From Branchiostoma lanceolatum (Eukaryota; Chordata; Leptocardii; Amphioxiformes; Branchiostomatidae): a stretch of DNA of 64,000 nucleotides. The notes under the pieces were generated by a model. It was given only the letters and a program-made list of their open reading frames with translations, had not been told where the DNA came from and searched no databases. The DNA lies in assembly GCF_035083965.1 (NCBI RefSeq), contig NC_089724.1, forward strand, positions 2,384,501-2,448,500, in the 5' to 3' direction. A program made the position numbers and the translations under genes. Shown piece by piece: positions 1 to 64,000 of the stretch. Numbering within the stretch: position 1 is the first letter of the stretch; each line of letters starts with the position of its first letter.

Positions 1-32
1 GGCGGCGACTGATCATGAGAATAGAACCTGTA

Positions 33-904
33 AGCCTAGGTTACACATAGCCGAACATGGCCTCCCGACTCTCCCCCGACCATGGTTGGAGTGATTCGGG
101 AGTGATTCGGGAGCTAGCTCGGTTGGCGTTCGGCCGAGTCGGCTGGCGTTCGGCTGAGTCGGCTGGTGTTCGGCTGCGCCAGCCGAATGTTTTGAAAATT
201 TCGAAACATTCGGCTCTGGACGGAGGGTCTGAAATGGGTCGGCTGGTGTTCGGCTGGTGTTCGGCGCGGTCGGCTAGTGCTCGGCTGGTATTCGGGATTG
301 AGTCAGTAGTAAAATTAGAACCTTAACCACGCCAGAAACACTACTGACTTACTCCCAACTAGCTTCCAACCTACCCATAACTCACCCCAAGGCCGTAGAC
401 AAAACTCTGCTAACTAATTCTCAACCAAGTGACTACTATCGGAACGTGGGCGAATCACCCCCGACCTTCACACGACCAAAAACAAAGAAGAACGCTAAAA
501 GCAGTATTAAAGCTAGCCATGATCCGAATTCGATCTCTCGGTGATGTTAACAACATAATAGAATGGATTATTTTAATTAAAACCGAAAATGACCCCTATT
601 TTGAAAGTCGCTGAATATGTCCATTTAAATTCGTGAGAGGGTCTGCAATCGGTCGGGGTTTAGTCAGGAGAGATTCGGCAGTCTACGGCTAGAGGTCGGG
701 GTGGTTGGGAGTAAGCTAGAAAGCATTCGGGGCCCATTCGGGAGTAATTCGTGTACTGGTTAGGAGATGATCGGCGCATCTTCGGCGCATGTTCGGCGCC
801 AAAGATAGGCGTGGCCCAAAAACTGGTCAGAATGCTCCCGAACTACCGCCGACCTGAGTCGGCTTGCGTTCGGGAGCCATGTTCGGCTATGTGTAACCTA
901 GGCT
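33..904. mobile_element. 872-bp terminal-inverted-repeat (non-autonomous DNA transposon-like) element
   Basis: The two ends are perfect inverted repeats of about 28 bp: the left begins AGCCTAGGTTACACATAG and the right ends with its reverse complement. A GTA triplet flanks both sides (30-32 and 905-907), which suggests a 3-bp target duplication. The interior is CpG-rich and built from shuffled words such as TTCGG, CGGCTGG and TTCGGGAG; no transposase reading frame is present. The base composition differs sharply from the AT-rich flanks. The superfamily is not identifiable from the sequence; a 3-bp duplication would fit a Harbinger-like element, but GTA is not the usual target. Confidence 0.75.
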
Positions 905-1168
905 GTACTAGAGGAATTTAAACAGTGACGGTTTTTGACGATAATCTTCATGATGTAAAGTCGCTGAAGTTTATAAATCAAGTTGAAACATTTATATGCT
1001 TATAACTGTTTTTTTTTCATTAACCAGTGTGACTCACTCAGTGTTAAATAAATGTATGCTAGATACCCCTTTAAATGCACTAGTTGTCGAGCTTATCATA
1101 ATTGTAATTATACACTTTGAAAATGGATTGGAATACAGTAAAGACAATGAATATCATTATTTAAATGC

Positions 1169-1174
1169 TTTATT
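1169..1174 (-). terminator. Polyadenylation signal of the Ig/EGF/C-type-lectin gene
   Basis: AATAAA on the minus strand about 107 bp past the stop codon of the last exon (1281-1283). Its distance and orientation suit the 3' end of that transcript. Confidence 0.5.
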
Positions 1175-1280
1175 TTCTTCAGTAAATGATCAAAAAGAAT
1201 ATTCGCAAGGCTCTTTTGATAAGGCCGCATACCAGCCTTTTGCTGCCAGCCCGTTGTGGGAAGACGCTTTGACCTCTCGG

Positions 1281-4200
1281 TCACTTAGGCTTGCACGAGA
1301 AGGAGGCCACGCCCTCCTCAGTGCAGTACATGCCATCTGGACAGGAGGCGCTGCTGCACTGGTAGGAGACCATGCGATTGGCGGAAGCCGGATCTAGAAA
1401 TGGATGCAAAATTTACAAACAAGATTTTAAGCCTTCGATAATGACACGAAGCTGGAAGGCTGTGGCATTTTCAAAATGTTTTGTTGCATTTCTGGGAAAC
1501 CTTGCAAAGACAAATAGCAAAGGTGTTAGATCAAATCACAATGGTAAGTATTGTTCATCGATATATTTCACACGGATTTAACAGTTAAACAGAAGCGGAA
1601 GTTTATTCACCATTGCAGTTGAAATAGAAGGTGTGATCCACGCAGGTCCAACCGAACGGACATGGGTCAGGGGAGCACCAGTCTGTGGCTGCAAAACAGA
1701 GATCAAAGTAACAGATATAACGTTAGCGAGATTTAATTTGCCAATTCATTTCCGTGGGCTAATTGCAAGGGTACAAACGGTAACAAAATAACAAGGGCCT
1801 TATACATAGACATCTACATAGTAAACTGGGGAGGGGGACGAGTTTTGTGATTTTAGTACAAATGTGTTTTTGGGTGTTTTATAGAGAGCTCGAAAGCTCG
1901 GAAATAATGTTTGAATTGTTCACAAAAGCTTATTTATTTCATACTCATGACTAACGCCCATAGATATGGAACTTACAGGTTATGGCCTACCGCCATACAG
2001 AATACTGTCACACGAACCTGTTTCACAGTGGACGCCCTGGAAACTGTGGAGGCAACCGCAGCTGTAGGAGTTGATGCCGTCATGACAACTTCCGCCATTT
2101 TGGCACGGGTTGGAGGCACATTCGTCGATGTCTGTTAAAAAGGTTACAGGTTAAGTTTGTAGTGAAACCATTCTTATTTCACAGACACGTGATATTCTAA
2201 AATTGAATGTTTTGCCACATCATTTGCCTAACTTCAATTCCGATGTAACTAGTCACGATCTACGTCTTTAAGTATGACGCGAGCCCTACTGCAAAGAAGT
2301 GTTAAGCACTGAGCTCGTCAACCCTGGATTAGAATAACAGAAAATCAATAAATTATACATTCCTGTCTGTTATTTTTATCCAAAGATAACTAAACGATGA
2401 CCACACAGTTTCGGCAATCATAGTGGTTTAAAGAACAGTGACATTCTTTCCTACATGTCAGTCGTTGACTCAATGATTGTGGTGAATACGAAATTACCCA
2501 CTTATTTCACACGTCCTTCCATCGAACCCATCAGGACAGTCACAGAAGGTTGCAGTTCCGTTGAAACAGGAGGTGCAGTTTCCGCCGTTCTGACACATGT
2601 TTGGTTCACACGGTTTGGCAACTGAAATTATCATTACAACAAGTAGCAATGCTAAATACAAAGGTAAGTCATGCATCCGCTATCTGCCACCAGGGACTGA
2701 AATCTCTCTGAATCATCTGATCGTTTACGAATTAAACTAGATTAAGTTGCTTGGGTCACTTTCATATTGTGTATTCTATTACCAGGATAGCAAACCTTCA
2801 ACCACTTCACGTGATTGTACATGCTCCAGTTGGTTATTTCTTAATATATATCCAACCTTAAGATTAAGATTAAGAAATCATTATTTGTTAAAAAGTGTCT
2901 TTATATGCAGTTCTTGTTAATGGTCTTATTCTAGTGTCGCCTAGACATGTTTTTTTTTTAAATTTCCATTGTTGCTGATGAGTTTATCCCATTCGTTAAC
3001 ATGCAAATTGAATTGACTACTATTATGTCTATTCCGTATCGTCTTAAGAAATCGATAAAAAAGATAATCTACCAGACTGGCAGACGTAGTTGTACTCCTC
3101 CGTGCAGAATACAGCCTTGGCCTGGTAGTTGTTGGAGCTGTCCAGAAGAACGCACAGGTCCAAGGGGGATGAAGGTTGCCCTGCCAACCACTGAAGGGAC
3201 CCTGAAATAAAGACCGATGTACTCTTAGAGCATACACACATGTCTAGAGCTAAGCAATTCAAAATTCTTATGTGACTCAATCAAATCACAAGCGTCATCA
3301 TGTTGCACATACAGTAACGCCAGTCTACATTTTTGAATCGGCATCCTATATTTTGTGTGACAATAAAAGTAAACAAGTCAATTCTTGGACAGAGTCTAGG
3401 CACTTTGTAGAAGATGCATTAGTACTTCCTGTGTATGAATAGGCTAGCCTGAGTACCAACCTCCGTAGTGACCGCTGGCTCAAAAAATCGCTTGCTAGCC
3501 ACGTTTAGCAAGCGACTTTTTTTTGAGCCAGTGGTCACTTACGGAGGCTGGTACTCAGACAATGAACAGACCAGTGTTTCCATTAATATTTATATCCCTA
3601 CCTGGAATTAGTAAACAAATCAAAAATGTCATTTATATCAGAATGAACAACATTCTGGCACATCCTGAGTAATATTGGATCCATACAATAAAAACTGCCA
3701 TACCTGAACTAGGAGATCCATCGCTGTAGTAGATTGGCAACGGGGCACTTCTCATAGCCAGCCAGTTGGAAGCGCGACTGGTTTCCGCGATCTTATCAGC
3801 GAGAAAACGCTGCAGCTTGTCGTCTTTCACGTCCACCAAGCGGCCGCCATTGGTACTGCAGGCCTCTGTCGCCTCACCATGGGTAACGGCAACGGTGGAA
3901 AACTCGTAGCATTCTCCGTCGAAGGGCCCTTAGATATCAAAAACGGAGAACTTGAAATCAAGAACACATCTAAAGGCAAGACCTTTTAAAATTTTGTTAG
4001 CTTTGAAGCCTTATACAGAGTTTAAGCCTAGTAGTATTTGTAAAGCTACAATCTGAGGGTACAAAAAGTGGAAAGTTACCCGTTTCGCAATTCTTGCCCG
4101 TCTTTTCTTTAGGACAGACACAGCTGTAGCCGTCCACGTGATCCAGGCAGGTCCCTCCCAGCCAGCAAGGGCTGCTCGCACACTCGTCGATATCTGAATG

Positions 4201-6550
4201 ATAAGCCAACACAATGTTATACATGCTAACGGCGAAATCTACTAAGTGGAAGGATGCCCGATCAGATACTCAAGTTATAAATCACTAAATCCTATTAAGG
4301 TTTATGGTTTGCTCACTTCATGCAGCGCATGCTAAGAGCGTTGTCCGTGTTCCGATTAGACACGTTGTTGCTATTTTTGACTAGTTACAGTTCGTTCAAT
4401 TGGTTTATAAGTGCATTGTAAAAACTAACCGTGATCACAGTCAGTTCCTTCCCAGCCGTTCTCACAGCTACAGGTGTAATTCATGAAGCCGTCCGTACAG
4501 GTTCCGTGTGCACATGGGGAGGACGCGCAGTCATCAATGTCTAGGAAAAGAGATTCAATTTAGTCTACGATTACATCATAGCCAGCAATGCTAACAAACA
4601 TAAACGATTTTTCCTGACCGTTTCCGGGGAACGATTGCTCAGTTGGTCGCATTAATATATACGAGCCCTAGGACATTTTGTCACGATGCAATATTCACAC
4701 CAGTTGTCTGTATCCAGTATCCATTTCCAATTCCTACTGGTGGTAATTCAAACGAAATGAAGATAAATCTAATAGACTATAGCTGATAAAAAAGAATCAC
4801 TTGCATCCATGTGATAGACGTTACAAACCTTGATCACAGTTGGTCCCCTCCCATCCGTTCCCACACGTACAAGTGTAGCCCCCGGTATCATCGGTACAGG
4901 TTCCATGGACACATGGGGAGGACGCGCAGTCATCAATGTCTAGGAAAAGAGATTCAAGTTAGTCTACGATTACATCATAGCAAGCAATGCTAACAAATAT
5001 AAACGTTTTTTCCTTACCGTTTCCGTGAAACGATTGCTTAGTTGGTCGCATAAGTTGATTGTTGACTGATCAATTACGAACCCGTTTACAAGATATGTAC
5101 TTACAAGAATGGCGTACTTCTATTCAAAACAATTCAAAACTTTCCATTTATTCTGTGTTAAAGAAAAGGTACGGACAAGAAAAGTACCTATCGGATATAC
5201 ATAATTTCGAAGTTCGTAGAGCAATCACCAGGATAAGAATATGTAGTCATCGATTGAATGTGGAAATCGGAAGATACCATAAAATTCCCCGTGACCAGAG
5301 GTTTTGTCCATTCTGTCCAAATGAGATTGAAGATGAACGTCACTTCATCCTAGATTGTCCTCGATATCATGATAAGCGCTCAAAGTTGTTCAACCTTCTT
5401 TCCGCTTGCTCAACAGAATTTGATACATTTCATTCTATAGATAAATTCAAATACATTCTAGAAGGAGACAACCCTTATTTACTGTGTACAAATAGGTAAA
5501 TATATCAATGAATGTTTATTAGATCTTAGAGCTAGTAGTGTAAGTGATAGTTTAAACTCGACATGTTGAAGTATTCATATACGTGTTATACTTGTACGTA
5601 GGCTAATTATTTTGTATCCCATTGTTGTTGTTTGCATGTTTAGTTGTAGAAGACCTTACGGAAGTCGCTGTACTTTTGTTGTGTCAATAAAGATTTCTGT
5701 ATATACGAGCCCTAGCACATTTTGTCACGATGCAATATTAACACAAGTTGTCTGTATCCGATTTTTCACCAGCCAATTGCATGAGAAGTAATTATACATA
5801 TCCAATCTGTCTAATAAATCATCTTTACTTAAGTCACAAAATGGTGCCTTTCCTATTGAAGGCTCAGCTTTTTAAACAGTTTTAAGAAAATCCAAAAATA
5901 TGTCGTTACATCCTTCTCATTATTCAACAGCTTGTGTTATGTTGATTACAATACACGACAAAGTCACGTGACGCTTATATTCGCGCTGACTTGCAACAAT
6001 ATAAATTCTCCCAAACGGTTAGATTTTTTTCCTGTTTTGTGTAACGACAACGAGGCTGCATCCTTACCTGCACACAGGGCGTACATGTTGTTGTAGTCTG
6101 CTCCATGCAGGCAACAGGTGTGAGTCTCGTAGTCCACTCCCCAGGCGCTGCCATCAGTCCAACAGCCAGGGCAGTACACAAAGGTGTCATCAAGGGGCTG
6201 ACAGTGACTGTCGTACGGGTCAGTAGTTCCACACAGGCTTGCGGAGAGGACCCCGTGGGTAGCACAGCTGACACCGGCGCCGCCATACGTGATGCAGTCT
6301 GAGGTCCAGTAGTGGCTCTCGGTACACCCAGCACTACCTGAGTAGTAGCACGGATACCTCATCCCCGCAGCTTCGCACGCGGCCTTGACGTTGGCATTGG
6401 TCATCGGTCCAACGGTGAGAATTTTATAAAATCGCCATCCATCGACGGTAGTCAGGTACACGCGTTGACCTTGAAGATAAGAATTTTCTCTTTTTTTTGT
6501 ATATTTCAATATATTTCAATATATATATATATTTCTCAATATATATTTCT

Positions 6551-6632
<82 letters not shown>

Positions 6633-6713
6633 CACACACACACAAACACACATATATACATACACACACACACACACACAAACACACATATATACATACA
6701 CACACACACACAG

Positions 6714-6782
<69 letters not shown>

Positions 6783-8558
6783 TATATATATATATATAGG
6801 GTCCTGTACTCCCATATATATAGTAGTCAAAGCCTGGTTAAACCGGGAGAACTCACCACGGACCTCCACGTATATGGTGGCCTCTGCGCGGTGACGGCTG
6901 CCGCTCTTGAACAGTTCCACCTCACACACCCATGTTCCGTTGTCTCGGATGTTAGCCCGTAAGATAGTCAGCCTGTTTTGTCCCATCTCGGTCGATTGCA
7001 GGGTGACGCGCCCTTCGTAGTTGTTGAAGGTGCCGTAGTAGACGATGTTCCTCTGCAAGTTGTAGTTCAGGACCATGTGCCGTCCCCTGTCCTCGTGCTC
7101 GAGGCCATGCTCACCGATGTCCCAGTCTTCCTTCCACCAGGTGATCTCCTCCAGGTTGCCCTCCTCGATGGTGAACCCCACGCCGGTGAAGTCGCACTGC
7201 AGCGTGACTGGGGTCGCCTGTTCCGGCTCCTCGGGCTCAAGTTCATTCACTCGGTAGTTGACGGGGCCCACATCGAGAGACAAAGACTGCGCAGCTGCCA
7301 GAGAAAAATAAGTTCAGATTACGGAAAGCAAAAGTCAAAGTAATGTAACTCGATGTGATAGATTCTACTTGCCTTTTAGAATGTGTTACCCACCTTTTTG
7401 AAATGATACCAATTTCATCGATGTTCAAGCAGAAGAAATCAACTCGTCCCGAGTTGCTAGATGAGCTCTTGTCCTCATAGATAATTATAATTGAATGTCC
7501 GTTTTTACCCACACTTGTACAATATGTCCACATAATGATTACAAATTCAAGACATTGAACGAAGTTACCATGACGAAACGTTGTCTGCTACTGTCAATAA
7601 TTAACCTGCTTTTATCGCTATTCAGATTTGAACCTACAATTTAAGCACAAAATAAGCCCTGTCCAACTTCGATTCCAGTTGCAGTAGATTCTACTTTCCA
7701 CCAAAAAGACCATATCGCAAACTTAAATTTATATGCTATTTGTAAAGTCTTATCATAGCAAAATCAGTTCTCATAAAAACCGTTGAGGGTACGCCATTAC
7801 CTCATGCTGTACTAAGTAAACAATGACTCTCCCGCCCAATCGCTACTGGATGGCATGGTCAGAATTTAAATTCAAACGAAGCATCTTGTCCATTTCTTGC
7901 TACATGTATCGGATATATACACATTTCCATTTTACCCAACCATGGGTCTAGGAAAGGCACGCTAACTAGCAGTTACATAAGACGGGTTTTATTAATTTGA
8001 TTTGAACTGCGTTGTAATCCAGCGGCCCTGTTCCCTCTCTTCTTTCGTAACACATATTGTGTAGAGTGTATGCTCATACGTTCCTGTTAAACTACTCTTT
8101 ACATTGCTTTGGTTCATGTTACATTCAGTCTTGGTACCTTCTTAGAAATAAGGGTTCACACCACGAGTGTATTTTTGTTTGTGGTGCCACCTTACGACTA
8201 CCACTAATTGGAACACTAAGTAAGGTTTATTTGCCCCCACAAGCGTCTCGCCACGGCCGTGTTTCTCATGTCTTTAATACTACCTATAATCATTCAATTA
8301 CATTCTACATTTCTCACACCCGTGACATTAAAGAATTCATCGCACAAGGGTAAACTGTGGCTTCTACGAAGAATCTTCCCGCCATTAATTCTCGACTTTT
8401 ACTGCACGTAGAGTTCACCTGGAACCCAGTGAACCAGTTCAGGAGAAGATGGACAAACAGTACCGAGGCCACACCTGGAAGACTGGGAGTTTGAGAAAGA
8501 AAGACTCACCTGCCGTGTTGACCAAGGCCAGCAGAGGGAGGAAGACGATTAGACGCAT
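1281..8558 (-). CDS. Secreted multidomain protein: V-like Ig, Cys-rich domain, EGF repeats and C-type lectin domain (667 aa)
   Basis: Thirteen exons, minus strand: 8510-8558, 6857-7294, 6068-6469, 4829-4939, 4430-4540, 4080-4193, 3704-3928, 3073-3201, 2502-2621, 2018-2131, 1611-1688, 1281-1393 (twelve listed coding exons carry everything I could read; a thirteenth, if present, is non-coding 5' UTR). They join in frame with all introns in phase 1. Residues 1-16 are a signal peptide ([16 protein letters not shown]). Residues 17-162 are a V-like Ig domain ending DNGTWVC. Residues 163-296 are a Cys-rich domain (motif [20 protein letters not shown]) that I recall from other amphioxus secreted proteins. 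Three EGF domains follow (297-408; DIDDC/DIDEC suggest calcium binding), then a C-type lectin domain split over two exons (409-526), two EGF domains (527-604) and two short 4-Cys modules (605-667). I see no membrane segment. The role is probably extracellular recognition or matrix; ligand unknown. The penultimate donor is a weak GTGAAT, and read-through would stop after NCNGE. Confidence 0.85.
3449..3558. repeat. Imperfect palindrome (hairpin element) in an intron of the lectin gene
   Basis: The left arm CTGAGTACCAACCTCCGTAG and the following bases pair with a right arm ending GGAGGCTGGTACTCAG, around a short loop near 3505. The arms are about 48 bp with a few mismatches. It is probably a miniature inverted-repeat element; no clear target duplication is visible. 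Confidence 0.7.
4430..5053 (-). repeat. Tandem duplication of an EGF-encoding exon with its flanking intron
   Basis: The EGF exons 4430-4540 and 4829-4939 are near-copies, both beginning [10 protein letters not shown]. The intron beside each is also shared: the string GAGATTCAA, then the TAGTCTACGATTACATCATAG stretch and the CCGTTTCC...GATTGCT stretch appear at about 4550-4650 and again at 4950-5053. The second copy is then broken by the retrotransposon at 5054-5699 and resumes at 5700. The unit is about 400 bp. Confidence 0.85.
5054..5699 (+). mobile_element. 5'-truncated non-LTR retrotransposon (C-terminal end of pol plus 3' UTR)
   Basis: An open frame at 5059-5499 encodes a reverse-transcriptase C-terminus: [20 protein letters not shown], then a C-x2-C...H-x4-C knuckle ([17 protein letters not shown]). 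After the stop comes a UTR ending GTGTCAATAAAGATTTCTG. Both insertion edges are defined because the surrounding intron is a copy of 4620-4710, where the same sequence is uninterrupted. I see no clear target-site duplication. A second 3' end of the same family lies at 44709-44757. Confidence 0.8.
6510..6800. repeat. Compound microsatellite (TA)n (CA)n (TATG)n
   Basis: Long TA run at about 6556-6625, CA-rich blocks with TATATACA interruptions at 6630-6735, then TA and GTAT runs to about 6800. It lies in the intron between the Ig exon and the Cys-rich exon of the lectin gene. Apparent reading frames here are repeat artefacts. Confidence 0.95.
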
Positions 8559-8772
8559 CTTTAAGCTGCGTACTAGTATCTTTTTACAAGAACGATAGAT
8601 TACTGCAACAAATGCCTGGACAGTCTCGCAACAAAACGGCCACGACGCTCGCACGGGAACTCTGTGGACAATGTAACGGTTTTTCGTGTGCAAAGACTGA
8701 CTCAGCCGTACCTGAGCCGAGGAGGTTACAGGGAGAGTTCAGAATGTGGCCTTGTGGCTCTGTGCGTGGCAA

Positions 8773-8778
8773 TTTATA
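8773..8778 (-). promoter_or_regulatory. TATA box candidate for the Ig/EGF/C-type-lectin gene
   Basis: On the minus strand the sequence reads GATATAAATTGCC, about 215 bp upstream of the start codon at 8558. A transcription start near 8745 with a roughly 190-nt 5' UTR would fit. This is by motif and position only. Confidence 0.35.
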
Positions 8779-8799
8779 TCATACCCCGATACAAGAGTG

Positions 8800-10900
8800 A
8801 GAACCACACAGCTGACAGGTAGGCCCGGTATACCGCTCTTTTTAGGAATTATTGGTTGACCTGTCATAAATATCAGCAGAGCTAATTATTGGAGACCATT
8901 ATGGGAAGATGTCACCTCTTTAAGGAATGCTTGGCAACGCTAGCGTGTGCCGTGCAGCATACATTCTCATTAAAATCCACTGATTTACGCACTTTGGCAC
9001 TACGTATGGTACGTCATAGGCGAAGCTTCTCTCGACAGTGTTCACTTTATAACTTGTCGGAGTAGCCCAGAGCCAAGATACTGTAGTGCATGCTCTCCGA
9101 TTTATTCTCCAATACAAACACATGTAATGTTTTTTTTGGCTGTTAGGCCATGTTGGTTTGATTATTTGGATGACATCCGCAACCGCATCAGTTTTCGTCC
9201 GGCATACCGTGATCCTTGGAACCTTCATCTATCAGGGTTCCATTCAGTTCTCAAATGCCAACAAACCTGGCTGTAGCCTTTTACTGACCCTGTCCTTATT
9301 TGAACGATCACTGCATTGAAATGAACGTCCAGGAATGCCGCCAGTGGTGATTGTTAACTTTTACTGAGCCTGACACCAAGCCCGTCCGTATAACCCTGAG
9401 TATTGATAAAATACGTTATTAGGTACACATAAATTACAGGTGATTTCTGTAATCACTCCTGTCTATTACTAATTTAGTACTTTATTACGCTATTAAGTTC
9501 CTACCATAAACACTGGCTACTGACCGACAGCATTTGAGAAAAAAACAGGTGGGCGAGCGCGCAAACACACACTGTTTTGATGAAGGGCTTATATTTTAAT
9601 TACAGGCAAAGCTTGATATGATTACAAGCGGTCGCTTTATATATTCCAAATACGTAACGTCCATGATTAACTATAACATAATAACTTCCATAATTGATAA
9701 CCAAAGGCAGTTTTAGAGAAATGACATGTAAAAGACAACACGCATTATTAGAACGTTTACTGCCATAACTTATAACCAACAGCCTTTTAAACATTTCCTC
9801 AAACGTTGGCTGAATCTGCTGTCGATCATGGTACAATATTTACCGTTAAATGGGGCTGAATTGAAATTTATAAGTCCAGGTCACAGACGCTTTTACCAGA
9901 ACAATTTGTTGTTTAAAAATTCTTCCCGAGCCAGATGATGCCATAGAGCGGATAATTTTCAATAGTCCTTAAGACACACAACATTACGTGCAAGCAATAG
10001 AGCAAGGGGGTAGAACTGGTAGTGGAGTGTGTGTATTTAACTACCATACTCTTTCCCAAATGGTGAATGCTAAGCAGAGAAAGCAGTATGTACCGTATGC
10101 AAGGCAAACACTACTGACCTGGCCCATATGGAATGCCCGGCATTGAAACGATGTTGTCTTACTAAATGTGTCTTTCACTACTGACGACACTAATCGATAA
10201 CCTATCGATAACTGACAAAAGACATCAAGTGACCCTAAGACACCCCTCACTAAACCTTGAGGTTCTAATCATCCGGCTTATTGAAAGAGTTATCTATGAG
10301 GCTATAGCATACCATTATTAAGGCATTCGTCACAGGGATTTCTATCTTTTTCCAACAAGATGGCACTGTATGTCTGGGCTATCAAACCGTTCACCCTTGT
10401 ACAGGAACGATGTTAAGTAAACTTAAATGACCCTGGCCGTACCCCAACAAATAACGACCACAGTCACCGCCTTTTTAATAGTACTTTATGAGGCTATAAA
10501 GTACTTGCTGTAATTAACTCTAGCTACTGACATGACATAGCATCTGGAAGCAACCAGGTGGAAGGGTATAACAGAACAAGTAATAATTGGATCATTGCTG
10601 GCATAACAGCCTAGTAATGAAAAGGCTTATCTTTTCATAATTATAAATGGCAAATCAATCTCAATGTTCCTGACGGTCTACTTGCCCTGTTACGTCAGCA
10701 GAGGGCCACCCTTCAAAAGTCAACATCATTAATTACTATAGTGGGATTATTATTGAGGCTGACCATAGATATGAACTAAGGTGTACGGAATTATCCAATT
10801 GCTCGAGTATCTGTTATCTTGCATATCTTACTATACCTGGATGTCTAACCTTCATCGTGGTTCCAAGTGATAATATAAGCACAGATGCCTAAATAACGTA
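8800..10900. other. Intergenic region between the lectin gene and NDUFA9
   Basis: AT-rich sequence with no coding segment I can support; the small open frames lack recognisable content or splice context. The only recognisable item is the SINE fragment at 10026-10112. Confidence 0.6.
10026..10112 (-). mobile_element. SINE fragment related to the copy at 45420-45585
   Basis: Shares the stretch GCTAAGCAGAGAAAGCAGTA and its surroundings with 45425-45480, then jumps to GTATGCAAGGC...AACACT, which lies further along in the other copy. The part holding the tRNA-like B box is missing here, so this is an internally deleted copy. Confidence 0.6.
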
Positions 10901-10924
10901 GGAAAAGGAAAAGTTTTCACAATA

Positions 10925-10930
10925 TTTATT
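10925..10930 (-). terminator. Polyadenylation signal of NDUFA9
   Basis: AATAAA on the minus strand about 330 bp past the NDUFA9 stop codon (11257-11259), a normal 3' UTR length. Confidence 0.5.
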
Positions 10931-11256
10931 GTTGTGTGAAACACAAAAATCTGGATACATGACATGTACTTGCTATTCTCCATACAATGTTTACAGTGTG
11001 GGATGCAACCAACTGTATATGTTAACTCACTGTCATCCTCACACAGTAAAAGAGTAGACTGTTTTATAGTTTTGATATGATGACTGCAGACTGCTTAATA
11101 GCATTATCGTGAAGAAAGCTATCACTTTCAAGAATAAGAAATTGTATTTCATGCTCACTAAGAAAAGTGAGTTTGTAAAAGACAACACTTTTCTAACATC
11201 AAATGTTCCAGGTAGGCTATCTTAGATGGTATGAACACGGAGAAAGCTGCAGTTTT

Positions 11257-14200
11257 TCAGGAGGCGGTCTTCGCGGGTTCTACATCGTCCACAGCCTCCT
11301 CGTACCATCTGTGGAGGCGGTGACGGCGCAGGACGGAGATGGCGCCGGCCTCCAGGCTGGTGGGGGTCACGCCCAGGTCCTCCAGACCGGGAACTCCTGC
11401 AGTCGTCTCGTCCGTGTGGTGGTCCTGGAAAGAGACACGATTATGCAACAACTGTCTGGTGCACTGCATATGTATATTGAAACAACAAAAAGATTTGCTG
11501 CCCCCTAGCTTCCATCTGAGACATCTTTAAAATGTGCACTTAAATGCAATATTCTAAATTGTATACTGAATTGTCTCTAGTATTTTATTGTTGTATTTCA
11601 ATGTAATTGTAATGTTTAGTGATCCGCAACATCAGCTTGGCTGCCTGGCACTCCACTATGTATTGTCTCGTTGCAATTTTCAATAAAGAATAAAGATTAT
11701 GCACACTTTAAACAGAGGTTCAAATAAACAGTGCAAATGAACTAAGTCCACATTTTGTTGACATTCTTAATGCCATAGCCTTATCTTTCTAATGGTTTTC
11801 TATTCACTAAGAATCTCGCAGGCAACACACCCGAATTGTCCTTCTACAGAGGTTTTACAACATATGTGAGCACATAAAAAGAATGACTTGTTACACTCCA
11901 CTAATTTAAAAAAATGCAATTAATCTAAAACGTCTCTGAAAACCATTGCTAAGTTAAAGCCTATGCTGTGCCCCCCTACGTGCTGATTAGGGGGGCACAA
12001 AATCCCCATGTTTCTTCGGGAACCCAATAACAAAATGATCATGAGTACTACAGGACTGGTGCTAACATAAAAGGGCAACCAAAAATCCAGACTTAAATCT
12101 TTCCTGAGATCACTAGTTTCACTGGTTTCTCAGTCCATCACAGTTAAATCATTTCATACAGTTCTCTAATGTTGAAAGAACAAACAGGGCCCAAGTTGCC
12201 GAGTTACCAATGAAAGTAATATTGCTTGTACAAGTATAATAACGTACCCTGATGACCTGGTCTCTGGTTAGGAGCGGCGTCCACTTCAGCTCACCAAACC
12301 TGGCTGCAATCCTGGGGACACAAACATAGGGGATGGATAACAGAATCACTCTAGGAGAGGACAATGCAGTGTAAGTAATACTACTAATAGTTCACTGTTG
12401 TCTAGCTCGCTATATTATAAATGAGTCTGTGAGCTCTAAATTACATTTTGGGCTGCACTATGGCTGCTGTCATCTCCATCACTGTTGTACTTTCAGGGAT
12501 CAGCCAATGTTTGTAGGTCGTCGAACCCTGCCCAAAGTGACAGACTAGATTTTCTGGTGAAAAATACACTTGACTCTGGCATTTCTGAAATTCCGCAACA
12601 TTCTGGCGATCAACAAATTCTGCCGAAAGTCGTTGGCAGTTTCATGCCGGCTTTAGCAACCCTACCTGTGCATGACAAGTTAGGAGGCTGTAAACTTTCA
12701 GGCTATTGTTGAGGGTTCTTGTCCTTAGCTGGTGACTGACTATATATAAAAGAAACACCATTAATTTTCAAAAAAGTTGTTGTCTTTTGTACTTACATGT
12801 ACAAGAACTTTGGGTAAGGGAAGATGAAGGGGGTCCGGTGCATGACTCGGTAGATATACTCCACCATGTCGTACAGGTAGTATCTGTTGGGCCTGTGGAA
12901 GACAGAAAACAGGTTGAGATTTTAGACCGCAGGATTAGAGCCAACAGAAGAACAACTGAAGGATTGTTGATGAATAGTGCAATCCATGGCCACTGTTGTT
13001 TGTTGTTCTTGCAACATTCAATATGTCTCATTATGTATAATTAGCATTTGCATTTCATCACCTTAATTTCTGAAAGTTCTTTATTTACAATCACATATTC
13101 AACAAGAGCTGATGTTTCAATGACTCAGTCTGTTCAGGGCAATTCTGATTTCATTAACTTGATTATCTATTTATTCCTGACTGTTGCCATCGTGCTCATA
13201 TGTTTGTATGTAACCGCTGAACTCATGTAGACTTGCCCTACTCTTTCGAGTGGCTGTCAACACATGTTTGTATGTGGAACTTTTCATCTCACCACAAAAT
13301 CCAGGATTGTGTGAAACACATTTAAACCTTTTTCTCTGCTATAAAGACAGAAAAAGTAAACTTCTGACATACCCCACGAGCTCATATGTCTTTCCCTTGG
13401 TGTCCCGCTCTTTGGCAGCATTGATAATCGCACTGGCTACGTCTCCCACCTGTGGAGTAAAAAGTTATCAGCATTAAATTCAAGTCTTGTCTAAACAAAT
13501 AATTCAGCTATTCTTCTTCTTCTGGCTTAGATAAATAGCTGACCCATGCCCTGCATGCTACTTTAGAGGTTCATCAGTTCTTAGGTGCCCATGCCCCGTC
13601 TTACTGTCTTACTAAAGAGTATTTGGTTATCCGGGCAGGTGTAGACAGTCAAGCCATTCAGTGGTATTCATTACACTGCTAGTGCCATTCCTTTTGCTTC
13701 CAATGGCAATTCCACTTACAGCTTGTTCAGTACTACTGCTGACTCTCTGCGTGCCTGCAAAGCTGGTGTGTTACGCTGAAGGGCGGTTATACCGGCTACA
13801 TTGATACAGAATTCGGTACAAGGCAAATTCCCTACATTATTTATGGTACTTACGTAGACGGGCTGCCGTATGGTCTTCTTGCCCCAGCTGATGAGGGGAA
13901 CACCTCCGAACGCACTCAGGTCTGTGTGTGGAAGGAAAAAAAAACAACTACCTGAGCCAAAATTTACCTGAGCCATGTTATGAACCCAGGTAGACATGAT
14001 GTAAGACCATAATCTAGTAATTGTAACCCGCCCTTCATGAAAGTGGAATAGTCCAAGAGAGCCTCATTTTGAGAAATACCCATGCTGTCATTCCATGTGT
14101 TGGAATCCTGGGGGTCAGGGAATAAACCATGTAGCTCCACAATCTCTGTATCTGTGTCCAATGACCTCAACATCGGTCCATAACAAGCCATCTGGAAGGC

Positions 14201-17200
14201 ATCTAAAAAATCACAACTGCCACGTCTAAATATCTAAGGAGAAGAACTGTAGGAGTGTCTGCTTACTGGCGTAGTAGTTGAGGAACCTGTCTTCCCTGCC
14301 GAACATCTGGGCAGGGCGCAGGATCGTGGCGTCTGGGAAGGCCTCCTTCACCGCCTCCTCTCCTTCATACTTTAGAGGAATAGAAAAGGTGTCATACATG
14401 TACTTTGAGTTTGTATTTGTATTTATTGACAATGAAAGACAAGTCATTACACTGGGTCAGCCTAGGCAGCTTTCGCTGGTAACGGCTGACCCACAAATAC
14501 AGATGAACATACCGTAAGATCATTGAAGTATCAACACTGATGTTTTACCAATGCAGTTTTGTATAGCTATATTTTGCTATAATTGTACATGCTACCATGT
14601 ACATGACTTTATGTCATGCCTGGGCCTGATACGGGTGTTCCGGACCGTGTGATAACTATCCGGATCACATAGGGTTCGGAAGTGTTATCACACAGGCTTC
14701 CATAGAATATTTCGAACGCATTTCGAGCGCGCCGGTTGTGCGGCCGTCGGAAATTCGAATACCGGATTCGGAGATTGGAATCAATGTTGCTACAGTTTCT
14801 TGTTCGAGGACACAAAACTCCCTCAACTTCTGGCGCATTCCGCATTGAAAGGTGTGTTTTTGCGGGTGGGTATGACCAAGGTATGACCAAGGTATAACAC
14901 GGTACGGCCGTCGGGCGATCCGACCCGCGGTCGGGCTGGTACCTCGGGTGATACGGAATACCCCGTGTTGTATTCTATATTTTTGTACACAATTGTATAC
15001 GCATAGGGTAGTCTGTTTTCAGGGAATACAATTCATAATATATAGAGAGACCTTTCTGCATCACACCAAATATAAAGTATACATGATAGGAAGCTGCACG
15101 TTGCTTTCTGACATCACTAGTCAACTCATATATCTTCAAGCATAAACTAGAGCAGTTTCAAGTGTAATTTTAAGAAAACGTGAAAGAGAATTATATCACA
15201 CAGGACTGCTTACTATAACTGTATAGGAGTCATAACCTAGGACCAAGTCTTTCAGTTCTCCTATGCTTAATTCTCCTCCACTTGCCAGTGCAGTTTTCCA
15301 ACACTTTTGTGTATACGAACATGTACATGTATACACACATGGTAGTCTGTTTTCAAGAATACATAATATGTATAGAGACCCTATTGTACATGTAGTACTG
15401 TATCTTGACACATGCACATTTATGCCCACTAATCAAACATATACATGTACGCATTCCTAGGCTTAATTTTCTCTCACTTGCCAGACCCAGTTATGACACA
15501 GACAAGCTCTCCCCAGTACAGAACCATTGCAGTTTTCCAACACTTTTGTGTATAAAAACATGTACATGTATACACACATGGTAGTCTGTTTTCAAGAATA
15601 CATAATATGTATAGAGACCCTATTGTACATGTAGTACTGTATCTTGACACATGCACATTTATAATGCCCACTAATCAAACATATACATGTAACCATGAAA
15701 GTTAAGTAAACAAGCTAGAAATTAAAGCAAGGAAGTTCTGTATAGCTTTCTGAAATTGCTATATACAGAAGATTCATGTTTATAAAAAAAGAGAATCATA
15801 GAACTGGTAATAACTGTATGAGGAGTCATAACCCAGGACCGAGCCTTGCGGTATCCTAGGCTTAATTCTCCTTCACTTGGCAGGTACAGTTCTGATACAG
15901 ACTCTCCCCAGAACTGAACCAAAGCAGGCCCTGTGCTCCGGACAAACCCTGAAGCACGGGACGCCGCATGACGGTTGCTCTAGCACTCTGTGTAGGCAGG
16001 TGGACCATGGGAAGGTCATGTGACACTCAGCAGCCAATCAGGCCGTGAGGAGTCACATGACCCGTGACCAATAGGGTCAAGGTGCCACACCTCTGTTCAA
16101 GTGCATTATTTCCCTTAAAGTTTGCTGTGTACATGTAGATCTATCATGGTATTGTTTTTGGTATTATTGAAGGAAAAAAACAACAATTTTAGAATCCCTA
16201 CTAGTAACTCAGATTAAGTACAGTAACTTGCTTGATTTCATTACAATCAACTGTATATCAAAAACTATCAAATGATTGCAGAATAGTTTGGATACGTATA
16301 CACCTGTCCATACTGGTCATTTTTGTCTTATTCAATACTTAGCATACTTATAGTAAGTTATACATGAATAACATCTAACATGTAACCTCACCTTTGTTCT
16401 GTACAGTTTTGAGGGGCTGTTGGGATCTGCGTTGAGAGACGACACGTGGATCAGCCTCTCCACACCCTCCTCCTTACACAACTGGGCGATCATACGCGCA
16501 AAGTCAACATTTACCTTCTCGAAGTTGAAGTTCCTGATGTGAGAGAGAAAGTATGTGTTTTGAATCTAAGTATCTAAAAAATTGTTAGTTAGTACTACAT
16601 AAAAGGTAACATTTTTCATCCAAATTTTTTATGATTTTGATTGTGGCAATACAATTTGCATTTACATGTAGTTCCTGATGTGGAAGAGGAAGCGTGTTCA
16701 TCATGGAAAAGTTTTTAAAAGCTTGAAACATGGTAGTTTATTTTAGGAGATTTTCATGTAAATGTAAGTAATGTAGAAGTCATTTTCAAGCTGTCTATAA
16801 TAATTCTAGGCACAGGGGAGCATATGCAAACTTTTAAAACTACCTGTAATAATTGTCAAACAGACTTGTGGAGAAGCCAAAGCAAAGGTAGGAATTTTAG
16901 TTTAAATAAAAAAGAAAAAGAAGACAGGATGGCTTAGAGTAGAGGACTGTTGATGATAAGTACGATAACTAACTTTGTCTCCCAGTCCCTGCCGATCAGG
17001 TTAATGACCACGTTGGAGTGTTTCAGCATCTTTCGGTACGACTCTGGGTCTCTCTCGTCAAGCTCCTGAATAGAGGAAAAAAGACACATGTTGTAGAATT
17101 ATTACCTGCATCAAGAAGGTTACGTTAGGAAAATGGACATTTTCACTGAACTTTGACTTCACGGTGGCGGCAAGTGATTTACAGAACAGATGTGTAAAGA

Positions 17201-19348
17201 AATCATGAATAATAACAACAGTTTATTTCATGGTGATGATAAGTTCACCGTACAGAGGGGACCGTGAAAACAGTGGACATAAAGTTAAAAATATTACAGT
17301 CTGTGAAAGAAACAAAAATTACAGTATGTCTTTGTGTGTGTGTGTCTGTTTATGTGTTTGTGAACGGTACAACTCGGGACTTCAAATTCCAGCTGTTGTT
17401 GCCCGACATGTACACTACTGGAAAGGGTGGCAGGCCTTAGGACTTAAGCCGTGGTCCATTGTACTTGTCGAAAAGAGGAATTTTCCCGGTACAATGAACC
17501 TGTCAATATCATTACAGTACACAATTACAGTACAATTACTGTCTTCTTTGTCTAGACCATTGGAAATTGGCTCTACATTGAGTTAAACTGGTTTGAGATC
17601 ACTATAACTTGTGAAGAAAAAATCAGGTCACTTATACCGAGAAGACGATCTGCCCTAGGTCTCCCATGGGTCTGAGGTACAGAGTGTTGTACCAGTCACA
17701 TCTGTGGGGCACCACCATCTGGCTACCATCACGGCCTAAAGGAACAAACATGCAAAACATACAACACAGTCAGTACTAAATTGATGCAGACTTACACTGG
17801 GCACATAGTTAATATGTAACAATTGCCAAAATGAAGAATGCATGCCATCATTGCTTGCACCATTATTTCAATGAAACATTCTATCACAAAGCAGCAAAAA
17901 TTTTCTTTCAGCAAGAACAAATTTGAAAAGAACAAAAATGATACCTCTGCAAACCTTGAAGAGTTTCATAACAACTGTCTCTAATAAGTGCTGCTGTTAC
18001 TAGTATGTGGATATCTTACATTTATCGACAGAACATCAATAAGAGTAAGAAGAGAATCTAATTCTAACTATATACCGAGTTTGTTGATGACATATCGTCC
18101 TAGAAACCCGGTGCCGCCGAACACAGTGGCACAGATCCCGCTGAAGGAGGAACGACCCCCCCTGCCCCGGGGGGTGTGGGCACCGGTTGGGATGACGTTG
18201 TTGTGGACGCCACGGCTCTGCAGGACAGCGACCCCCGCTACAGGGCTCAGCTGGTGGCCTGTAAACAACAACAGTTGATTATTTGTTTGTGTGTGGCATT
18301 GTTGTGGACACCACGACTCTGCAGGACTGCCACCCCCGCTACAGGGCTCAACTGGTGGCCTGTTAACAAGAAAATATGTTTGTTTATTTGTTTGTGTGTG
18401 TGGACATCCCGGCTGTGCAGTAATGCCACACTATAGGGATCAGCTGGTGGCCTGTAAACAGCAACAGGAGTTTGTTTGTTTGTTTATTTGTGTGTGCGTT
18501 GTTGTGGACACTGGCTATGTAGGACTGCAACCCCTGCTATACTGTATATGTATTTAGGCTCAGCTGGGGGTCTGTATTAAAGTGAAAGTGTAAAGAACAA
18601 CAGGTGTTTGTGTGTGTTCTAGATACTGTAAATTCATTCATTCTTGTGTGGGGATTTAATTTTGCGGTGGAAAAGGAAGGGATTATTTTGTGGTGTTTCA
18701 AGTTCATGGTTGAAACCATTTTTAGTATATTAGTAATACATGAGTGGAAACCTCTTAAAGTGTTATCACAGTGTCATTCATTTGCTGTGGAGAGGTTATC
18801 AAAAAAAACAAAAAACGCAGAAATAAAACCAACACAAAAATTTGAGCATTAAACATATCTATTGTTGTGGACTGCTACACTTGTTATGATTTCAGCTAGA
18901 TCATGCCCAGATGAGAATTCTTTGTTTGACTTTGACTGTTGTAAAGTTTGTAACTGTTTTATCACCATACATATCAGTTTAAGTCAGACTTTAATGAATG
19001 TAGCTCGCAAAGCACATATCGGATGAGTAAAAGACCTTGCGCTCTGACTTCCAGAAATCTTTGAATCTGATGATAGTACACCTCAAATGCACAAGACCCC
19101 CTTCCCCTCGCTATCGGACCCCCTCCCCCTTCTCAGCTGTTGCCCTTCCCAGTGAAGGGCAACAAGGACCGCTTTGTTTTGGGCGGCGTTACTGAGTTTT
19201 TGGGACTCACAGGAAGTTGACACTTCACGCAAATATTTCAGTGCGGGATCTAAATTCATATTCTACCTAACAACATACTCCTTGATGCATAGAATAGAGA
19301 ATATTTACCTGCCAAACCGGCACTTCTGACCACCAGAATGGCCGCCAT
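11257..19348 (-). CDS. NDUFA9: NADH dehydrogenase (ubiquinone) 1 alpha subcomplex subunit 9, mitochondrial (376 aa)
   Basis: Eleven exons on the minus strand: 19309-19348, 18076-18258, 17638-17735, 16974-17065, 16392-16533, 14267-14369, 13854-13921, 13373-13449, 12797-12892, 12248-12311, 11257-11424. Splice phases match at every junction and the total is 1131 bp (376 aa; human is about 377). It is an accessory subunit of respiratory complex I with an atypical short-chain dehydrogenase fold on the matrix side. Seen: N-terminal targeting-type sequence [11 protein letters not shown], Rossmann loop [12 protein letters not shown] (residues 59-70), [13 protein letters not shown], the VNVDFARM...[11 protein letters not shown] stretch, [17 protein letters not shown] and a C-terminal [17 protein letters not shown]. 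The first ATG lies in an AAAATGGCGGC context typical of YY1-type housekeeping starts. Introns carry repeats and partial copies of exon edges (see 18298-18578 and 16668-16700). Confidence 0.96.
11580..11700 (+). mobile_element. Probable retroelement 3' end
   Basis: The segment TCAGCTTGGCTGCCTGGCAC ... CAATTTTCAATAAAGAATAAAGATT looks like the 3' UTR tail of a non-LTR element, with a doubled AATAAAG signal. It sits in the last intron of NDUFA9, in antisense orientation. No coding part remains. Confidence 0.35.
14625..14960. other. CpG-rich island of unknown origin in an NDUFA9 intron
   Basis: About 335 bp rich in CGG, CCGGAT, TTCGAA and CGGCCGTCGG words, set in AT-rich intron. It contains GTGATAAC...GTTATCACAC inverted words but no convincing terminal repeat. 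The right border (TACCTCGGGTGATACGGAATA) is shared in inverted form with 34860-34895. It resembles the 33-904 element in style, so it may be another non-autonomous mobile element. Confidence 0.4.
15289..15692. repeat. Tandem duplication (about 160-bp copies, 243-bp spacing) in an NDUFA9 intron
   Basis: Copies at about 15289-15449 and 15532-15692 share CAGTTTTCCAACACTTTTGT, the ACATGTACATGTATACACAC run, GGTAGTCTGTTTTCAAGAAT and TGTACATGTAGTACTGTATC nearly identically. A diverged third partial copy lies near 14990-15050 (GGTAGTCTGTTTTCAGGGAAT). Confidence 0.85.
16668..16700 (-). repeat. Partial copy of the NDUFA9 exon 5 acceptor junction
   Basis: AGTTCCTGATGTGGAAGAGG followed by AAGCGTGTTC repeats the exon 5 / intron junction at about 16527-16560 (AAGTTCCTGATGTGAGAGAG, AAAGTATGTGTT), about 140 bp away in the same intron. 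Confidence 0.5.
18298..18578 (-). repeat. Three degenerate copies of the 5' edge of NDUFA9 exon 2, with acceptor sites
   Basis: Copies at 18298-18375, 18401-18470 and 18498-18578 repeat the exon 2 start, acceptor AG and adjoining intron (original about 18190-18290). The first copy would encode [20 protein letters not shown] unchanged and keeps its AG. None has a downstream donor. They lie between exon 1 and exon 2, so each is a possible decoy acceptor. Confidence 0.85.
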
Positions 19349-20149
19349 TTTCTTCTCGCAGCCTTCAGTCAAACTCTCGTGGATTCTCGCGAGAATGGTG
19401 AAGATAGAAACAAAATCATAAAAAGAAATCAATTATGTTGCCGATTTTTTTTTGTGATATAAAAATGATAGTCAATAAATGGCCAATAAATGCGTTTTTT
19501 TCTCACTTTTTAAAGTATTTGTTACAAACCAAGTTGTAACCTTTGACCCTAACGTCACTGTTACCTGACCTCGCAGAAGCGTCTCGAAATTTTGCTTTCG
19601 CTTTTCTTGCAAAATTACATGTTGTATTTGAATATAAATTTACAAATATTACAAGATTAACTTCCAGCGAGAATCGCGAACCAGGAGAGCCTGTGATTGG
19701 GACGTAGTAAGGAACTATTTCGCCGAAAAGGTTGGTTGTTGCCTTTGTTCATTCACTTCCGTGGTGACATGGGGAGGGGGGCAGAAATAATTTTGTGGTA
19801 AAATTATAATATATGCATCTTTACCACCTTGGTCATGTGAAAATACCTTTTTTTCTTTAAATAGATTTTAGATAAAGCTACATTGCACTAGCGTCGTTCT
19901 GTATACAAATCATTTGCACACAATTATGTAACTCTTGTTTTGCCATATTGATTCTCCAATATACCGAGTACTACAGAGCAGAAGTAGAGTAAAGAAATTC
20001 AAGAGTAGAGTTCAATCTCGATAGAACTTAGTTAGAAGTGTACATTGATAACGATAATGATACACATATATTCTTCAACTCTGTATTAAAGTAGCACTGT
20101 TTTTACCACTTTTTCTAACTCAAGAAGGGACAGTGTTTGATTGGTCGCC
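19349..20149. promoter_or_regulatory. Bidirectional promoter region between NDUFA9 and TXNL4A, with TCTCGCGAGA palindrome
   Basis: About 800 bp separate the two divergent start codons. A 14-bp perfect palindrome ATTCTCGCGAGAAT lies at 19383-19396, 37 bp from the NDUFA9 start. Its core TCTCGCGAGA is a known housekeeping core-promoter motif (bound by BANP in vertebrates). No TATA box is evident near either start. Confidence 0.6.
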
Positions 20150-21595
20150 ATGTCGTACATGCTGCCACATCTGACCAATGGCTGGCAGGTGGACCAGGCC
20201 ATTCTGTCGGAGGAGGACCGCGTGGTGGTGATGCGGTTCGGCCACGACTGGGACCCCACCTCCATGAAGATGGACGAGACGCTATACTCCATCGCCGACA
20301 AGGTACGGCACATCAGGCTCTTTTAACGAACTTATTGATTATCTTGATTATTATGATATTGTAAATGCAGAAAAGTTTGCGTTGGTTTTATCAGCCTGGT
20401 TTTATGTTCATCTTCATGTTTTTTTAAACCACCGCAATAGGTTTTTGCCTTCCTACCCCCTTGTCTAGATCTACTATTGTCTCAAACGTGAACCTAAGAC
20501 TACCGCGAACACTCCATTTTCTTCCTACCGCAAAATCAAAAGCATACAAACTTAAATGCATTTACAGAAGTAGGAAATGTGAAGGCCGTACCATTGTATA
20601 TACAACAAGCAAACAAAAGAACAAGCAAAATGTGATGTCATTATATACAAAAATTTGCCACTCTTTGTACTGGCCATTCCCTCACAGCTAGTGCTTGGCT
20701 ACCCCAGCTTTAACATGTTGTACAGACTTAGCCTCTACTATTCAGTATTTGGTGTTTGACTCAATGACTGTTTTAGAGAAATAACTGCCTTTGCAATTGT
20801 GTGTTTCGATCTTGCATGTTGCTTGAAGAGGTATATCATACTATAGTATAGTCGTATGTATATTGGAGTATCATGAATTGTAAATATATTAACTACACAG
20901 GTGGCATGCTTCATGAAAGGTCCAAAATTAGCCATGTTGCCATTGTGATGAATGAAGTAACATTATATGAAAAATTGCGAGCATGTTTCTGTATGTAACA
21001 ATGTATTAGTTCAAGGATGGGCGGGCGAGTTTGTGGGGATATATCAGAGCCCCGCCTCCCGAGGAGGTTGTTGGCGAGTACCAAGGACTGACCATTATTT
21101 CCTCTCCCTTGAGGCAGAGGTGCTATAACCAACCTGGGATCTGGTCTCAGCCAATGGAGAGCCAGACTTTATGCTAGAGCACCTCTGCCTCAAGGGAGAG
21201 AGGTGCTCTAACTAACTTTGGCTGTGTATGTGGATTTCAAACAGCAAAATACCCGCTCCTGATTGGCTAAGGACAGATGGCTGTGCTCTAATGTCTTTTC
21301 TTGTCTTATCATCTTTAAGATCAAGAACTTTGCGGTGATCTACCTGGTGGACATCTCAGAGGTGCCGGACTTCTGCAAGATGTACGAACTGTACGACCCG
21401 TGCACGGTCATGTTCTTCTACCGGAACAAGCACATCATGATCGATCTGGGCACCGGAAACAACAACAAGATCAACTGGTCCATCGAGGACAAGCAGGAGA
21501 TGGTCGACATCATCGAGGTGGTTTACAGGGGAGCCAGGAAGGGCCGCGGTCTGGTGGTGTCACCCAAGGACTACTCAACCAAGTACAGATACTAA
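20150..21595 (+). CDS. TXNL4A: Thioredoxin-like protein 4A / DIM1, U5 snRNP spliceosome component (142 aa)
   Basis: Two exons, 20150-20302 and 21320-21595, joined in phase 0 at IADK|IKNF. The 142-aa product matches the invariant DIM1 length and nearly its whole sequence: MSYMLPHLTNGWQVDQAILS at the start, RFGHDWDPTSMKMDE, LVDISEVPDF, YELYDPCTVMFFYRNKHIMI, GTGNNNKINW and the ending SPKDYSTKYRY. DIM1 has a thioredoxin fold without redox cysteines and is part of U4/U6.U5 tri-snRNP. The start codon follows GTCGCC. The final exon edge is the seed of the tandem array that begins right after the stop codon. The gene is head-to-head with NDUFA9. Confidence 0.98.
20415..20575. repeat. Dispersed repeat, also at 52288-52440
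   Basis: Both copies contain ACCACCGCAA, ACCGCGAACACTCCATTTTC (or a close variant), an ATAAAAACCATGCAAA-type string and AAATTTAAATGCATTTA. This one is in the TXNL4A intron, the other in IMMP1L intron 4. The family is not identified. Confidence 0.5.
21101..21205. repeat. Inverted repeat in the TXNL4A intron
   Basis: Left arm CCTCTCCCTTGAGGCAGAGG then TGCT (21101-21124) pairs with right arm AGCACCTCTGCCTCAAGGGAG then AGAGG, separated by about 50 bp. It is probably a small fold-back element. Confidence 0.7.
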
Positions 21596-22090
21596 TGTTT
21601 ACCGACAGGGGTCACCCAAGGACTACTCAACCAAGTACAGATACTAATGTTTACCGACAGGGGTCACCCAAGGACTACTCAACCAAGTACAGATACTAAT
21701 GTTTACCGACAGGGGTCACCCAAGGACTACTCAACCAAGTACAGATACTAATGTTTACCGACAGGGGTCACCCAAGGACTACTCAACCAAGTACAGATAC
21801 TAGAAATCACAAATAGGGATCTTGTGGTGTCACCCAAGGACTACTCGACCAGGTACAGATACTAGAAATCACAAATAGGGGTCACCCAAGGACTACTCAA
21901 CCAAGTACAGATATTAGAAATCACAAATAGGGATCTCGTTGTGTCACCCAAGGACTACTCAACCAAGTACAGATACTAGAAATCACAAATAGGGGTCTCC
22001 CAAGGACTACTCAACCAAGTACAGATACTAATCATGAATGTTTACCAACAGGGGTCACCCAAGGACTACTCAATCAAGTAAAGATAAAAC
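21596..22090 (+). repeat. Tandem array of the 3' end of the TXNL4A coding sequence
   Basis: Each unit repeats GTCACCCAAGGACTACTCAA, then CCAAGTACAGATACTA, i.e. codons for SPKDYSTKYRY plus the stop region. Anchors (CACCCAAGG or its CTCCCAAGG variant) fall at 21561 (the gene), then 21613, 21665, 21717, 21769, 21831, 21883, 21945, 21997 and 22056. Spacing is 52 bp in the first copies and alternates 62/52 later; the 62-bp units also carry GGATCTTGTGGTGT, a copy of coding sequence further upstream. A last degenerate copy may follow near 22125. Confidence 0.97.
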
Positions 22091-23654
22091 TCAAATCCAG
22101 AATACTAATTTGTTACCACACAGGAAAACTTCAAAGATCTCTCCATCAAGTGCAGATTGAAATATTTGCCCTGTAGCCTTTTGTTCTAAATGTATAACTT
22201 TGATATCACATAAAACCCAATGCATAGGATTAACTTACAATTATGTCTGTACAAATACATGTAAGAACAAATATGGCCATGTTTTTTTCCATCTACTCTT
22301 TTTTAGTAGTAGGCTAATTTTCAACGGGGTGGTTCAAAGCATTGTCTCAGACGACTAGTATGATGTCAAGATTGTCAAAGCAAGTCAATCATGTAAACTC
22401 ACTATCAAATACACAGTCAGTGAAGATAGTTGTTTTTTCTAGGATATTTTGGAACAGAAATCTGAGAACTGTCACTTGATGCTGTTGGTCACTTGGTGTA
22501 TTTATAATGGCATTAAAAGACAGGACCAGAAGTTACACCAATAATCTAAACATGCAGGGAAAGTTAGGAAAGCAATGACCATACAGTGGCTATACATGTA
22601 TTTTATTGAAATTAGAGTATAGCTTATGTTTGCAATAGTGACGTTTCTAAACGGTATTTTTAGTTTTTATTGTTTTCATGTATTAGTAAATGTAATTGAA
22701 GATAAGGGTTACAAACAGTTGTCTCATTCATAATGTCTCATTTGCCATAAATATTTAAGATTAAAAGAAAGCCAAGTTAACATCATGTTTGCGATGCTTG
22801 TAACCACAAAATCCTGTCATACAATGGCTGCTCTTCAGTAAGCTTCCAACCACTCCAAATCAACAACTTCTGTCAGTATAGTGGCTTTACAGATACTCTA
22901 TATGTCTTAGTATTATTACTAAGTGCAGACTAGCGTCTAGACATACATGTGGTCTATAACAGTAACATTCAGTTCACCTGTCTAAAATGACATAGCCCCT
23001 AACTGTCTTGGTTTTTGCCTGCAGGCTACATAAGCTTGCTCAAACTGTCAAACATGGAGATAACTTTGCGTTTTTTTCAAAGCAGAATTTCCACATGTAT
23101 GCATATTACTATTCAATTCAGTTCAGTTCATCCTCTGTGAGGTGACACAAATGTCTTCACATATCTCTGTTGATCATGACAGAACGGAGTTCTTCATCTT
23201 CAATACGAAAAGTACTATTTAGCTCTTTAATCTTGTAAACTGTGCACCTCCCTTGAGACAGCAATATTTAATGCGTCTGGCGAGGGATGTGAATATGTAA
23301 ACCCAACAGGTGTCACGTTTCATGAAAGGTCCCCGGACACACACGCAAGATTAGTCTGCCTCGTTGCCATGGCAGTGAATGACGTCATCACCTGTTTTCG
23401 GCTACACATGTGGGCGTAAAACTCCCATGAACTCTTGTTGCTACAACCAAAGAGGTTGATTTTAACCTCCTTGCTACATCAGATTTTATGTGCACAAAAT
23501 ATATATACATGTAGCAGCAATCCATTAAACAAGATCAACACGACGACTTCAATCCAACCTTGAGATAAATCGGCACGCTAGTCCTGCTATCAGTTCTCTT
23601 CCAAAATCGTAGTCTTCGCAAATCCATAGTCTGTTGCCACTGTTCTCAGTGTTT
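22091..23654. other. 3' flank of TXNL4A and intergenic DNA
   Basis: AT-rich, with no coding segment I can support. ATTAAA at about 22513 is a possible polyadenylation signal for TXNL4A. The convergent LRR-Ig gene ends at 23655. Confidence 0.5.
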
Positions 23655-26492
23655 TCATCCATTGCAGTTGTCCGGAAATGTGACATACTGATGCTCTGAT
23701 GATGTGTCGTCTTCCATTTTGGTGTTTGGGAAGGTGACGTAGTCATGCTCTGAGATGTCGTCATCAGTTTTGTTGTCGGTGTTTGGCAGGGCGATGTAGT
23801 CATGGTTTGAGATGTCGTCATCAACTGTGGTGCCGGTGTTTGGCAGGCTGACGTAGTCATGTCCTGAGCTGTCGTCATCAATTGTGTTGCTTGTGTTTGG
23901 CAGGGTGATGTAGTCATGGTTTGCGATGTCGTCATCGATTTTGTTGTCGGTGTTTGGCAGGGTGACGTAATCATGTTCCGTGGTGACGTCAATAGTCTCG
24001 TGCGTTAGAAAATTGTCTGTTGGTTTCCTGGACGGACCCGGAAGTGCAAAATATTCATGTTCTGAGTCGTTGTCGTCGCTGATGTCGTTTGTTGACGTAT
24101 TGTTGGTGGCGGGGTTTGTTTTCTGTATATCCAGGTAGTCAGGCTCTGATGTACTATCGCACTTTACAGTGATGTAGTCATTGATGCCTTCGGTATTAGG
24201 TTCGGCTCCTGGTGTTTCGTCGACGTTGTCGCAGGGTCTAGTATCCGCGGGCTTCCTGGCTTTGCGTCTGGCTGTGACGACGGACGATTGTCTCACACAG
24301 TGGCTATCTCTCGTCCGGCTGGTGTTTTTAGGTCTTGCGGAGATCCTGTCCCTCTTTTGCATTTCGTTGTCGTAAAGTCCGAACCCGGTTTCAGATGTGT
24401 TCTTCACAGAGACGTCACTGCAGTTGCTGCCGTTAGCAGGTTTCCTTGAAACCACATCTCCTCTCTGCCTTTCATTGTCATACCCCCCAGCTTCTTCAGC
24501 CATGTCTTGAGACGTTTCATGTCTTAAGATTTCAGTGCCCATGTGGCCCCCCACCGCTCTCGCTCTGACCTGACCACCCCTTCGTTTATCGTTGTCGTAA
24601 TGTCCTTCCGCGATGTCTTCTTCCACAACCGTGACTTTACACATGGAGGCTCTCAGTTTCTTGCGGTTGATGCGTCTTGGTTTGCGCGAAGATCCTGCAC
24701 TAACAGCGTTACCGGTTCTCTTTCCCCTCTCACGCGTTGATGCGGTGTCGGGCATGTTCCGTAGACGATGCTTTCGTGAAATGTCTTTGTCACGACTCGA
24801 GAGCTCAAAGTCGTTATCATAGGCGTGTCCAGCCTCTTCTATGTCTGAGAATTCGTCGTTGTTTTCGTAATGTTGCTCCCCGACGTCTTCATTGGAAAAC
24901 TGATCGTCATTTTCATAAGTACCTTCTCCAGAATTTTGTGCATCGGAAAACTGGTCGTCGTTTTCATAGATGCCTCTGCCCGAAGAATCTTCTTCGTTTA
25001 AGAACTGGTCGTCATTCTCGTAAGTATTGGTGTCATCTTCGTCTTTGGACATTTGATTGGCATCCCTGCCTTGATCGTTTCTGTTCTGCTCTCTCCTTCG
25101 CATTCTCACTTTTCTTACCGTCACGAACGCAACCAAAGTTATACACACGATAATGAAGACGCTCGTCATCCCGGCGTAGACAGGAATGTTACCGCGGCTT
25201 CCAGGCGTCCTTTCTGAGACCAAGATGACAGACATGTTCTTATTTTCCGGTGTTATGACATTGTAATCTAGTCCGGGGTTACAAGATGTCGCCGCTGTAT
25301 GCTTCTGAGGTGTTGTCTTATCATGTACCATGTCGACGGACGGTTGTGTGTGACGTACGGTTAGGACGGCAGAGGCGGACGCATTCTGTGTGTAGTTCCC
25401 CGTCACCCTGCACGTGTACGTACCCGATACGTCGTGTCCACTGCCAGGCACGGCTGCCGTAATGTTCAACACGGAGTAGCACACCGTTCGTTTCTCATAG
25501 GTCCTCACGTAACCTGCTCTACACTTCTGCGGTTCTTCTTTGGTGAATTGCCTTGAGTATTCAATGGTGGATGGAAGTTCTTCTCCGTTGGGAAGATGCC
25601 ATGAGAAGTAGAGATGCTCCTTACATTCATCCGCAGCGCACGTGAAGGAAGCGGTCCCTTGCAGGTCCCAGACTTGTGTGTTCGGGACAACAGATACTTT
25701 AGGCGCTTCACATATAAGACTGTCCAGGCCAAGGTTGGCAAGATACGTTACCTGCCCTTTTTCACGATCACCAGTGCACCGAATGTCCCAGCTCAAACGC
25801 TCGTTTCTGCTTATCAACTCTTTAATCCCACGTAATGTACAGTCGCACTTTGCCTGTTGCCCTGTTCCAACCAGGTTCATACCTTTAGTGCCCTCAAATT
25901 TCTGTAAATCTTCGAGAGGCGATTGCAGTATGTAATTGATCACGAGGTTGACCTCCAAGACAGACGTCAGGAGCCATATGTCTTCAGGGATGCGGCTTAG
26001 GCAATTTGAAGAAAGGTCCAGAGATTGGAGTTGATGCAACGCCACAAAAGTGCCGCCGTCTACGGAACGAATTTGGTTTGTTTGAAGAATCAGGATTTTA
26101 AGCTTTTGTAGTCCTGTGAATGTCCCGGCGTTGAGCTTCCTAATATTGTTTCCACATAAGTCGAGGGTCGTCAAATTTGGTAGCGATTGAAAGGAACCTG
26201 CACCTACCGTCGCCACCCTACTGCTGATGATGCCCAGGACATGGAGAGCGGGGAGATAGGGCAGATCTCTTCGTTTGATAACTTTAATGGTCTGAGACTT
26301 CATCACCAGAATCTTAAGAGTAGCGTTCAAGACGGTGGAGATTCCTTGAAGATTTCCGGTCTTGGTGCAGTTGATCTCTGTAGGAGGGTCCCCGCCACTT
26401 ACATCGCAGCATTCGAGATTCACACACGAGAAACAGCCGACAAAACAGCGGGCCATGAGCAGAACTAATAGCCAAAGCCTGGACATTGCCAT
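23655..26492 (-). CDS. LRR-Ig transmembrane receptor-like protein with repeated tyrosine motifs in its tail (945 aa, single exon)
   Basis: One uninterrupted frame with an ACCATGG start context. Residues 1-22 are a signal peptide. An LRR N-cap (C23-C42) is followed by about four to five leucine-rich repeats (80-190; LTTLDLCGNNIRKL, LKILILQTNQIRSV, LQSLDLSSNCLSRI) and an LRR C-cap (CDCTL ... C261). An Ig domain follows (265-380; C285 and C361, SGTYTC). Residues 436-459 are a membrane span followed by RKVRMRRR. The roughly 480-residue tail has eight YxN motifs (Y491, 509, 526, 542, 558, 632, 671, 707) and nine Yxx-hydrophobic motifs (Y773, 786, 814, 842, 861, 880, 899, 918, 936). YxN is the Grb2-SH2 consensus; YxxL/F could bind SH2 domains or AP-2. 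It belongs to the LRRIG class that I recall as expanded in amphioxus; ligand and role are unknown. No kinase or TIR domain is present. Confidence 0.88.
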   Translation of the reverse strand: MAMSRLWLLVLLMARCFVGCFSCVNLECCDVSGGDPPTEINCTKTGNLQGISTVLNATLKILVMKSQTIKVIKRRDLPYLPALHVLGIISSRVATVGAGSFQSLPNLTTLDLCGNNIRKLNAGTFTGLQKLKILILQTNQIRSVDGGTFVALHQLQSLDLSSNCLSRIPEDIWLLTSVLEVNLVINYILQSPLEDLQKFEGTKGMNLVGTGQQAKCDCTLRGIKELISRNERLSWDIRCTGDREKGQVTYLANLGLDSLICEAPKVSVVPNTQVWDLQGTASFTCAADECKEHLYFSWHLPNGEELPSTIEYSRQFTKEEPQKCRAGYVRTYEKRTVCYSVLNITAAVPGSGHDVSGTYTCRVTGNYTQNASASAVLTVRHTQPSVDMVHDKTTPQKHTAATSCNPGLDYNVITPENKNMSVILVSERTPGSRGNIPVYAGMTSVFIIVCITLVAFVTVRKVRMRRREQNRNDQGRDANQMSKDEDDTNTYENDDQFLNEEDSSGRGIYENDDQFSDAQNSGEGTYENDDQFSNEDVGEQHYENNDEFSDIEEAGHAYDNDFELSSRDKDISRKHRLRNMPDTASTRERGKRTGNAVSAGSSRKPRRINRKKLRASMCKVTVVEEDIAEGHYDNDKRRGGQVRARAVGGHMGTEILRHETSQDMAEEAGGYDNERQRGDVVSRKPANGSNCSDVSVKNTSETGFGLYDNEMQKRDRISARPKNTSRTRDSHCVRQSSVVTARRKARKPADTRPCDNVDETPGAEPNTEGINDYITVKCDSTSEPDYLDIQKTNPATNNTSTNDISDDNDSEHEYFALPGPSRKPTDNFLTHETIDVTTEHDYVTLPNTDNKIDDDIANHDYITLPNTSNTIDDDSSGHDYVSLPNTGTTVDDDISNHDYIALPNTDNKTDDDISEHDYVTFPNTKMEDDTSSEHQYVTFPDNCNG
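23673..23998 (-). repeat. 57-bp coding minisatellite in the LRR-Ig receptor tail
   Basis: Six units of about 19 aa, each with an EHDYVTLPNT-like core followed by an acidic DDD stretch. The tyrosines are spaced 19, 19, 19, 19 and 18 residues apart (842 to 936). The tyrosine, the following hydrophobic positions and the proline are kept in every unit while the linkers vary. Confidence 0.9.
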
Positions 26493-26622
26493 GGTCTGTC
26501 CGTGTTACAGGTTAAAAGAACGCGAACTTGTAGATAAAAACCAAAGGCTCAACAAACATAAAGGGAGGTAGCGTTTTTACCAACGTTATGTGAAATACAA
26601 TTTTAAGTGAGTCCCGACTTTT

Positions 26623-27010
26623 GTATGTGGTCCTGCTATTGGCAGTCTTGATCTTTGTGGTACTGACCGAATGTGAGTTTCTAATTTGTAGATTAGAAAG
26701 AAAAGCTCACCAATCATATAAAAAGACGTAGGTTTTCTCCCATGGTCATATCACACAAGTCCTAGTCCGCCTGATGTATGTGGTCGATTCTGGTATTGCC
26801 AGTCTTGAGTTTTTTGAACGACTGACGGAATAAGAGTTTCTCTTCCAATACGAATTTGTAGAAACGAACAAAAAGCTCACCAATCATAAAAGACGTAGCT
26901 ATAGGTCTTCTCTCATGGTCATATCACAAGTCTTAGTCTCGCTTTCTGTACGTGGTCGATCCTGCTATTGTCAGTCTTGACCTTCGGAATGATCGAATGT
27001 GATATTCTCC
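26623..27010. repeat. Tandem repeat upstream of the LRR-Ig receptor gene
   Basis: Units start near 26623, 26775 and 26948 (GTATGTGGTC / GTACGTGGTCGAT, then CTGCTATT and CAGTCTTGA). The first two also share AAAGCTCACCAATCATA, AAAGACGTAG and TCATGGTCATATCACA. The third is truncated. The array lies about 130-520 bp upstream of the start codon, where promoter elements are expected, and its CCAAT-containing strings are repeated. Confidence 0.8.
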
Positions 27011-27250
27011 TCCGTAGCATCAGTGGTCGTGATGACCCATTCCTCGACGCCTACGAAACTGTTGCCATGATCAGTGCAAAACTCGCTAGCAGAGAGATGT
27101 CTAGAGCCCCACATATATGTTCCAGGCCTTCGCTGTGGACCTGCGTCAGCGAACAACCCAGGCAGACGGCTGCTGTTGTAAGCAATGGTCTCGGCAACTT
27201 CCTGACCCGGGTATAGCCAGCCCCGATATCGCCCCGGGCAACAAAGACCA
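26971..27250 (-). pseudogene. Orphan coding-like segment, function unknown
   Basis: A minus-strand frame of about 88 codons ends at 26971. It contains CPGRYRGWLYPGQEVAETIA, SRLPGLFADAG, TYMWGSRHLSASEFCTDHGN and FVGVEEWVITTTDA. The composition is GC-richer than the flanks and the residue pattern looks globular, but I do not recognise the family. It could be a terminal exon of an unseen gene or a gene relic. A possible upstream exon lies at 27433-27574 (CAG acceptor, CG|GTAACT donor), but its frame does not clearly join this one. Confidence 0.3.
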
Positions 27251-27574
27251 TTTGGAAATGAAAAAATAAGTCTTGGCCACTATTAATATTTATAGAAGAG
27301 CTGAGGCAACATTTTGTTCTTCTACCTATTTCCTGCAAATTGGTTGTTCAAGAAAGTTTACCCAATGTCATCGAAGTCATTTTATAATCATATAATGATA
27401 ATTATTTGCGTTTGAGGATATAACGTAGTTACCGTGACGAATTAGCAAATAATTGAGTTTCTGCAGTATCACAGGTGAGTAGCACAGGTGTGGGATCACG
27501 CGTACATGGCGTGATATCCACGTGAAGGGTAGGTAAAGAAAGTTGTCTGTCCATTCGACGCAGTGCACGGCACG

Positions 27575-28930
27575 CTGAAAACAACACGATTGTTGTTGAA
27601 AAGGGTGAAGTACAATTTGATAAGTCTATGTTGTTGTTGACTTTACCTTTTTCTGTACTGTAACTTCCTACATGTATTAAAGCAGTTTGTGTTTGGTAGA
27701 GCGTTTCTACCCGTATGATTTGATAAATACAATGAACAATGTTTTTGTTTTCCAGTGCATTTGTTTGACACATCTAGCAAGAAACCGCAGAGAATATTGG
27801 TTGTTTGCACTAATTCTCTGGTGCACGTCCCCTATCATTTTGGCCTTCGTACTTTCGGGAGGTTTTTAAATGTTTTTAAGGGTTGCGTGGCTGGCAAACA
27901 ACTTAGACAGTGTTGTATGCTTATGTAAGACTAACAAAGTTTAATTGTTCATTAAACTTCGTGATGTATGGAAGATTATTGGAGTTTTTTTTTTTTACTA
28001 TCGCGTTGTGTGTTTCGGCTTTTCTGTCTACTTACTTCCGACCTGCCGATTTCTTCGGATTGAACTTTTGGCAATAAAAAGTTACCCTGCGGTGTCCATG
28101 CACTCGCGCCAACCCTAACACTTGTGTATGTGCTATGATGTTAGGTGTTGGTAAGATGAAGAAACGATTAGATCATGGGGTCCCTAGTGGCTTTTCGTGG
28201 TACTGCAGTGGAACTTCCGTTTTGATGAATAAACCAGAAACCTCATGTTCTGTGACAAGCTATGGTCACGATTTTTGGTTGGTCGGGAAGAAGTGACATG
28301 ATTTTGGGCCCTCTAGCAGCTTTATTTGGAAATGCAGGGCCGTTTCAGTTGCCGACTTTGAAAGCCGATAAGTCAGGAAGGGATGAATTAATCTTCATAT
28401 TATGTTCTGCATTATGTTCTGGGTGAGAGTTAAGATTAAGATGTGAGGAGGGGAGCTGAGAGTTTCAGAAAACTTTCTCTAAATGGGGAAGTTCCTTTTT
28501 TGTTTTAAATGTGAAAAACGCTGCAAAATTTACTGGGACCACAGCATTTGGGACAGCGACACAAACTGCAACCTATCTCCATGTGATATTGCAGTGTTAG
28601 TACAAAACAAATATGTAGGGTGCCTGTTCCTCGCACCTACGCACTGGATACAAGTCCTCACCATCGCCATCGGTCGTCTGTGTAGCAGGCGACTGTGAGT
28701 TTCGTCCAGTTCCTTTTTGCCGTTGGCCAGATGAACAATATCAAATCTGCTTTGATGTAATTTTTCCGTTGTTGTCTCCCATGAGCTGCTGAATGTATTG
28801 CAAATACATGTAGGCGCGGCTTTTTACTTATAAGCGCTTAGAGTACTAGTGGCTGTCTTGTTGGCGCTAACGCAAATGATGCCGATAGTATACAGAAGGG
28901 TTGCCAAGACGAAGCAATGCGTGTACATGC
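27575..28930. other. Intergenic DNA with a dispersed-repeat fragment
   Basis: No gene seen. The part 28140-28300 (GTACTGCAGTGGAACTTCCG, the GCTATGGTCACGATTTT string) matches 61895-61960 (GTACTGCAGCGGAACTTCCG) and, inverted, 35697-35775. It belongs to the widespread CTTCGCCGAGAAG-type repeat family seen at 63550-64000. Confidence 0.5.
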
Positions 28931-28941
28931 GAGTCGTTTAA

Positions 28942-30293
28942 CCCTCAAACCACCGTATGGGGTCAAAACTGACCCCAGGCGTATATCAACATGTGCCATT
29001 TTGACATTTCTAGTTGAAAACAAAATTCCTCCTATGAGTTTGTTTGTATATATGTCTAATAACTTCTCATACGATTTTACCGAGATTGGCTGATTGTTGA
29101 TTAAGTTATCCTAGAAAGTTTACGCGTGGTCCAGTGGGGTCAAAACTGACCCCAGCAAAATCTGCACTCATATTCCCTATTGTTTGATCCTTATCATCTA
29201 GTAACATGTATGACAAGGGTTATTATGATCATAGTAACAAAATATCATTTTGTAGATACGTGAAAAAAACAAGATTTTTTAATGAACGTAAATATTTTTG
29301 ACGTTGCGACGTATTATGACGTCATTTATGTGATTTTATTGGCGAAAACCACCAAATTCGGTATTTCCATATAGCTCAAAGGTACACGATAAAATTTTCA
29401 TAGAAATTCTGTATGATAAATCATAATGTATCCAAAGAAGTTATTTGTCACTGGAAACAGGAACGACGTCGAAATGACGTCATAAAAATTATATTCATAT
29501 TTAGCTACCACTAGTGAAATCCGCCATCTTGGTTCCGCCATCTTGAATTTTTTTTAAATGCATTTTTTCATCAAATAACCTCAAAGCACAATAAAAAGAC
29601 TAAAACGTTTATATTAAGATTGTTTCTGTTACAATTAACATGGAAATTAAGAAATTTGAGGTTGAAATAGCTGGTTATAGCTATCTAATTGTATCGTCCG
29701 CCATCTTAAATTTTGACCGATGACGTAATGAAATTTGCATAAATTATGAATATCAAATCATGAAAGTTATAGTGAATGACATTAGATGGTATGGATATAA
29801 GAAAATAAGTGCAGTTTAAAAAAGAAAACCCTAAAATTACATTGTTAAATCCAAAATTAGGGACTTTTTCCAAATATGGCTCTCAGAAACCGGTTGCCAT
29901 GGCAACAAGAAAACATTTATTAGTTATTTCATTTATTACAAAATGTTGCCAACAAAATTTTAGCAAAGGTGACCAAGTTTGGTTGTTCTAGCGTAAGCCA
30001 TTCAGATGCAATATCACATCAACTGTTGGCGCAAACCTCAATAGAGCCCGTTTGTCTGAATAGCATTAGTTGTAAAAGACGTTGTTCCTTCTTTTTGCAT
30101 AAATTATGATAATAAGCAGAAATTATTCACAACTTATCATGTCAAACTGTCCCTTATAGATATATGGAACTATACATATATACAGATCAGAAAAAGAGTC
30201 ACCAAAAAAGCTGTATTTGTAGAAAACATTCTGGGGTCAGTTTTGACCCCATACGGTAAGATTAGTCGTAAAAAAGCTACGGTGGTTTGAGGG
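28942..30293. mobile_element. piggyBac-like non-autonomous element (1352 bp) flanked by TTAA
   Basis: TTAA target copies lie at 28938-28941 and 30294-30297. Perfect 16-bp terminal inverted repeats begin CCCTCAAACCACCGTA. A second motif, GGGGTCAAAACTGACCCC, follows at once on the left (28959-28976), sits inverted at about 30233-30250 on the right, and occurs again inside near 29135. TTAA targeting, CCC-starting ends and asymmetric subterminal repeats are typical of piggyBac. There is no transposase frame and the interior is AT-rich. Confidence 0.9.
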
Positions 30294-30371
30294 TTAAAAA
30301 CATCCAGTTACCAGTGTATTTCTTCTTTTGAGTTCGAAATTCGCGGAAGTTTAATCCGCTCAACGTGTGCT

Positions 30372-31603
30372 ATGCTAGACTCAATAAAACTCGTGACACC
30401 GGTACCGGGCGGTGGCGTACATGTACATGGAAGGCTTAGCGAACATCCTTGGCTCCAGGACTTCCTAGACAATTTTCCGAGAAACATCCGCTTGTCCACC
30501 CCAGTTCTGCGTAATTCTGATTATTTGGGCACATATATTTCATATGTATTTTTATCACATACGTCTTGACCCCCAACAACCCCGGTCAGGGGATATTTGA
30601 GGTAGGTTACCGAAAGTTTTTCTTTTCTGCAATGTTTGACGTACTGCGCAGACTGTTACACTCTTTCATTCCTTCTGTCTTTCTTTCATCCTTAAAGGAG
30701 TCCTAAACCCCAGGGGGGAGTTATTTTCCAATGATGGTAATTTTAGGAAGTAGAAATAAATATTTTTTACAGTATACGATAAAGTACCCACTATAACGCA
30801 TCCAAAAGCATTCAGTATTCTACCAAATTCCCAAGGTGACCCTCAGCATATTTGTTTTTTTACAATACGCCTGACAATGCCTGACAAAAGTTAGATTACA
30901 AAAAGAATGTCAGGGTGGTTAAGAAAAACTCGTCTTGCTATGTGTTCTTTTATATCTTATTAAGAAATGGCCTTCTTATTGTGCTTAACCACCCTCATTT
31001 ACGCCGAAAATATCCACGTTTAAGAATGTATGTTTACGCATAGGGAATACACTGGTAGGGTCTGCAGGGGTTTAGTGAGTATCATATTGTTTTGAAAAAC
31101 ACACCTTGTGTAATTCACCACAAGCGGAATTCTGTACAAAGTCGGCTGATTATGTATTGATTGATACATAATCTAGTGGAAAATAACACCGCCTTCTGGA
31201 GTTTAGGACTCCTTTAAATCTTTGTCCAGCGCATTGCATTAGTATGTATTTCGTGCCGTTATTGCGTAGCTTTGTAGAATAGCCATATAAAAAAGCTTAA
31301 GGCTCTTTTCTGTAATCATCATTCTGGCATTTTACTTAGATTATGATATGTTGATAGAGTTATTAGGACTTAAATGACTTCTTTTGAGTTCACAATGCGC
31401 GTTTTTGATGCGCTCAGCGTGTACTCTGGTAGACTCATGTGAAATATAAAAATAAAACATGTGCTCGTGACACCGGTACTGGGCGGTAGCGAACATATAC
31501 ATGGAAGGCTTAGCGAACATCCTTGGCTCCAGGACTTTCTAGACAATTTTCCGAGAAACTTCCGCTTATACACCCCAGCTCTGCGTAATTCTGATTATTC
31601 ATG
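30372..31603. repeat. Two paralogous segments with conserved open frames (30372-30530 and 31461-31603)
   Basis: The segments share TGGAAGGCTTAGCGAACATC, CTTGGCTCCAGGACTT and ACAATTTTCCGAGAAAC. The plus-strand frame is open in both, with GRLSEHPWLQDFLDNFPRN preserved; the minus frame (GKLSRKSWSQGCSLSLPC) is also open in both. No splice sites or family assignment are clear. It is either a duplicated relic exon or part of the local repeat array. Confidence 0.45.
30692..31217. mobile_element. 526-bp terminal-inverted-repeat element
   Basis: The left end TTAAAGGAGTCCTAAACCCC continues to GTTATTTTCC; the right end GGAAAATAAC...GTTTAGGACTCCTTTAA is its reverse complement over about 38 bp with small differences. 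TTAA at both tips may be the target duplication. No coding frame. Confidence 0.8.
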
Positions 31604-32370
31604 AACATATAGTTATGCATTCTTTTTACATAAGTCTGTAGGGCGCCCAATGACCCTGAATTGGGGTCATGTGATAGTTGAGGTGAGGTAAAGAAATAGT
31701 TTTATTTTCAATGTTTGACATACTACGAAGATTGTCTTCTTGCCCTCTTGCCCTCTTGCCTCTAATGCCCAAGGTCTTGATGACGACAATTTTGGCATGT
31801 TGGGAAAGTCGTGTAAAGTGCCTTTCCTAAGGGCACAAGATCGTTTACACGGCAGGATTCGAACCCGTGACCACTTGGTTCTGAGCGGAACACGCTGCCG
31901 TTGCGCCACACGACCCTGATTGTTACCCTATTTCATTCATTCATTCATTCATTCGTTCGTTCGTTCGTTCGTTCTTATATACCGTATCTTCTGGTGCGTT
32001 GCATGATTTTGTACTGTACATGTATTTCCAGCGGTTATTAGTTTGTAGAATAGCCATAAGAAAAAGGGCTCTATTCTGTAATTTTCCTGGCATATCACTT
32101 TTTTTTATTTAGTGTTACATTCATTCGTTCATCTTTAAATTTTTTTCTAGTGCACGAGCATGTATTTTGAGCTGGTTATTGCGTAGGTCTGTCTAGTAGC
32201 TTACAACAAGGTTTCTATTTGTTTTAATCAAGTATGGCATTTGACACAAACCCTTACATTCATTCATACATTCGTTCATTCATTCACACGCTTCTTCTTA
32301 TTTTCATTCATCATTCAAAAAGAACAGCACAGTTGAAGTTCTTTGTCAAGTGCATTGCATGACGGCTCTC
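31220..32370. repeat. Array of diverged direct repeat units with TTCATTCAT microsatellites
   Basis: Strings like CAGCGCATTGCAT, GTTATTGCGTAG...TTTGTAGAATAGCCATA and CTGTAATNATCNTTCTGGCAT recur at about 31225-31335, 31995-32105, 32145-32250 and 32340-32365. A (TTCA)n/(TTCG)n microsatellite lies at about 31928-31973. No gene. Confidence 0.6.
31840..31915 (-). mobile_element. tRNA-derived SINE head
   Basis: On the minus strand it has an A-box-like TGGCGCAACGG and a B-box GGTTCGAATCC with a partial T-arm. The anticodon region and acceptor stem do not fold as a working tRNA, and a non-tRNA body (GCCCTTAGGAAAGGCACTTT) follows. Hence a SINE, not a tRNA gene. Confidence 0.7.
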
Positions 32371-34180
32371 GGGGTGCTCTCGGATGGATGGATTTATTGT
32401 ACATGGCTCGTGGAATACTGACACAGGCATGTGTGAGTCATTGTCGGTATGATATTAAGTTAAACGTAAATGGCATAAAACTGCGGCACTATAACAAGCT
32501 GTTGCTATATCCTGAGCCGTACGGCAAAGTGGAGATGCATTTGCAGATAATAATTGCAATTAACACTAACAATTAACAATTCCTGGTCAAAAAATGACAG
32601 TCAAATGCTGTAGAGAAGTACCTACATTATACATGAACATCCTTCCACTTTCTCCACATCTTAAGAAGTCTACATGACATCAGATCTTACCCTTGAGAAC
32701 CCTCAGTCCTTCTATACTATTGCAACATGTGATATGTTGAGGTCTGTTAGGGCACATAAATACTATCAGGAACTAGATTCTAACCGAAAGATGACATTTT
32801 CGAACAAAAGGTCAGTTACATCTTTACCTGTTAAAAAGAAATATTGCTCTACACTCCAGTTCTAGATTAAAACATCATGATAATCTGGTAACATCATCAT
32901 CTACATCTACTTTGTTCTGCAACACTCCTGTATCTCCTTGCCTGATATCCATCAATTCTAATAGTTCCAGTCCGCTCCTTTGATCGTTTCCCTGCTAATT
33001 AAGTGACTAAAAGTGAGAGTTCTTATTGGTTCCCACATTCCTCATAACATCACCGTGTGTTATAACAAGCATTCAAAAGTTTGATCCCAATTGTTACACT
33101 GCTTCCGAGAAATGTTTGATTCCCAAGATAATGCAGGGCATATGAGCCAAATATTCAACTGAATGGGGACGGGGGCCAGACCATTTTGCTTTCGAGGAAT
33201 GACTCATTCCCAAAATATATATGGAGAAGGGGGCCAGGCTGTTTTGCAGGGCCCTATCAGTGGAGTAAACTAGTGCTAGAATAGAATGGATACCAGACAA
33301 CCCCCCCTCTAAAATGAGATAAAAACAAATTGTGAACACAATACCTTAGGGTAGTCTTTAGGCAATAATGGCATTGGAATGCTTTTTCATTTGTGTTCAG
33401 AATCTGTCAACTTTCCAGACTAAAGGTAACCAGTGCAGCGAGCCTCCGACAAACCAACAGCTACATTTTCAGAAAACCAAGCTGCACTACGTGTACAAGG
33501 CAACATACAGACTCATACTGTTGATCACATACAAGTACAAGAACACACTCAAAGATTTAAATGTACATAAACAGAGCAGAGATATACAGAAACAACTAGA
33601 AAATATACAGCCGCACAATTGCAAGGTACATACTACATACGATAATCACATCACTGTACTAGGGCTAAGTATTTCTTTCTTGTACGAATGTTCAGGTCTT
33701 TGGTATGCAGGAAGGTTGCATAATTTAGTCAGTGTGAAACTGAGGACAGTATTCAGATGGTACTTTTTTGTTCATAATTAGATTTTGTTTCAAAACATTG
33801 AGTATACATAGCTCTACTATGGTATTGAACTCAAAAGAAGGCACTCTACGGTTTAAACTCTGTTGGTACAAGAATCGTCTGATCATTCACAGCTGTTAGA
33901 ATACAGAATGGCTCACTATGAGTGATGAGAACATCTGTGAAACCTGAGGAAAACTGCACTTAAGGGCCTTGATGAAAAATGGTCAGCTTGAGACAGGTGG
34001 CCCATATATATATAGACAGGATCATTAAATGTTTCAGTCAATGGGGAAAATAATCTAAGTTAATGTACCGCCAAAAAAAGGGCAAAGTGGCCAGGCAGTC
34101 CTTATGCAGAGAAGGTCACTGGTACAGGCTTCACTACACTTTTCTAGCAGTCCTTACTTTATGATTCCCCCAAGTGCACA
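32370..34180. other. Intergenic DNA and probable 3' flank of ANKS3
   Basis: AT-rich. The longest open frame (33368-33781, plus) has low-complexity codon use and no recognisable domain, so I do not call it. No element identified. Confidence 0.4.
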
Positions 34181-34182
34181 TC

Positions 34183-34459
34183 ATCCTGACTCAGAAGACC
34201 CCCTGGACCTACTAGGCAACCCCAAATTAAATTCAAACTTCATCCTGACTTTGAGGACCCTGGCAACCCTGGCGACCTAGTGTTTAACCACTGCTGTGAA
34301 GTGATGTGAAGGGAACATCACCCTGACTCTGACGACCCAGGTAAACCAGTTGGTGCTGGAATGTGATGTGAAGGAAGTGTCATCTTGACTTTGATGACCC
34401 TGACGACCCAGGTGACCCGGACAGCTGGTGAGGTCCCAGCAGCTTCTCTATGCTGCCCA
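34183..34459 (-). repeat. Four partial copies of the ANKS3 3' coding end, downstream of the stop codon
   Basis: Copies near 34183-34222, 34241-34280, 34317-34360 and 34381-34459 repeat the last-exon edge (CATCCTGACTTTGA...GACCCTGACGACCCAGG). The longest one runs on through CCCGGACAGCTGGTG to CTCTATGCTGCCCA. They are the ANKS3 counterpart of the array behind TXNL4A. Confidence 0.8.
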
Positions 34460-34534
34460 GACCCCACAATGGTCTAAGAACCCTTGTCTAATACATTGTA
34501 TAAAATGAATCTTTTAAGCCATGCAACGGAAAAG

Positions 34535-37500
34535 TTATCCTGACTTTGAAGACCCTGACGACCCAGGCGACCCGGACAGCTGGTGCGGGCCCAGCAGCTC
34601 CTCTATGCTGCCCATGGCCTTCCCCACGACCACGTCCATCTGACCCATGAACTCTCCCATGGTCTTCTGCAGCTCTGAAGGACCCATCTCACGCAGCTGC
34701 CCGCTCGAGATCAGCGTAACCCGGGGCAACAGCGGGGCGGGGTGGCCGTCAGTGTCCGGGTCTCCGCCGTCTTCTTGGGAAGGTTCATCTTCTGGAGGAG
34801 AATAAAGATCAATCATATATATGTTAAAAATCCCTCTTCTATACATTTGTACATATAGAATACAACAAGGTGTATTTCGTATCACCCGAGGTACATGTAT
34901 CAGTCTGATATGTTTTGTATTCCGTTTATGTAATACACAATTGAGAAAACACAGTTTCCGGGTCGCCCTACTGGTCTTCTTGGGAAGCATCGTCTTCTGG
35001 TGGGAAAAAAAAATCATACTCTTGTTACCTCTTACTCCGAGTCTACAATACATGATTATTCTTCTGTTCTGTATCACCTGAAACCAAGAAGACATTGTGA
35101 GGGGATTCTTTTTAATATGTTATACCCAAACGGGAATTAAGTACCTTACTTACTTACTTAGAAAGTCACCATCATTAGTTTGTTGTTCTTTTTTGCTTGT
35201 CTCTTTATGTGTCTGTGACTCTGCGATACATTATAACTGACATACACAATGCAGCATTGCCATGTATCTTCAGTTTTACTGTTTTTGTCTGAGGGATCAG
35301 AATTATCACAAAGCACAATTTGTAAGTGAGTCAAGTCTGGCATCTGTGATTGCCTGGTATCAGTCATTGCCACACTTACCAGGGAACCTGTTGTCGTTGT
35401 TAGCCGGCTGTCCTGTTCCTGCAGGACCTGGGTGGATGTAGCGATCATCTGGGGGCTGGGCTGTGGCAACATAATGGAACAGGGGACAAATGATTTTAAA
35501 TTCTTGGTCATTCGATATGCATGAGAAGAAGGAGGGGCACCGCAACACCAAAAAGCCATATTGGGGCACAAACACAATTTAAGAATTACTCTCCCTCTCA
35601 AGAGCTATCTACCACTAAAAACCTGGCCACAAGAAGAATAGCTACATTCATATTGTAAGCAAATTGTGGATCACAAATAAAGTCAAAATAGTGAGAAAAA
35701 AACATGGTATGTCCGGAACACGAGATATCAAAACCGGAGGTTCCCCTGCAGTACCCTAGCAAGCCGCAGGTGGGCCCAAAAAATAAAGGTAAAACCTAAG
35801 GTCTCAAGAACTTAGAAGACCTACCCACCTACCAAGTATAATCCAGGCATTCTAGAGTTATCGTGTTTACATAAGGACACACACACACGAACGCTGTGCA
35901 AAACATAACCTAATCAGCAAAGGTAAAAAAGTGTTTGGGTGAACTTTAGTTCTAAACTCACCGCTGTCTGCCTCAGGCAGCAGTTTCCTGGAGAACTCGT
36001 CCTGACACATCCTGACCTGGTGCACCAGCAGCCTCACGTCGCTGCACAGCTCACGGGTCTCCGTGGCAACCTGAGGGGCGGGGCAGTGGTTAGTAACAGT
36101 TTCCATGGCAACCTGAGGGGGGCGGAGCAGTGGTTAGTAACAGTTTCCTGGAGAACTCGTCCTGACACATCCTGACCTGGTGCACCAGCAGCCTCACGTC
36201 GCTGCACAGCTCACGGGTCTCCGTGGCAACCTAGGGGGGGGGGGCAGTTGTTAGTAACAGTTTCCATGGCAACATGTGGGGGCGGGGCAGTGGTTAGTAA
36301 CAGTTTCCATGGCAACCTGGGAGGGCAGTCATCAGTAACAGTTTCCATGGCAACCTGGGGGTTAAGTGCTTAATGATCTCATGTCAAGACTGCAAGGTCA
36401 AGGGTTCAAATCCTTGTGTAGCCATCAATGCTGTGAACCTGTTTTAGAGAACTTCAAGAGAACATTTAGCATGAGAAATACCACTGACAGCAGTAAGACT
36501 ATAAGGGTACAGCCTCAGGGCTCTAAATATTGTATGCAAAAGCACTTACATTGTATATGCTAGTATATACAGCATATCCTTGATTGTTTTTTTCTTTTCC
36601 TCATTTTGCTGACATTTTCCTACTTTATCTATGCTGTGCACCAAACATTTTTCTGTGCACGTATTCCCAAAAAACAAACTTAAGCCCTGATATGCAAAAC
36701 ATTCACTTAGTTTGTACTTAGTAGAAAAGGAACAGAATTTGTGTGTCACACCATGAGCTAGTTAACCGTTGTGTCAGTTATGCACTGCAAAACATCCAGA
36801 ACTTCCTCCCTCCACGTACCTCCAGTAATGTGACATATTTCTACTTTATCTAAAGTATGTTGTGCACCGACCATTTTTCTGTGTACCTATTCCCAAAAAT
36901 GAAGTCAAGCCCTGATGAGTTACCAAAACACTTAACTTACAGAACAGTACAAAATTTGCATGTCATACCATAAGGTAGTTAACCAGTTATGCAGTACACA
37001 ATATGCCGACACACCTGTCGTACGCGGTGCCAGGCAGCCTTGTCCTCCATGAGACAGCCCTCCACCACGCCCCGCAGCTCCCGCTCCTGGAGAACCTGCT
37101 CCTTCAGCTGCTCCGCCTGCGCATACACCTGCGAAACAAAAACAGGTGTGTTAGCACCTGAGACAGCGGGGACACAAACGTACAGGTGTGTTAGCACCTG
37201 ATACAGCTGGGACACACATCTGGTGTGTTAGCACCTGCTCCATCAGCTGCTCTGCCTGCGCATACACCTGGGAAACAAACACAGGTGTGTTAGCACCTGG
37301 TACACAAACACAGGTGTGTTATCGCCTGCTCCTTCAGCTGCTCCGCCTGCGCATACACCTGGGAAACAAACACAGGTGTGTTAGCACCTGAGACAGCCCT
37401 CCACCACGCCCCGTAGCTCCTGCTCCTGGAGAACCTGCTCCTTCAGCTGCTCCACCTGCGCATACACCTGGGAAACAAACACAGGTGTGTTAGCACCTGG

Positions 37501-40500
37501 AACAAACATCTGGTGTGTTAGCACCTAGACTGTGGTACAGCTAGATGAGCACCTGATACATCTGGAACAAACACACACCTGATACACCACAATTCAGGCA
37601 ATATTGATTTTATCCAAGTACTACATGTACCTACTAAAACTAGTCGAACATCAGAGGGAGGACGAATGTAGAGATTTGACACTTAACGTTTACGCCTGAA
37701 GCTCCCTAATATACGAGCCCGACAGCTTTACGTCACCATCCGATGCCAAATAAACGCCAATTTCACTTGCCATCGACCTGGGCCCGAACTCTGGCCCACG
37801 AATAAACGGAATTGGCCAAGCAGGGGGGTTGTGTTTACCGTTTGGGCCACGGGGACATTTTCGTTGAAAAAATAATTTTGATGAAACAAATGCTGGATAC
37901 TGCTACTATATACGACTACTACTACAGTACAGTAACTTTATGAACTACCATCATCATGATTCAATACTACCACCGTACCCTGTGCAGCTGCATGGCCATT
38001 TCCTGCATCTCGCTCTCCAGCTTGTCGGCATAGGCGTGTTCCGGACCCGTCATGTGTAACCGGGCGTGGCTATGGTACCGGGCGATCGCCGACGTCATCT
38101 TACGCCGCGGGCCCATCAGCTTGATCCCAATCTGTTGTAATTGTAAACAATCTCATTTTGTGAAACAAAACTTTTTGGAGTGTCGCACACTCATTTATGA
38201 ACCGAAGGAGTACTTGTACATGACATGTATAATGTATGGCCGTGGAGTCAGACACCGTACTTTATGGTCTCTATTTAGGCCACAGCAAGTAAATTTTATG
38301 GATGACATCCTCCGCAGACTCCAAAATTAACGAGATAGGGCGAAAAAAAAAACAAGGCGGGCCAAAAAAACAAGATTCCTATTTTTTCAAATTTTGAGAT
38401 CATAAGTCTTGTTAAACAAGAATTGAGGCGGCGAAATATAATATCATGACCAACAGGTCTTTTATTCCTGTATTCAACCAATGAGGTTTCATATATAATA
38501 TAAAACCTTGTCCTTGTAGATGTGTATACATCTCAATAGACTAACTACAACAAAAGCAGAAAAGAGCTTGTTGTACCATCATCTGAAGCAACTACACTGG
38601 GAATTCATATGCGATGAAACACCTTGTGTATACAGCTCAATTAGCTAGACCCCCCCCCCCCCGTTATTTATATAATGTCCTTGCTAGAACAAATGCAGAA
38701 AACAGCTTGTTATTATACCATCATGGGCAGGAACTACACTGGGTATTCATATGCAATGAAACACCTTAGACTGTCAACATTAAACTGTCCTTGAAGATGT
38801 GTATACAGCCCAATTGACTAGAACAAATGCAGAAAACAGTTTGTCATACCATCATGGGCAGGAACTACACTGGGTATTCATATGCAATGAAACACCTTAG
38901 ACTGTCAACGTTTACGACATATTTGCCAATTTTTGGCATGTTGACCACCGTCGGAGGGCAATGAAATTTCTTGTTTTTTATTTCGAAATCAGGCGAAAAT
39001 TAATGAGCGCGCTGATGTCATCCATAAAAATTACTTGCTGTGGCCTTATCTAATATTACTGGTTGGGCTGTAAGTCATTAGGCAGACTTGTCCAACTATA
39101 GTTGTTTCATATTTAGTATTACAAAGGGTTAGCTTTTATTTGCATAGATTTGCTGACATGACATAATGTTCAACTTGACAATACAGATACACGTGAGAGT
39201 GATTTGATGATTATATAAAAATGAACACAATTCAGTACCTTACTCAATTGTCTGGTTGATTTGTATACAGACAAATTAATTGATCAATTGAATTAATTGA
39301 TTGATTGATGGATGTATGGATTGATTGATTGATTGATTGATTTGATGGATAAAATAATGGATACAGAAGTGCAGTTTTCCTGCCTCACCTCCTTCAGGTC
39401 ATGGGCTTGATTGATTGATTGGTGGATTTATTGATCAATTTATTTATTGGTTTATTTATTTATTTATTGATTGATTGATTGATTGATAAAAAAAATGGAT
39501 ACAGAAGTGTATTTTCCCCCTCTCACCTCCTTCAGGTCGTTATCGGTGAGCGTGAGGAACACGTGGAGGTCGATGTCCTGGTCCTCGAACACCGGGAGGT
39601 ACTTCGCACACTGGATGTTGTTCAGCAGCTCCAGGAGGTTCTTGGGGGGCTGGTACACCTGTAAGTAAAAGTTGTAGACTGAAGTACTTAAAGGCATCCA
39701 GAGCATTTTATGATGCTTGAAACTTGAATACAAAAACTCAAATTTGTAGTCATTCCTACACATAGGAAATTTCAATAACGCTATACCATTACACCTATGT
39801 TGTCTGTAATTTGCCATACATTGTCACTGATGCAATTGTTGTGCAATGAAATCATTCATTCGTTCATTAAAGGAGCAAAGATACGATGTCGTTGTGTGGT
39901 GAGAACTGATAGAAAATCCAAGCCCTTATAGACTGACGCTGACTGTCTATCACAATTAGCGGTTTGACCAATGAAAGAGTGACTGCATGTCTGTCAAATG
40001 TTTGCATTTTTATGTTTAAATTTTGCATTCAAGTAGGTGCCTTTAAGTATCTATCTGCTTGGTTGTACATGTGCGAGACATGATACAGCAAGGGCTGAAC
40101 AAGGGTTTCGAAGTAAAATAAAGGCCTTGACTTGACTTGACTAGTCTTACAAAGGGCCCTTCGCCAGTGCCAGTGGGTGCCTGCGGTTTCCTAACTCTAC
40201 AATATGATAGTACAAAGCCATACCTCTGTGCTCCCCTCTGAGTCGGGTGCAGGCGTGGTGACGTTGGCTGGCAGCGGTGGCAGCACCTCCAGCGGGGGGT
40301 CCGGTTTGGGGGGTCGTTTCTGGGGTTTCCTAAATCTATAATATAATAGGACAAAACTATGTCGGACTCCATACCTCTGTGCTCCCCTCTGAGTCCGGTG
40401 CAGGCGTGGTGATGTTGGCTGGCAGTGGTGGCAGCACCTCCAGTGGGGGGTCCGGCATGGGGGGCGGTGCCTGGGGCTGCTGCTGGTATGCCTGATGTTT

Positions 40501-43500
40501 AGTTTAGTTTATTAATTTGTTGATGGTACACAGTGGTTACACCAGGTAATAAGATATAGTACCAAAAAACAGTTACTCAAGCGACTGGATAAAATTTGTT
40601 TGCACGAAAAAAGGTAAGAATTGTTTTTATCCAGTTGCTTGAGTAAATGTTTTTTGGTGCAGTTTATCAATTCTTAGTTAGTTCTTTATTGCAAGCACTA
40701 GCTGCTCAATAGGAAAAAAAACAGAGCATTGTCCATAAAAACATAGCACTCTAAATTTAGTAAAAACACAGGACTGGTGTGAACAGCCCCAAGCTCTCAG
40801 GGAGGATCGAGGACCAACCAGCCCCTGACAGCAAGAGATGTGGAACACAGGCTTCCTCTGGCTCACCTGTGAGAACAGTTCTGGTTGCGTCGGTTGCTGC
40901 TCCTGGTTCAGCCCCAGGGCCTTCTCCAGGTCCCCACTGCTGCTGCTGCTGCTCTTGATGGTCAGAGCGTTGGACAGAGCGAAGGCACACTGTTCGTCTA
41001 ATGTGTTCGCTGGGTCGGCCGCCTGTAACAAGGTGGCAAGTGGGTCTTGTGGTTAGAGTTGTTGACTTTTTAGGATCTAAAGTTTCTGGGTTGTTGAATT
41101 AAGATCTAAGGTTGTAAACTCAAAATCGAAAAGTTCTGTTGTTGACTTAGAATCTAAATCTGCTGCTCTTGATAGTCAGAGCGTTGGACAGAGCGAAGGC
41201 ACACTGCTCATCAAGCGTGTTCGCTGGGTCAGCAGCCTGTAACAGGGCGGTCTTGTGGTTAGGATTGTTGACTTACATGTACAAGTAAAGGTTCTGCATT
41301 GTTGTCTTACACTGTAGGATCTACACTTCAAGATTCTGGGTTGTTGACTTAAATTCTAAACCTGCTGCTCTTGATTGTCAGAGCGTTGGACAGCACAAAG
41401 GCACACTGTTCGTCAAGCGTGTTCGCTGGGTCAGCATCCTGTAACGGGCCGTCTTGTGGTTAGGGTTGTCGACTTGGGATCTAAAGTTTCTGGGTTGTTG
41501 AATTAAGATCTTAAGGTTGTCAACTCAGAATCTAAAGGTTCTGCGTTTTTGACTTAGAACATGCTGCTCTTGATAGTCAGAGCGTTGGAGAGAGCGAAGG
41601 CACACTGTTCATCAAGCGCATTGCAATTGGGTGGATTGCCCCCCCTGCACAAGGGTGGCAAGGTGGTCGTGTTTGTAGGGTTGCCTAGATTTAGTGAAAA
41701 TGCTAATCGGGCCAGTGCGATTTTTAAAGATGTGGGTAGATGGTTGTGGGTTGGTTTGGTTAATACTATATGCATGCTTTAAAGTGCTTATTTAAGATTG
41801 GGCTGAGGACATTGCGGGAGAAGATCTCAAACAAACAAGCAACCAAACAAACATCGACCCATCCCCCGGAACTGTCCAAGTCATGTTCGCTGACGTTGAT
41901 GGGGGGAAATACCAGTGTGGAAGCAAATCTCACACAAACAAACAAGCAAACAAACCTCGACCCGTCCGCCTGAGCTGTCCAAGTCGTGCTCGCTGACGTT
42001 GATCGGTGAGATGACGTCGCGGAAGCATATCTCGCCCTCCTCCCTCTCCCCCGCCCACTCGTCCTGGAACGTGACGTAACCGCTGGGCACACCCGGGCTG
42101 TTTGGCACCGCGGGGTTCTGGGGTGGGGGGTCGTTGGACGGAGGGTGGGGCTGGGACACCTTTGAATTCCCCTTCTGTAGGAGTAAAATAATAAAAAGTC
42201 TTCAAGTTATTATTTAAATGCAAATCCCTGGCTCACTCATTCTGGAATGGTGATGTAACTGTTGGGCACACCGGGGCTGTTCGGCACCGCGGGGTTCTGG
42301 GGTGGGGGGTCGTTGGACGGAGGGTGGGGCTGGGCCACCTTCCCCTTCTGTTTAAGAGAAAATGAAAATTAGAGGTTATGCTAAGATGTACTTACCATAT
42401 GAAGTATAATGATATCGTAATTATACCACATGTGATACCTTGTCCAAGGTCAAAGTTCCTTGTGCAGTATTCCTGTGAATCGCTAGAAGGCGCACACATC
42501 CAAAGCAAAGCATGATGGGACCTCACTTGATGACGCCCCTATCAAACCATCATTGACTGAGTGCAAGAGTAATTAATTTATACCTCTGTGCTGTCCACTT
42601 GTATAGGGTGGGTAATGTTCACGAAGTCTTTCTGAACATGACATTCAGGGTGGGAAGTTACACCTTAGACAAGGTATCACATGTGGTATAATCAGTAAAT
42701 TCATGCCATAAGGCCAAATTCATGTGATGAATCAATTGTTAACTAGAGGTAGGTTTAGGGCTTTTCGGCAGATGTTAGATACCTCCATGAATAGTTTCAT
42801 CAGGTTGGTAAGTCACTGAATAAAAAGACTCTTTTTACACAACCAACAAGAGATTTATTCAACCGACGTTTGGGACCACATAGTGATGTCATCCCCTGTG
42901 ATTGTACATATGTAAATATTTTGCGTTTGCATCTCATTAATATGTATAAGCAGCAACACCTGTGCTGCATTGCTATGTGAACCAGTCAGAGAAGGTGACA
43001 GATTGCCACCGAAACGTCGGTTGAATAAATCTCTTGGTTGTGTAAAAAGAGTCTTTTTATTCAGATGTTAGATACCTGTTGAGGTTGGACGGGGATGCCG
43101 GTCTTGCGGGCGAACTCGGCCGGACCATCCCGTATGCTGGGCGTTCGGCGGGCACGGGAGCTCCGATGGTGGTGGCTGCGGGGAGGGGGCTTCCTGTGAC
43201 CCTTGAACTCGTCGGACGAACTGAGGTCATCGTTTGTCTCGCCCAAACCGGGTGCAGCGCGGAGACTTGTGCCGGGCTGCGCCGTGAAGGTGTCAATGAG
43301 ACCTGCAGAATTGTTGATATTGTTATATTAGGGGGGCCGACAACTCTCTTCGCAGTCAGGGCTTACAATTGGCAAGGCTAGATTGCAATGGTCTGGAGAA
43401 GTTGCCATTAGGCGCTAACTCAGGTGATCTCAATATTACAATTGCCCCTATGCGGCTATAGGACTGACATAGGTTTTGAAATGCTCATAGGACTTTAGGT

Positions 43501-46500
43501 TTTGAAATGCTCACTAGCAGTCTGTTAGCTAGCAGGGCATCTTCTTATATGGATAATGAAAAAATAGTAAACTTGATATGATCCTCCAAACTGACAAAAA
43601 ACCATAATAGGCTAAAGTAACATCCTAGCTAGAACCCTGAAACAGAATAAACAGAACACTGACCCACGATCTTGGAGTGCCCGTTGATGAGCGCCAGCAT
43701 GTGCGGGTTGTTTTCAAAAATAATTATGAAAAACTTTCAACTTGATATGGTCCTCCAAACTAACAAAAAAAAACATTAGGCTAAAATAACATGCTACTTA
43801 AGTAGCTAGAGCCACACCCTACGCACGTAAAAGAACCCACCACACCTTTCGAAAAAGAGTAGGGGCATGCCCCGGTGTGCGACGGTCCAAACCTTACAGT
43901 CTGGTCTGGGTTGACATCTTGAAAAGGTGATAGTCACCTGTTATGTCAAACCTTCCACAAATGTGGTAAATCAAAATAAATAAATAAATAAATGAATTAA
44001 CAGAGCACTGACCCACGATCTTGGAGTGGCCGTTGATGAGCGCCAGCATGCGTGGGGTGTCGCCGTTGTAGCTCTGGGAGTTCACGTTCGCCCCGTGGTC
44101 CAGCAGAGTTTGCACAATGATTTCGTGACCCTCCCCTGCCGCCAGGCACAGCGGTGTGAGACCTAGGTAATGGTAGAAACTGCATCGTGAGACCAAGGTA
44201 CATACACAAGAACACAACTTTGTATCACTACGTACAGTTGCAGCTTGGAGGCTGAAATGATGTTGTGATATTACAAGACTATTACCGATTTGTTACCGTA
44301 TTACTAATAAATAAATGATGATGATGATGAATAAATCAATATTAAAAACATTCCATTAGTTTGCACTGACCCAGACCTCTCCGTGTAGATGCCATTTTAG
44401 ACGATGTAGACTCTTTTTTAGACCATTCATATCTATGTAGTAGAAATTATTGAATTTTATTCTAATTCTATTGTACTTTGGCTTTGTCAGCAGGGCTAGC
44501 ACTTTGTAATAAGCCACAGGCTAGTTGGGAAGCCTCAGCCTGCTGAATACCCAAACCAATAAATGGTTAGACATAAGAACAAGTAATGTATAAGTATACG
44601 ACACGCTAAATCTCAATATGTTGCCCTATCCCATATAATTGTATGTACAAAAACTCTTTCGTATGCACCTATTTGTTTGTTTGTATGTATGTATGTATAG
44701 ATAGATTAAGTAGACCTTACAAGAGTCGCTGTACTTTTGTTGTGTCAATAAAGATTGTAAAAGAAGTATAGCATACCCAAGGTCGGCTCGCGTGACTCCG
44801 TGTCCGCCCCCTCCTCCAGCAGGAACTTGACCATGTTCTGGTGCCCGGCGTTGGTGGCATGAAAAAGCGCCGACCAGCCTCTCCTGTCCTTCCCTGTTTG
44901 TTTGTTTGTTTATTAGGAAACTTCATTAGTGAACAACGTGACTTGTTGTGTATACTAAACTTCCTGGAGTCCTTTTTATCATACACCAAAATAATGATAC
45001 AATATTTACATCCAAAAAATTGAATGAAGTTGGTAGAACATACTTTTTTTTAGAATATTGGACTTGGAGTTTCTTTATCTTTCAGAAGAGTGTCTTGGAA
45101 AAAAAAGTCAACCAAAGTGATGAACCAGGACGAGGGGGGTACCGACTAAGTCACGTTTGGGATTGTGTTCTCCATGCAAAAGCACCACCTACATTAGCTA
45201 CATATAGTGGCGAGAAATTGCGCTTCAGTCATCAGGAGCTCTGAGGAGGATGTCTGATAGACATTGAAACATATTAAGCAGGTGAGAGACATTCAAAGTC
45301 AAAGTTCCTTCCCGCACCGATGGTGCATAGGGCGGCGCCCATCTCCATTTCAGTAGCCCTTTGGCCACACTTTGTGCAATCACTACAGCAGGGGGCTATT
45401 CCACTGGTAGTGATGTGTGTGTTTAACTTCCATACTATTTCCCAAATGCTGAGTGCTAAGCAGAGAAAGCAGTATGTACCATTTTTAGAGTCTTTGGTAT
45501 GACCCGGCCGGGGTTCGAACTCACGACCTACCGTATGCAAGGCGAACACTCTACCCACTCGGCCATTACACCGGTCGAGAGACATTCCTGGTTGTGAAAA
45601 AGAAAACGTCAATAACCTTCAACAAGAATTATACCTGTGAGGTCAGCGCCTTGCTGCAACAGGAAGTACGCCACACTCTCGTTCCCGCAGCTGGCCGCCA
45701 GGATCAGCGGGGTCTGACCCTTCGCCGACTTCAGGTTGACGTCGACCCCGGCGTCTAGCAGCAGGTTAACGATGTTGTCGTGTCCGATGTAACACGCGTA
45801 CATCAGCGGAGTCCAGCTGCCATGGTTCTTCTTGTCTAGGTCCTGTTTCCCTGATTGGACGATGGCCCGTACCTAGGGATATGTTAATCAGGGTATTAGC
45901 TAGCTATGCGTCTATGCGTCTTTTGGATGCCCTACTCTAAAATGCTCCTGTGGTTTTTCTTGTCCAGGTCCTGTTTCCCCGATTGGACGATGGCCCGCAC
46001 CTAGGGATGTGTTAATCAGGGTATTACATGTAGCTAGCTAAGCGTCTAATCGTCTTTTGGATGCCCTACTCTAAAATCCTCCTGTGGTTCTTCTAGTCCA
46101 GATCCTGCTTTCCTGATTGGACAATATGGCGCTTACCCAGGGGATGTGTTAATCAGGGCATTAAATAAAATAACAGAGAAATTTGACACAGCAGGTTGAC
46201 GATGTTGTCGTGCCCGATGTAACACGCGTACATCAGCGGAGTCCAGCTCCCATGGTTCTTCTTGTCTAGGTCCTGTTTCCCTGATTGGACGATGGCCCGC
46301 ACCTAGGGATGTGTTAATCAGGGTTTTAGCTAGTTAAGCGTCCATACGTCATTTGGACGCTATTCTCTAGAATGATCCCGTGGTTCTTCTTTTCCAGATC
46401 CTACTTTCCCGATCGGACGATGGCACGTACCTAGGGATGTGTTAATCAGGGTATTAGCTAGCTATGCGTCTTTTGGATGCCCTACTCTAAATTGCTCCCA

Positions 46501-46980
46501 TGGTTCTTCTTGTCCAAGTCTTGCTTTCCGGATTGGACGATGGCCCGTACCTAGGGATGTGTTAATCAGGGTATTAACTATCTATGCGTCCATGCGTCTC
46601 ATACATGCATATCATTTAATACGGATGGTAGTAAAATTCAAAGTGTCGTTACAGTACTGCAAAATTCAACTAAGTACAGGTCCAAAATACCAGATGTCAA
46701 GGTACCGTGGACCTTACTCTAATAAACACATAATACAAATGTATGCTGTTCCATGCTCCACACTGTTCAATTACCCCCTACACGTCCCTAAGCTTACCGT
46801 ATCGTACTGGCCGATGGACGAGGCTGTGTGGAGGTCAATGGGGATGGGATCGAACCCGTCTGTGTCCGTGTTGAGGGAACCCCACCCTCGCCACATGGAC
46901 AGGCTACGGTCCAGGAGTTCGTTCTCGCTGGCTTCATCGCTGGCCTCGTAGGGATACTCCACGTGTTCCGTGCAACTCAT
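34535..46980 (-). CDS. ANKS3: Ankyrin repeat and SAM domain-containing protein 3 (748 aa with the core exons)
   Basis: Exons on the minus strand: 46798-46980, 45635-45872, 44777-44893, 44013-44162, 43076-43302, 41962-42174, 40867-41022, 40375-40491, 39527-39658, 37979-38131, 37015-37128, 35962-36070, 35380-35460, 34535-34791. Phases agree throughout; total 2247 bp. The order matches vertebrate ANKS3: DEASENELLDRSLSMW start, about five ankyrin repeats (residues 48-230; GSWTPLMYACYIGHDNIVNL, TPLILAASCGNESVAYFLLQ, GLTPLCLAAGEGHEIIVQTL), the DDLSSSDEF linker, GYVTF...CFRDVISPIN, a poly-Ser tract, a SAM domain split over two exons (468-530; FEDQDIDLHVFLTLTDNDLK, GPRRKMTSAIARYHS) and a C-terminal coiled coil. 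In vertebrates ANKS3 is a scaffold linking NEK and ANKS6 proteins in cilia and kidney development. Many exon edges here are locally duplicated in introns. An extra usable exon copy is at 40224-40319. Confidence 0.95.
34951..35008 (-). repeat. Copy of the acceptor edge of ANKS3 last exon
   Basis: TTTCCGGGTCGCCCTACTGG, then TCTTCTTGGGAAGCATCGTC and TTCTGG, repeats 34757-34797 (TGTCCGGGTCTCCGCCGTCT etc.) in the upstream intron. Just before it, 34860-34895 matches, inverted, the edge of the 14625-14960 island. Confidence 0.65.
35981..36345 (-). repeat. 91-bp duplicate of ANKS3 exon (coiled-coil region) plus short tandem units
   Basis: 35981-36071 and 36141-36231 look identical over 91 bp, covering most of the exon and its acceptor edge. 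Between and after them GTGGTTAGTAACAGTTTCCA, TGGCAACCTG repeats about five times to 36345. The copy lacks the donor end, so it should not splice as an exon. Identity implies a recent event or gene conversion. Confidence 0.85.
36366..36440 (+). mobile_element. Possible tRNA-derived SINE relic
   Basis: A T-arm-like hairpin CAAGGGTTCAAATCCTTG (B-box GGGTTCAAATCC) follows a weak leader. Other tRNA arms are not convincing. Confidence 0.3.
37231..37500 (-). repeat. Copies of the acceptor edge of ANKS3 exon 37015-37128
   Basis: Three copies carry CTGCTCCTTCAGCTGCTCCG, CCTGCGCATACACCTG and the adjoining AACACAGGTGTGTTAGCACC. The last also has GACAGCCCTCCACCACGCCC. They share exon sequence, acceptor AG and intron, extending the junction into a tandem array. 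Confidence 0.85.
38278..39045. mobile_element. 768-bp inverted-repeat element with TTA target duplication (Harbinger-like MITE)
   Basis: Left end GGCCACAGCAAGTAA, then TTTTATGGATGACATC; the right end is the reverse complement (GATGTCATCCATAAAAATTA, CTTGCTGTGGCC). TTA flanks both sides (38275-38277 and 39046-39048). The interior holds about three copies of a roughly 115-bp unit (CAGAAAACAGCTTGT, ACTACACTGGGTATTCATAT). Its tip GGCCACA is shared with the element at 54858-55028. Confidence 0.85.
39290..39487. repeat. (ATTG)n microsatellites flanking a copy of the ANKS3 SAM-exon donor edge
   Basis: ATTGATTG runs lie at about 39295-39345 and 39405-39487. Between them 39355-39403 (ATGGATACAGAAGTG, CCTCACCTCCTTCAGGTC) repeats 39495-39540, which spans the real exon-intron donor junction. 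Confidence 0.8.
40060..40140 (+). mobile_element. Retroelement 3' tail with (TTGAC)n
   Basis: CAAGGGTTTCGAAGTAAAATAAAGGCCTTGACTTGACTTGAC has the polyadenylation signal and short-repeat tail typical of CR1/L2-type 3' ends. Only the tail is visible. Confidence 0.35.
40224..40319 (-). CDS. ANKS3: Alternative or additional copy of ANKS3 exon 40375-40491
   Basis: A 96-bp segment (32 codons) with an AG acceptor at 40320-40321 and the same GGTATGG-type donor as the 117-bp exon next to it. It is in phase 0 at both ends and encodes KRPPKPDPPLEVLPPLPANV and TTPAPDSEGSTE, against MPDPPLEVLPPLPANI and the same ending in its neighbour. Unlike the other exon-edge copies it keeps both splice sites and frame, so it can be included or used in exchange. 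Inclusion gives 780 aa. Confidence 0.5.
40561..40658. repeat. Hairpin element in an ANKS3 intron
   Basis: ACCAAAAAACAGTTACTCAA, then GCGACTGGATAAAA, pairs with TTTTATCCAGTTGC, TTGAGTAAATGTTTTTTGGT. Arms are about 34 bp and the loop is about 30 bp. A fold-back MITE. Confidence 0.75.
41158..41625 (-). repeat. Three copies of the 5' edge of the ANKS3 poly-Ser exon
   Basis: At about 41158-41242, 41361-41443 and 41562-41625 the string GCTCTTGATAGTCAGAGCGT, TGGACAGAGCGAAGGCACACTG recurs. The first two continue through the acceptor (TCAGCAGCCTGTAAC). They lie in the upstream intron of exon 40867-41022. Confidence 0.85.
41854..42347 (-). repeat. Copies of both edges of ANKS3 exon 41962-42174
   Basis: 41854-41912 repeats the donor side (GGAACTGTCCAAGTCATGTT, CGCTGACGTTGAT). 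42233-42347 repeats the acceptor side including the GGACGGAGGGTGGGGCTGGG string and a CAG acceptor. The latter encodes PHPPSNDPPPQNPAVPNSPG but runs into TGA and lacks the exon's second half, so it is a pseudo-exon. Confidence 0.85.
42817..43064. mobile_element. Long-arm inverted-repeat element, 11 bp from an ANKS3 splice donor
   Basis: Ends CTGAATAAAAAGACTC ... GAGTCTTTTTATTCAG; the arms extend through ACACAACCAA and AGATTTATTCAACCGACGTT. The interior contains AGCAGCAACACCTGTGCTGC and CCGAAACGTCGGTT. A second copy is at 57233-57420. It ends just before the donor of exon 43076-43302. Confidence 0.85.
43655..43710 (-). repeat. Copy of the donor edge of ANKS3 exon 44013-44162
   Basis: CACTGACCCACGATCTTGGA, GTGCCCGTTGATGAGCGCCAGCATG repeats 44006-44050 across the exon-intron boundary, about 350 bp into the intron. 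Next to it 43818-43895 is a fragment of the SINE family at 55625-55945. Confidence 0.8.
44440..44757 (+). mobile_element. Two retroelement 3' ends
   Basis: 44440-44580 carries GCTTTGTCAGCAGGGCTAGC ... CCAATAAATGGTTAG, a UTR-like tail. 44709-44757 (GTAGACCTTAC, then GAGTCGCTGTACTTTTGTTG, TGTCAATAAAGATT) matches the 3' end of the retrotransposon at 5054-5699. Confidence 0.6.
45420..45585 (-). mobile_element. tRNA-derived SINE
   Basis: On the minus strand: A-box TGGCCGAGTGGGTAGAG and B-box GAGTTCGAACCCC, then a body containing TACTGCTTTCTCTGCTTAGC. Related to the deleted copy at 10026-10112. A short fold-back remnant (45236-45295; TGTCTGATAGACATTGAAAC) lies beside it and matches 56125-56160. 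Confidence 0.75.
45947..46560 (-). repeat. Five tandem copies of the acceptor edge of the ANKS3 ankyrin exon 45635-45872
   Basis: Copies near 45947-46011, 46085-46150, 46193-46316, 46375-46440 and 46496-46560 carry TTCTTGTCCAGGTCCTGTTT, the GATTGGACGATGGCCCG string, the CCTAGGG acceptor and GTGTTAATCAGGGTATTA intron. The third copy extends about 60 bp further into the exon (GTTGACGATGTTGTCGTGCC). Spacing is about 120-145 bp. Confidence 0.93.
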
Positions 46981-48161
46981 CCTGGCTGGTACCTGCACTC
47001 CTGATTTTTTTTTTTTTTCAAATCTACCGCTGTGATTCAAGTGGAAGTCTTAGAGGGAGAAGATACCAAACCTGGAGAACATATAGAAAATCAAGGTGAT
47101 GAGATTAGATTAAAGAAACGAGTCTTGACTCAAGAATTTAAGTTACCATAAGTGCGCTACATGTAACAATCTTTTTTTATTTATTTTTTTTTATTTTGAA
47201 CTATTTATGTATTACGGTGGTGATAAGGCATTAGGCCGTTCCCCCCACATGAGTCACCCGGTTCCTGCCCGCGCCAGTCCCGCCCGTTAAGCCCCCTGCA
47301 TACCTGGCCATACCTGACTGGCTCTCAAATTATTCAGGTGTTCCAAACCTTTTGTTGGCGACACAAGAATTCTTAGACATGAAACTAACCTTCGCGCGCT
47401 CTTGTAACCGACTTATAAAAACTCCTCGACTCCTAGAAAGTTATCTTGCAATCATAATTGTTCTTCACTACTTGAAGACCATAAATTCCTTATCATAATT
47501 GCCATAATTATCGAGTTTTGATCAATAAAACCTCCGCACACTTCATAGTCATACATACCTGATCACCTTCCATGTTGTGCCGCGGGGGATGACGGGTAAC
47601 TGTGACCTTTGACTGTTGACCTCCCGTAAGTCGCAGAGGTCACTGCAGACGACATTTTCCCACGTTTGTGATTTTTGCTGCTCTCTGCGCTGTTTTAATC
47701 TTTGCACAGTCACCATATGTTTTCTGGAGAGGTCTTTCCCATTGCACAAGTTCTGATACCGAAAAACGTTATTCTACCTTCTGCTGATAAAGTTGGTTGC
47801 AAAGGTTTTAAAGACTAATCTAAGGTAAGTGGTAGGGCCATGGGGGAGGGGGGTGGTGTATGTTTAGATCAGATCTAACGAAGTTCACGCTATGAAGAGT
47901 ATAAAGGGTGACCCGGGGTGCTTGGCCAAAATCACAGCTTTCCTTTACAATACAGATACAAAAAGTTTGAAAAACAACACATAATCTCTTCTTAGAAGTA
48001 ATGTATTACTATCAATACATTTATTTCTTTGGCTAATTTACCGTTAAATGTCCATGCAGCCTTAAATGTGTATACCTAACAAACCTCTTATGCATCCTTT
48101 TTGTTTTGCTCCACAGACCGGTATGGTTGACAGATAGCGGCATTCACTGCTGAATATCAGG
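46981..48161. promoter_or_regulatory. Bidirectional upstream region of ANKS3 and IMMP1L, with a putative ANKS3 5' UTR exon
   Basis: About 1.2 kb between divergent start codons. A minus-strand segment 47559-47760 ends in a GTGATCAG|GTATGTATG donor and could be a 5' UTR exon spliced to the ANKS3 first coding exon (acceptor near 47003). A SINE fragment (GGGTGACCCGGGGTGCTTGG) is at 47895-47935. No TATA box is obvious. Confidence 0.4.
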
Positions 48162-51100
48162 ATGTTCTCCTCGCGACTGCGGGCGGCTGCGTGGAAGGCT
48201 GCAGCAGTCGTCGGCTACGCAGTCCAGTACGGCTGCATCGCTCACTGTACACTGGAGTATGCAGCGGACTTCATCGTTGTAAGTTTGTTTGTTTGTTTGT
48301 TTTGCATACCAGGGTAACTGCCTCATTGCATAACACACTAGGTTTGTAGTGAACAGTACACGCTGCATATCTGGACATATTTATTTGATCCACTCACATG
48401 GGGATGGACCCCTACTCTTTGCGAACTGTTGTGGGTTCTTTTACATGTAATGATGTATGTGCTTTTGTACAAGCTCTGACCTCAAACAAAGGACCCCCAT
48501 TTAATGTCCTATCCAAGGATGCCTTAAGCCTCTAACTGAAGCTAGGTACTCATATTCACCTGTCAGTGAGTAAAGTGAGGAAATTTGAGAAGGTAAGAGA
48601 GATGAGAAAGTTGTAAAGCCTATGATCACATGACTTCATTGTTGATTATATCATATTATTAAGCAAAACTGAAAACTAAAAATATAGCTTTGCTTGTATT
48701 CAAATTTGTTTCTTCAGTGTTCGGGCCCTTCCATGGAGCCGACCATCCACACCCAGGACATCCTCATCACAGAGAAGTTCAGCGTCATGCTGAAGACTGT
48801 GGATGTGTGAGTCATTCATCTGTGTCATTGAAACACACATATTAGATATAGTCTGAACACATTCAAGAACTCATCTTCATAAAAGTATTTGGTATTTAGA
48901 TACAGTATTTTCATTCATTTGTCATTTTTTTGAGAATGTATATTGTTTTGACCACAGACTTAAAACATGGTGGAAACCTGTTTGAATTATTTTGACTGAC
49001 TTGACTTACTAGCAAACATCAAAGAAGCTAAGATAAACTTAATGCCGATGCGTTGTTTTAACACCACTGTAAATACTTTTAAATGTGTAATGTCTTATGT
49101 GGAAACCAAGACAGTGCAATATACCTTATGAACAGAAGGCACAATTCAGCCTTTGGCTTCGATGCATTTTTATCAATAAACCATTTTGATTGATTGATCG
49201 ATTAAACCTACTATCCATACCTACTGCAAGATTAAATGAAATGAAATAAAAATGACTGAATTTCCAATAAGTGACAAACTTTGAACTTGTCACTGCATGT
49301 TGTGTATAACAAAATTAGATAACAATCTTGCGTCATTGATCTGAGTGTGATCTGCAGGTAGATGACTAAATAAAACTAAATTGTCTTCAACCTGACAGTG
49401 CCCTTTTATTAAGAATTAAAGTACTTACTAAGCTTTTTTCAAGTCTTTGGTATCACCCAGCCAGGATATGAACCCCTGATGTTCCAGTTGCATTTGTGTT
49501 TTTCTCTAGGGGTGATGTGGTGATCGCCAGGTCTCCCACCAACCCGAACATCTTCATCTGTAAGAGAGTGGCGGGGATGGAGGGGGACAAGGTCTGCCTC
49601 AACCCCGGGTCCTTCATCAAGAAGTACAGATGGGTAAGTTCACGGTGAAACTGATAGGGGGCTCTGCTGTACTGTGTGTTCATGTATGTCATGATGTAAA
49701 GTTGATATGTTTGACAAAGCCCGCCTCAACTCTGGGCCATTCATTAAGAAATACAGATGGGTCAGCTCACCATAAAACCAACAAGAGGTGCTGCTATACG
49801 GTGTGTGACTGTTTGAAGAAGTCTGCCTCCTTGACTTAGAATTCTAGTTTTGAATCAATTAGCTATATCACTGCAGCTGGGTTTTTTTCCTACACCTAAG
49901 GAATAAAATACATCACAATATTCTCCGTTTGTCTGTCTGTGTGTGTTTCGCTCTACATGTCTATATCTGCGCTTCTGTCTGTGTCTATTTTAGTTTGTCT
50001 GTGTTTCTTGTCTGTCTGTGCTTCTGCGATATCCATGGCAATATACGTGTAGTACTACACAGAATGGTTGTAGAGCAGAATGGGTAAGGGGGTGAAGTCT
50101 GCCATCCCTGATTGCCATGTTGTTTCTGTTAGGTTCCCCGTGGCCATGTCTGGTTGGTCGGCGACAACATGGCAAACTCCAGCGACTCCCGTGTGTACGG
50201 GGCCGTACCGTACGCGCTGCTGAGGAGCAAGGTCGTCTTCAAGGTCAGATTGCATTTAAAAATACCTACACCACTACACAACACCCATTCTTTCCGCTAC
50301 TTACGATCCACTACTCACGGAGTCACGTGTGCTATCTGCATAACGTGACGTCATCCCAGCGGTGGATGGATCACTCCTTGACATTTAAGACAGATGTCGT
50401 ACGGTCGAAAATTTGGGTAAGTCCAATTTTTGTGTTGGAAATTACAGTTATTACTCGTTTAAGGACCACTAACTTTCTTTCACTATATATATTATCATGT
50501 AAGTCCATCATTTACAAATGTGTTAATGGTGATTCTGCTATTGTTTTGCATCTAATACTGTCTCCCGGCCTAGTTTTCTCATTAAATTTCTGGTGGTCAA
50601 TCAGCACAACGGGTATCTTCCATAGTGCCACGATTGAATGATGATGTTTGAGAAAAGCCACACCTCCAGCATGTTAAAGAACAAAGCACCTTAAGGCCTG
50701 AGAAACTATTAAAAAAAGAGTATAGGTTCCTTCCAATCTAAGTGGGTAGAGAATGCACAGCCTTCATAACCCCTGCTTCTTTTATGGGGTCAGTTAGTCC
50801 TCTCTCTGTGTGAGTCATAATGTTTCTGACTAAGGGTGAAGATATGCTGTTCCAGTTCTACAAGTAGTAGTTGTAGTAGTATCCAGTATTTGATTACATC
50901 TGTGTACTGCTGCCGGGGTCCCTGACACGAGTGGACAGCAGTCGGCTAGTCGTCACAGTCCACTCTTCCATGCAGCTCTGTCCAGGGGGTTGACGCTGGT
51001 TAGGCCGCACATCTTAATGCCTTTCCCGGCACACTCCATCCAAGATACTCAATAATATAACCCATAGCCCGGTCTTCAGGCCGTTATGTGAGGAGCTGGG

Positions 51101-54100
51101 GACCATGATTTATCGAGTAAGAATGTCTCCCTCACTGAGTGGGACATGGCAGAAACTTTCCCAACTCATGTACTCCAGGAGTTCTCAGTCCACTCAACCA
51201 AACAGCACATTTGTTTCAATTGTTTGATGCCCTCTTTCCACAAAGTGGAGCATTTATCAGCATGATTTGTGCAACGTTGCGCCAAAGGGTACGTCCAAGG
51301 AGAATTTCAGAGGTTGGACTTAAATTAAAGTTTGGTACTTCAATTATAAGAAGCGGGCAAGGAAATGAAGATGGGTTTGCAGTGCGGTACTACGCGGACG
51401 TTTTTCCGCTGATAAGTTGCCCGAGAATGGCTTCCCTTGTTATAGCTGTAATGTTATCTACTCACAAAGGGGAAGTAGACAGTCTGCTTGCCTCGTTAAC
51501 CTAATTAGCTGTCATTGTACTTTCATTCTGTGTTAGTTTTCATTAATTTCTGTCCCCTACTTTTAGCCTCGATATCTAAAGCGACAGTCTTACATGAAAT
51601 GAAGTATATGAAAAAGACTTTATCTGCATCCAGGAACAGATTTACAAACAGGATAGTCCGTACCTGGATCGTTCAAAAAGCAAGACAAGTTGAATAGTTC
51701 AAATACCCTCTTTCAACGATCGGCATGCTTTCCTTTTTTCCAATGCACTTTTTTCCCAATAAGTAACAATAATGCCACAAATATAGACTAATCATCATTT
51801 TATTTCATTTGTATATTTTACCAGTGAGAAATCACTGACTGTTAGTGACTTTTGAAGTAAAAGGAGCTAGAATAAACACATTCGAAGTGCTTTACTACCA
51901 GTAACATCTTTTGTAAGGAAGACAGCATAAGAATATTTATTGGCTTAAAAAAAACATCATAAAGTTTTGTTCTCACAATGGGTGTAACCCCTAAAAATAT
52001 GCTGCTTATTATAATTACCTGCTGAACTGATTGGCGTTATTGCCTCTGAGCGGTTTGGGACCCAGTTTGAGGTGATCTACTGGTGCCAATTTAGACCGCC
52101 GTTCGCTGTTTAACAGAAGATGAAGTAAATCAGGAGATGTGTCTTCGTCGCCATGCAGTGGTGAGAGTGGAAGTGTCTGTTGTCCACGCAGGACACCAAT
52201 TATCCAACGTGTATTACAAGTTGTAAATGAGCCCCGATCCATCAATGTAGAACTACATCCTGCTCAATGGTCCATCACACAATGCCACAATTACTGTAAA
52301 ATGCAGAAATATTTGCGGTGGTTTATGTTTGCAGTTTTGCGGCGACCGTTTTACCGCGATCCAAAACCACCGCAAACATTCCATTTTCCCCATAGCGCGA
52401 AATAAAAACCATGCAAATTTAAATGCATTTATAGTTTATAATTATACTGTTTAATCTTTTACGGTTGTTGACCTTCATGTTTGTTTTAAAGTGCCCTCTT
52501 CACCATACATAATAAGTCTCCGTTGTTATATTACTACATAGTAGCCTAAGATTGTTTCAGCTGAAAACGACTGGTTCTCAGACTTTAAAAAAAATGATTA
52601 GACAGTTTGTGCCTAATGGTTCAGCATACTGTAGGGCTGGCTCGTTTATTTTCGTGGGTACCTATAGTTACAGAGAATGGGATTTTGCATTAATCACTTT
52701 TAGATACATCGAAAATGTTTGCGCCCGTCCCTGGTGTCGTTCGGCGCCCGTCCCTAGCGTCCCCGGGCGGCGCCTGGAACCCGGCGGGGAGCCCGCGCGG
52801 ACGCTGTCCAAGACGTCTGGGACGTTTTCTACGGCGTCAACGACGCCGTCAAATGAGCCAATCTAGACGCGTCCGGCGTTTTTCAGGCCGTTCAGACCGT
52901 CCAAGACGTGTCATCAAGAGATTTACAACTGAGTCTCGTCCAAGTCGGTCTGCAGTCATAATTCAGGACGCATCGAATTTCAGTGGACGCCCGTCACAGA
53001 CAGCGTTCGGCCGTTTGGGACGGTTTCATTTTCACAGAGGTATATTTGCAATTATGAGTTTTGGGGTAAAGTCCGGATCTCAATACACATAATGTATGGG
53101 AGTGAATATAGCCAGATACAATTTGTAAGCTCTCCTATGAGCCTTCTGTTTTCACCTTGACCCTTAAGTGGAATTTAAAATGGAAAAACTGACTGGTTTA
53201 GTTACATGTACTGCAGCTATAGCAAGGTGTCACTGCTACCAGATGCAGTCCCAAAAGTATTTAGTACACAGTCATATATGTTGTAGGTGACAAGTTCATG
53301 CTTCAGTGCAGAATTGAACCAGTCAGTTTTGCCCTGAGGAAGATGAGAGGCGGACACCAAAACACTTGTTTGTGTACAAAGAAGTTTGTAAATCAGTGAC
53401 TAGATTGATACAACTACCCACGGAGGTATTTGACACAATTAGTAGTAGTAAAGGAAAAACTCAAATTTCCAAACTAATTTTGTGCCAAGTTTCGTTGGTT
53501 CTGACAGTTTTATGGATGGTCCCCTTAAGATCTAGACTAAGGGAAACAAACATACCTTGTTTTATGTCTGCTTATTTCCCGATAATTTCTCTGGAATAAC
53601 GACATATTCTGTCATTTTTGTGGGTTTTGATGGACTCCTTAGGGGTTCCAAACCACTGCAAAAGGGTAAAATGCAACATTACTCTGTTTTACGATCTGAT
53701 TAGAGATTCTATAGGCATATCTGCTTATTTTGCTTCATTTTCGTAGCAATTACAAAGCATTCTGTCATTTTGGGGTGGTTTTGAAAAGGTCTCACAGCAG
53801 CGTTCCATCTTGTGAAGTGGGAGACTTGTCTATGATTAGACGCGTCAATCATACTTCTGTTAAAAGTTCTTAACGGAGCAAGCTTTCTGGTGATTGCTCC
53901 CCTGATGGGTATAACATCAAACCTGTCAAGTCAACGCTGAACAAACATTCCACCAATTTTTCAGTTCAGTGGACGGACTTGAGTTCAATGAACTCGGTAT
54001 CATGTCCACTGGGTCGGGAAGCAATTAGCACCCAATTGTTTGTAAAATTACATGGCAAGCTGGCCTTAGAGTACATCGTTCACATGCATTTTCAACCAAT

Positions 54101-56349
54101 CATATCTAAAGCTCTGAATATCAATAACTAATAATTTTACATGACTATTTTCACTATGAAGAGACCTTTCAGCTGATGCCACACACACTTGTAGGCAGAA
54201 AGTTAATATTTCTGAAGATTCCAAATTCTGTTTTTCTTGATTTTGAACTGTCATCACAATCCGATCAGTGTATTCACCCAAAACATCTGAGGCTCTCATT
54301 GAGCCTTTTTTGTGTTGAATTGAAGTAAAGAAAAATAAAAAGGTTATAGTATCACTGCATACATGTAATTCAAACTCTATAGATTAATTCTAGAATAAAA
54401 TTAATCAAGTCTAAAATTATCATAAAGTTTTACATTATCTTTCAATTTTACCTGATATTATACAGATATTCACATTTCTGTGCAATTGTAAGGAACTGTA
54501 GTTTATCTTGTTGGTACTGGCTGGTAACCAAAACAACCTCGTTTTATGCATTGCTGTACTAAATCTGCTACAAAAAGTGCAGTAAAAATTGCTAGCTGTT
54601 TTTATGTTATGGGTTTAAGTTGTACATTTTGCAACAATTTGTCTGCTGATTCATCAACTTTTGTGTGGCAATTACCACATGAAGTTTGGTGGCAGTTTTG
54701 TAGCTGAGTTATGATGCATTCTGTCATTTTGATTTTTTGTTGTAGAATTGAAATGGTAAAGTCACATCAACACCACGTACATCTTATGATGATGATGAGG
54801 CCACAAGAATTGTCACTTATCATTGCATCTCATTTACTACGTCATCTTTCTGCATTAGGCCACACCAATTTAATTTCTTGGTTAACGGATTTTTATTTTC
54901 CAAAAACAAAAAATATGTTTAAAAAAACAGAAGGCTGGGCCAGCCTTGTTTTCAATAATTTTTTTTTCTAAAATTTTTATTTTTTTGAAAATAAAATCCA
55001 TTAACCAAGAAGTTAAATTGGTGTGGCCTTAGCGTTCAAAGCATTAAGCTGCTGCAGCACTCACACCTCCTGAGGGAGTCATTTAAATGCAATTGTTGCC
55101 ACTATCAGCTATTCTACCTTTAGTTTGATTACCCTTGATGCGTTTCTCAAAATTCCCAGTTGAGGTAAAGCACTCAAACAAAAAGGCTTGATGTAAGTAA
55201 GGACAAGATCTCGATGCTGTAGATTGTAAAATATTCGTGTTGTTTTTACACAGGCTGATTTTGCAGAGAGTTCTCATTGTGAACTCATTGCACCAGGTGA
55301 ACATGTGTCTTTTTTTTGGGGGGAGGGGGTGATCTTGTACATGTATTGGCCTTACGATTACTTGGCCCTGAACCCAGTAACAAGAGGTCACAGTCTGAAG
55401 TTGAAAGTTCTGTTGGCGAAGACAAGAACTAGGAACCTTGCATACAAATTGTATTCAGTGTATATAAGGAGAAACCTTAAATGACTGGAACTTTCTGCCA
55501 GAGAGGATGGTGTCGAGCAAAACAGTACAAGATGCACATGAACACTGATGTTTGAACATGACTGAACAGACAAACAAAGAACCTTTCTCTCTTGACTTGT
55601 ATATATATATTATATAGAAAGGTTTATGTACATGTACCTGTTGCGCAAGCGGTAACGCAACCCCACTGATTAGCCATCTGGATCGAATTCCGTGGATCCT
55701 GGCATGGGCCCCAAGTTTGATCCTAGGGTCGACTCCAGCTTGGACATGTTAAAGGGATTGCATTTGTCATTTCGGATGGTGCCGTAAAGCCGGTGGCCCC
55801 GTGCATGAGGGAGCTTCAGGCATCAAAGCGTCTGTATGTAAAAGAACTCAACACACTTATCAAGAAGAGTAGGGGTGACCCGGTGTGCTTGGCCAAAACG
55901 CGAGCCGTGGCGAAGTCACACTGCACTACCACTACTTCTTGAAAAAGCATCTTGCTTCACCTCAACTGAAGATGACTGCTTTATCTAGAGTACCTTATTT
56001 CTGATTAGGATATAGGAGATTCTTTGTACACAACCAGGTATTGTACTCACTTGCTAACGCTTCGATGTCTATAAGACACCTTCTTCAGAGCTTCTAACTG
56101 GAGTACTGCATTCCGAAGCTCTGAAGAAGGTGTCTGATAGACATCGAAACGTTAGCAGGTGAGAACAATACCTGGTTGTGTACAAAGAATCTCCTATATT
56201 CTACCAACCTGATGAAATTGTTTTTGGTACCTTACTTCTCTCTGCAGGTCTGGCCACCAGGAGACTCCGGCAGCCTGAGGGGGCCTCCACAGGAGATGCT
56301 GCAGGTCCTCAGGACCCTGAAGGACACAGGAGGCTCTGGGGCCAGATGA
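48162..56349 (+). CDS. IMMP1L: Mitochondrial inner membrane protease subunit 1 (180 aa)
   Basis: Exons 48162-48278, 48718-48806, 49510-49633, 50133-50243, 56248-56349; phases agree and total 543 bp. It is a type-I signal peptidase (S26) of the mitochondrial inner membrane that removes sorting signals from proteins bound for the intermembrane space. Seen: a VVGYAVQYGCIAHC membrane segment, the catalytic serine in CSGPSMEPT (Ser44), the general-base lysine in ICKRVAGMEGD (Lys87) and box E HVWLVGDNMANSSDSR (111-130). The C-terminus (PGDSGSLRGPPQEMLQVLRT) differs from the human end but starts with the shared WP. Intron 4 is about 6 kb and full of repeats; a fold-back element ends 50 bp before the last exon. 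Head-to-head with ANKS3. Confidence 0.95.
48395..48455 (-). mobile_element. Fragment of the GTAAAAGAAC SINE family, inverted
   Basis: On the minus strand ACATGTAAAAGAACCCACAA ... AGAGTAGGGGTCC matches 43825-43870 and 55845-55880. Confidence 0.5.
49085..49205 (+). mobile_element. CR1/L2-like retroelement 3' end with (TTGA)n tail
   Basis: ATGCATTTTTATCAATAAAC, CATTTTGATTGATTGATCGATT: a polyadenylation signal followed by a tetranucleotide tail, typical of CR1/L2 3' ends. It lies in IMMP1L intron 2. Confidence 0.5.
49690..49835 (+). repeat. Copies of the donor edge of IMMP1L exon 3
   Basis: GACAAAGCCCGCCTCAACTC, TGGGCCATTCATTAAGAAATACAGATGG repeats the end of exon 3 (49588-49633) and then its intron (AGCTCACCATAAAACC, GTGCTGCTATACGGTGTGTG). 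A short third remnant GAAGAAGTCTGCCTCC follows at about 49815. In the first copy the donor GTAAGT has become GTCAGC. Confidence 0.85.
50880..51120 (-). pseudogene. Degenerate non-LTR retrotransposon C-terminus
   Basis: The minus-strand translation contains SWMECAGKGIKMCGLTSVNP, LDRAAWKSGL and RLADCC...GTPAAV, a pattern common at the C-terminus of non-LTR pol proteins. Several stops interrupt the frame. Neighbouring 51130-51510 has a broken frame on the same strand that may belong to it. Confidence 0.4.
52015..52245 (-). other. Open frame of unknown origin in IMMP1L intron 4
   Basis: A 76-codon minus-strand frame containing TRWIIGVLRGQQTLPLSPLH and LLHLLLNSERRSKLAPVDHL. Residue use looks protein-like, but I recognise no family and no splice context. 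It may be a relic of a mobile element. Confidence 0.25.
52288..52440. repeat. Dispersed repeat, second copy of 20415-20575
   Basis: GCGGTGGTTTATGTTTGCAG, the ACCACCGCAAACATTCCATTTTC string, then AAATTTAAATGCATTTATAG. Family not identified. Confidence 0.5.
52710..53030. other. CpG-rich island of shuffled GACG/CGTCC words in IMMP1L intron 4
   Basis: About 320 bp with dense CGTCC, GACGTC, GGACG and CGGCGTC words in an AT-rich intron. The Arg-rich translations are artefacts of the composition. It resembles the 33-904 element and the 14625-14960 island in style; I could not find terminal repeats. Confidence 0.4.
54858..55028. mobile_element. 171-bp MITE with TTA target duplication
   Basis: Left end GGCCACACCAATTTAATTTC, TTGGTTAACGGATTTTTATTTTC; the right end is its reverse complement. 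TTA flanks both sides (54855-54857, 55029-55031). It shares the GGCCACA tip and TTA target with 38278-39045. Confidence 0.85.
55625..55945 (+). mobile_element. SINE-like element, most complete copy of its family here
   Basis: Starts TTGCGCAAGCGGTAACGCAA, with a B-box-like AGTTTGATCCTAGG, and runs through GTATGTAAAAGAACTCAACA, AGAAGAGTAGGGGTGACCCG and GTGTGCTTGGCCAAAA. Fragments of it are at 43818-43895, 47895-47935 and 48395-48455. Confidence 0.6.
56011..56198. mobile_element. Near-perfect fold-back element before the last IMMP1L exon
   Basis: Left arm TATAGGAGATTCTTTGTACA, CAACCAGGTATTGT ... CTTCGATGTCT; the right arm is the complement (AGACATCGAAACGTTAGCAG ... TGTACAAAGAATCTCCTATA). Arms are about 85 bp. 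The acceptor of the last exon is only 50 bp downstream. Confidence 0.85.
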
Positions 56350-57232
56350 CAGGAGCTTTATGTGCACTCTACAATTAGGGTTAAAAGTTGTAGGAACATA
56401 TAGGGCTGTTGTAACTAATGCTAGGGTCGCATTTCAAATTCGGGGCCCGGCCGGGCAGTTTTTGGGAAGTATAATATAAAATACAACAAAAACACAGAAC
56501 GTACCCAAAATTATTTAAGAGCATAGTTCATGCAAATTTATGAAAATACACTTTGATTTTTGTTTCCGCAATCAGCCGGGCCGGGCCCCGGCTAGGAAAT
56601 GTGACTGTATCACTAGGAGAGATAGTGGGCGAAAAGGGAAAATGTTTAGAAACTTGAAAGTAGCTTCATGTGTAGCTCAGGTGCCAAATGATAGGAGCTT
56701 CACCTACACTGCACCAGGGAACAACATAAATAGATATATATATACATGATAAGTGAATATTAGACAATATTATCAGTAATCGTTCAGCTGAGTCAGCTCC
56801 CAGGGCAATTGTAGTGTTGCTTTTAGGTAAAAGTTGGCAAAGAATAACCACATGAAAACACGTGTAAATCAAACACTAGTTAGAGATACAGCAGCAACAA
56901 CTAACCGCTGTACGGCGTACTGGGGGAGAGAGGTGTGCATTCTATGTGAGAGTCGGACCATATAATGTCCTTGGTGTGACAGAAAATACAAGGCAGGTCA
57001 AGGTTTATGATACGTGTGGTAGGGTCCCTATCCTAATCAAAGCAAAGGTAAAAATGCACATAATCATGCATCATTTCTATTTATTTAACCAGGGTAAAAT
57101 CACACTCCTGCCTGCGACCTGTTTTTCAGGTGTCCCCGCATGGACACATACAATACTCATAGAACATATTCCCACATCATATCTTTAAACGTAGAACATC
57201 TGTGAATAGTTTCATCATGTCAGGTTGGTCAC
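56350..57232. other. 3' flank of IMMP1L
   Basis: AT-rich, except for a GGCCCGGCCGGGCAG / GCCGGGCCGGGCC inverted pair at about 56443 and 56575. No gene. No unequivocal polyadenylation signal close to the stop codon. Confidence 0.4.
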
Positions 57233-57420
57233 TGTATAAAAAAGACTCTTTTTACACAACCAAGGGATTTATTCCACCGATTATTATGTATAAGCAGCAA
57301 CACCTGTGCTGCATTGCTATGTGTGAACCGGTCAGAACTGCCTTTAAGAAGGTGACAGATGGTCACTGAAACGTCGGTGGAATAAATCTCTTGGTTGTGT
57401 AAAAAGAATCTTTTTTTTAT
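57233..57420. mobile_element. Second copy of the 42817-43064 inverted-repeat element
   Basis: AAAGACTCTTTTTACACAAC, CAAGGGATTTATTCCACCG and the complementary right arm, with AGCAGCAACACCTGTGCTGC and ACTGAAACGTCGGTGG inside. It is shorter than the first copy because part of the left interior is missing. Confidence 0.85.
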
Positions 57421-57502
57421 TTAAACGTAGAAATTTAGATCAATGGACACAGAAACGGTTATCTTGTATTGTGTTAGACATCAATAAGTAATATCAATAA
57501 TT

Positions 57503-58968
57503 TATGTACCAACAGGGTTCTTGCCAAAATAAGAAAATAAAATCAATATGAAGTCCTAATAGGTTGACATCACAATGAGAGTTATAAACTGAAAATGTGC
57601 AAAGTTATATATTATAGACTTTTACTGATAAAAAGTCCATTGCAATGCTAAACTTGTTATATATATTGTGGCACTAGAGACCCATTGCCACCACGAAGAA
57701 GCTGCAACAGTATATAATTTTTATAATTTAAGAGGAGAAAGAGAGAGAATATGTCCAAACTTTTGTCCTTGACATTCAGAATAACTACCAACAAGGGCCT
57801 CTTCTGGTACTGTTAGACACAACGTTAAGTTTCTGCCCTGCAGCAATCTATACTTCATCTATTGTATCATCAAGAAAAAGTAGCCAGCTGCACTCACAGT
57901 GTGTGTAAGATTTATATGACTATCGACTCACTTTGAGGTAGAGTATAGGTTCATGAAGATACCTCTTCAAAATCATGACACTAACAAAGAGCAGCTTTGA
58001 CAGTTCTATGATGAATGTATATAAAAGTACAAATGATTGCCCGTATATCCATTTTATCTTGCTACTGTAGGAAAGACTTTTACAAAAGGCGTCCCATCAT
58101 GGCGTATGAAAAGGAAGATATCTCGGGAGCCATCATCTAAGTAGAAGTTATTCTCAGTGTCACTTCGTGAAAGTGTCACCATTAATTAAAACCGCGTCGT
58201 AAAGGTTGAAGAATCTACTTTCAAAGCTGGCATCACGAGATTCGGTAAGATTGGTGAATATTTGTAGATTCGTTACCTGATTAATCTCCCGTCAAAAGCC
58301 ACCCGTCTTTTTTTTTTCACGGGTTAAAAGGTTATTCATGTACCAACAGAGTTCTTACCAAAATAAGAAAACAAAATCAATATGTAGTTCTAATAGGTTT
58401 ACATTACTTTACAGTGAAAGTTATATGCTGCAAATGTGCAAAGATATATATTATAGACTTTTACTGATAAAAAGTCCATTGCAATGCTAAACTTGTTGGC
58501 ACTAGAGACCCATTGCCACCACGAAGAAGCTGCAACAGTATATGGTTTTTATAATTTAAGAGGAGAGAGAGAGATAATATGTCCAAAGTTTTACCCTTGG
58601 CGTTCCGAATAACTACCAACAAGGGCCTCTTCTTGTACTGTTAGACACAACGTTAAGTTTCTGCCCTGCAGCAATCTATACTTCATCTATTGTATCATCA
58701 AGAAAAAGTAGCCAGCTGCACTCACAGTGTGTGTATAAGTAAGATTTATATGACTATCGACTCACTTTGAGGTAGAGTATAGGTTCATGAAGATACTTCT
58801 TCAAAATCATGACACACACAAAGAGCAGCTTTGACAGTACTATGATGAATGTATATAAAAGTACCAATGATTACCCGTATATCCATTTTATCTTGCTACA
58901 GTAGGAAAGGCTTTTACAAAAGGCGTCCCATCTTGGCGTATAAAAAGGAAGATATTTTAAGAGCCATC
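57503..58968. repeat. Direct duplication of a unit of about 630 bp
   Basis: 57503-58133 and 58336-58968 match closely throughout: GCACTAGAGACCCATTGCCA, CCAACAAGGGCCTCTTCT, AAAAAGTAGCCAGCTGCACT, TCGACTCACTTTGAGGTAGA and the end GGCGTCCCATC are shared. Small indels separate them. They are about 833 bp apart. Confidence 0.92.
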
Positions 58969-60560
58969 CATTGAGACAGCGGGAGATCGGGAAACATTTC
59001 ACGCTCGCTCAGTTAATCGTTACCCCTCTGGGGCATCAGGCGCTTGAGGCAGTAAGAGTGTATGTGTCCGTGTTTGTGTCTTTGAAAAGTCTTCTGCTCT
59101 TTTGTTCTTCCATCTGTGCCTTCCTCTGGCATCCACTCTGTCTTGTTCGATTTGTCATAAGCCTTGGAGGCACTTCGGAGAAATTAAATTCTGAGTCATT
59201 GGGTGCTTGAGGTGGTAGAAGTGTATTACTGTATCTGCTGCGTGTGTTTGCGCGTCATGGAAAGTGTATGTGTCCATGTGTGTGTCTTGAAAAATGCTTC
59301 TGCTCTGTTCTTCTTTCATATGTGTCTCCCTCTAGCAACCGATCGTCCAATGATTCATCAAAGTAGTAGTTACTCTCAGTGACACTTAATGAAAGTGTCA
59401 CCATCAATTCATACCGCGTCGTAGAGGTTAAAAATCTGGCATTACGAGATTCGGTACGATTGATGAATGTCTGTATATCCGTTACAGTAACTAACTGGTT
59501 TCCCGTCTAGAAGCACCCCTCTTTTCTTTTTGATTTTTAATGGGTTCAGGTGGCACTCAACTTCGGAGAAATCATATTCTGAGTCATCAAGTGCTTGAGG
59601 TGGTAGAAGTGTATTACTGTATCTGCTGCGTGTGTTTGCGTGTCATGGAAAGTGTATGTGTCCATGTTTGTGTCTTGAAAAATGCTTCTGCTCTGTTCTT
59701 CTTTCATATGTGTCTACCTCTAGCAACCAATCGTCCAATGATTCATCAAAGTAGTAGTTACTCTCAGTGACACTTAATGAAAGTGTCACCATTAATCCAT
59801 ACCGCGTCGTAGATTTTGAAAAATCTACTTTCAAAGCTGGCATTACGAGATTCGGTATGATTGATGAATATTTGTAGATTCGTGACAGTAACTCTGATTA
59901 ATCTCCCGTCAAAAGCCACCCGTCTTTTTTTCATGGGTTCAGGAGGCACTTATTAGGCGCATGAGGCGGCAGGAGTGTATATGTCCGTGTGTGGATATTG
60001 GAAAAGCCTTCTAGTTGCTCTTTTGTTCTTCCATCTGTGTCTCCCTCTGGCAACAACTCTGTCTTATTCGATTTGTCAAAGGCTCAGGAGACATTCAACT
60101 TCGGAGAAATGAAATTCTGAGTCATCAGGCGGTTGGGGCTGCTAATGCTGACGACGAGGCCCTAGCATAGATAAAGATAAAATATTATCATACAGACTCT
60201 CTTTCATTCTGAGTCATTCTACTACAGCACATTCTGGAGTCATTGTTAACATTGTTTTTAAAAAGATAGTATAAGTTAGTTACATTGTGCTGTATTTTTT
60301 TTATGTAGTCTTTCACCTTTGTATATTGTATGATATGGGCCAGGTGCCTGAATTAAAGTTGAAATGAGGCGGTAGGAGTGTATGTGTTCGCTGCGTGTGT
60401 CTCTGCATGTGTCTTAGAAAAGTCCTCTGCTCTGTTGTTCTTCCATCTGTGTCTCCCTCTGACAACCACTCTTGTTTGATTTGTCATAGACTCAGGAGGC
60501 ACTCAACTTTAGAGAAATTAAAGTCTGAGTCATCTGGCACTTGGGGTGGTAGAAGTGTAT
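58130..60560. repeat. Interleaved array of several repeat modules
   Basis: Module A (TCTCAGTGACACTTAATGAA, GTGTCACCAT ... GCATTACGAGATTCGGTA ... CCCGTC) recurs at 58135-58310, 59351-59520 and 59739-59925. Module B (GAGTCAT...GCTTGAGGTGGTAGAAGTGT, ATTACTGTATCTGCTGCGTG) recurs near 59211 and 59599, with shorter versions at 59035, 59955, 60120, 60365 and 60530. No coding sequence. Confidence 0.75.
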
Positions 60561-60586
60561 TGTGGTATAAATCGCTGTGTGGATTA

Positions 60587-60660
60587 CCACGATCCCAAGC
60601 AGATACGGGGCCCAAGCAGATACGGGGCTCAAGCAGATACGCCCCCCCCCAAAAAAAAAA
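60587..60660. repeat. Short tandem repeat AAGCAGATACGGGGCNC
   Basis: Three copies of an approximately 18-bp unit (CCCAAGCAGATACGGGG), then C and A homopolymer runs. Confidence 0.8.
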
Positions 60661-61690
60661 TTTGAAAATATCGCTAGTGAAACGCTAGTGGGAAGGCCTG
60701 CGACGGAGGCTATTGTTGATTGCAATTTCTTGCCAGTAGGCTAATTGCAAATACATTAAAATGAAACGAACGGACAGACTGAACAATATAGTATTCGACA
60801 ACTCGAGTTTAACTACTGTCACTGAATTCTAACGTATTGGCTTCGATTTCTTTTTCCGAGACAGTGGAAGATGAATGATCCCACTTTTTCTGTAATGTGT
60901 GGGTTTTGTGAAGCTAAGAGGAGCGTATAGTCTTTGTTGATAATAAACAAAAAGTAGTCTTAGATCATCTTCGGCGGTTGGTTCTGTCACAGCTTGCTTG
61001 AAAATTATATGACACAATCATTCGGCCTGTGGTAAATGTGACCATGCCGTAACCTTGCCTCTTACTTTGATTCATTATAATTGTTTGCACTTCATTTATT
61101 CAGACTTAGCAAATGCTATTTTTTGTTGTTGGCAGGATCATTGAAAAGTTGAATGACGTTTGTATTCGCATGTTTCCGGCGTGGGCGGTCACTATAGGAT
61201 CATGACATTGTCCGTCTAAATCAGCATCAAGTTATCACCATGATGGACATGACATTGATATTGCGAGGTATTTTGGATAAAGAATAGAAGCCCCCGCATC
61301 CGTCTGGATTTATCTTATCCATCCGCTTGTATAATCATGATTTTTCATGGCCTTAGTAGCTTCTCGTGATGTTGCGAGTGAATGTCAGCGGGACCCACGT
61401 TAACTGATATACATAGTTGTATTTCAGGCCGTTGAGGCGTAGGACAGGTTGTTCAGGACGGAGTTGTTTCAGGACTTTCTTTTATTTTTTATTTTTTAAC
61501 AAACTTTATTCAGATAAACAAAAGATTCAAAACAGAAACATGAAACAAGAGAATACAGTTGTACATACACTGACACATGAATAACTTGTGGCTACAATCA
61601 ATTGAAAACAAGGTATAACAATCCCCACTTCTTGTTTCAGGACTTAATAACCCCGTCTTTTTGCACATTGTTACCTTCATGAAATGGCAT
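60660..61690. other. Intergenic DNA without recognisable features
   Basis: No gene, strong repeat or RNA seen. Short open frames only. Confidence 0.4.
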
Positions 61691-61733
61691 GTAGGTTATA
61701 TTTTCATTAGCGTCTGTGTGTGTGTGTGTGTCT

Positions 61734-61776
<43 letters not shown>

Positions 61777-61975
61777 GGTGAACAACTTAACTCAAGAACG
61801 GCTGGATGGATTGGTTTCATATTTGGTGTGATGGTAGAGTCCAACAAAAACTAAAAATGATTAGATTTTGGGCCCCTAGCAGCTTCCCTAGGTACTGCAG
61901 CGGAACTTCCGCTTTTGATATCTCGTGTTCTGGACATGCTATGGTCGCGATTTTGGGGCGGCAGATAGATCTCGT
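61690..61975 (+). repeat. Dispersed repeat with (GT)n microsatellite
   Basis: A GT run at about 61715-61775 is followed by CAAGAACGGCTGGATGGATT, GATTAGATTTTGGGCCCCTA and GCAGCGGAACTTCCGCTTTT. The same order is seen at 63590-63690 and in part at 28140-28300. Confidence 0.7.
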
Positions 61976-62214
61976 TTAAACTATGTTAAAATGGACGGGA
62001 TTGTTTTAATGTGGCCTGTGCCTGGATGTGGTTACCTGCACAAGGTGGTTTCCGACCAGGTTTGACTCTATATGCAATCAGAGGCGCATATCCCAAGCCC
62101 TAATAAGCCTGACTAAAAGAGCTAGCTTAGGGGTGTATACGTAGTGATTTCTTCACTTCTCATGAAGTTGATATCACGTTCAGCCGGCCCTGTAGCAAGT
62201 TTCAATCAATCAAC

Positions 62215-62540
62215 CGCAGGCATCAGGGCAGATGCATGGCGGCTGCAGACATCTCCCTCCAGGATGTTCTGTTTTCGGCCAGAGCTCTCCAGTCAGTTCT
62301 GCTGACTCCCAAAGTGTCCAGCACATTGAACACTCGGTCCTCCCATCTGCTCCTGGGACGGCCTCTAGGGCACCTCCAGGTTGGGTCGACTGGACCTGAG
62401 GTAACCAGTTTGGCATGTAGCAAAAACAAAAAACACTTCAATCGGTTCGGTCGTCCCTTACCCTTTCCAAGTTCAATGGCGAGATTTAAGATAAGAATTC
62501 GCCAGCTATCCGTCAGACTTAGCGTCACCGTTGCAGACAC
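62215..62540 (-). pseudogene. Non-LTR retrotransposon pol C-terminal fragment
   Basis: The minus-strand frame contains RGRPRSRWEDRVFNVLDTLG and SRTDWRALAENRTSWREM, matching the GRPR-x-RW ... W-x-LAEDR-x-WR ending typical of many non-LTR reverse transcriptases. No reverse-transcriptase core is nearby, so it is a 5'-truncated relic. Confidence 0.65.
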
Positions 62541-62559
62541 GAATCTGCGGCGGTTTGAT

Positions 62560-63540
62560 TGCCTATTTTCTCATTCCGATAGGTTAAAAAAGACGGCATA
62601 GATCTGGAGACCTGCCGCATAGTTCGGTCAACCTCCACAGAAGTTTGCTTGTTTGAACCTTTGTTTATTCATGATAAGCTCAAATCGGCACGCAGGCCGC
62701 TTTTCATTGAGGTCATGAGGGAAGAGGTAAGGGTCAGATACAACATAGCAGAGAAACACAGTCATTTGAGTCCTAAAAACTCTATCAACATATATCATTA
62801 CATATTTATGGTACAACAATATACAATTGCTGCAACATATAGTAGGACGAAAGCTGGTTCATGGCCTGTGTCCGTTCGTTTTGTTCATTTCCGTTCAAGT
62901 TAGGAACTGATGTTCAAGTTAGGAACAGAAGTAATGCTCAAGTTAGGAACTGATGCGTTGTACGATCGCAGAGCTTTGGGGATAGTCATGCATATGTCTT
63001 GTAGAATTCAGCTGTCTTGTTGTTTTTTTTGGTTTTTTTTTTTAATTAGTCAAAATCATATAACTGTACATCCAGCAAATCAATCTTAAGACATCATATA
63101 GTATTACATAGAGTGTTCCATTTACCAAGGTGTTTCTCTTGTCTTCCCCTCCTTGTCGCGATTATATATTCTACTTGGTGGAATAAATTAGCATACTTAA
63201 GGAATGTCTGAAAATTTGAATATGATTTGCCTCTGCTTTGAAATATGTGTCTTTTGGCCAATAGAATTATATAATTTTCGGAGGCTATTTCAGCTGTCTT
63301 GTTTTCGGAAAGGCTGCCTTAGATTTTTGTCGGTGGTTGGTTCTGTCGATAGTCTGACTAAATCGCGCTCCTCTCGGCCGGCCCTACTGTAACCGCCCGG
63401 TCATTAATCTTCGCCAGCGAGAGATTGTGTAAACACAGGCTAGGTTCTGTCACGGCGCGCTTGAAAATCCCCCTCATCAAAATCGTTCGAAGCCTTCGAT
63501 CGCGACGAACGTGAATAAAGCCTTAGCTGGGCTCTCAGTA
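62560..63540. other. Intergenic DNA
   Basis: No coding segment I can support. A short AGTTAGGAACTGATG unit repeats three times near 62898-62955. Confidence 0.4.
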
Positions 63541-63549
63541 GCTTTGGTT

Positions 63550-64000
63550 ATTGACTTCGCCGAGAAGTCTATGTTTTGCTGCTTGTCTGTGTGTCTGTTA
63601 GTGAACAGAATAAGTCAAGAACGCCTGGATGGATTGTTGTCATATTTAGTGTGTTGATGTGTATATGGGAAATCTCAAGATGATTAGATTTTGGGCGAAG
63701 TACTTTGCATAATTAACGAGAAAAGTGTAAAAATGTGTTACATTGTATGAGTCTGTATATACTACTAGCTCAGGGTACCAGCTGGAATGTGTTACTCGTG
63801 TAGGGGAAGTGTTACTGGTGTAGTAAGGAGATACTCCCATTGGGCCAGGGGGTTTTACCGTGTCACCTAAAACGTGTTGGCTGGCACAAATTGGCTTCTC
63901 ACTGACTTTTAGATCTTGATCTTGTGAAATTGCACTGTTCAAGTAGTTACCTTCGCCGAGAAGGTTATGCATAGGGTAGCGTTTGTATGTATAAGAAGAC
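63550..64000 (+). repeat. CTTCGCCGAGAAG dispersed repeat, one copy plus the start of another
   Basis: 63556-63690 begins ACTTCGCCGAGAAGTCTATG and continues GTGTCTGTTAGTGAACAGAA, CAAGAACGCCTGGATGGATT. A second head, CCTTCGCCGAGAAGGTTATG, starts at 63951 and runs off the window. This type of repeat is widespread in animal genomes as far as I recall. Confidence 0.65.

Follow-up and report, generated by a model that had tools for sequence, protein, structure and literature searches.

Genes in the window

The stretch of Branchiostoma lanceolatum DNA analysed here, 64,000 nt long and called the window throughout, was recognised as an amphioxus locus by self-comparison, translation and protein searches. 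Five multi-exon genes and a leucine-rich-repeat (LRR) open frame were modelled in it. The ANKS3 gene (34535–46980, minus strand) has 14 coding exons and an open frame of 750 aa. This model was Pfam-checked and compared with predicted proteins, and its best match, P0001, is a public B. lanceolatum protein. The two are the same letter for letter once inserts of 50 and 43 residues are removed from P0001. The 750-aa frame stays open without the repeat copies described below and agrees with the predicted proteins of other Branchiostoma sources, with the exception of P0003, which has exon 8 in a different frame.

The NDUFA9 gene (11257–19348, minus strand) has 11 exons and a 376-aa frame, checked against solved relatives and predicted proteins. 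The TXNL4A coding sequence (20150–21595, plus strand; two exons) was checked against solved relatives, and IMMP1L (48162–56349, plus strand; five exons, 180-aa frame), which has 99% identity to a B. lanceolatum protein, was checked with Pfam and predicted proteins. An EGF-domain gene lies on the minus strand at about 1.6–8.6 kb; its exon edges were placed by eye with no homologue check, and its C-type-lectin and Ig-like parts were assigned by reading. The LRR open frame (23658–26504) encodes 949 aa. In the resulting edge list 2 of 38 donors lack GT and 1 of 38 acceptors lacks AG; a few of the listed edges are accordingly misplaced by some bases.

Local repeats at exon edges

The window was compared with itself by BLAST, with simple repeats masked, and repeats within 1.5 kb of each other were counted as local. 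The 70 local direct pairs found in this way form 28 same-strand repeat families, 21 of them in the five multi-exon genes (ANKS3, NDUFA9, TXNL4A, IMMP1L and the EGF gene). Of these 21 families, 15 cross one or more exon edges and the other 6 lie entirely in introns. The other families comprise one lying wholly in the LRR coding exon and six outside the modelled genes. In the five multi-exon genes every family that touches an exon (15 at E 1e-3) spans an edge, and the extra copies of these 15 edge families sit in introns or the 3' flank, except for the duplication of a whole exon in the EGF gene. The edge-spanning share changes little with the E cut-off until the strictest – 15/22 at 0.1, 15/21 at 1e-3, 14/20 at 1e-6, 13/19 at 1e-10 and 11/13 at 1e-20.

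The edge families are concentrated in one gene, with 11 of the 15 in ANKS3 and the remaining four in other genes. Twelve lie at a single splice edge, one is the whole EGF exon, and two lie at stop codons. Together they cover 18 of 85 edges (16 of 76 splice edges and two of four stop codons): 11/28 in ANKS3, 1/22 in NDUFA9, 1/10 in IMMP1L, 1/4 in TXNL4A and 4/21 in the EGF gene. A scan of the splice edges against 20 block shuffles gave a larger number, 23 of 76 edges beating all shuffles with about 3.6 expected by chance; several low scorers among those 23 edges were left out of the family count.

All copies that contain exon bases are direct, and none of the 13 local inverted repeats in the window contains any, in agreement with the original prediction that copies lie on the same strand as their source. 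That prediction had also named extra copies at no fewer than a dozen exon edges, and copies are present at most of the named sites; at the acceptor of NDUFA9 exon 5 there is only a weak match, with a local score of 32 vs 20 for the top of 20 shuffles. Two of its statements were too sweeping. Duplications do not always straddle exon edges, since 6 of the 21 gene-body families are purely intronic and one further family lies inside a coding exon, and the description of the copies as exon/intron junctions fits most of them, at splice edges, but is too narrow for the two families at stop codons. The amphioxus intronic minisatellites that it mentioned are tandem repeats spanning exon-intron boundaries that have been published under the name of mirages (PMC3087553, PMC3902484).

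Edge families in ANKS3

Repeats affect 9 of the 14 exons of ANKS3 and 11 of its 28 edges. Both types of splice boundary are hit (6 of 13 acceptors and 4 of 13 donors), as in mirages. Of the 12.8-kb ANKS3 region, about 2.9 kb consists of extra copies, 2.4 kb of it from edge families. All of the positions that follow are on the minus strand.

Four acceptors carry arrays. The exon 2 array (45759–46599, true edge 45872) has five additional acceptor copies in intron 1, four of them with an intact AG. The exon 7 array (40946–41618, edge 41022) consists of about 3.3 copies of about 200 bp, and the exon 11 array (37050–37526, edge 37128) has three additional acceptors. In the exon 12 array (35981–36361, edge 36070), P0001 reads one copy as an exon. 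Two other acceptors have one extra copy each. The unit at exon 6 (42047–42351, edge 42174), almost wholly exonic, is copied at 42225–42351 in intron 5, and the unit at exon 14 (34750–35016, edge 34791) is copied at 34952–35016.

At the donor of exon 4 (43994–44060, edge 44013), a 67-bp copy carrying the same donor lies in intron 4 at 43645–43711. The donors of exons 6, 8 and 9 are in tandem pairs. The exon 6 pair (41810–42033, edge 41956) has its additional copy in intron 6. The exon 8 pair (40181–40476, edge 40375) has its additional copy at 40224–40329. The exon 9 pair (39287–39538, edge 39527) includes about 12 exon bases and is mainly intron, in part a tetranucleotide repeat. The stop codon of the gene forms the remaining edge (34240–34614, edge 34535), with copies in the 3' flank at 34373–34459 and 34240–34277.

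The 40224/40375 pair at exon 8 had been put forward as a possible new exon and was rejected as such. The copy at 40224–40329 is 106 nt long, breaks the frame with exon 9, and is absent from all four Branchiostoma models examined.

Repeats in the other genes

The NDUFA9 exon 2 acceptor (edge 18258, minus strand) lies in an array at 18198–18539 with a unit of about 101 bp. In TXNL4A, the array at the stop codon in exon 2 (21550–22086, plus strand) repeats the final codons, the stop and a few 3'-flank bases, and its core word occurs ten times, the original included. The IMMP1L exon 3 donor (49586–49806, plus strand, edge 49633) has a copy at 49713–49806. The EGF gene contains the only whole-exon duplication (4424–5051, minus strand). 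Both copies of this exon, 4430–4540 and 4829–4939, have an intact acceptor and donor and an open frame, which makes this pair, and this pair only, a tandem exon duplication.

Seven families are counter-examples to a rule of exon edges, all on the minus strand. One is a 57-bp in-frame repeat wholly inside the long LRR exon (23705–23991). The others are purely intronic: two families in NDUFA9 intron 5 (14994–15927), a pair at 36610–36995, a family at 38497–38912 and a pair at 43553–43796 in ANKS3, and a pair in two adjoining introns of the EGF gene (4656–4715 and 5700–5759, within 4656–5759).

Structure of the units and their splice sites

The exonic share of the duplicated units runs from 0.11 to 0.97 with a mean of 0.60, a spread that cannot be told from a uniform one (KS p = 0.14, n = 14); the edge is thus not a breakage site with a constant position in the unit. 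Arrays were formed at NDUFA9 exon 2, at the TXNL4A stop and at ANKS3 exons 2, 7, 11 and 12. The remaining edge families are single copies lying up to about 280 bp from their source (ANKS3 exon 4), and such separated copies would be compatible with template switching as well as with slippage. The non-exonic parts of the units have a mean GC content of about 0.42 (15 values) vs 0.40 for introns and UTR; a GC-rich character of these parts was considered and dropped, as the content is near ordinary.

Edge-spanning pairs are 71–95% identical. The identity of the exonic and non-exonic parts differs by no more than 10 points in 21 of 30 pairs and the exonic part is the more similar in 20 of 30, the pairs within arrays not being independent in either count. 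These values bear on an assembly artefact, in which collapsed or concatenated haplotypes would produce false tandem copies. Amphioxus is highly heterozygous, which counts for an explanation of this sort. One mirage is reported as aberrantly assembled in a draft genome (PMC3087553). Against an artefact stand the 71–95% identity of the pairs and the copying of part of an exon with its flank, the EGF exon excepted. P0001, a public model of the same species and perhaps of the same source assembly, also contains peptides from the same arrays. An artefact is considered very improbable.

As predicted, most copies lack one splice site: each carries only the edge that it spans, the EGF pair excepted. 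At that edge the AG or GT is kept in 20 of the 21 splice-edge copies (the EGF pair excluded, and only alignments spanning the edge counted), vs 14.4 expected from overall identity (P 0.004). At the local identity of about 0.87 the retention has a P of 0.02, with array copies not independent. Some of the copy sites score near the real site. A position-wise comparison found identity near the copy junctions only slightly above that of the flanks, so selection on the copies is not established, and the better retention of the splice dinucleotides than of their surroundings is a hint only. The opposite possibility, that copy splice sites are purged, is contradicted by the 20 of 21 copies with intact AG/GT. 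Since these decoy sites are not purged, splicing presumably prefers the site on the complete exon.

The same retention could mean that the copies are kept as spare or regulatory splice sites, several of them scoring near the real one. Against this, the offset of 15 of the 21 copy sites is such that their use would change the reading frame.

Public models of ANKS3

One public model does put copies in exons. The two inserts of P0001, 93 residues in total, are readable from the repeat regions of the window, where their peptides lie at 41896–41973 (with the end of exon 6), 41183–41269 and 36102–36230. Between exons 6 and 7, P0001 reads through beyond the exon 6 donor and continues with an exon 7 copy; a copy of exon 12 likewise precedes exon 12 itself. 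After that second copy the window would leave a gap of 31 bases without GT, which is too short for an intron. P0004, another B. lanceolatum record, is without the inserts of P0001 and loses the frame around the array-bearing exons 11 and 12. The other two Branchiostoma records, P0002 and P0003, have neither the inserts nor this loss of frame. The 93 extra residues of P0001 are probably repeat sequence by which automatic annotation was misled. A role as spare splice sites gains from P0001 and loses by the 31-base gap and by the conflict of the two B. lanceolatum models, at the copies, with each other and with other Branchiostoma sources; it is regarded as quite unlikely.

Edge families compared with random placement

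The number of edge families was compared with three random expectations. The window was picked for its pattern, all P values are therefore post hoc, and they are optimistic because the selection was made after the pattern was seen.

In the first null, whole arrays were rotated over the gene-containing part of the window. 15 edge families were observed vs 8.6 expected (p 0.007). With splice edges only, the count was 13 vs 8.0 (reached in 2.8% of rotations), and with at least 10 bases required on either side of the edge, 13 vs 8.1 (2.9%). The number of edges covered, 18 vs 12.9 (12%), was not unusual. The ANKS3 region alone gave 11 vs 6.9 (1.6%), or 9 vs 6.4 with the wider margin (10%), and IMMP1L gave 1 vs 0.16 (16%). 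The left half of the window (1200–34200) had 3 families vs 3.35 expected, hence no excess.

In the second null, single repeat units were placed randomly and the extra copies were omitted, the repeat units and their exonic shares in these tests being set by hand. Here 15 families compare with 5.2 expected (P 5e-6), or with 5.4 when wholly exonic positions are barred (P 1e-5). ANKS3 alone had 11 vs 4.5–4.8, and the other genes 4 vs 1.4–1.5 (P 0.03–0.04). With each family confined to its own gene, the expectation was 6.6 (P 1e-4), and without the tetranucleotide-rich family of ANKS3 exon 9 the gene-confined comparison was 14 vs 6.3 (P 2e-4).

A part of any such excess could come from detection. 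If the exonic half of an edge pair evolves slowly, old edge pairs would remain recognisable longer than intronic ones, and a window chosen for its pattern would add to the effect. All exon bases were therefore masked, the search was repeated, and a matching random null was applied. 10 edge families were still found beside the 6 intronic ones; the matches of seven reach to within 6 bp of the edge and those of the other three stop 9–20 bp from it. Four families were lost (the exon 14 acceptor, the exon 6 acceptor and exon 4 of ANKS3, and IMMP1L exon 3), and the ANKS3 stop family was reduced to a pair of flank copies away from its edge.

The 10 masked families compare with 3.8 expected under a pooled null (P 6e-4) and with 4.7 gene by gene (P 0.004); ANKS3 alone had 7 vs 3.3 (P 0.016) and the other genes 3 vs 1.4 (P 0.12). 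The masked search left tetranucleotide runs beside ANKS3 exon 9 unmasked, and the test was rerun without the exon 9 family, giving 9 vs 4.4 (P 0.01). The strictest count, of families within 6 bp of an edge, was 7 vs 3.6 (P 0.03).

That detection and choice of window account for the excess is a serious possibility, though one that falls short of even odds. The losses under masking, the greater similarity of the exonic part in two-thirds of pairs and the post hoc choice of the window all point to it, and the residual edge excess may be partly of this origin. It is countered by an excess of about twofold under masked detection and by the closeness of exonic and non-exonic identity in 21 of the 30 (partly non-independent) pairs.

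The edge-spanning excess is moderate, roughly twofold (1.6- to 2.9-fold depending on the null), and is mostly due to ANKS3 in this one window. The original prediction that exon edges are seeds of duplication is partly supported, by this excess over random placement. Its strong form is not supported; the excess comes mainly from ANKS3 and under rotation is absent from the left half of the window.

Origin of the edge families

What has to be explained is that the copies exist, that they are direct and lie in non-coding sequence, that two families are at stop codons, that splice dinucleotides are kept, and that the position of the edge in the unit is compatible with uniform. The families are best read as mirages that arose by local duplication of an ordinary kind, with coding constraint acting as a filter, a reading given a probability of about 60%. 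Short stretches of about 50–230 bp would be duplicated in place, adjoining their source or within a few hundred bases of it, through replication slippage, template switching or some other ordinary event at the DNA level, and unequal exchange would then expand some pairs into arrays. Splice junctions as such would not determine where duplications occur. A duplication that takes in coding sequence would as a rule persist only with its extra copy on the non-coding side, in an intron or the 3' flank, because the original exon must remain intact; with extra copies confined to that side, the survivors straddle an exon edge. The additional splice sites would be tolerated because splicing continues to select the copy that adjoins the full exon. 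The obvious reason for preferring a splice site on a complete exon is exon definition.

Such a filter is supported by the intronic families of the same kind (6 of 21) and by the one in-frame repeat inside a coding exon. The two stop-codon families, which have no splice junction, argue against a cause linked to splicing and for a general coding-edge filter. Two results speak against random duplication plus a filter in its pure form. Fewer edge cases are predicted (5.4–6.6, or 4.7 masked) than were seen (15, or 10 masked), and the copy splice dinucleotides are kept slightly better than a neutral view would have it (20 of 21).

The first of these results could also be met by duplication directed at exons, in which transcription-linked breakage, exon chromatin or a nascent-RNA template would favour exon ends and mirages would be a distinct mutational class. 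The edge excess is present under all unit-level nulls and remains with exons masked, and the E 1e-20 cut-off leaves 13 families, 11 of them across an edge. But the stop-codon arrays contain no splice junction, the position of the edge in the unit is not distinguishable from uniform, and the excess weakens under array rotation, to 15 vs 8.6 (p 0.007) for families, 13 vs 8.0–8.1 (p 0.03) for splice edges or a 10-base margin, and 18 vs 12.9 (p 0.12) for covered edges. The left half of the window has none, and the genes other than ANKS3 have 4 vs 1.4–1.5 (P 0.03–0.04), or 3 vs 1.4 masked (P 0.12). This origin is thought unlikely. Like ascertainment, it concerns the residual excess, and both are compatible with the reading of duplication plus filter.

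A bolder proposal has the same low standing: that a duplication process in lancelets truly favours coding edges, whether at a splice junction or at a stop codon, and that short arrays are thereby seeded at exon ends all the time. If this improbable case held, the process would have produced about 2.4 kb of ANKS3's 12.8-kb region, the spare splice sites would be actively kept, and new exons would arise from some of the copies. An exon bias that held genome-wide would amount to a distinctive mutational process.

Comparison with known systems

Mirages have been described in the amphioxus globin genes BflGb6 and BflGb9 in PMC3087553, which cites Adh3 and other loci, and in PGBD5 in PMC3902484, which cites troponin C; the original amphioxus Adh paper is PMC117041. 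Tandem repeats are also mentioned in an account of the amphioxus VCBP genes (PMC2632668). PMC3087553 reports that splicing is regular at mirages and that their copy number varies between haplotypes, as well as the one mirage wrongly assembled in a draft genome, and proposes intron gain from mirages; the mirage literature (PMC3087553, PMC3902484) has already proposed that they can give rise to new introns and exons. No genome-wide or statistical study of mirages was recognised among the matches listed, subscription papers lying mostly outside the search.

The repeats of the window resemble mirages, as these papers present them, in coming from the same genus, in joining an exon end, a splice site and intron with many AG/GT intact, and in involving 5' and 3' boundaries alike. 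The cephalochordate origin of mirages is shared as well, the ANKS3 model being identical to a B. lanceolatum protein minus two inserts. The splice-edge families (12 at single edges and the EGF exon) have the anatomy of mirages; the two stop-codon families fall outside the splice boundaries by which mirages are defined. Unlike the published cases, the window has 15 families spread over five genes, with 11 in ANKS3 alone, two families at stop codons, and a measured excess over random placement.

The Rogers model of intron gain by tandem genomic duplication (via PMC3087553) is similar in that tandem duplication across splice signals is the raw material for new introns. It differs in that the copies here lie inside existing introns and the 3' flank, with no new intron or exon demonstrated. 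Tandem exon duplication is matched by the EGF pair (4430–4540 and 4829–4939), which is complete, open and splice-competent, unlike the other 14 edge families, each of which copies one exon edge only.

The families are newly found mirages, a kind already known. Little studied so far, mirages enlarge introns, may supply new exons and add redundant splice sites in a key chordate outgroup. Added to them here are the density of mirages in one gene, the stop-codon cases, an excess measured with detection bias reduced, the retention of splice dinucleotides in the copies, and their probable harm to public gene models.

The minus-strand EGF gene contains a complete duplication of one of its exons, in which the exon and its intronic flank were copied together (4424–4652 and 4823–5051). 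The intronic part of the duplicates is 92% identical, while the exonic part is only 78% identical. The lower similarity of the exonic part may mean that the exon has undergone fast or diversifying change.

Large direct duplications in 57500–60561 measure 646 bp (91% identity) and 403 bp (86% identity), and this interval also holds dispersed local copies that form one family. All of this sequence is outside the modelled genes. Two near-palindromes are found in the last intron of the plus-strand gene IMMP1L – one of 198 bp (91%; 56006–56203) and one of 173 bp (76%; 54857–55029).

The LRR gene, a leucine-rich-repeat gene on the minus strand, has an uninterrupted open frame of 949 amino acids (23658–26504). 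Near its 3’ end is an in-frame, coding 57-bp repeat (23705–23991), so that this region also holds a minisatellite within coding sequence that is not at a splice site.

An intron of the EGF gene contains an open frame of 146 amino acids (5059–5496), with a cysteine pattern that we take to resemble the one in the tails of non-LTR retrotransposon proteins.
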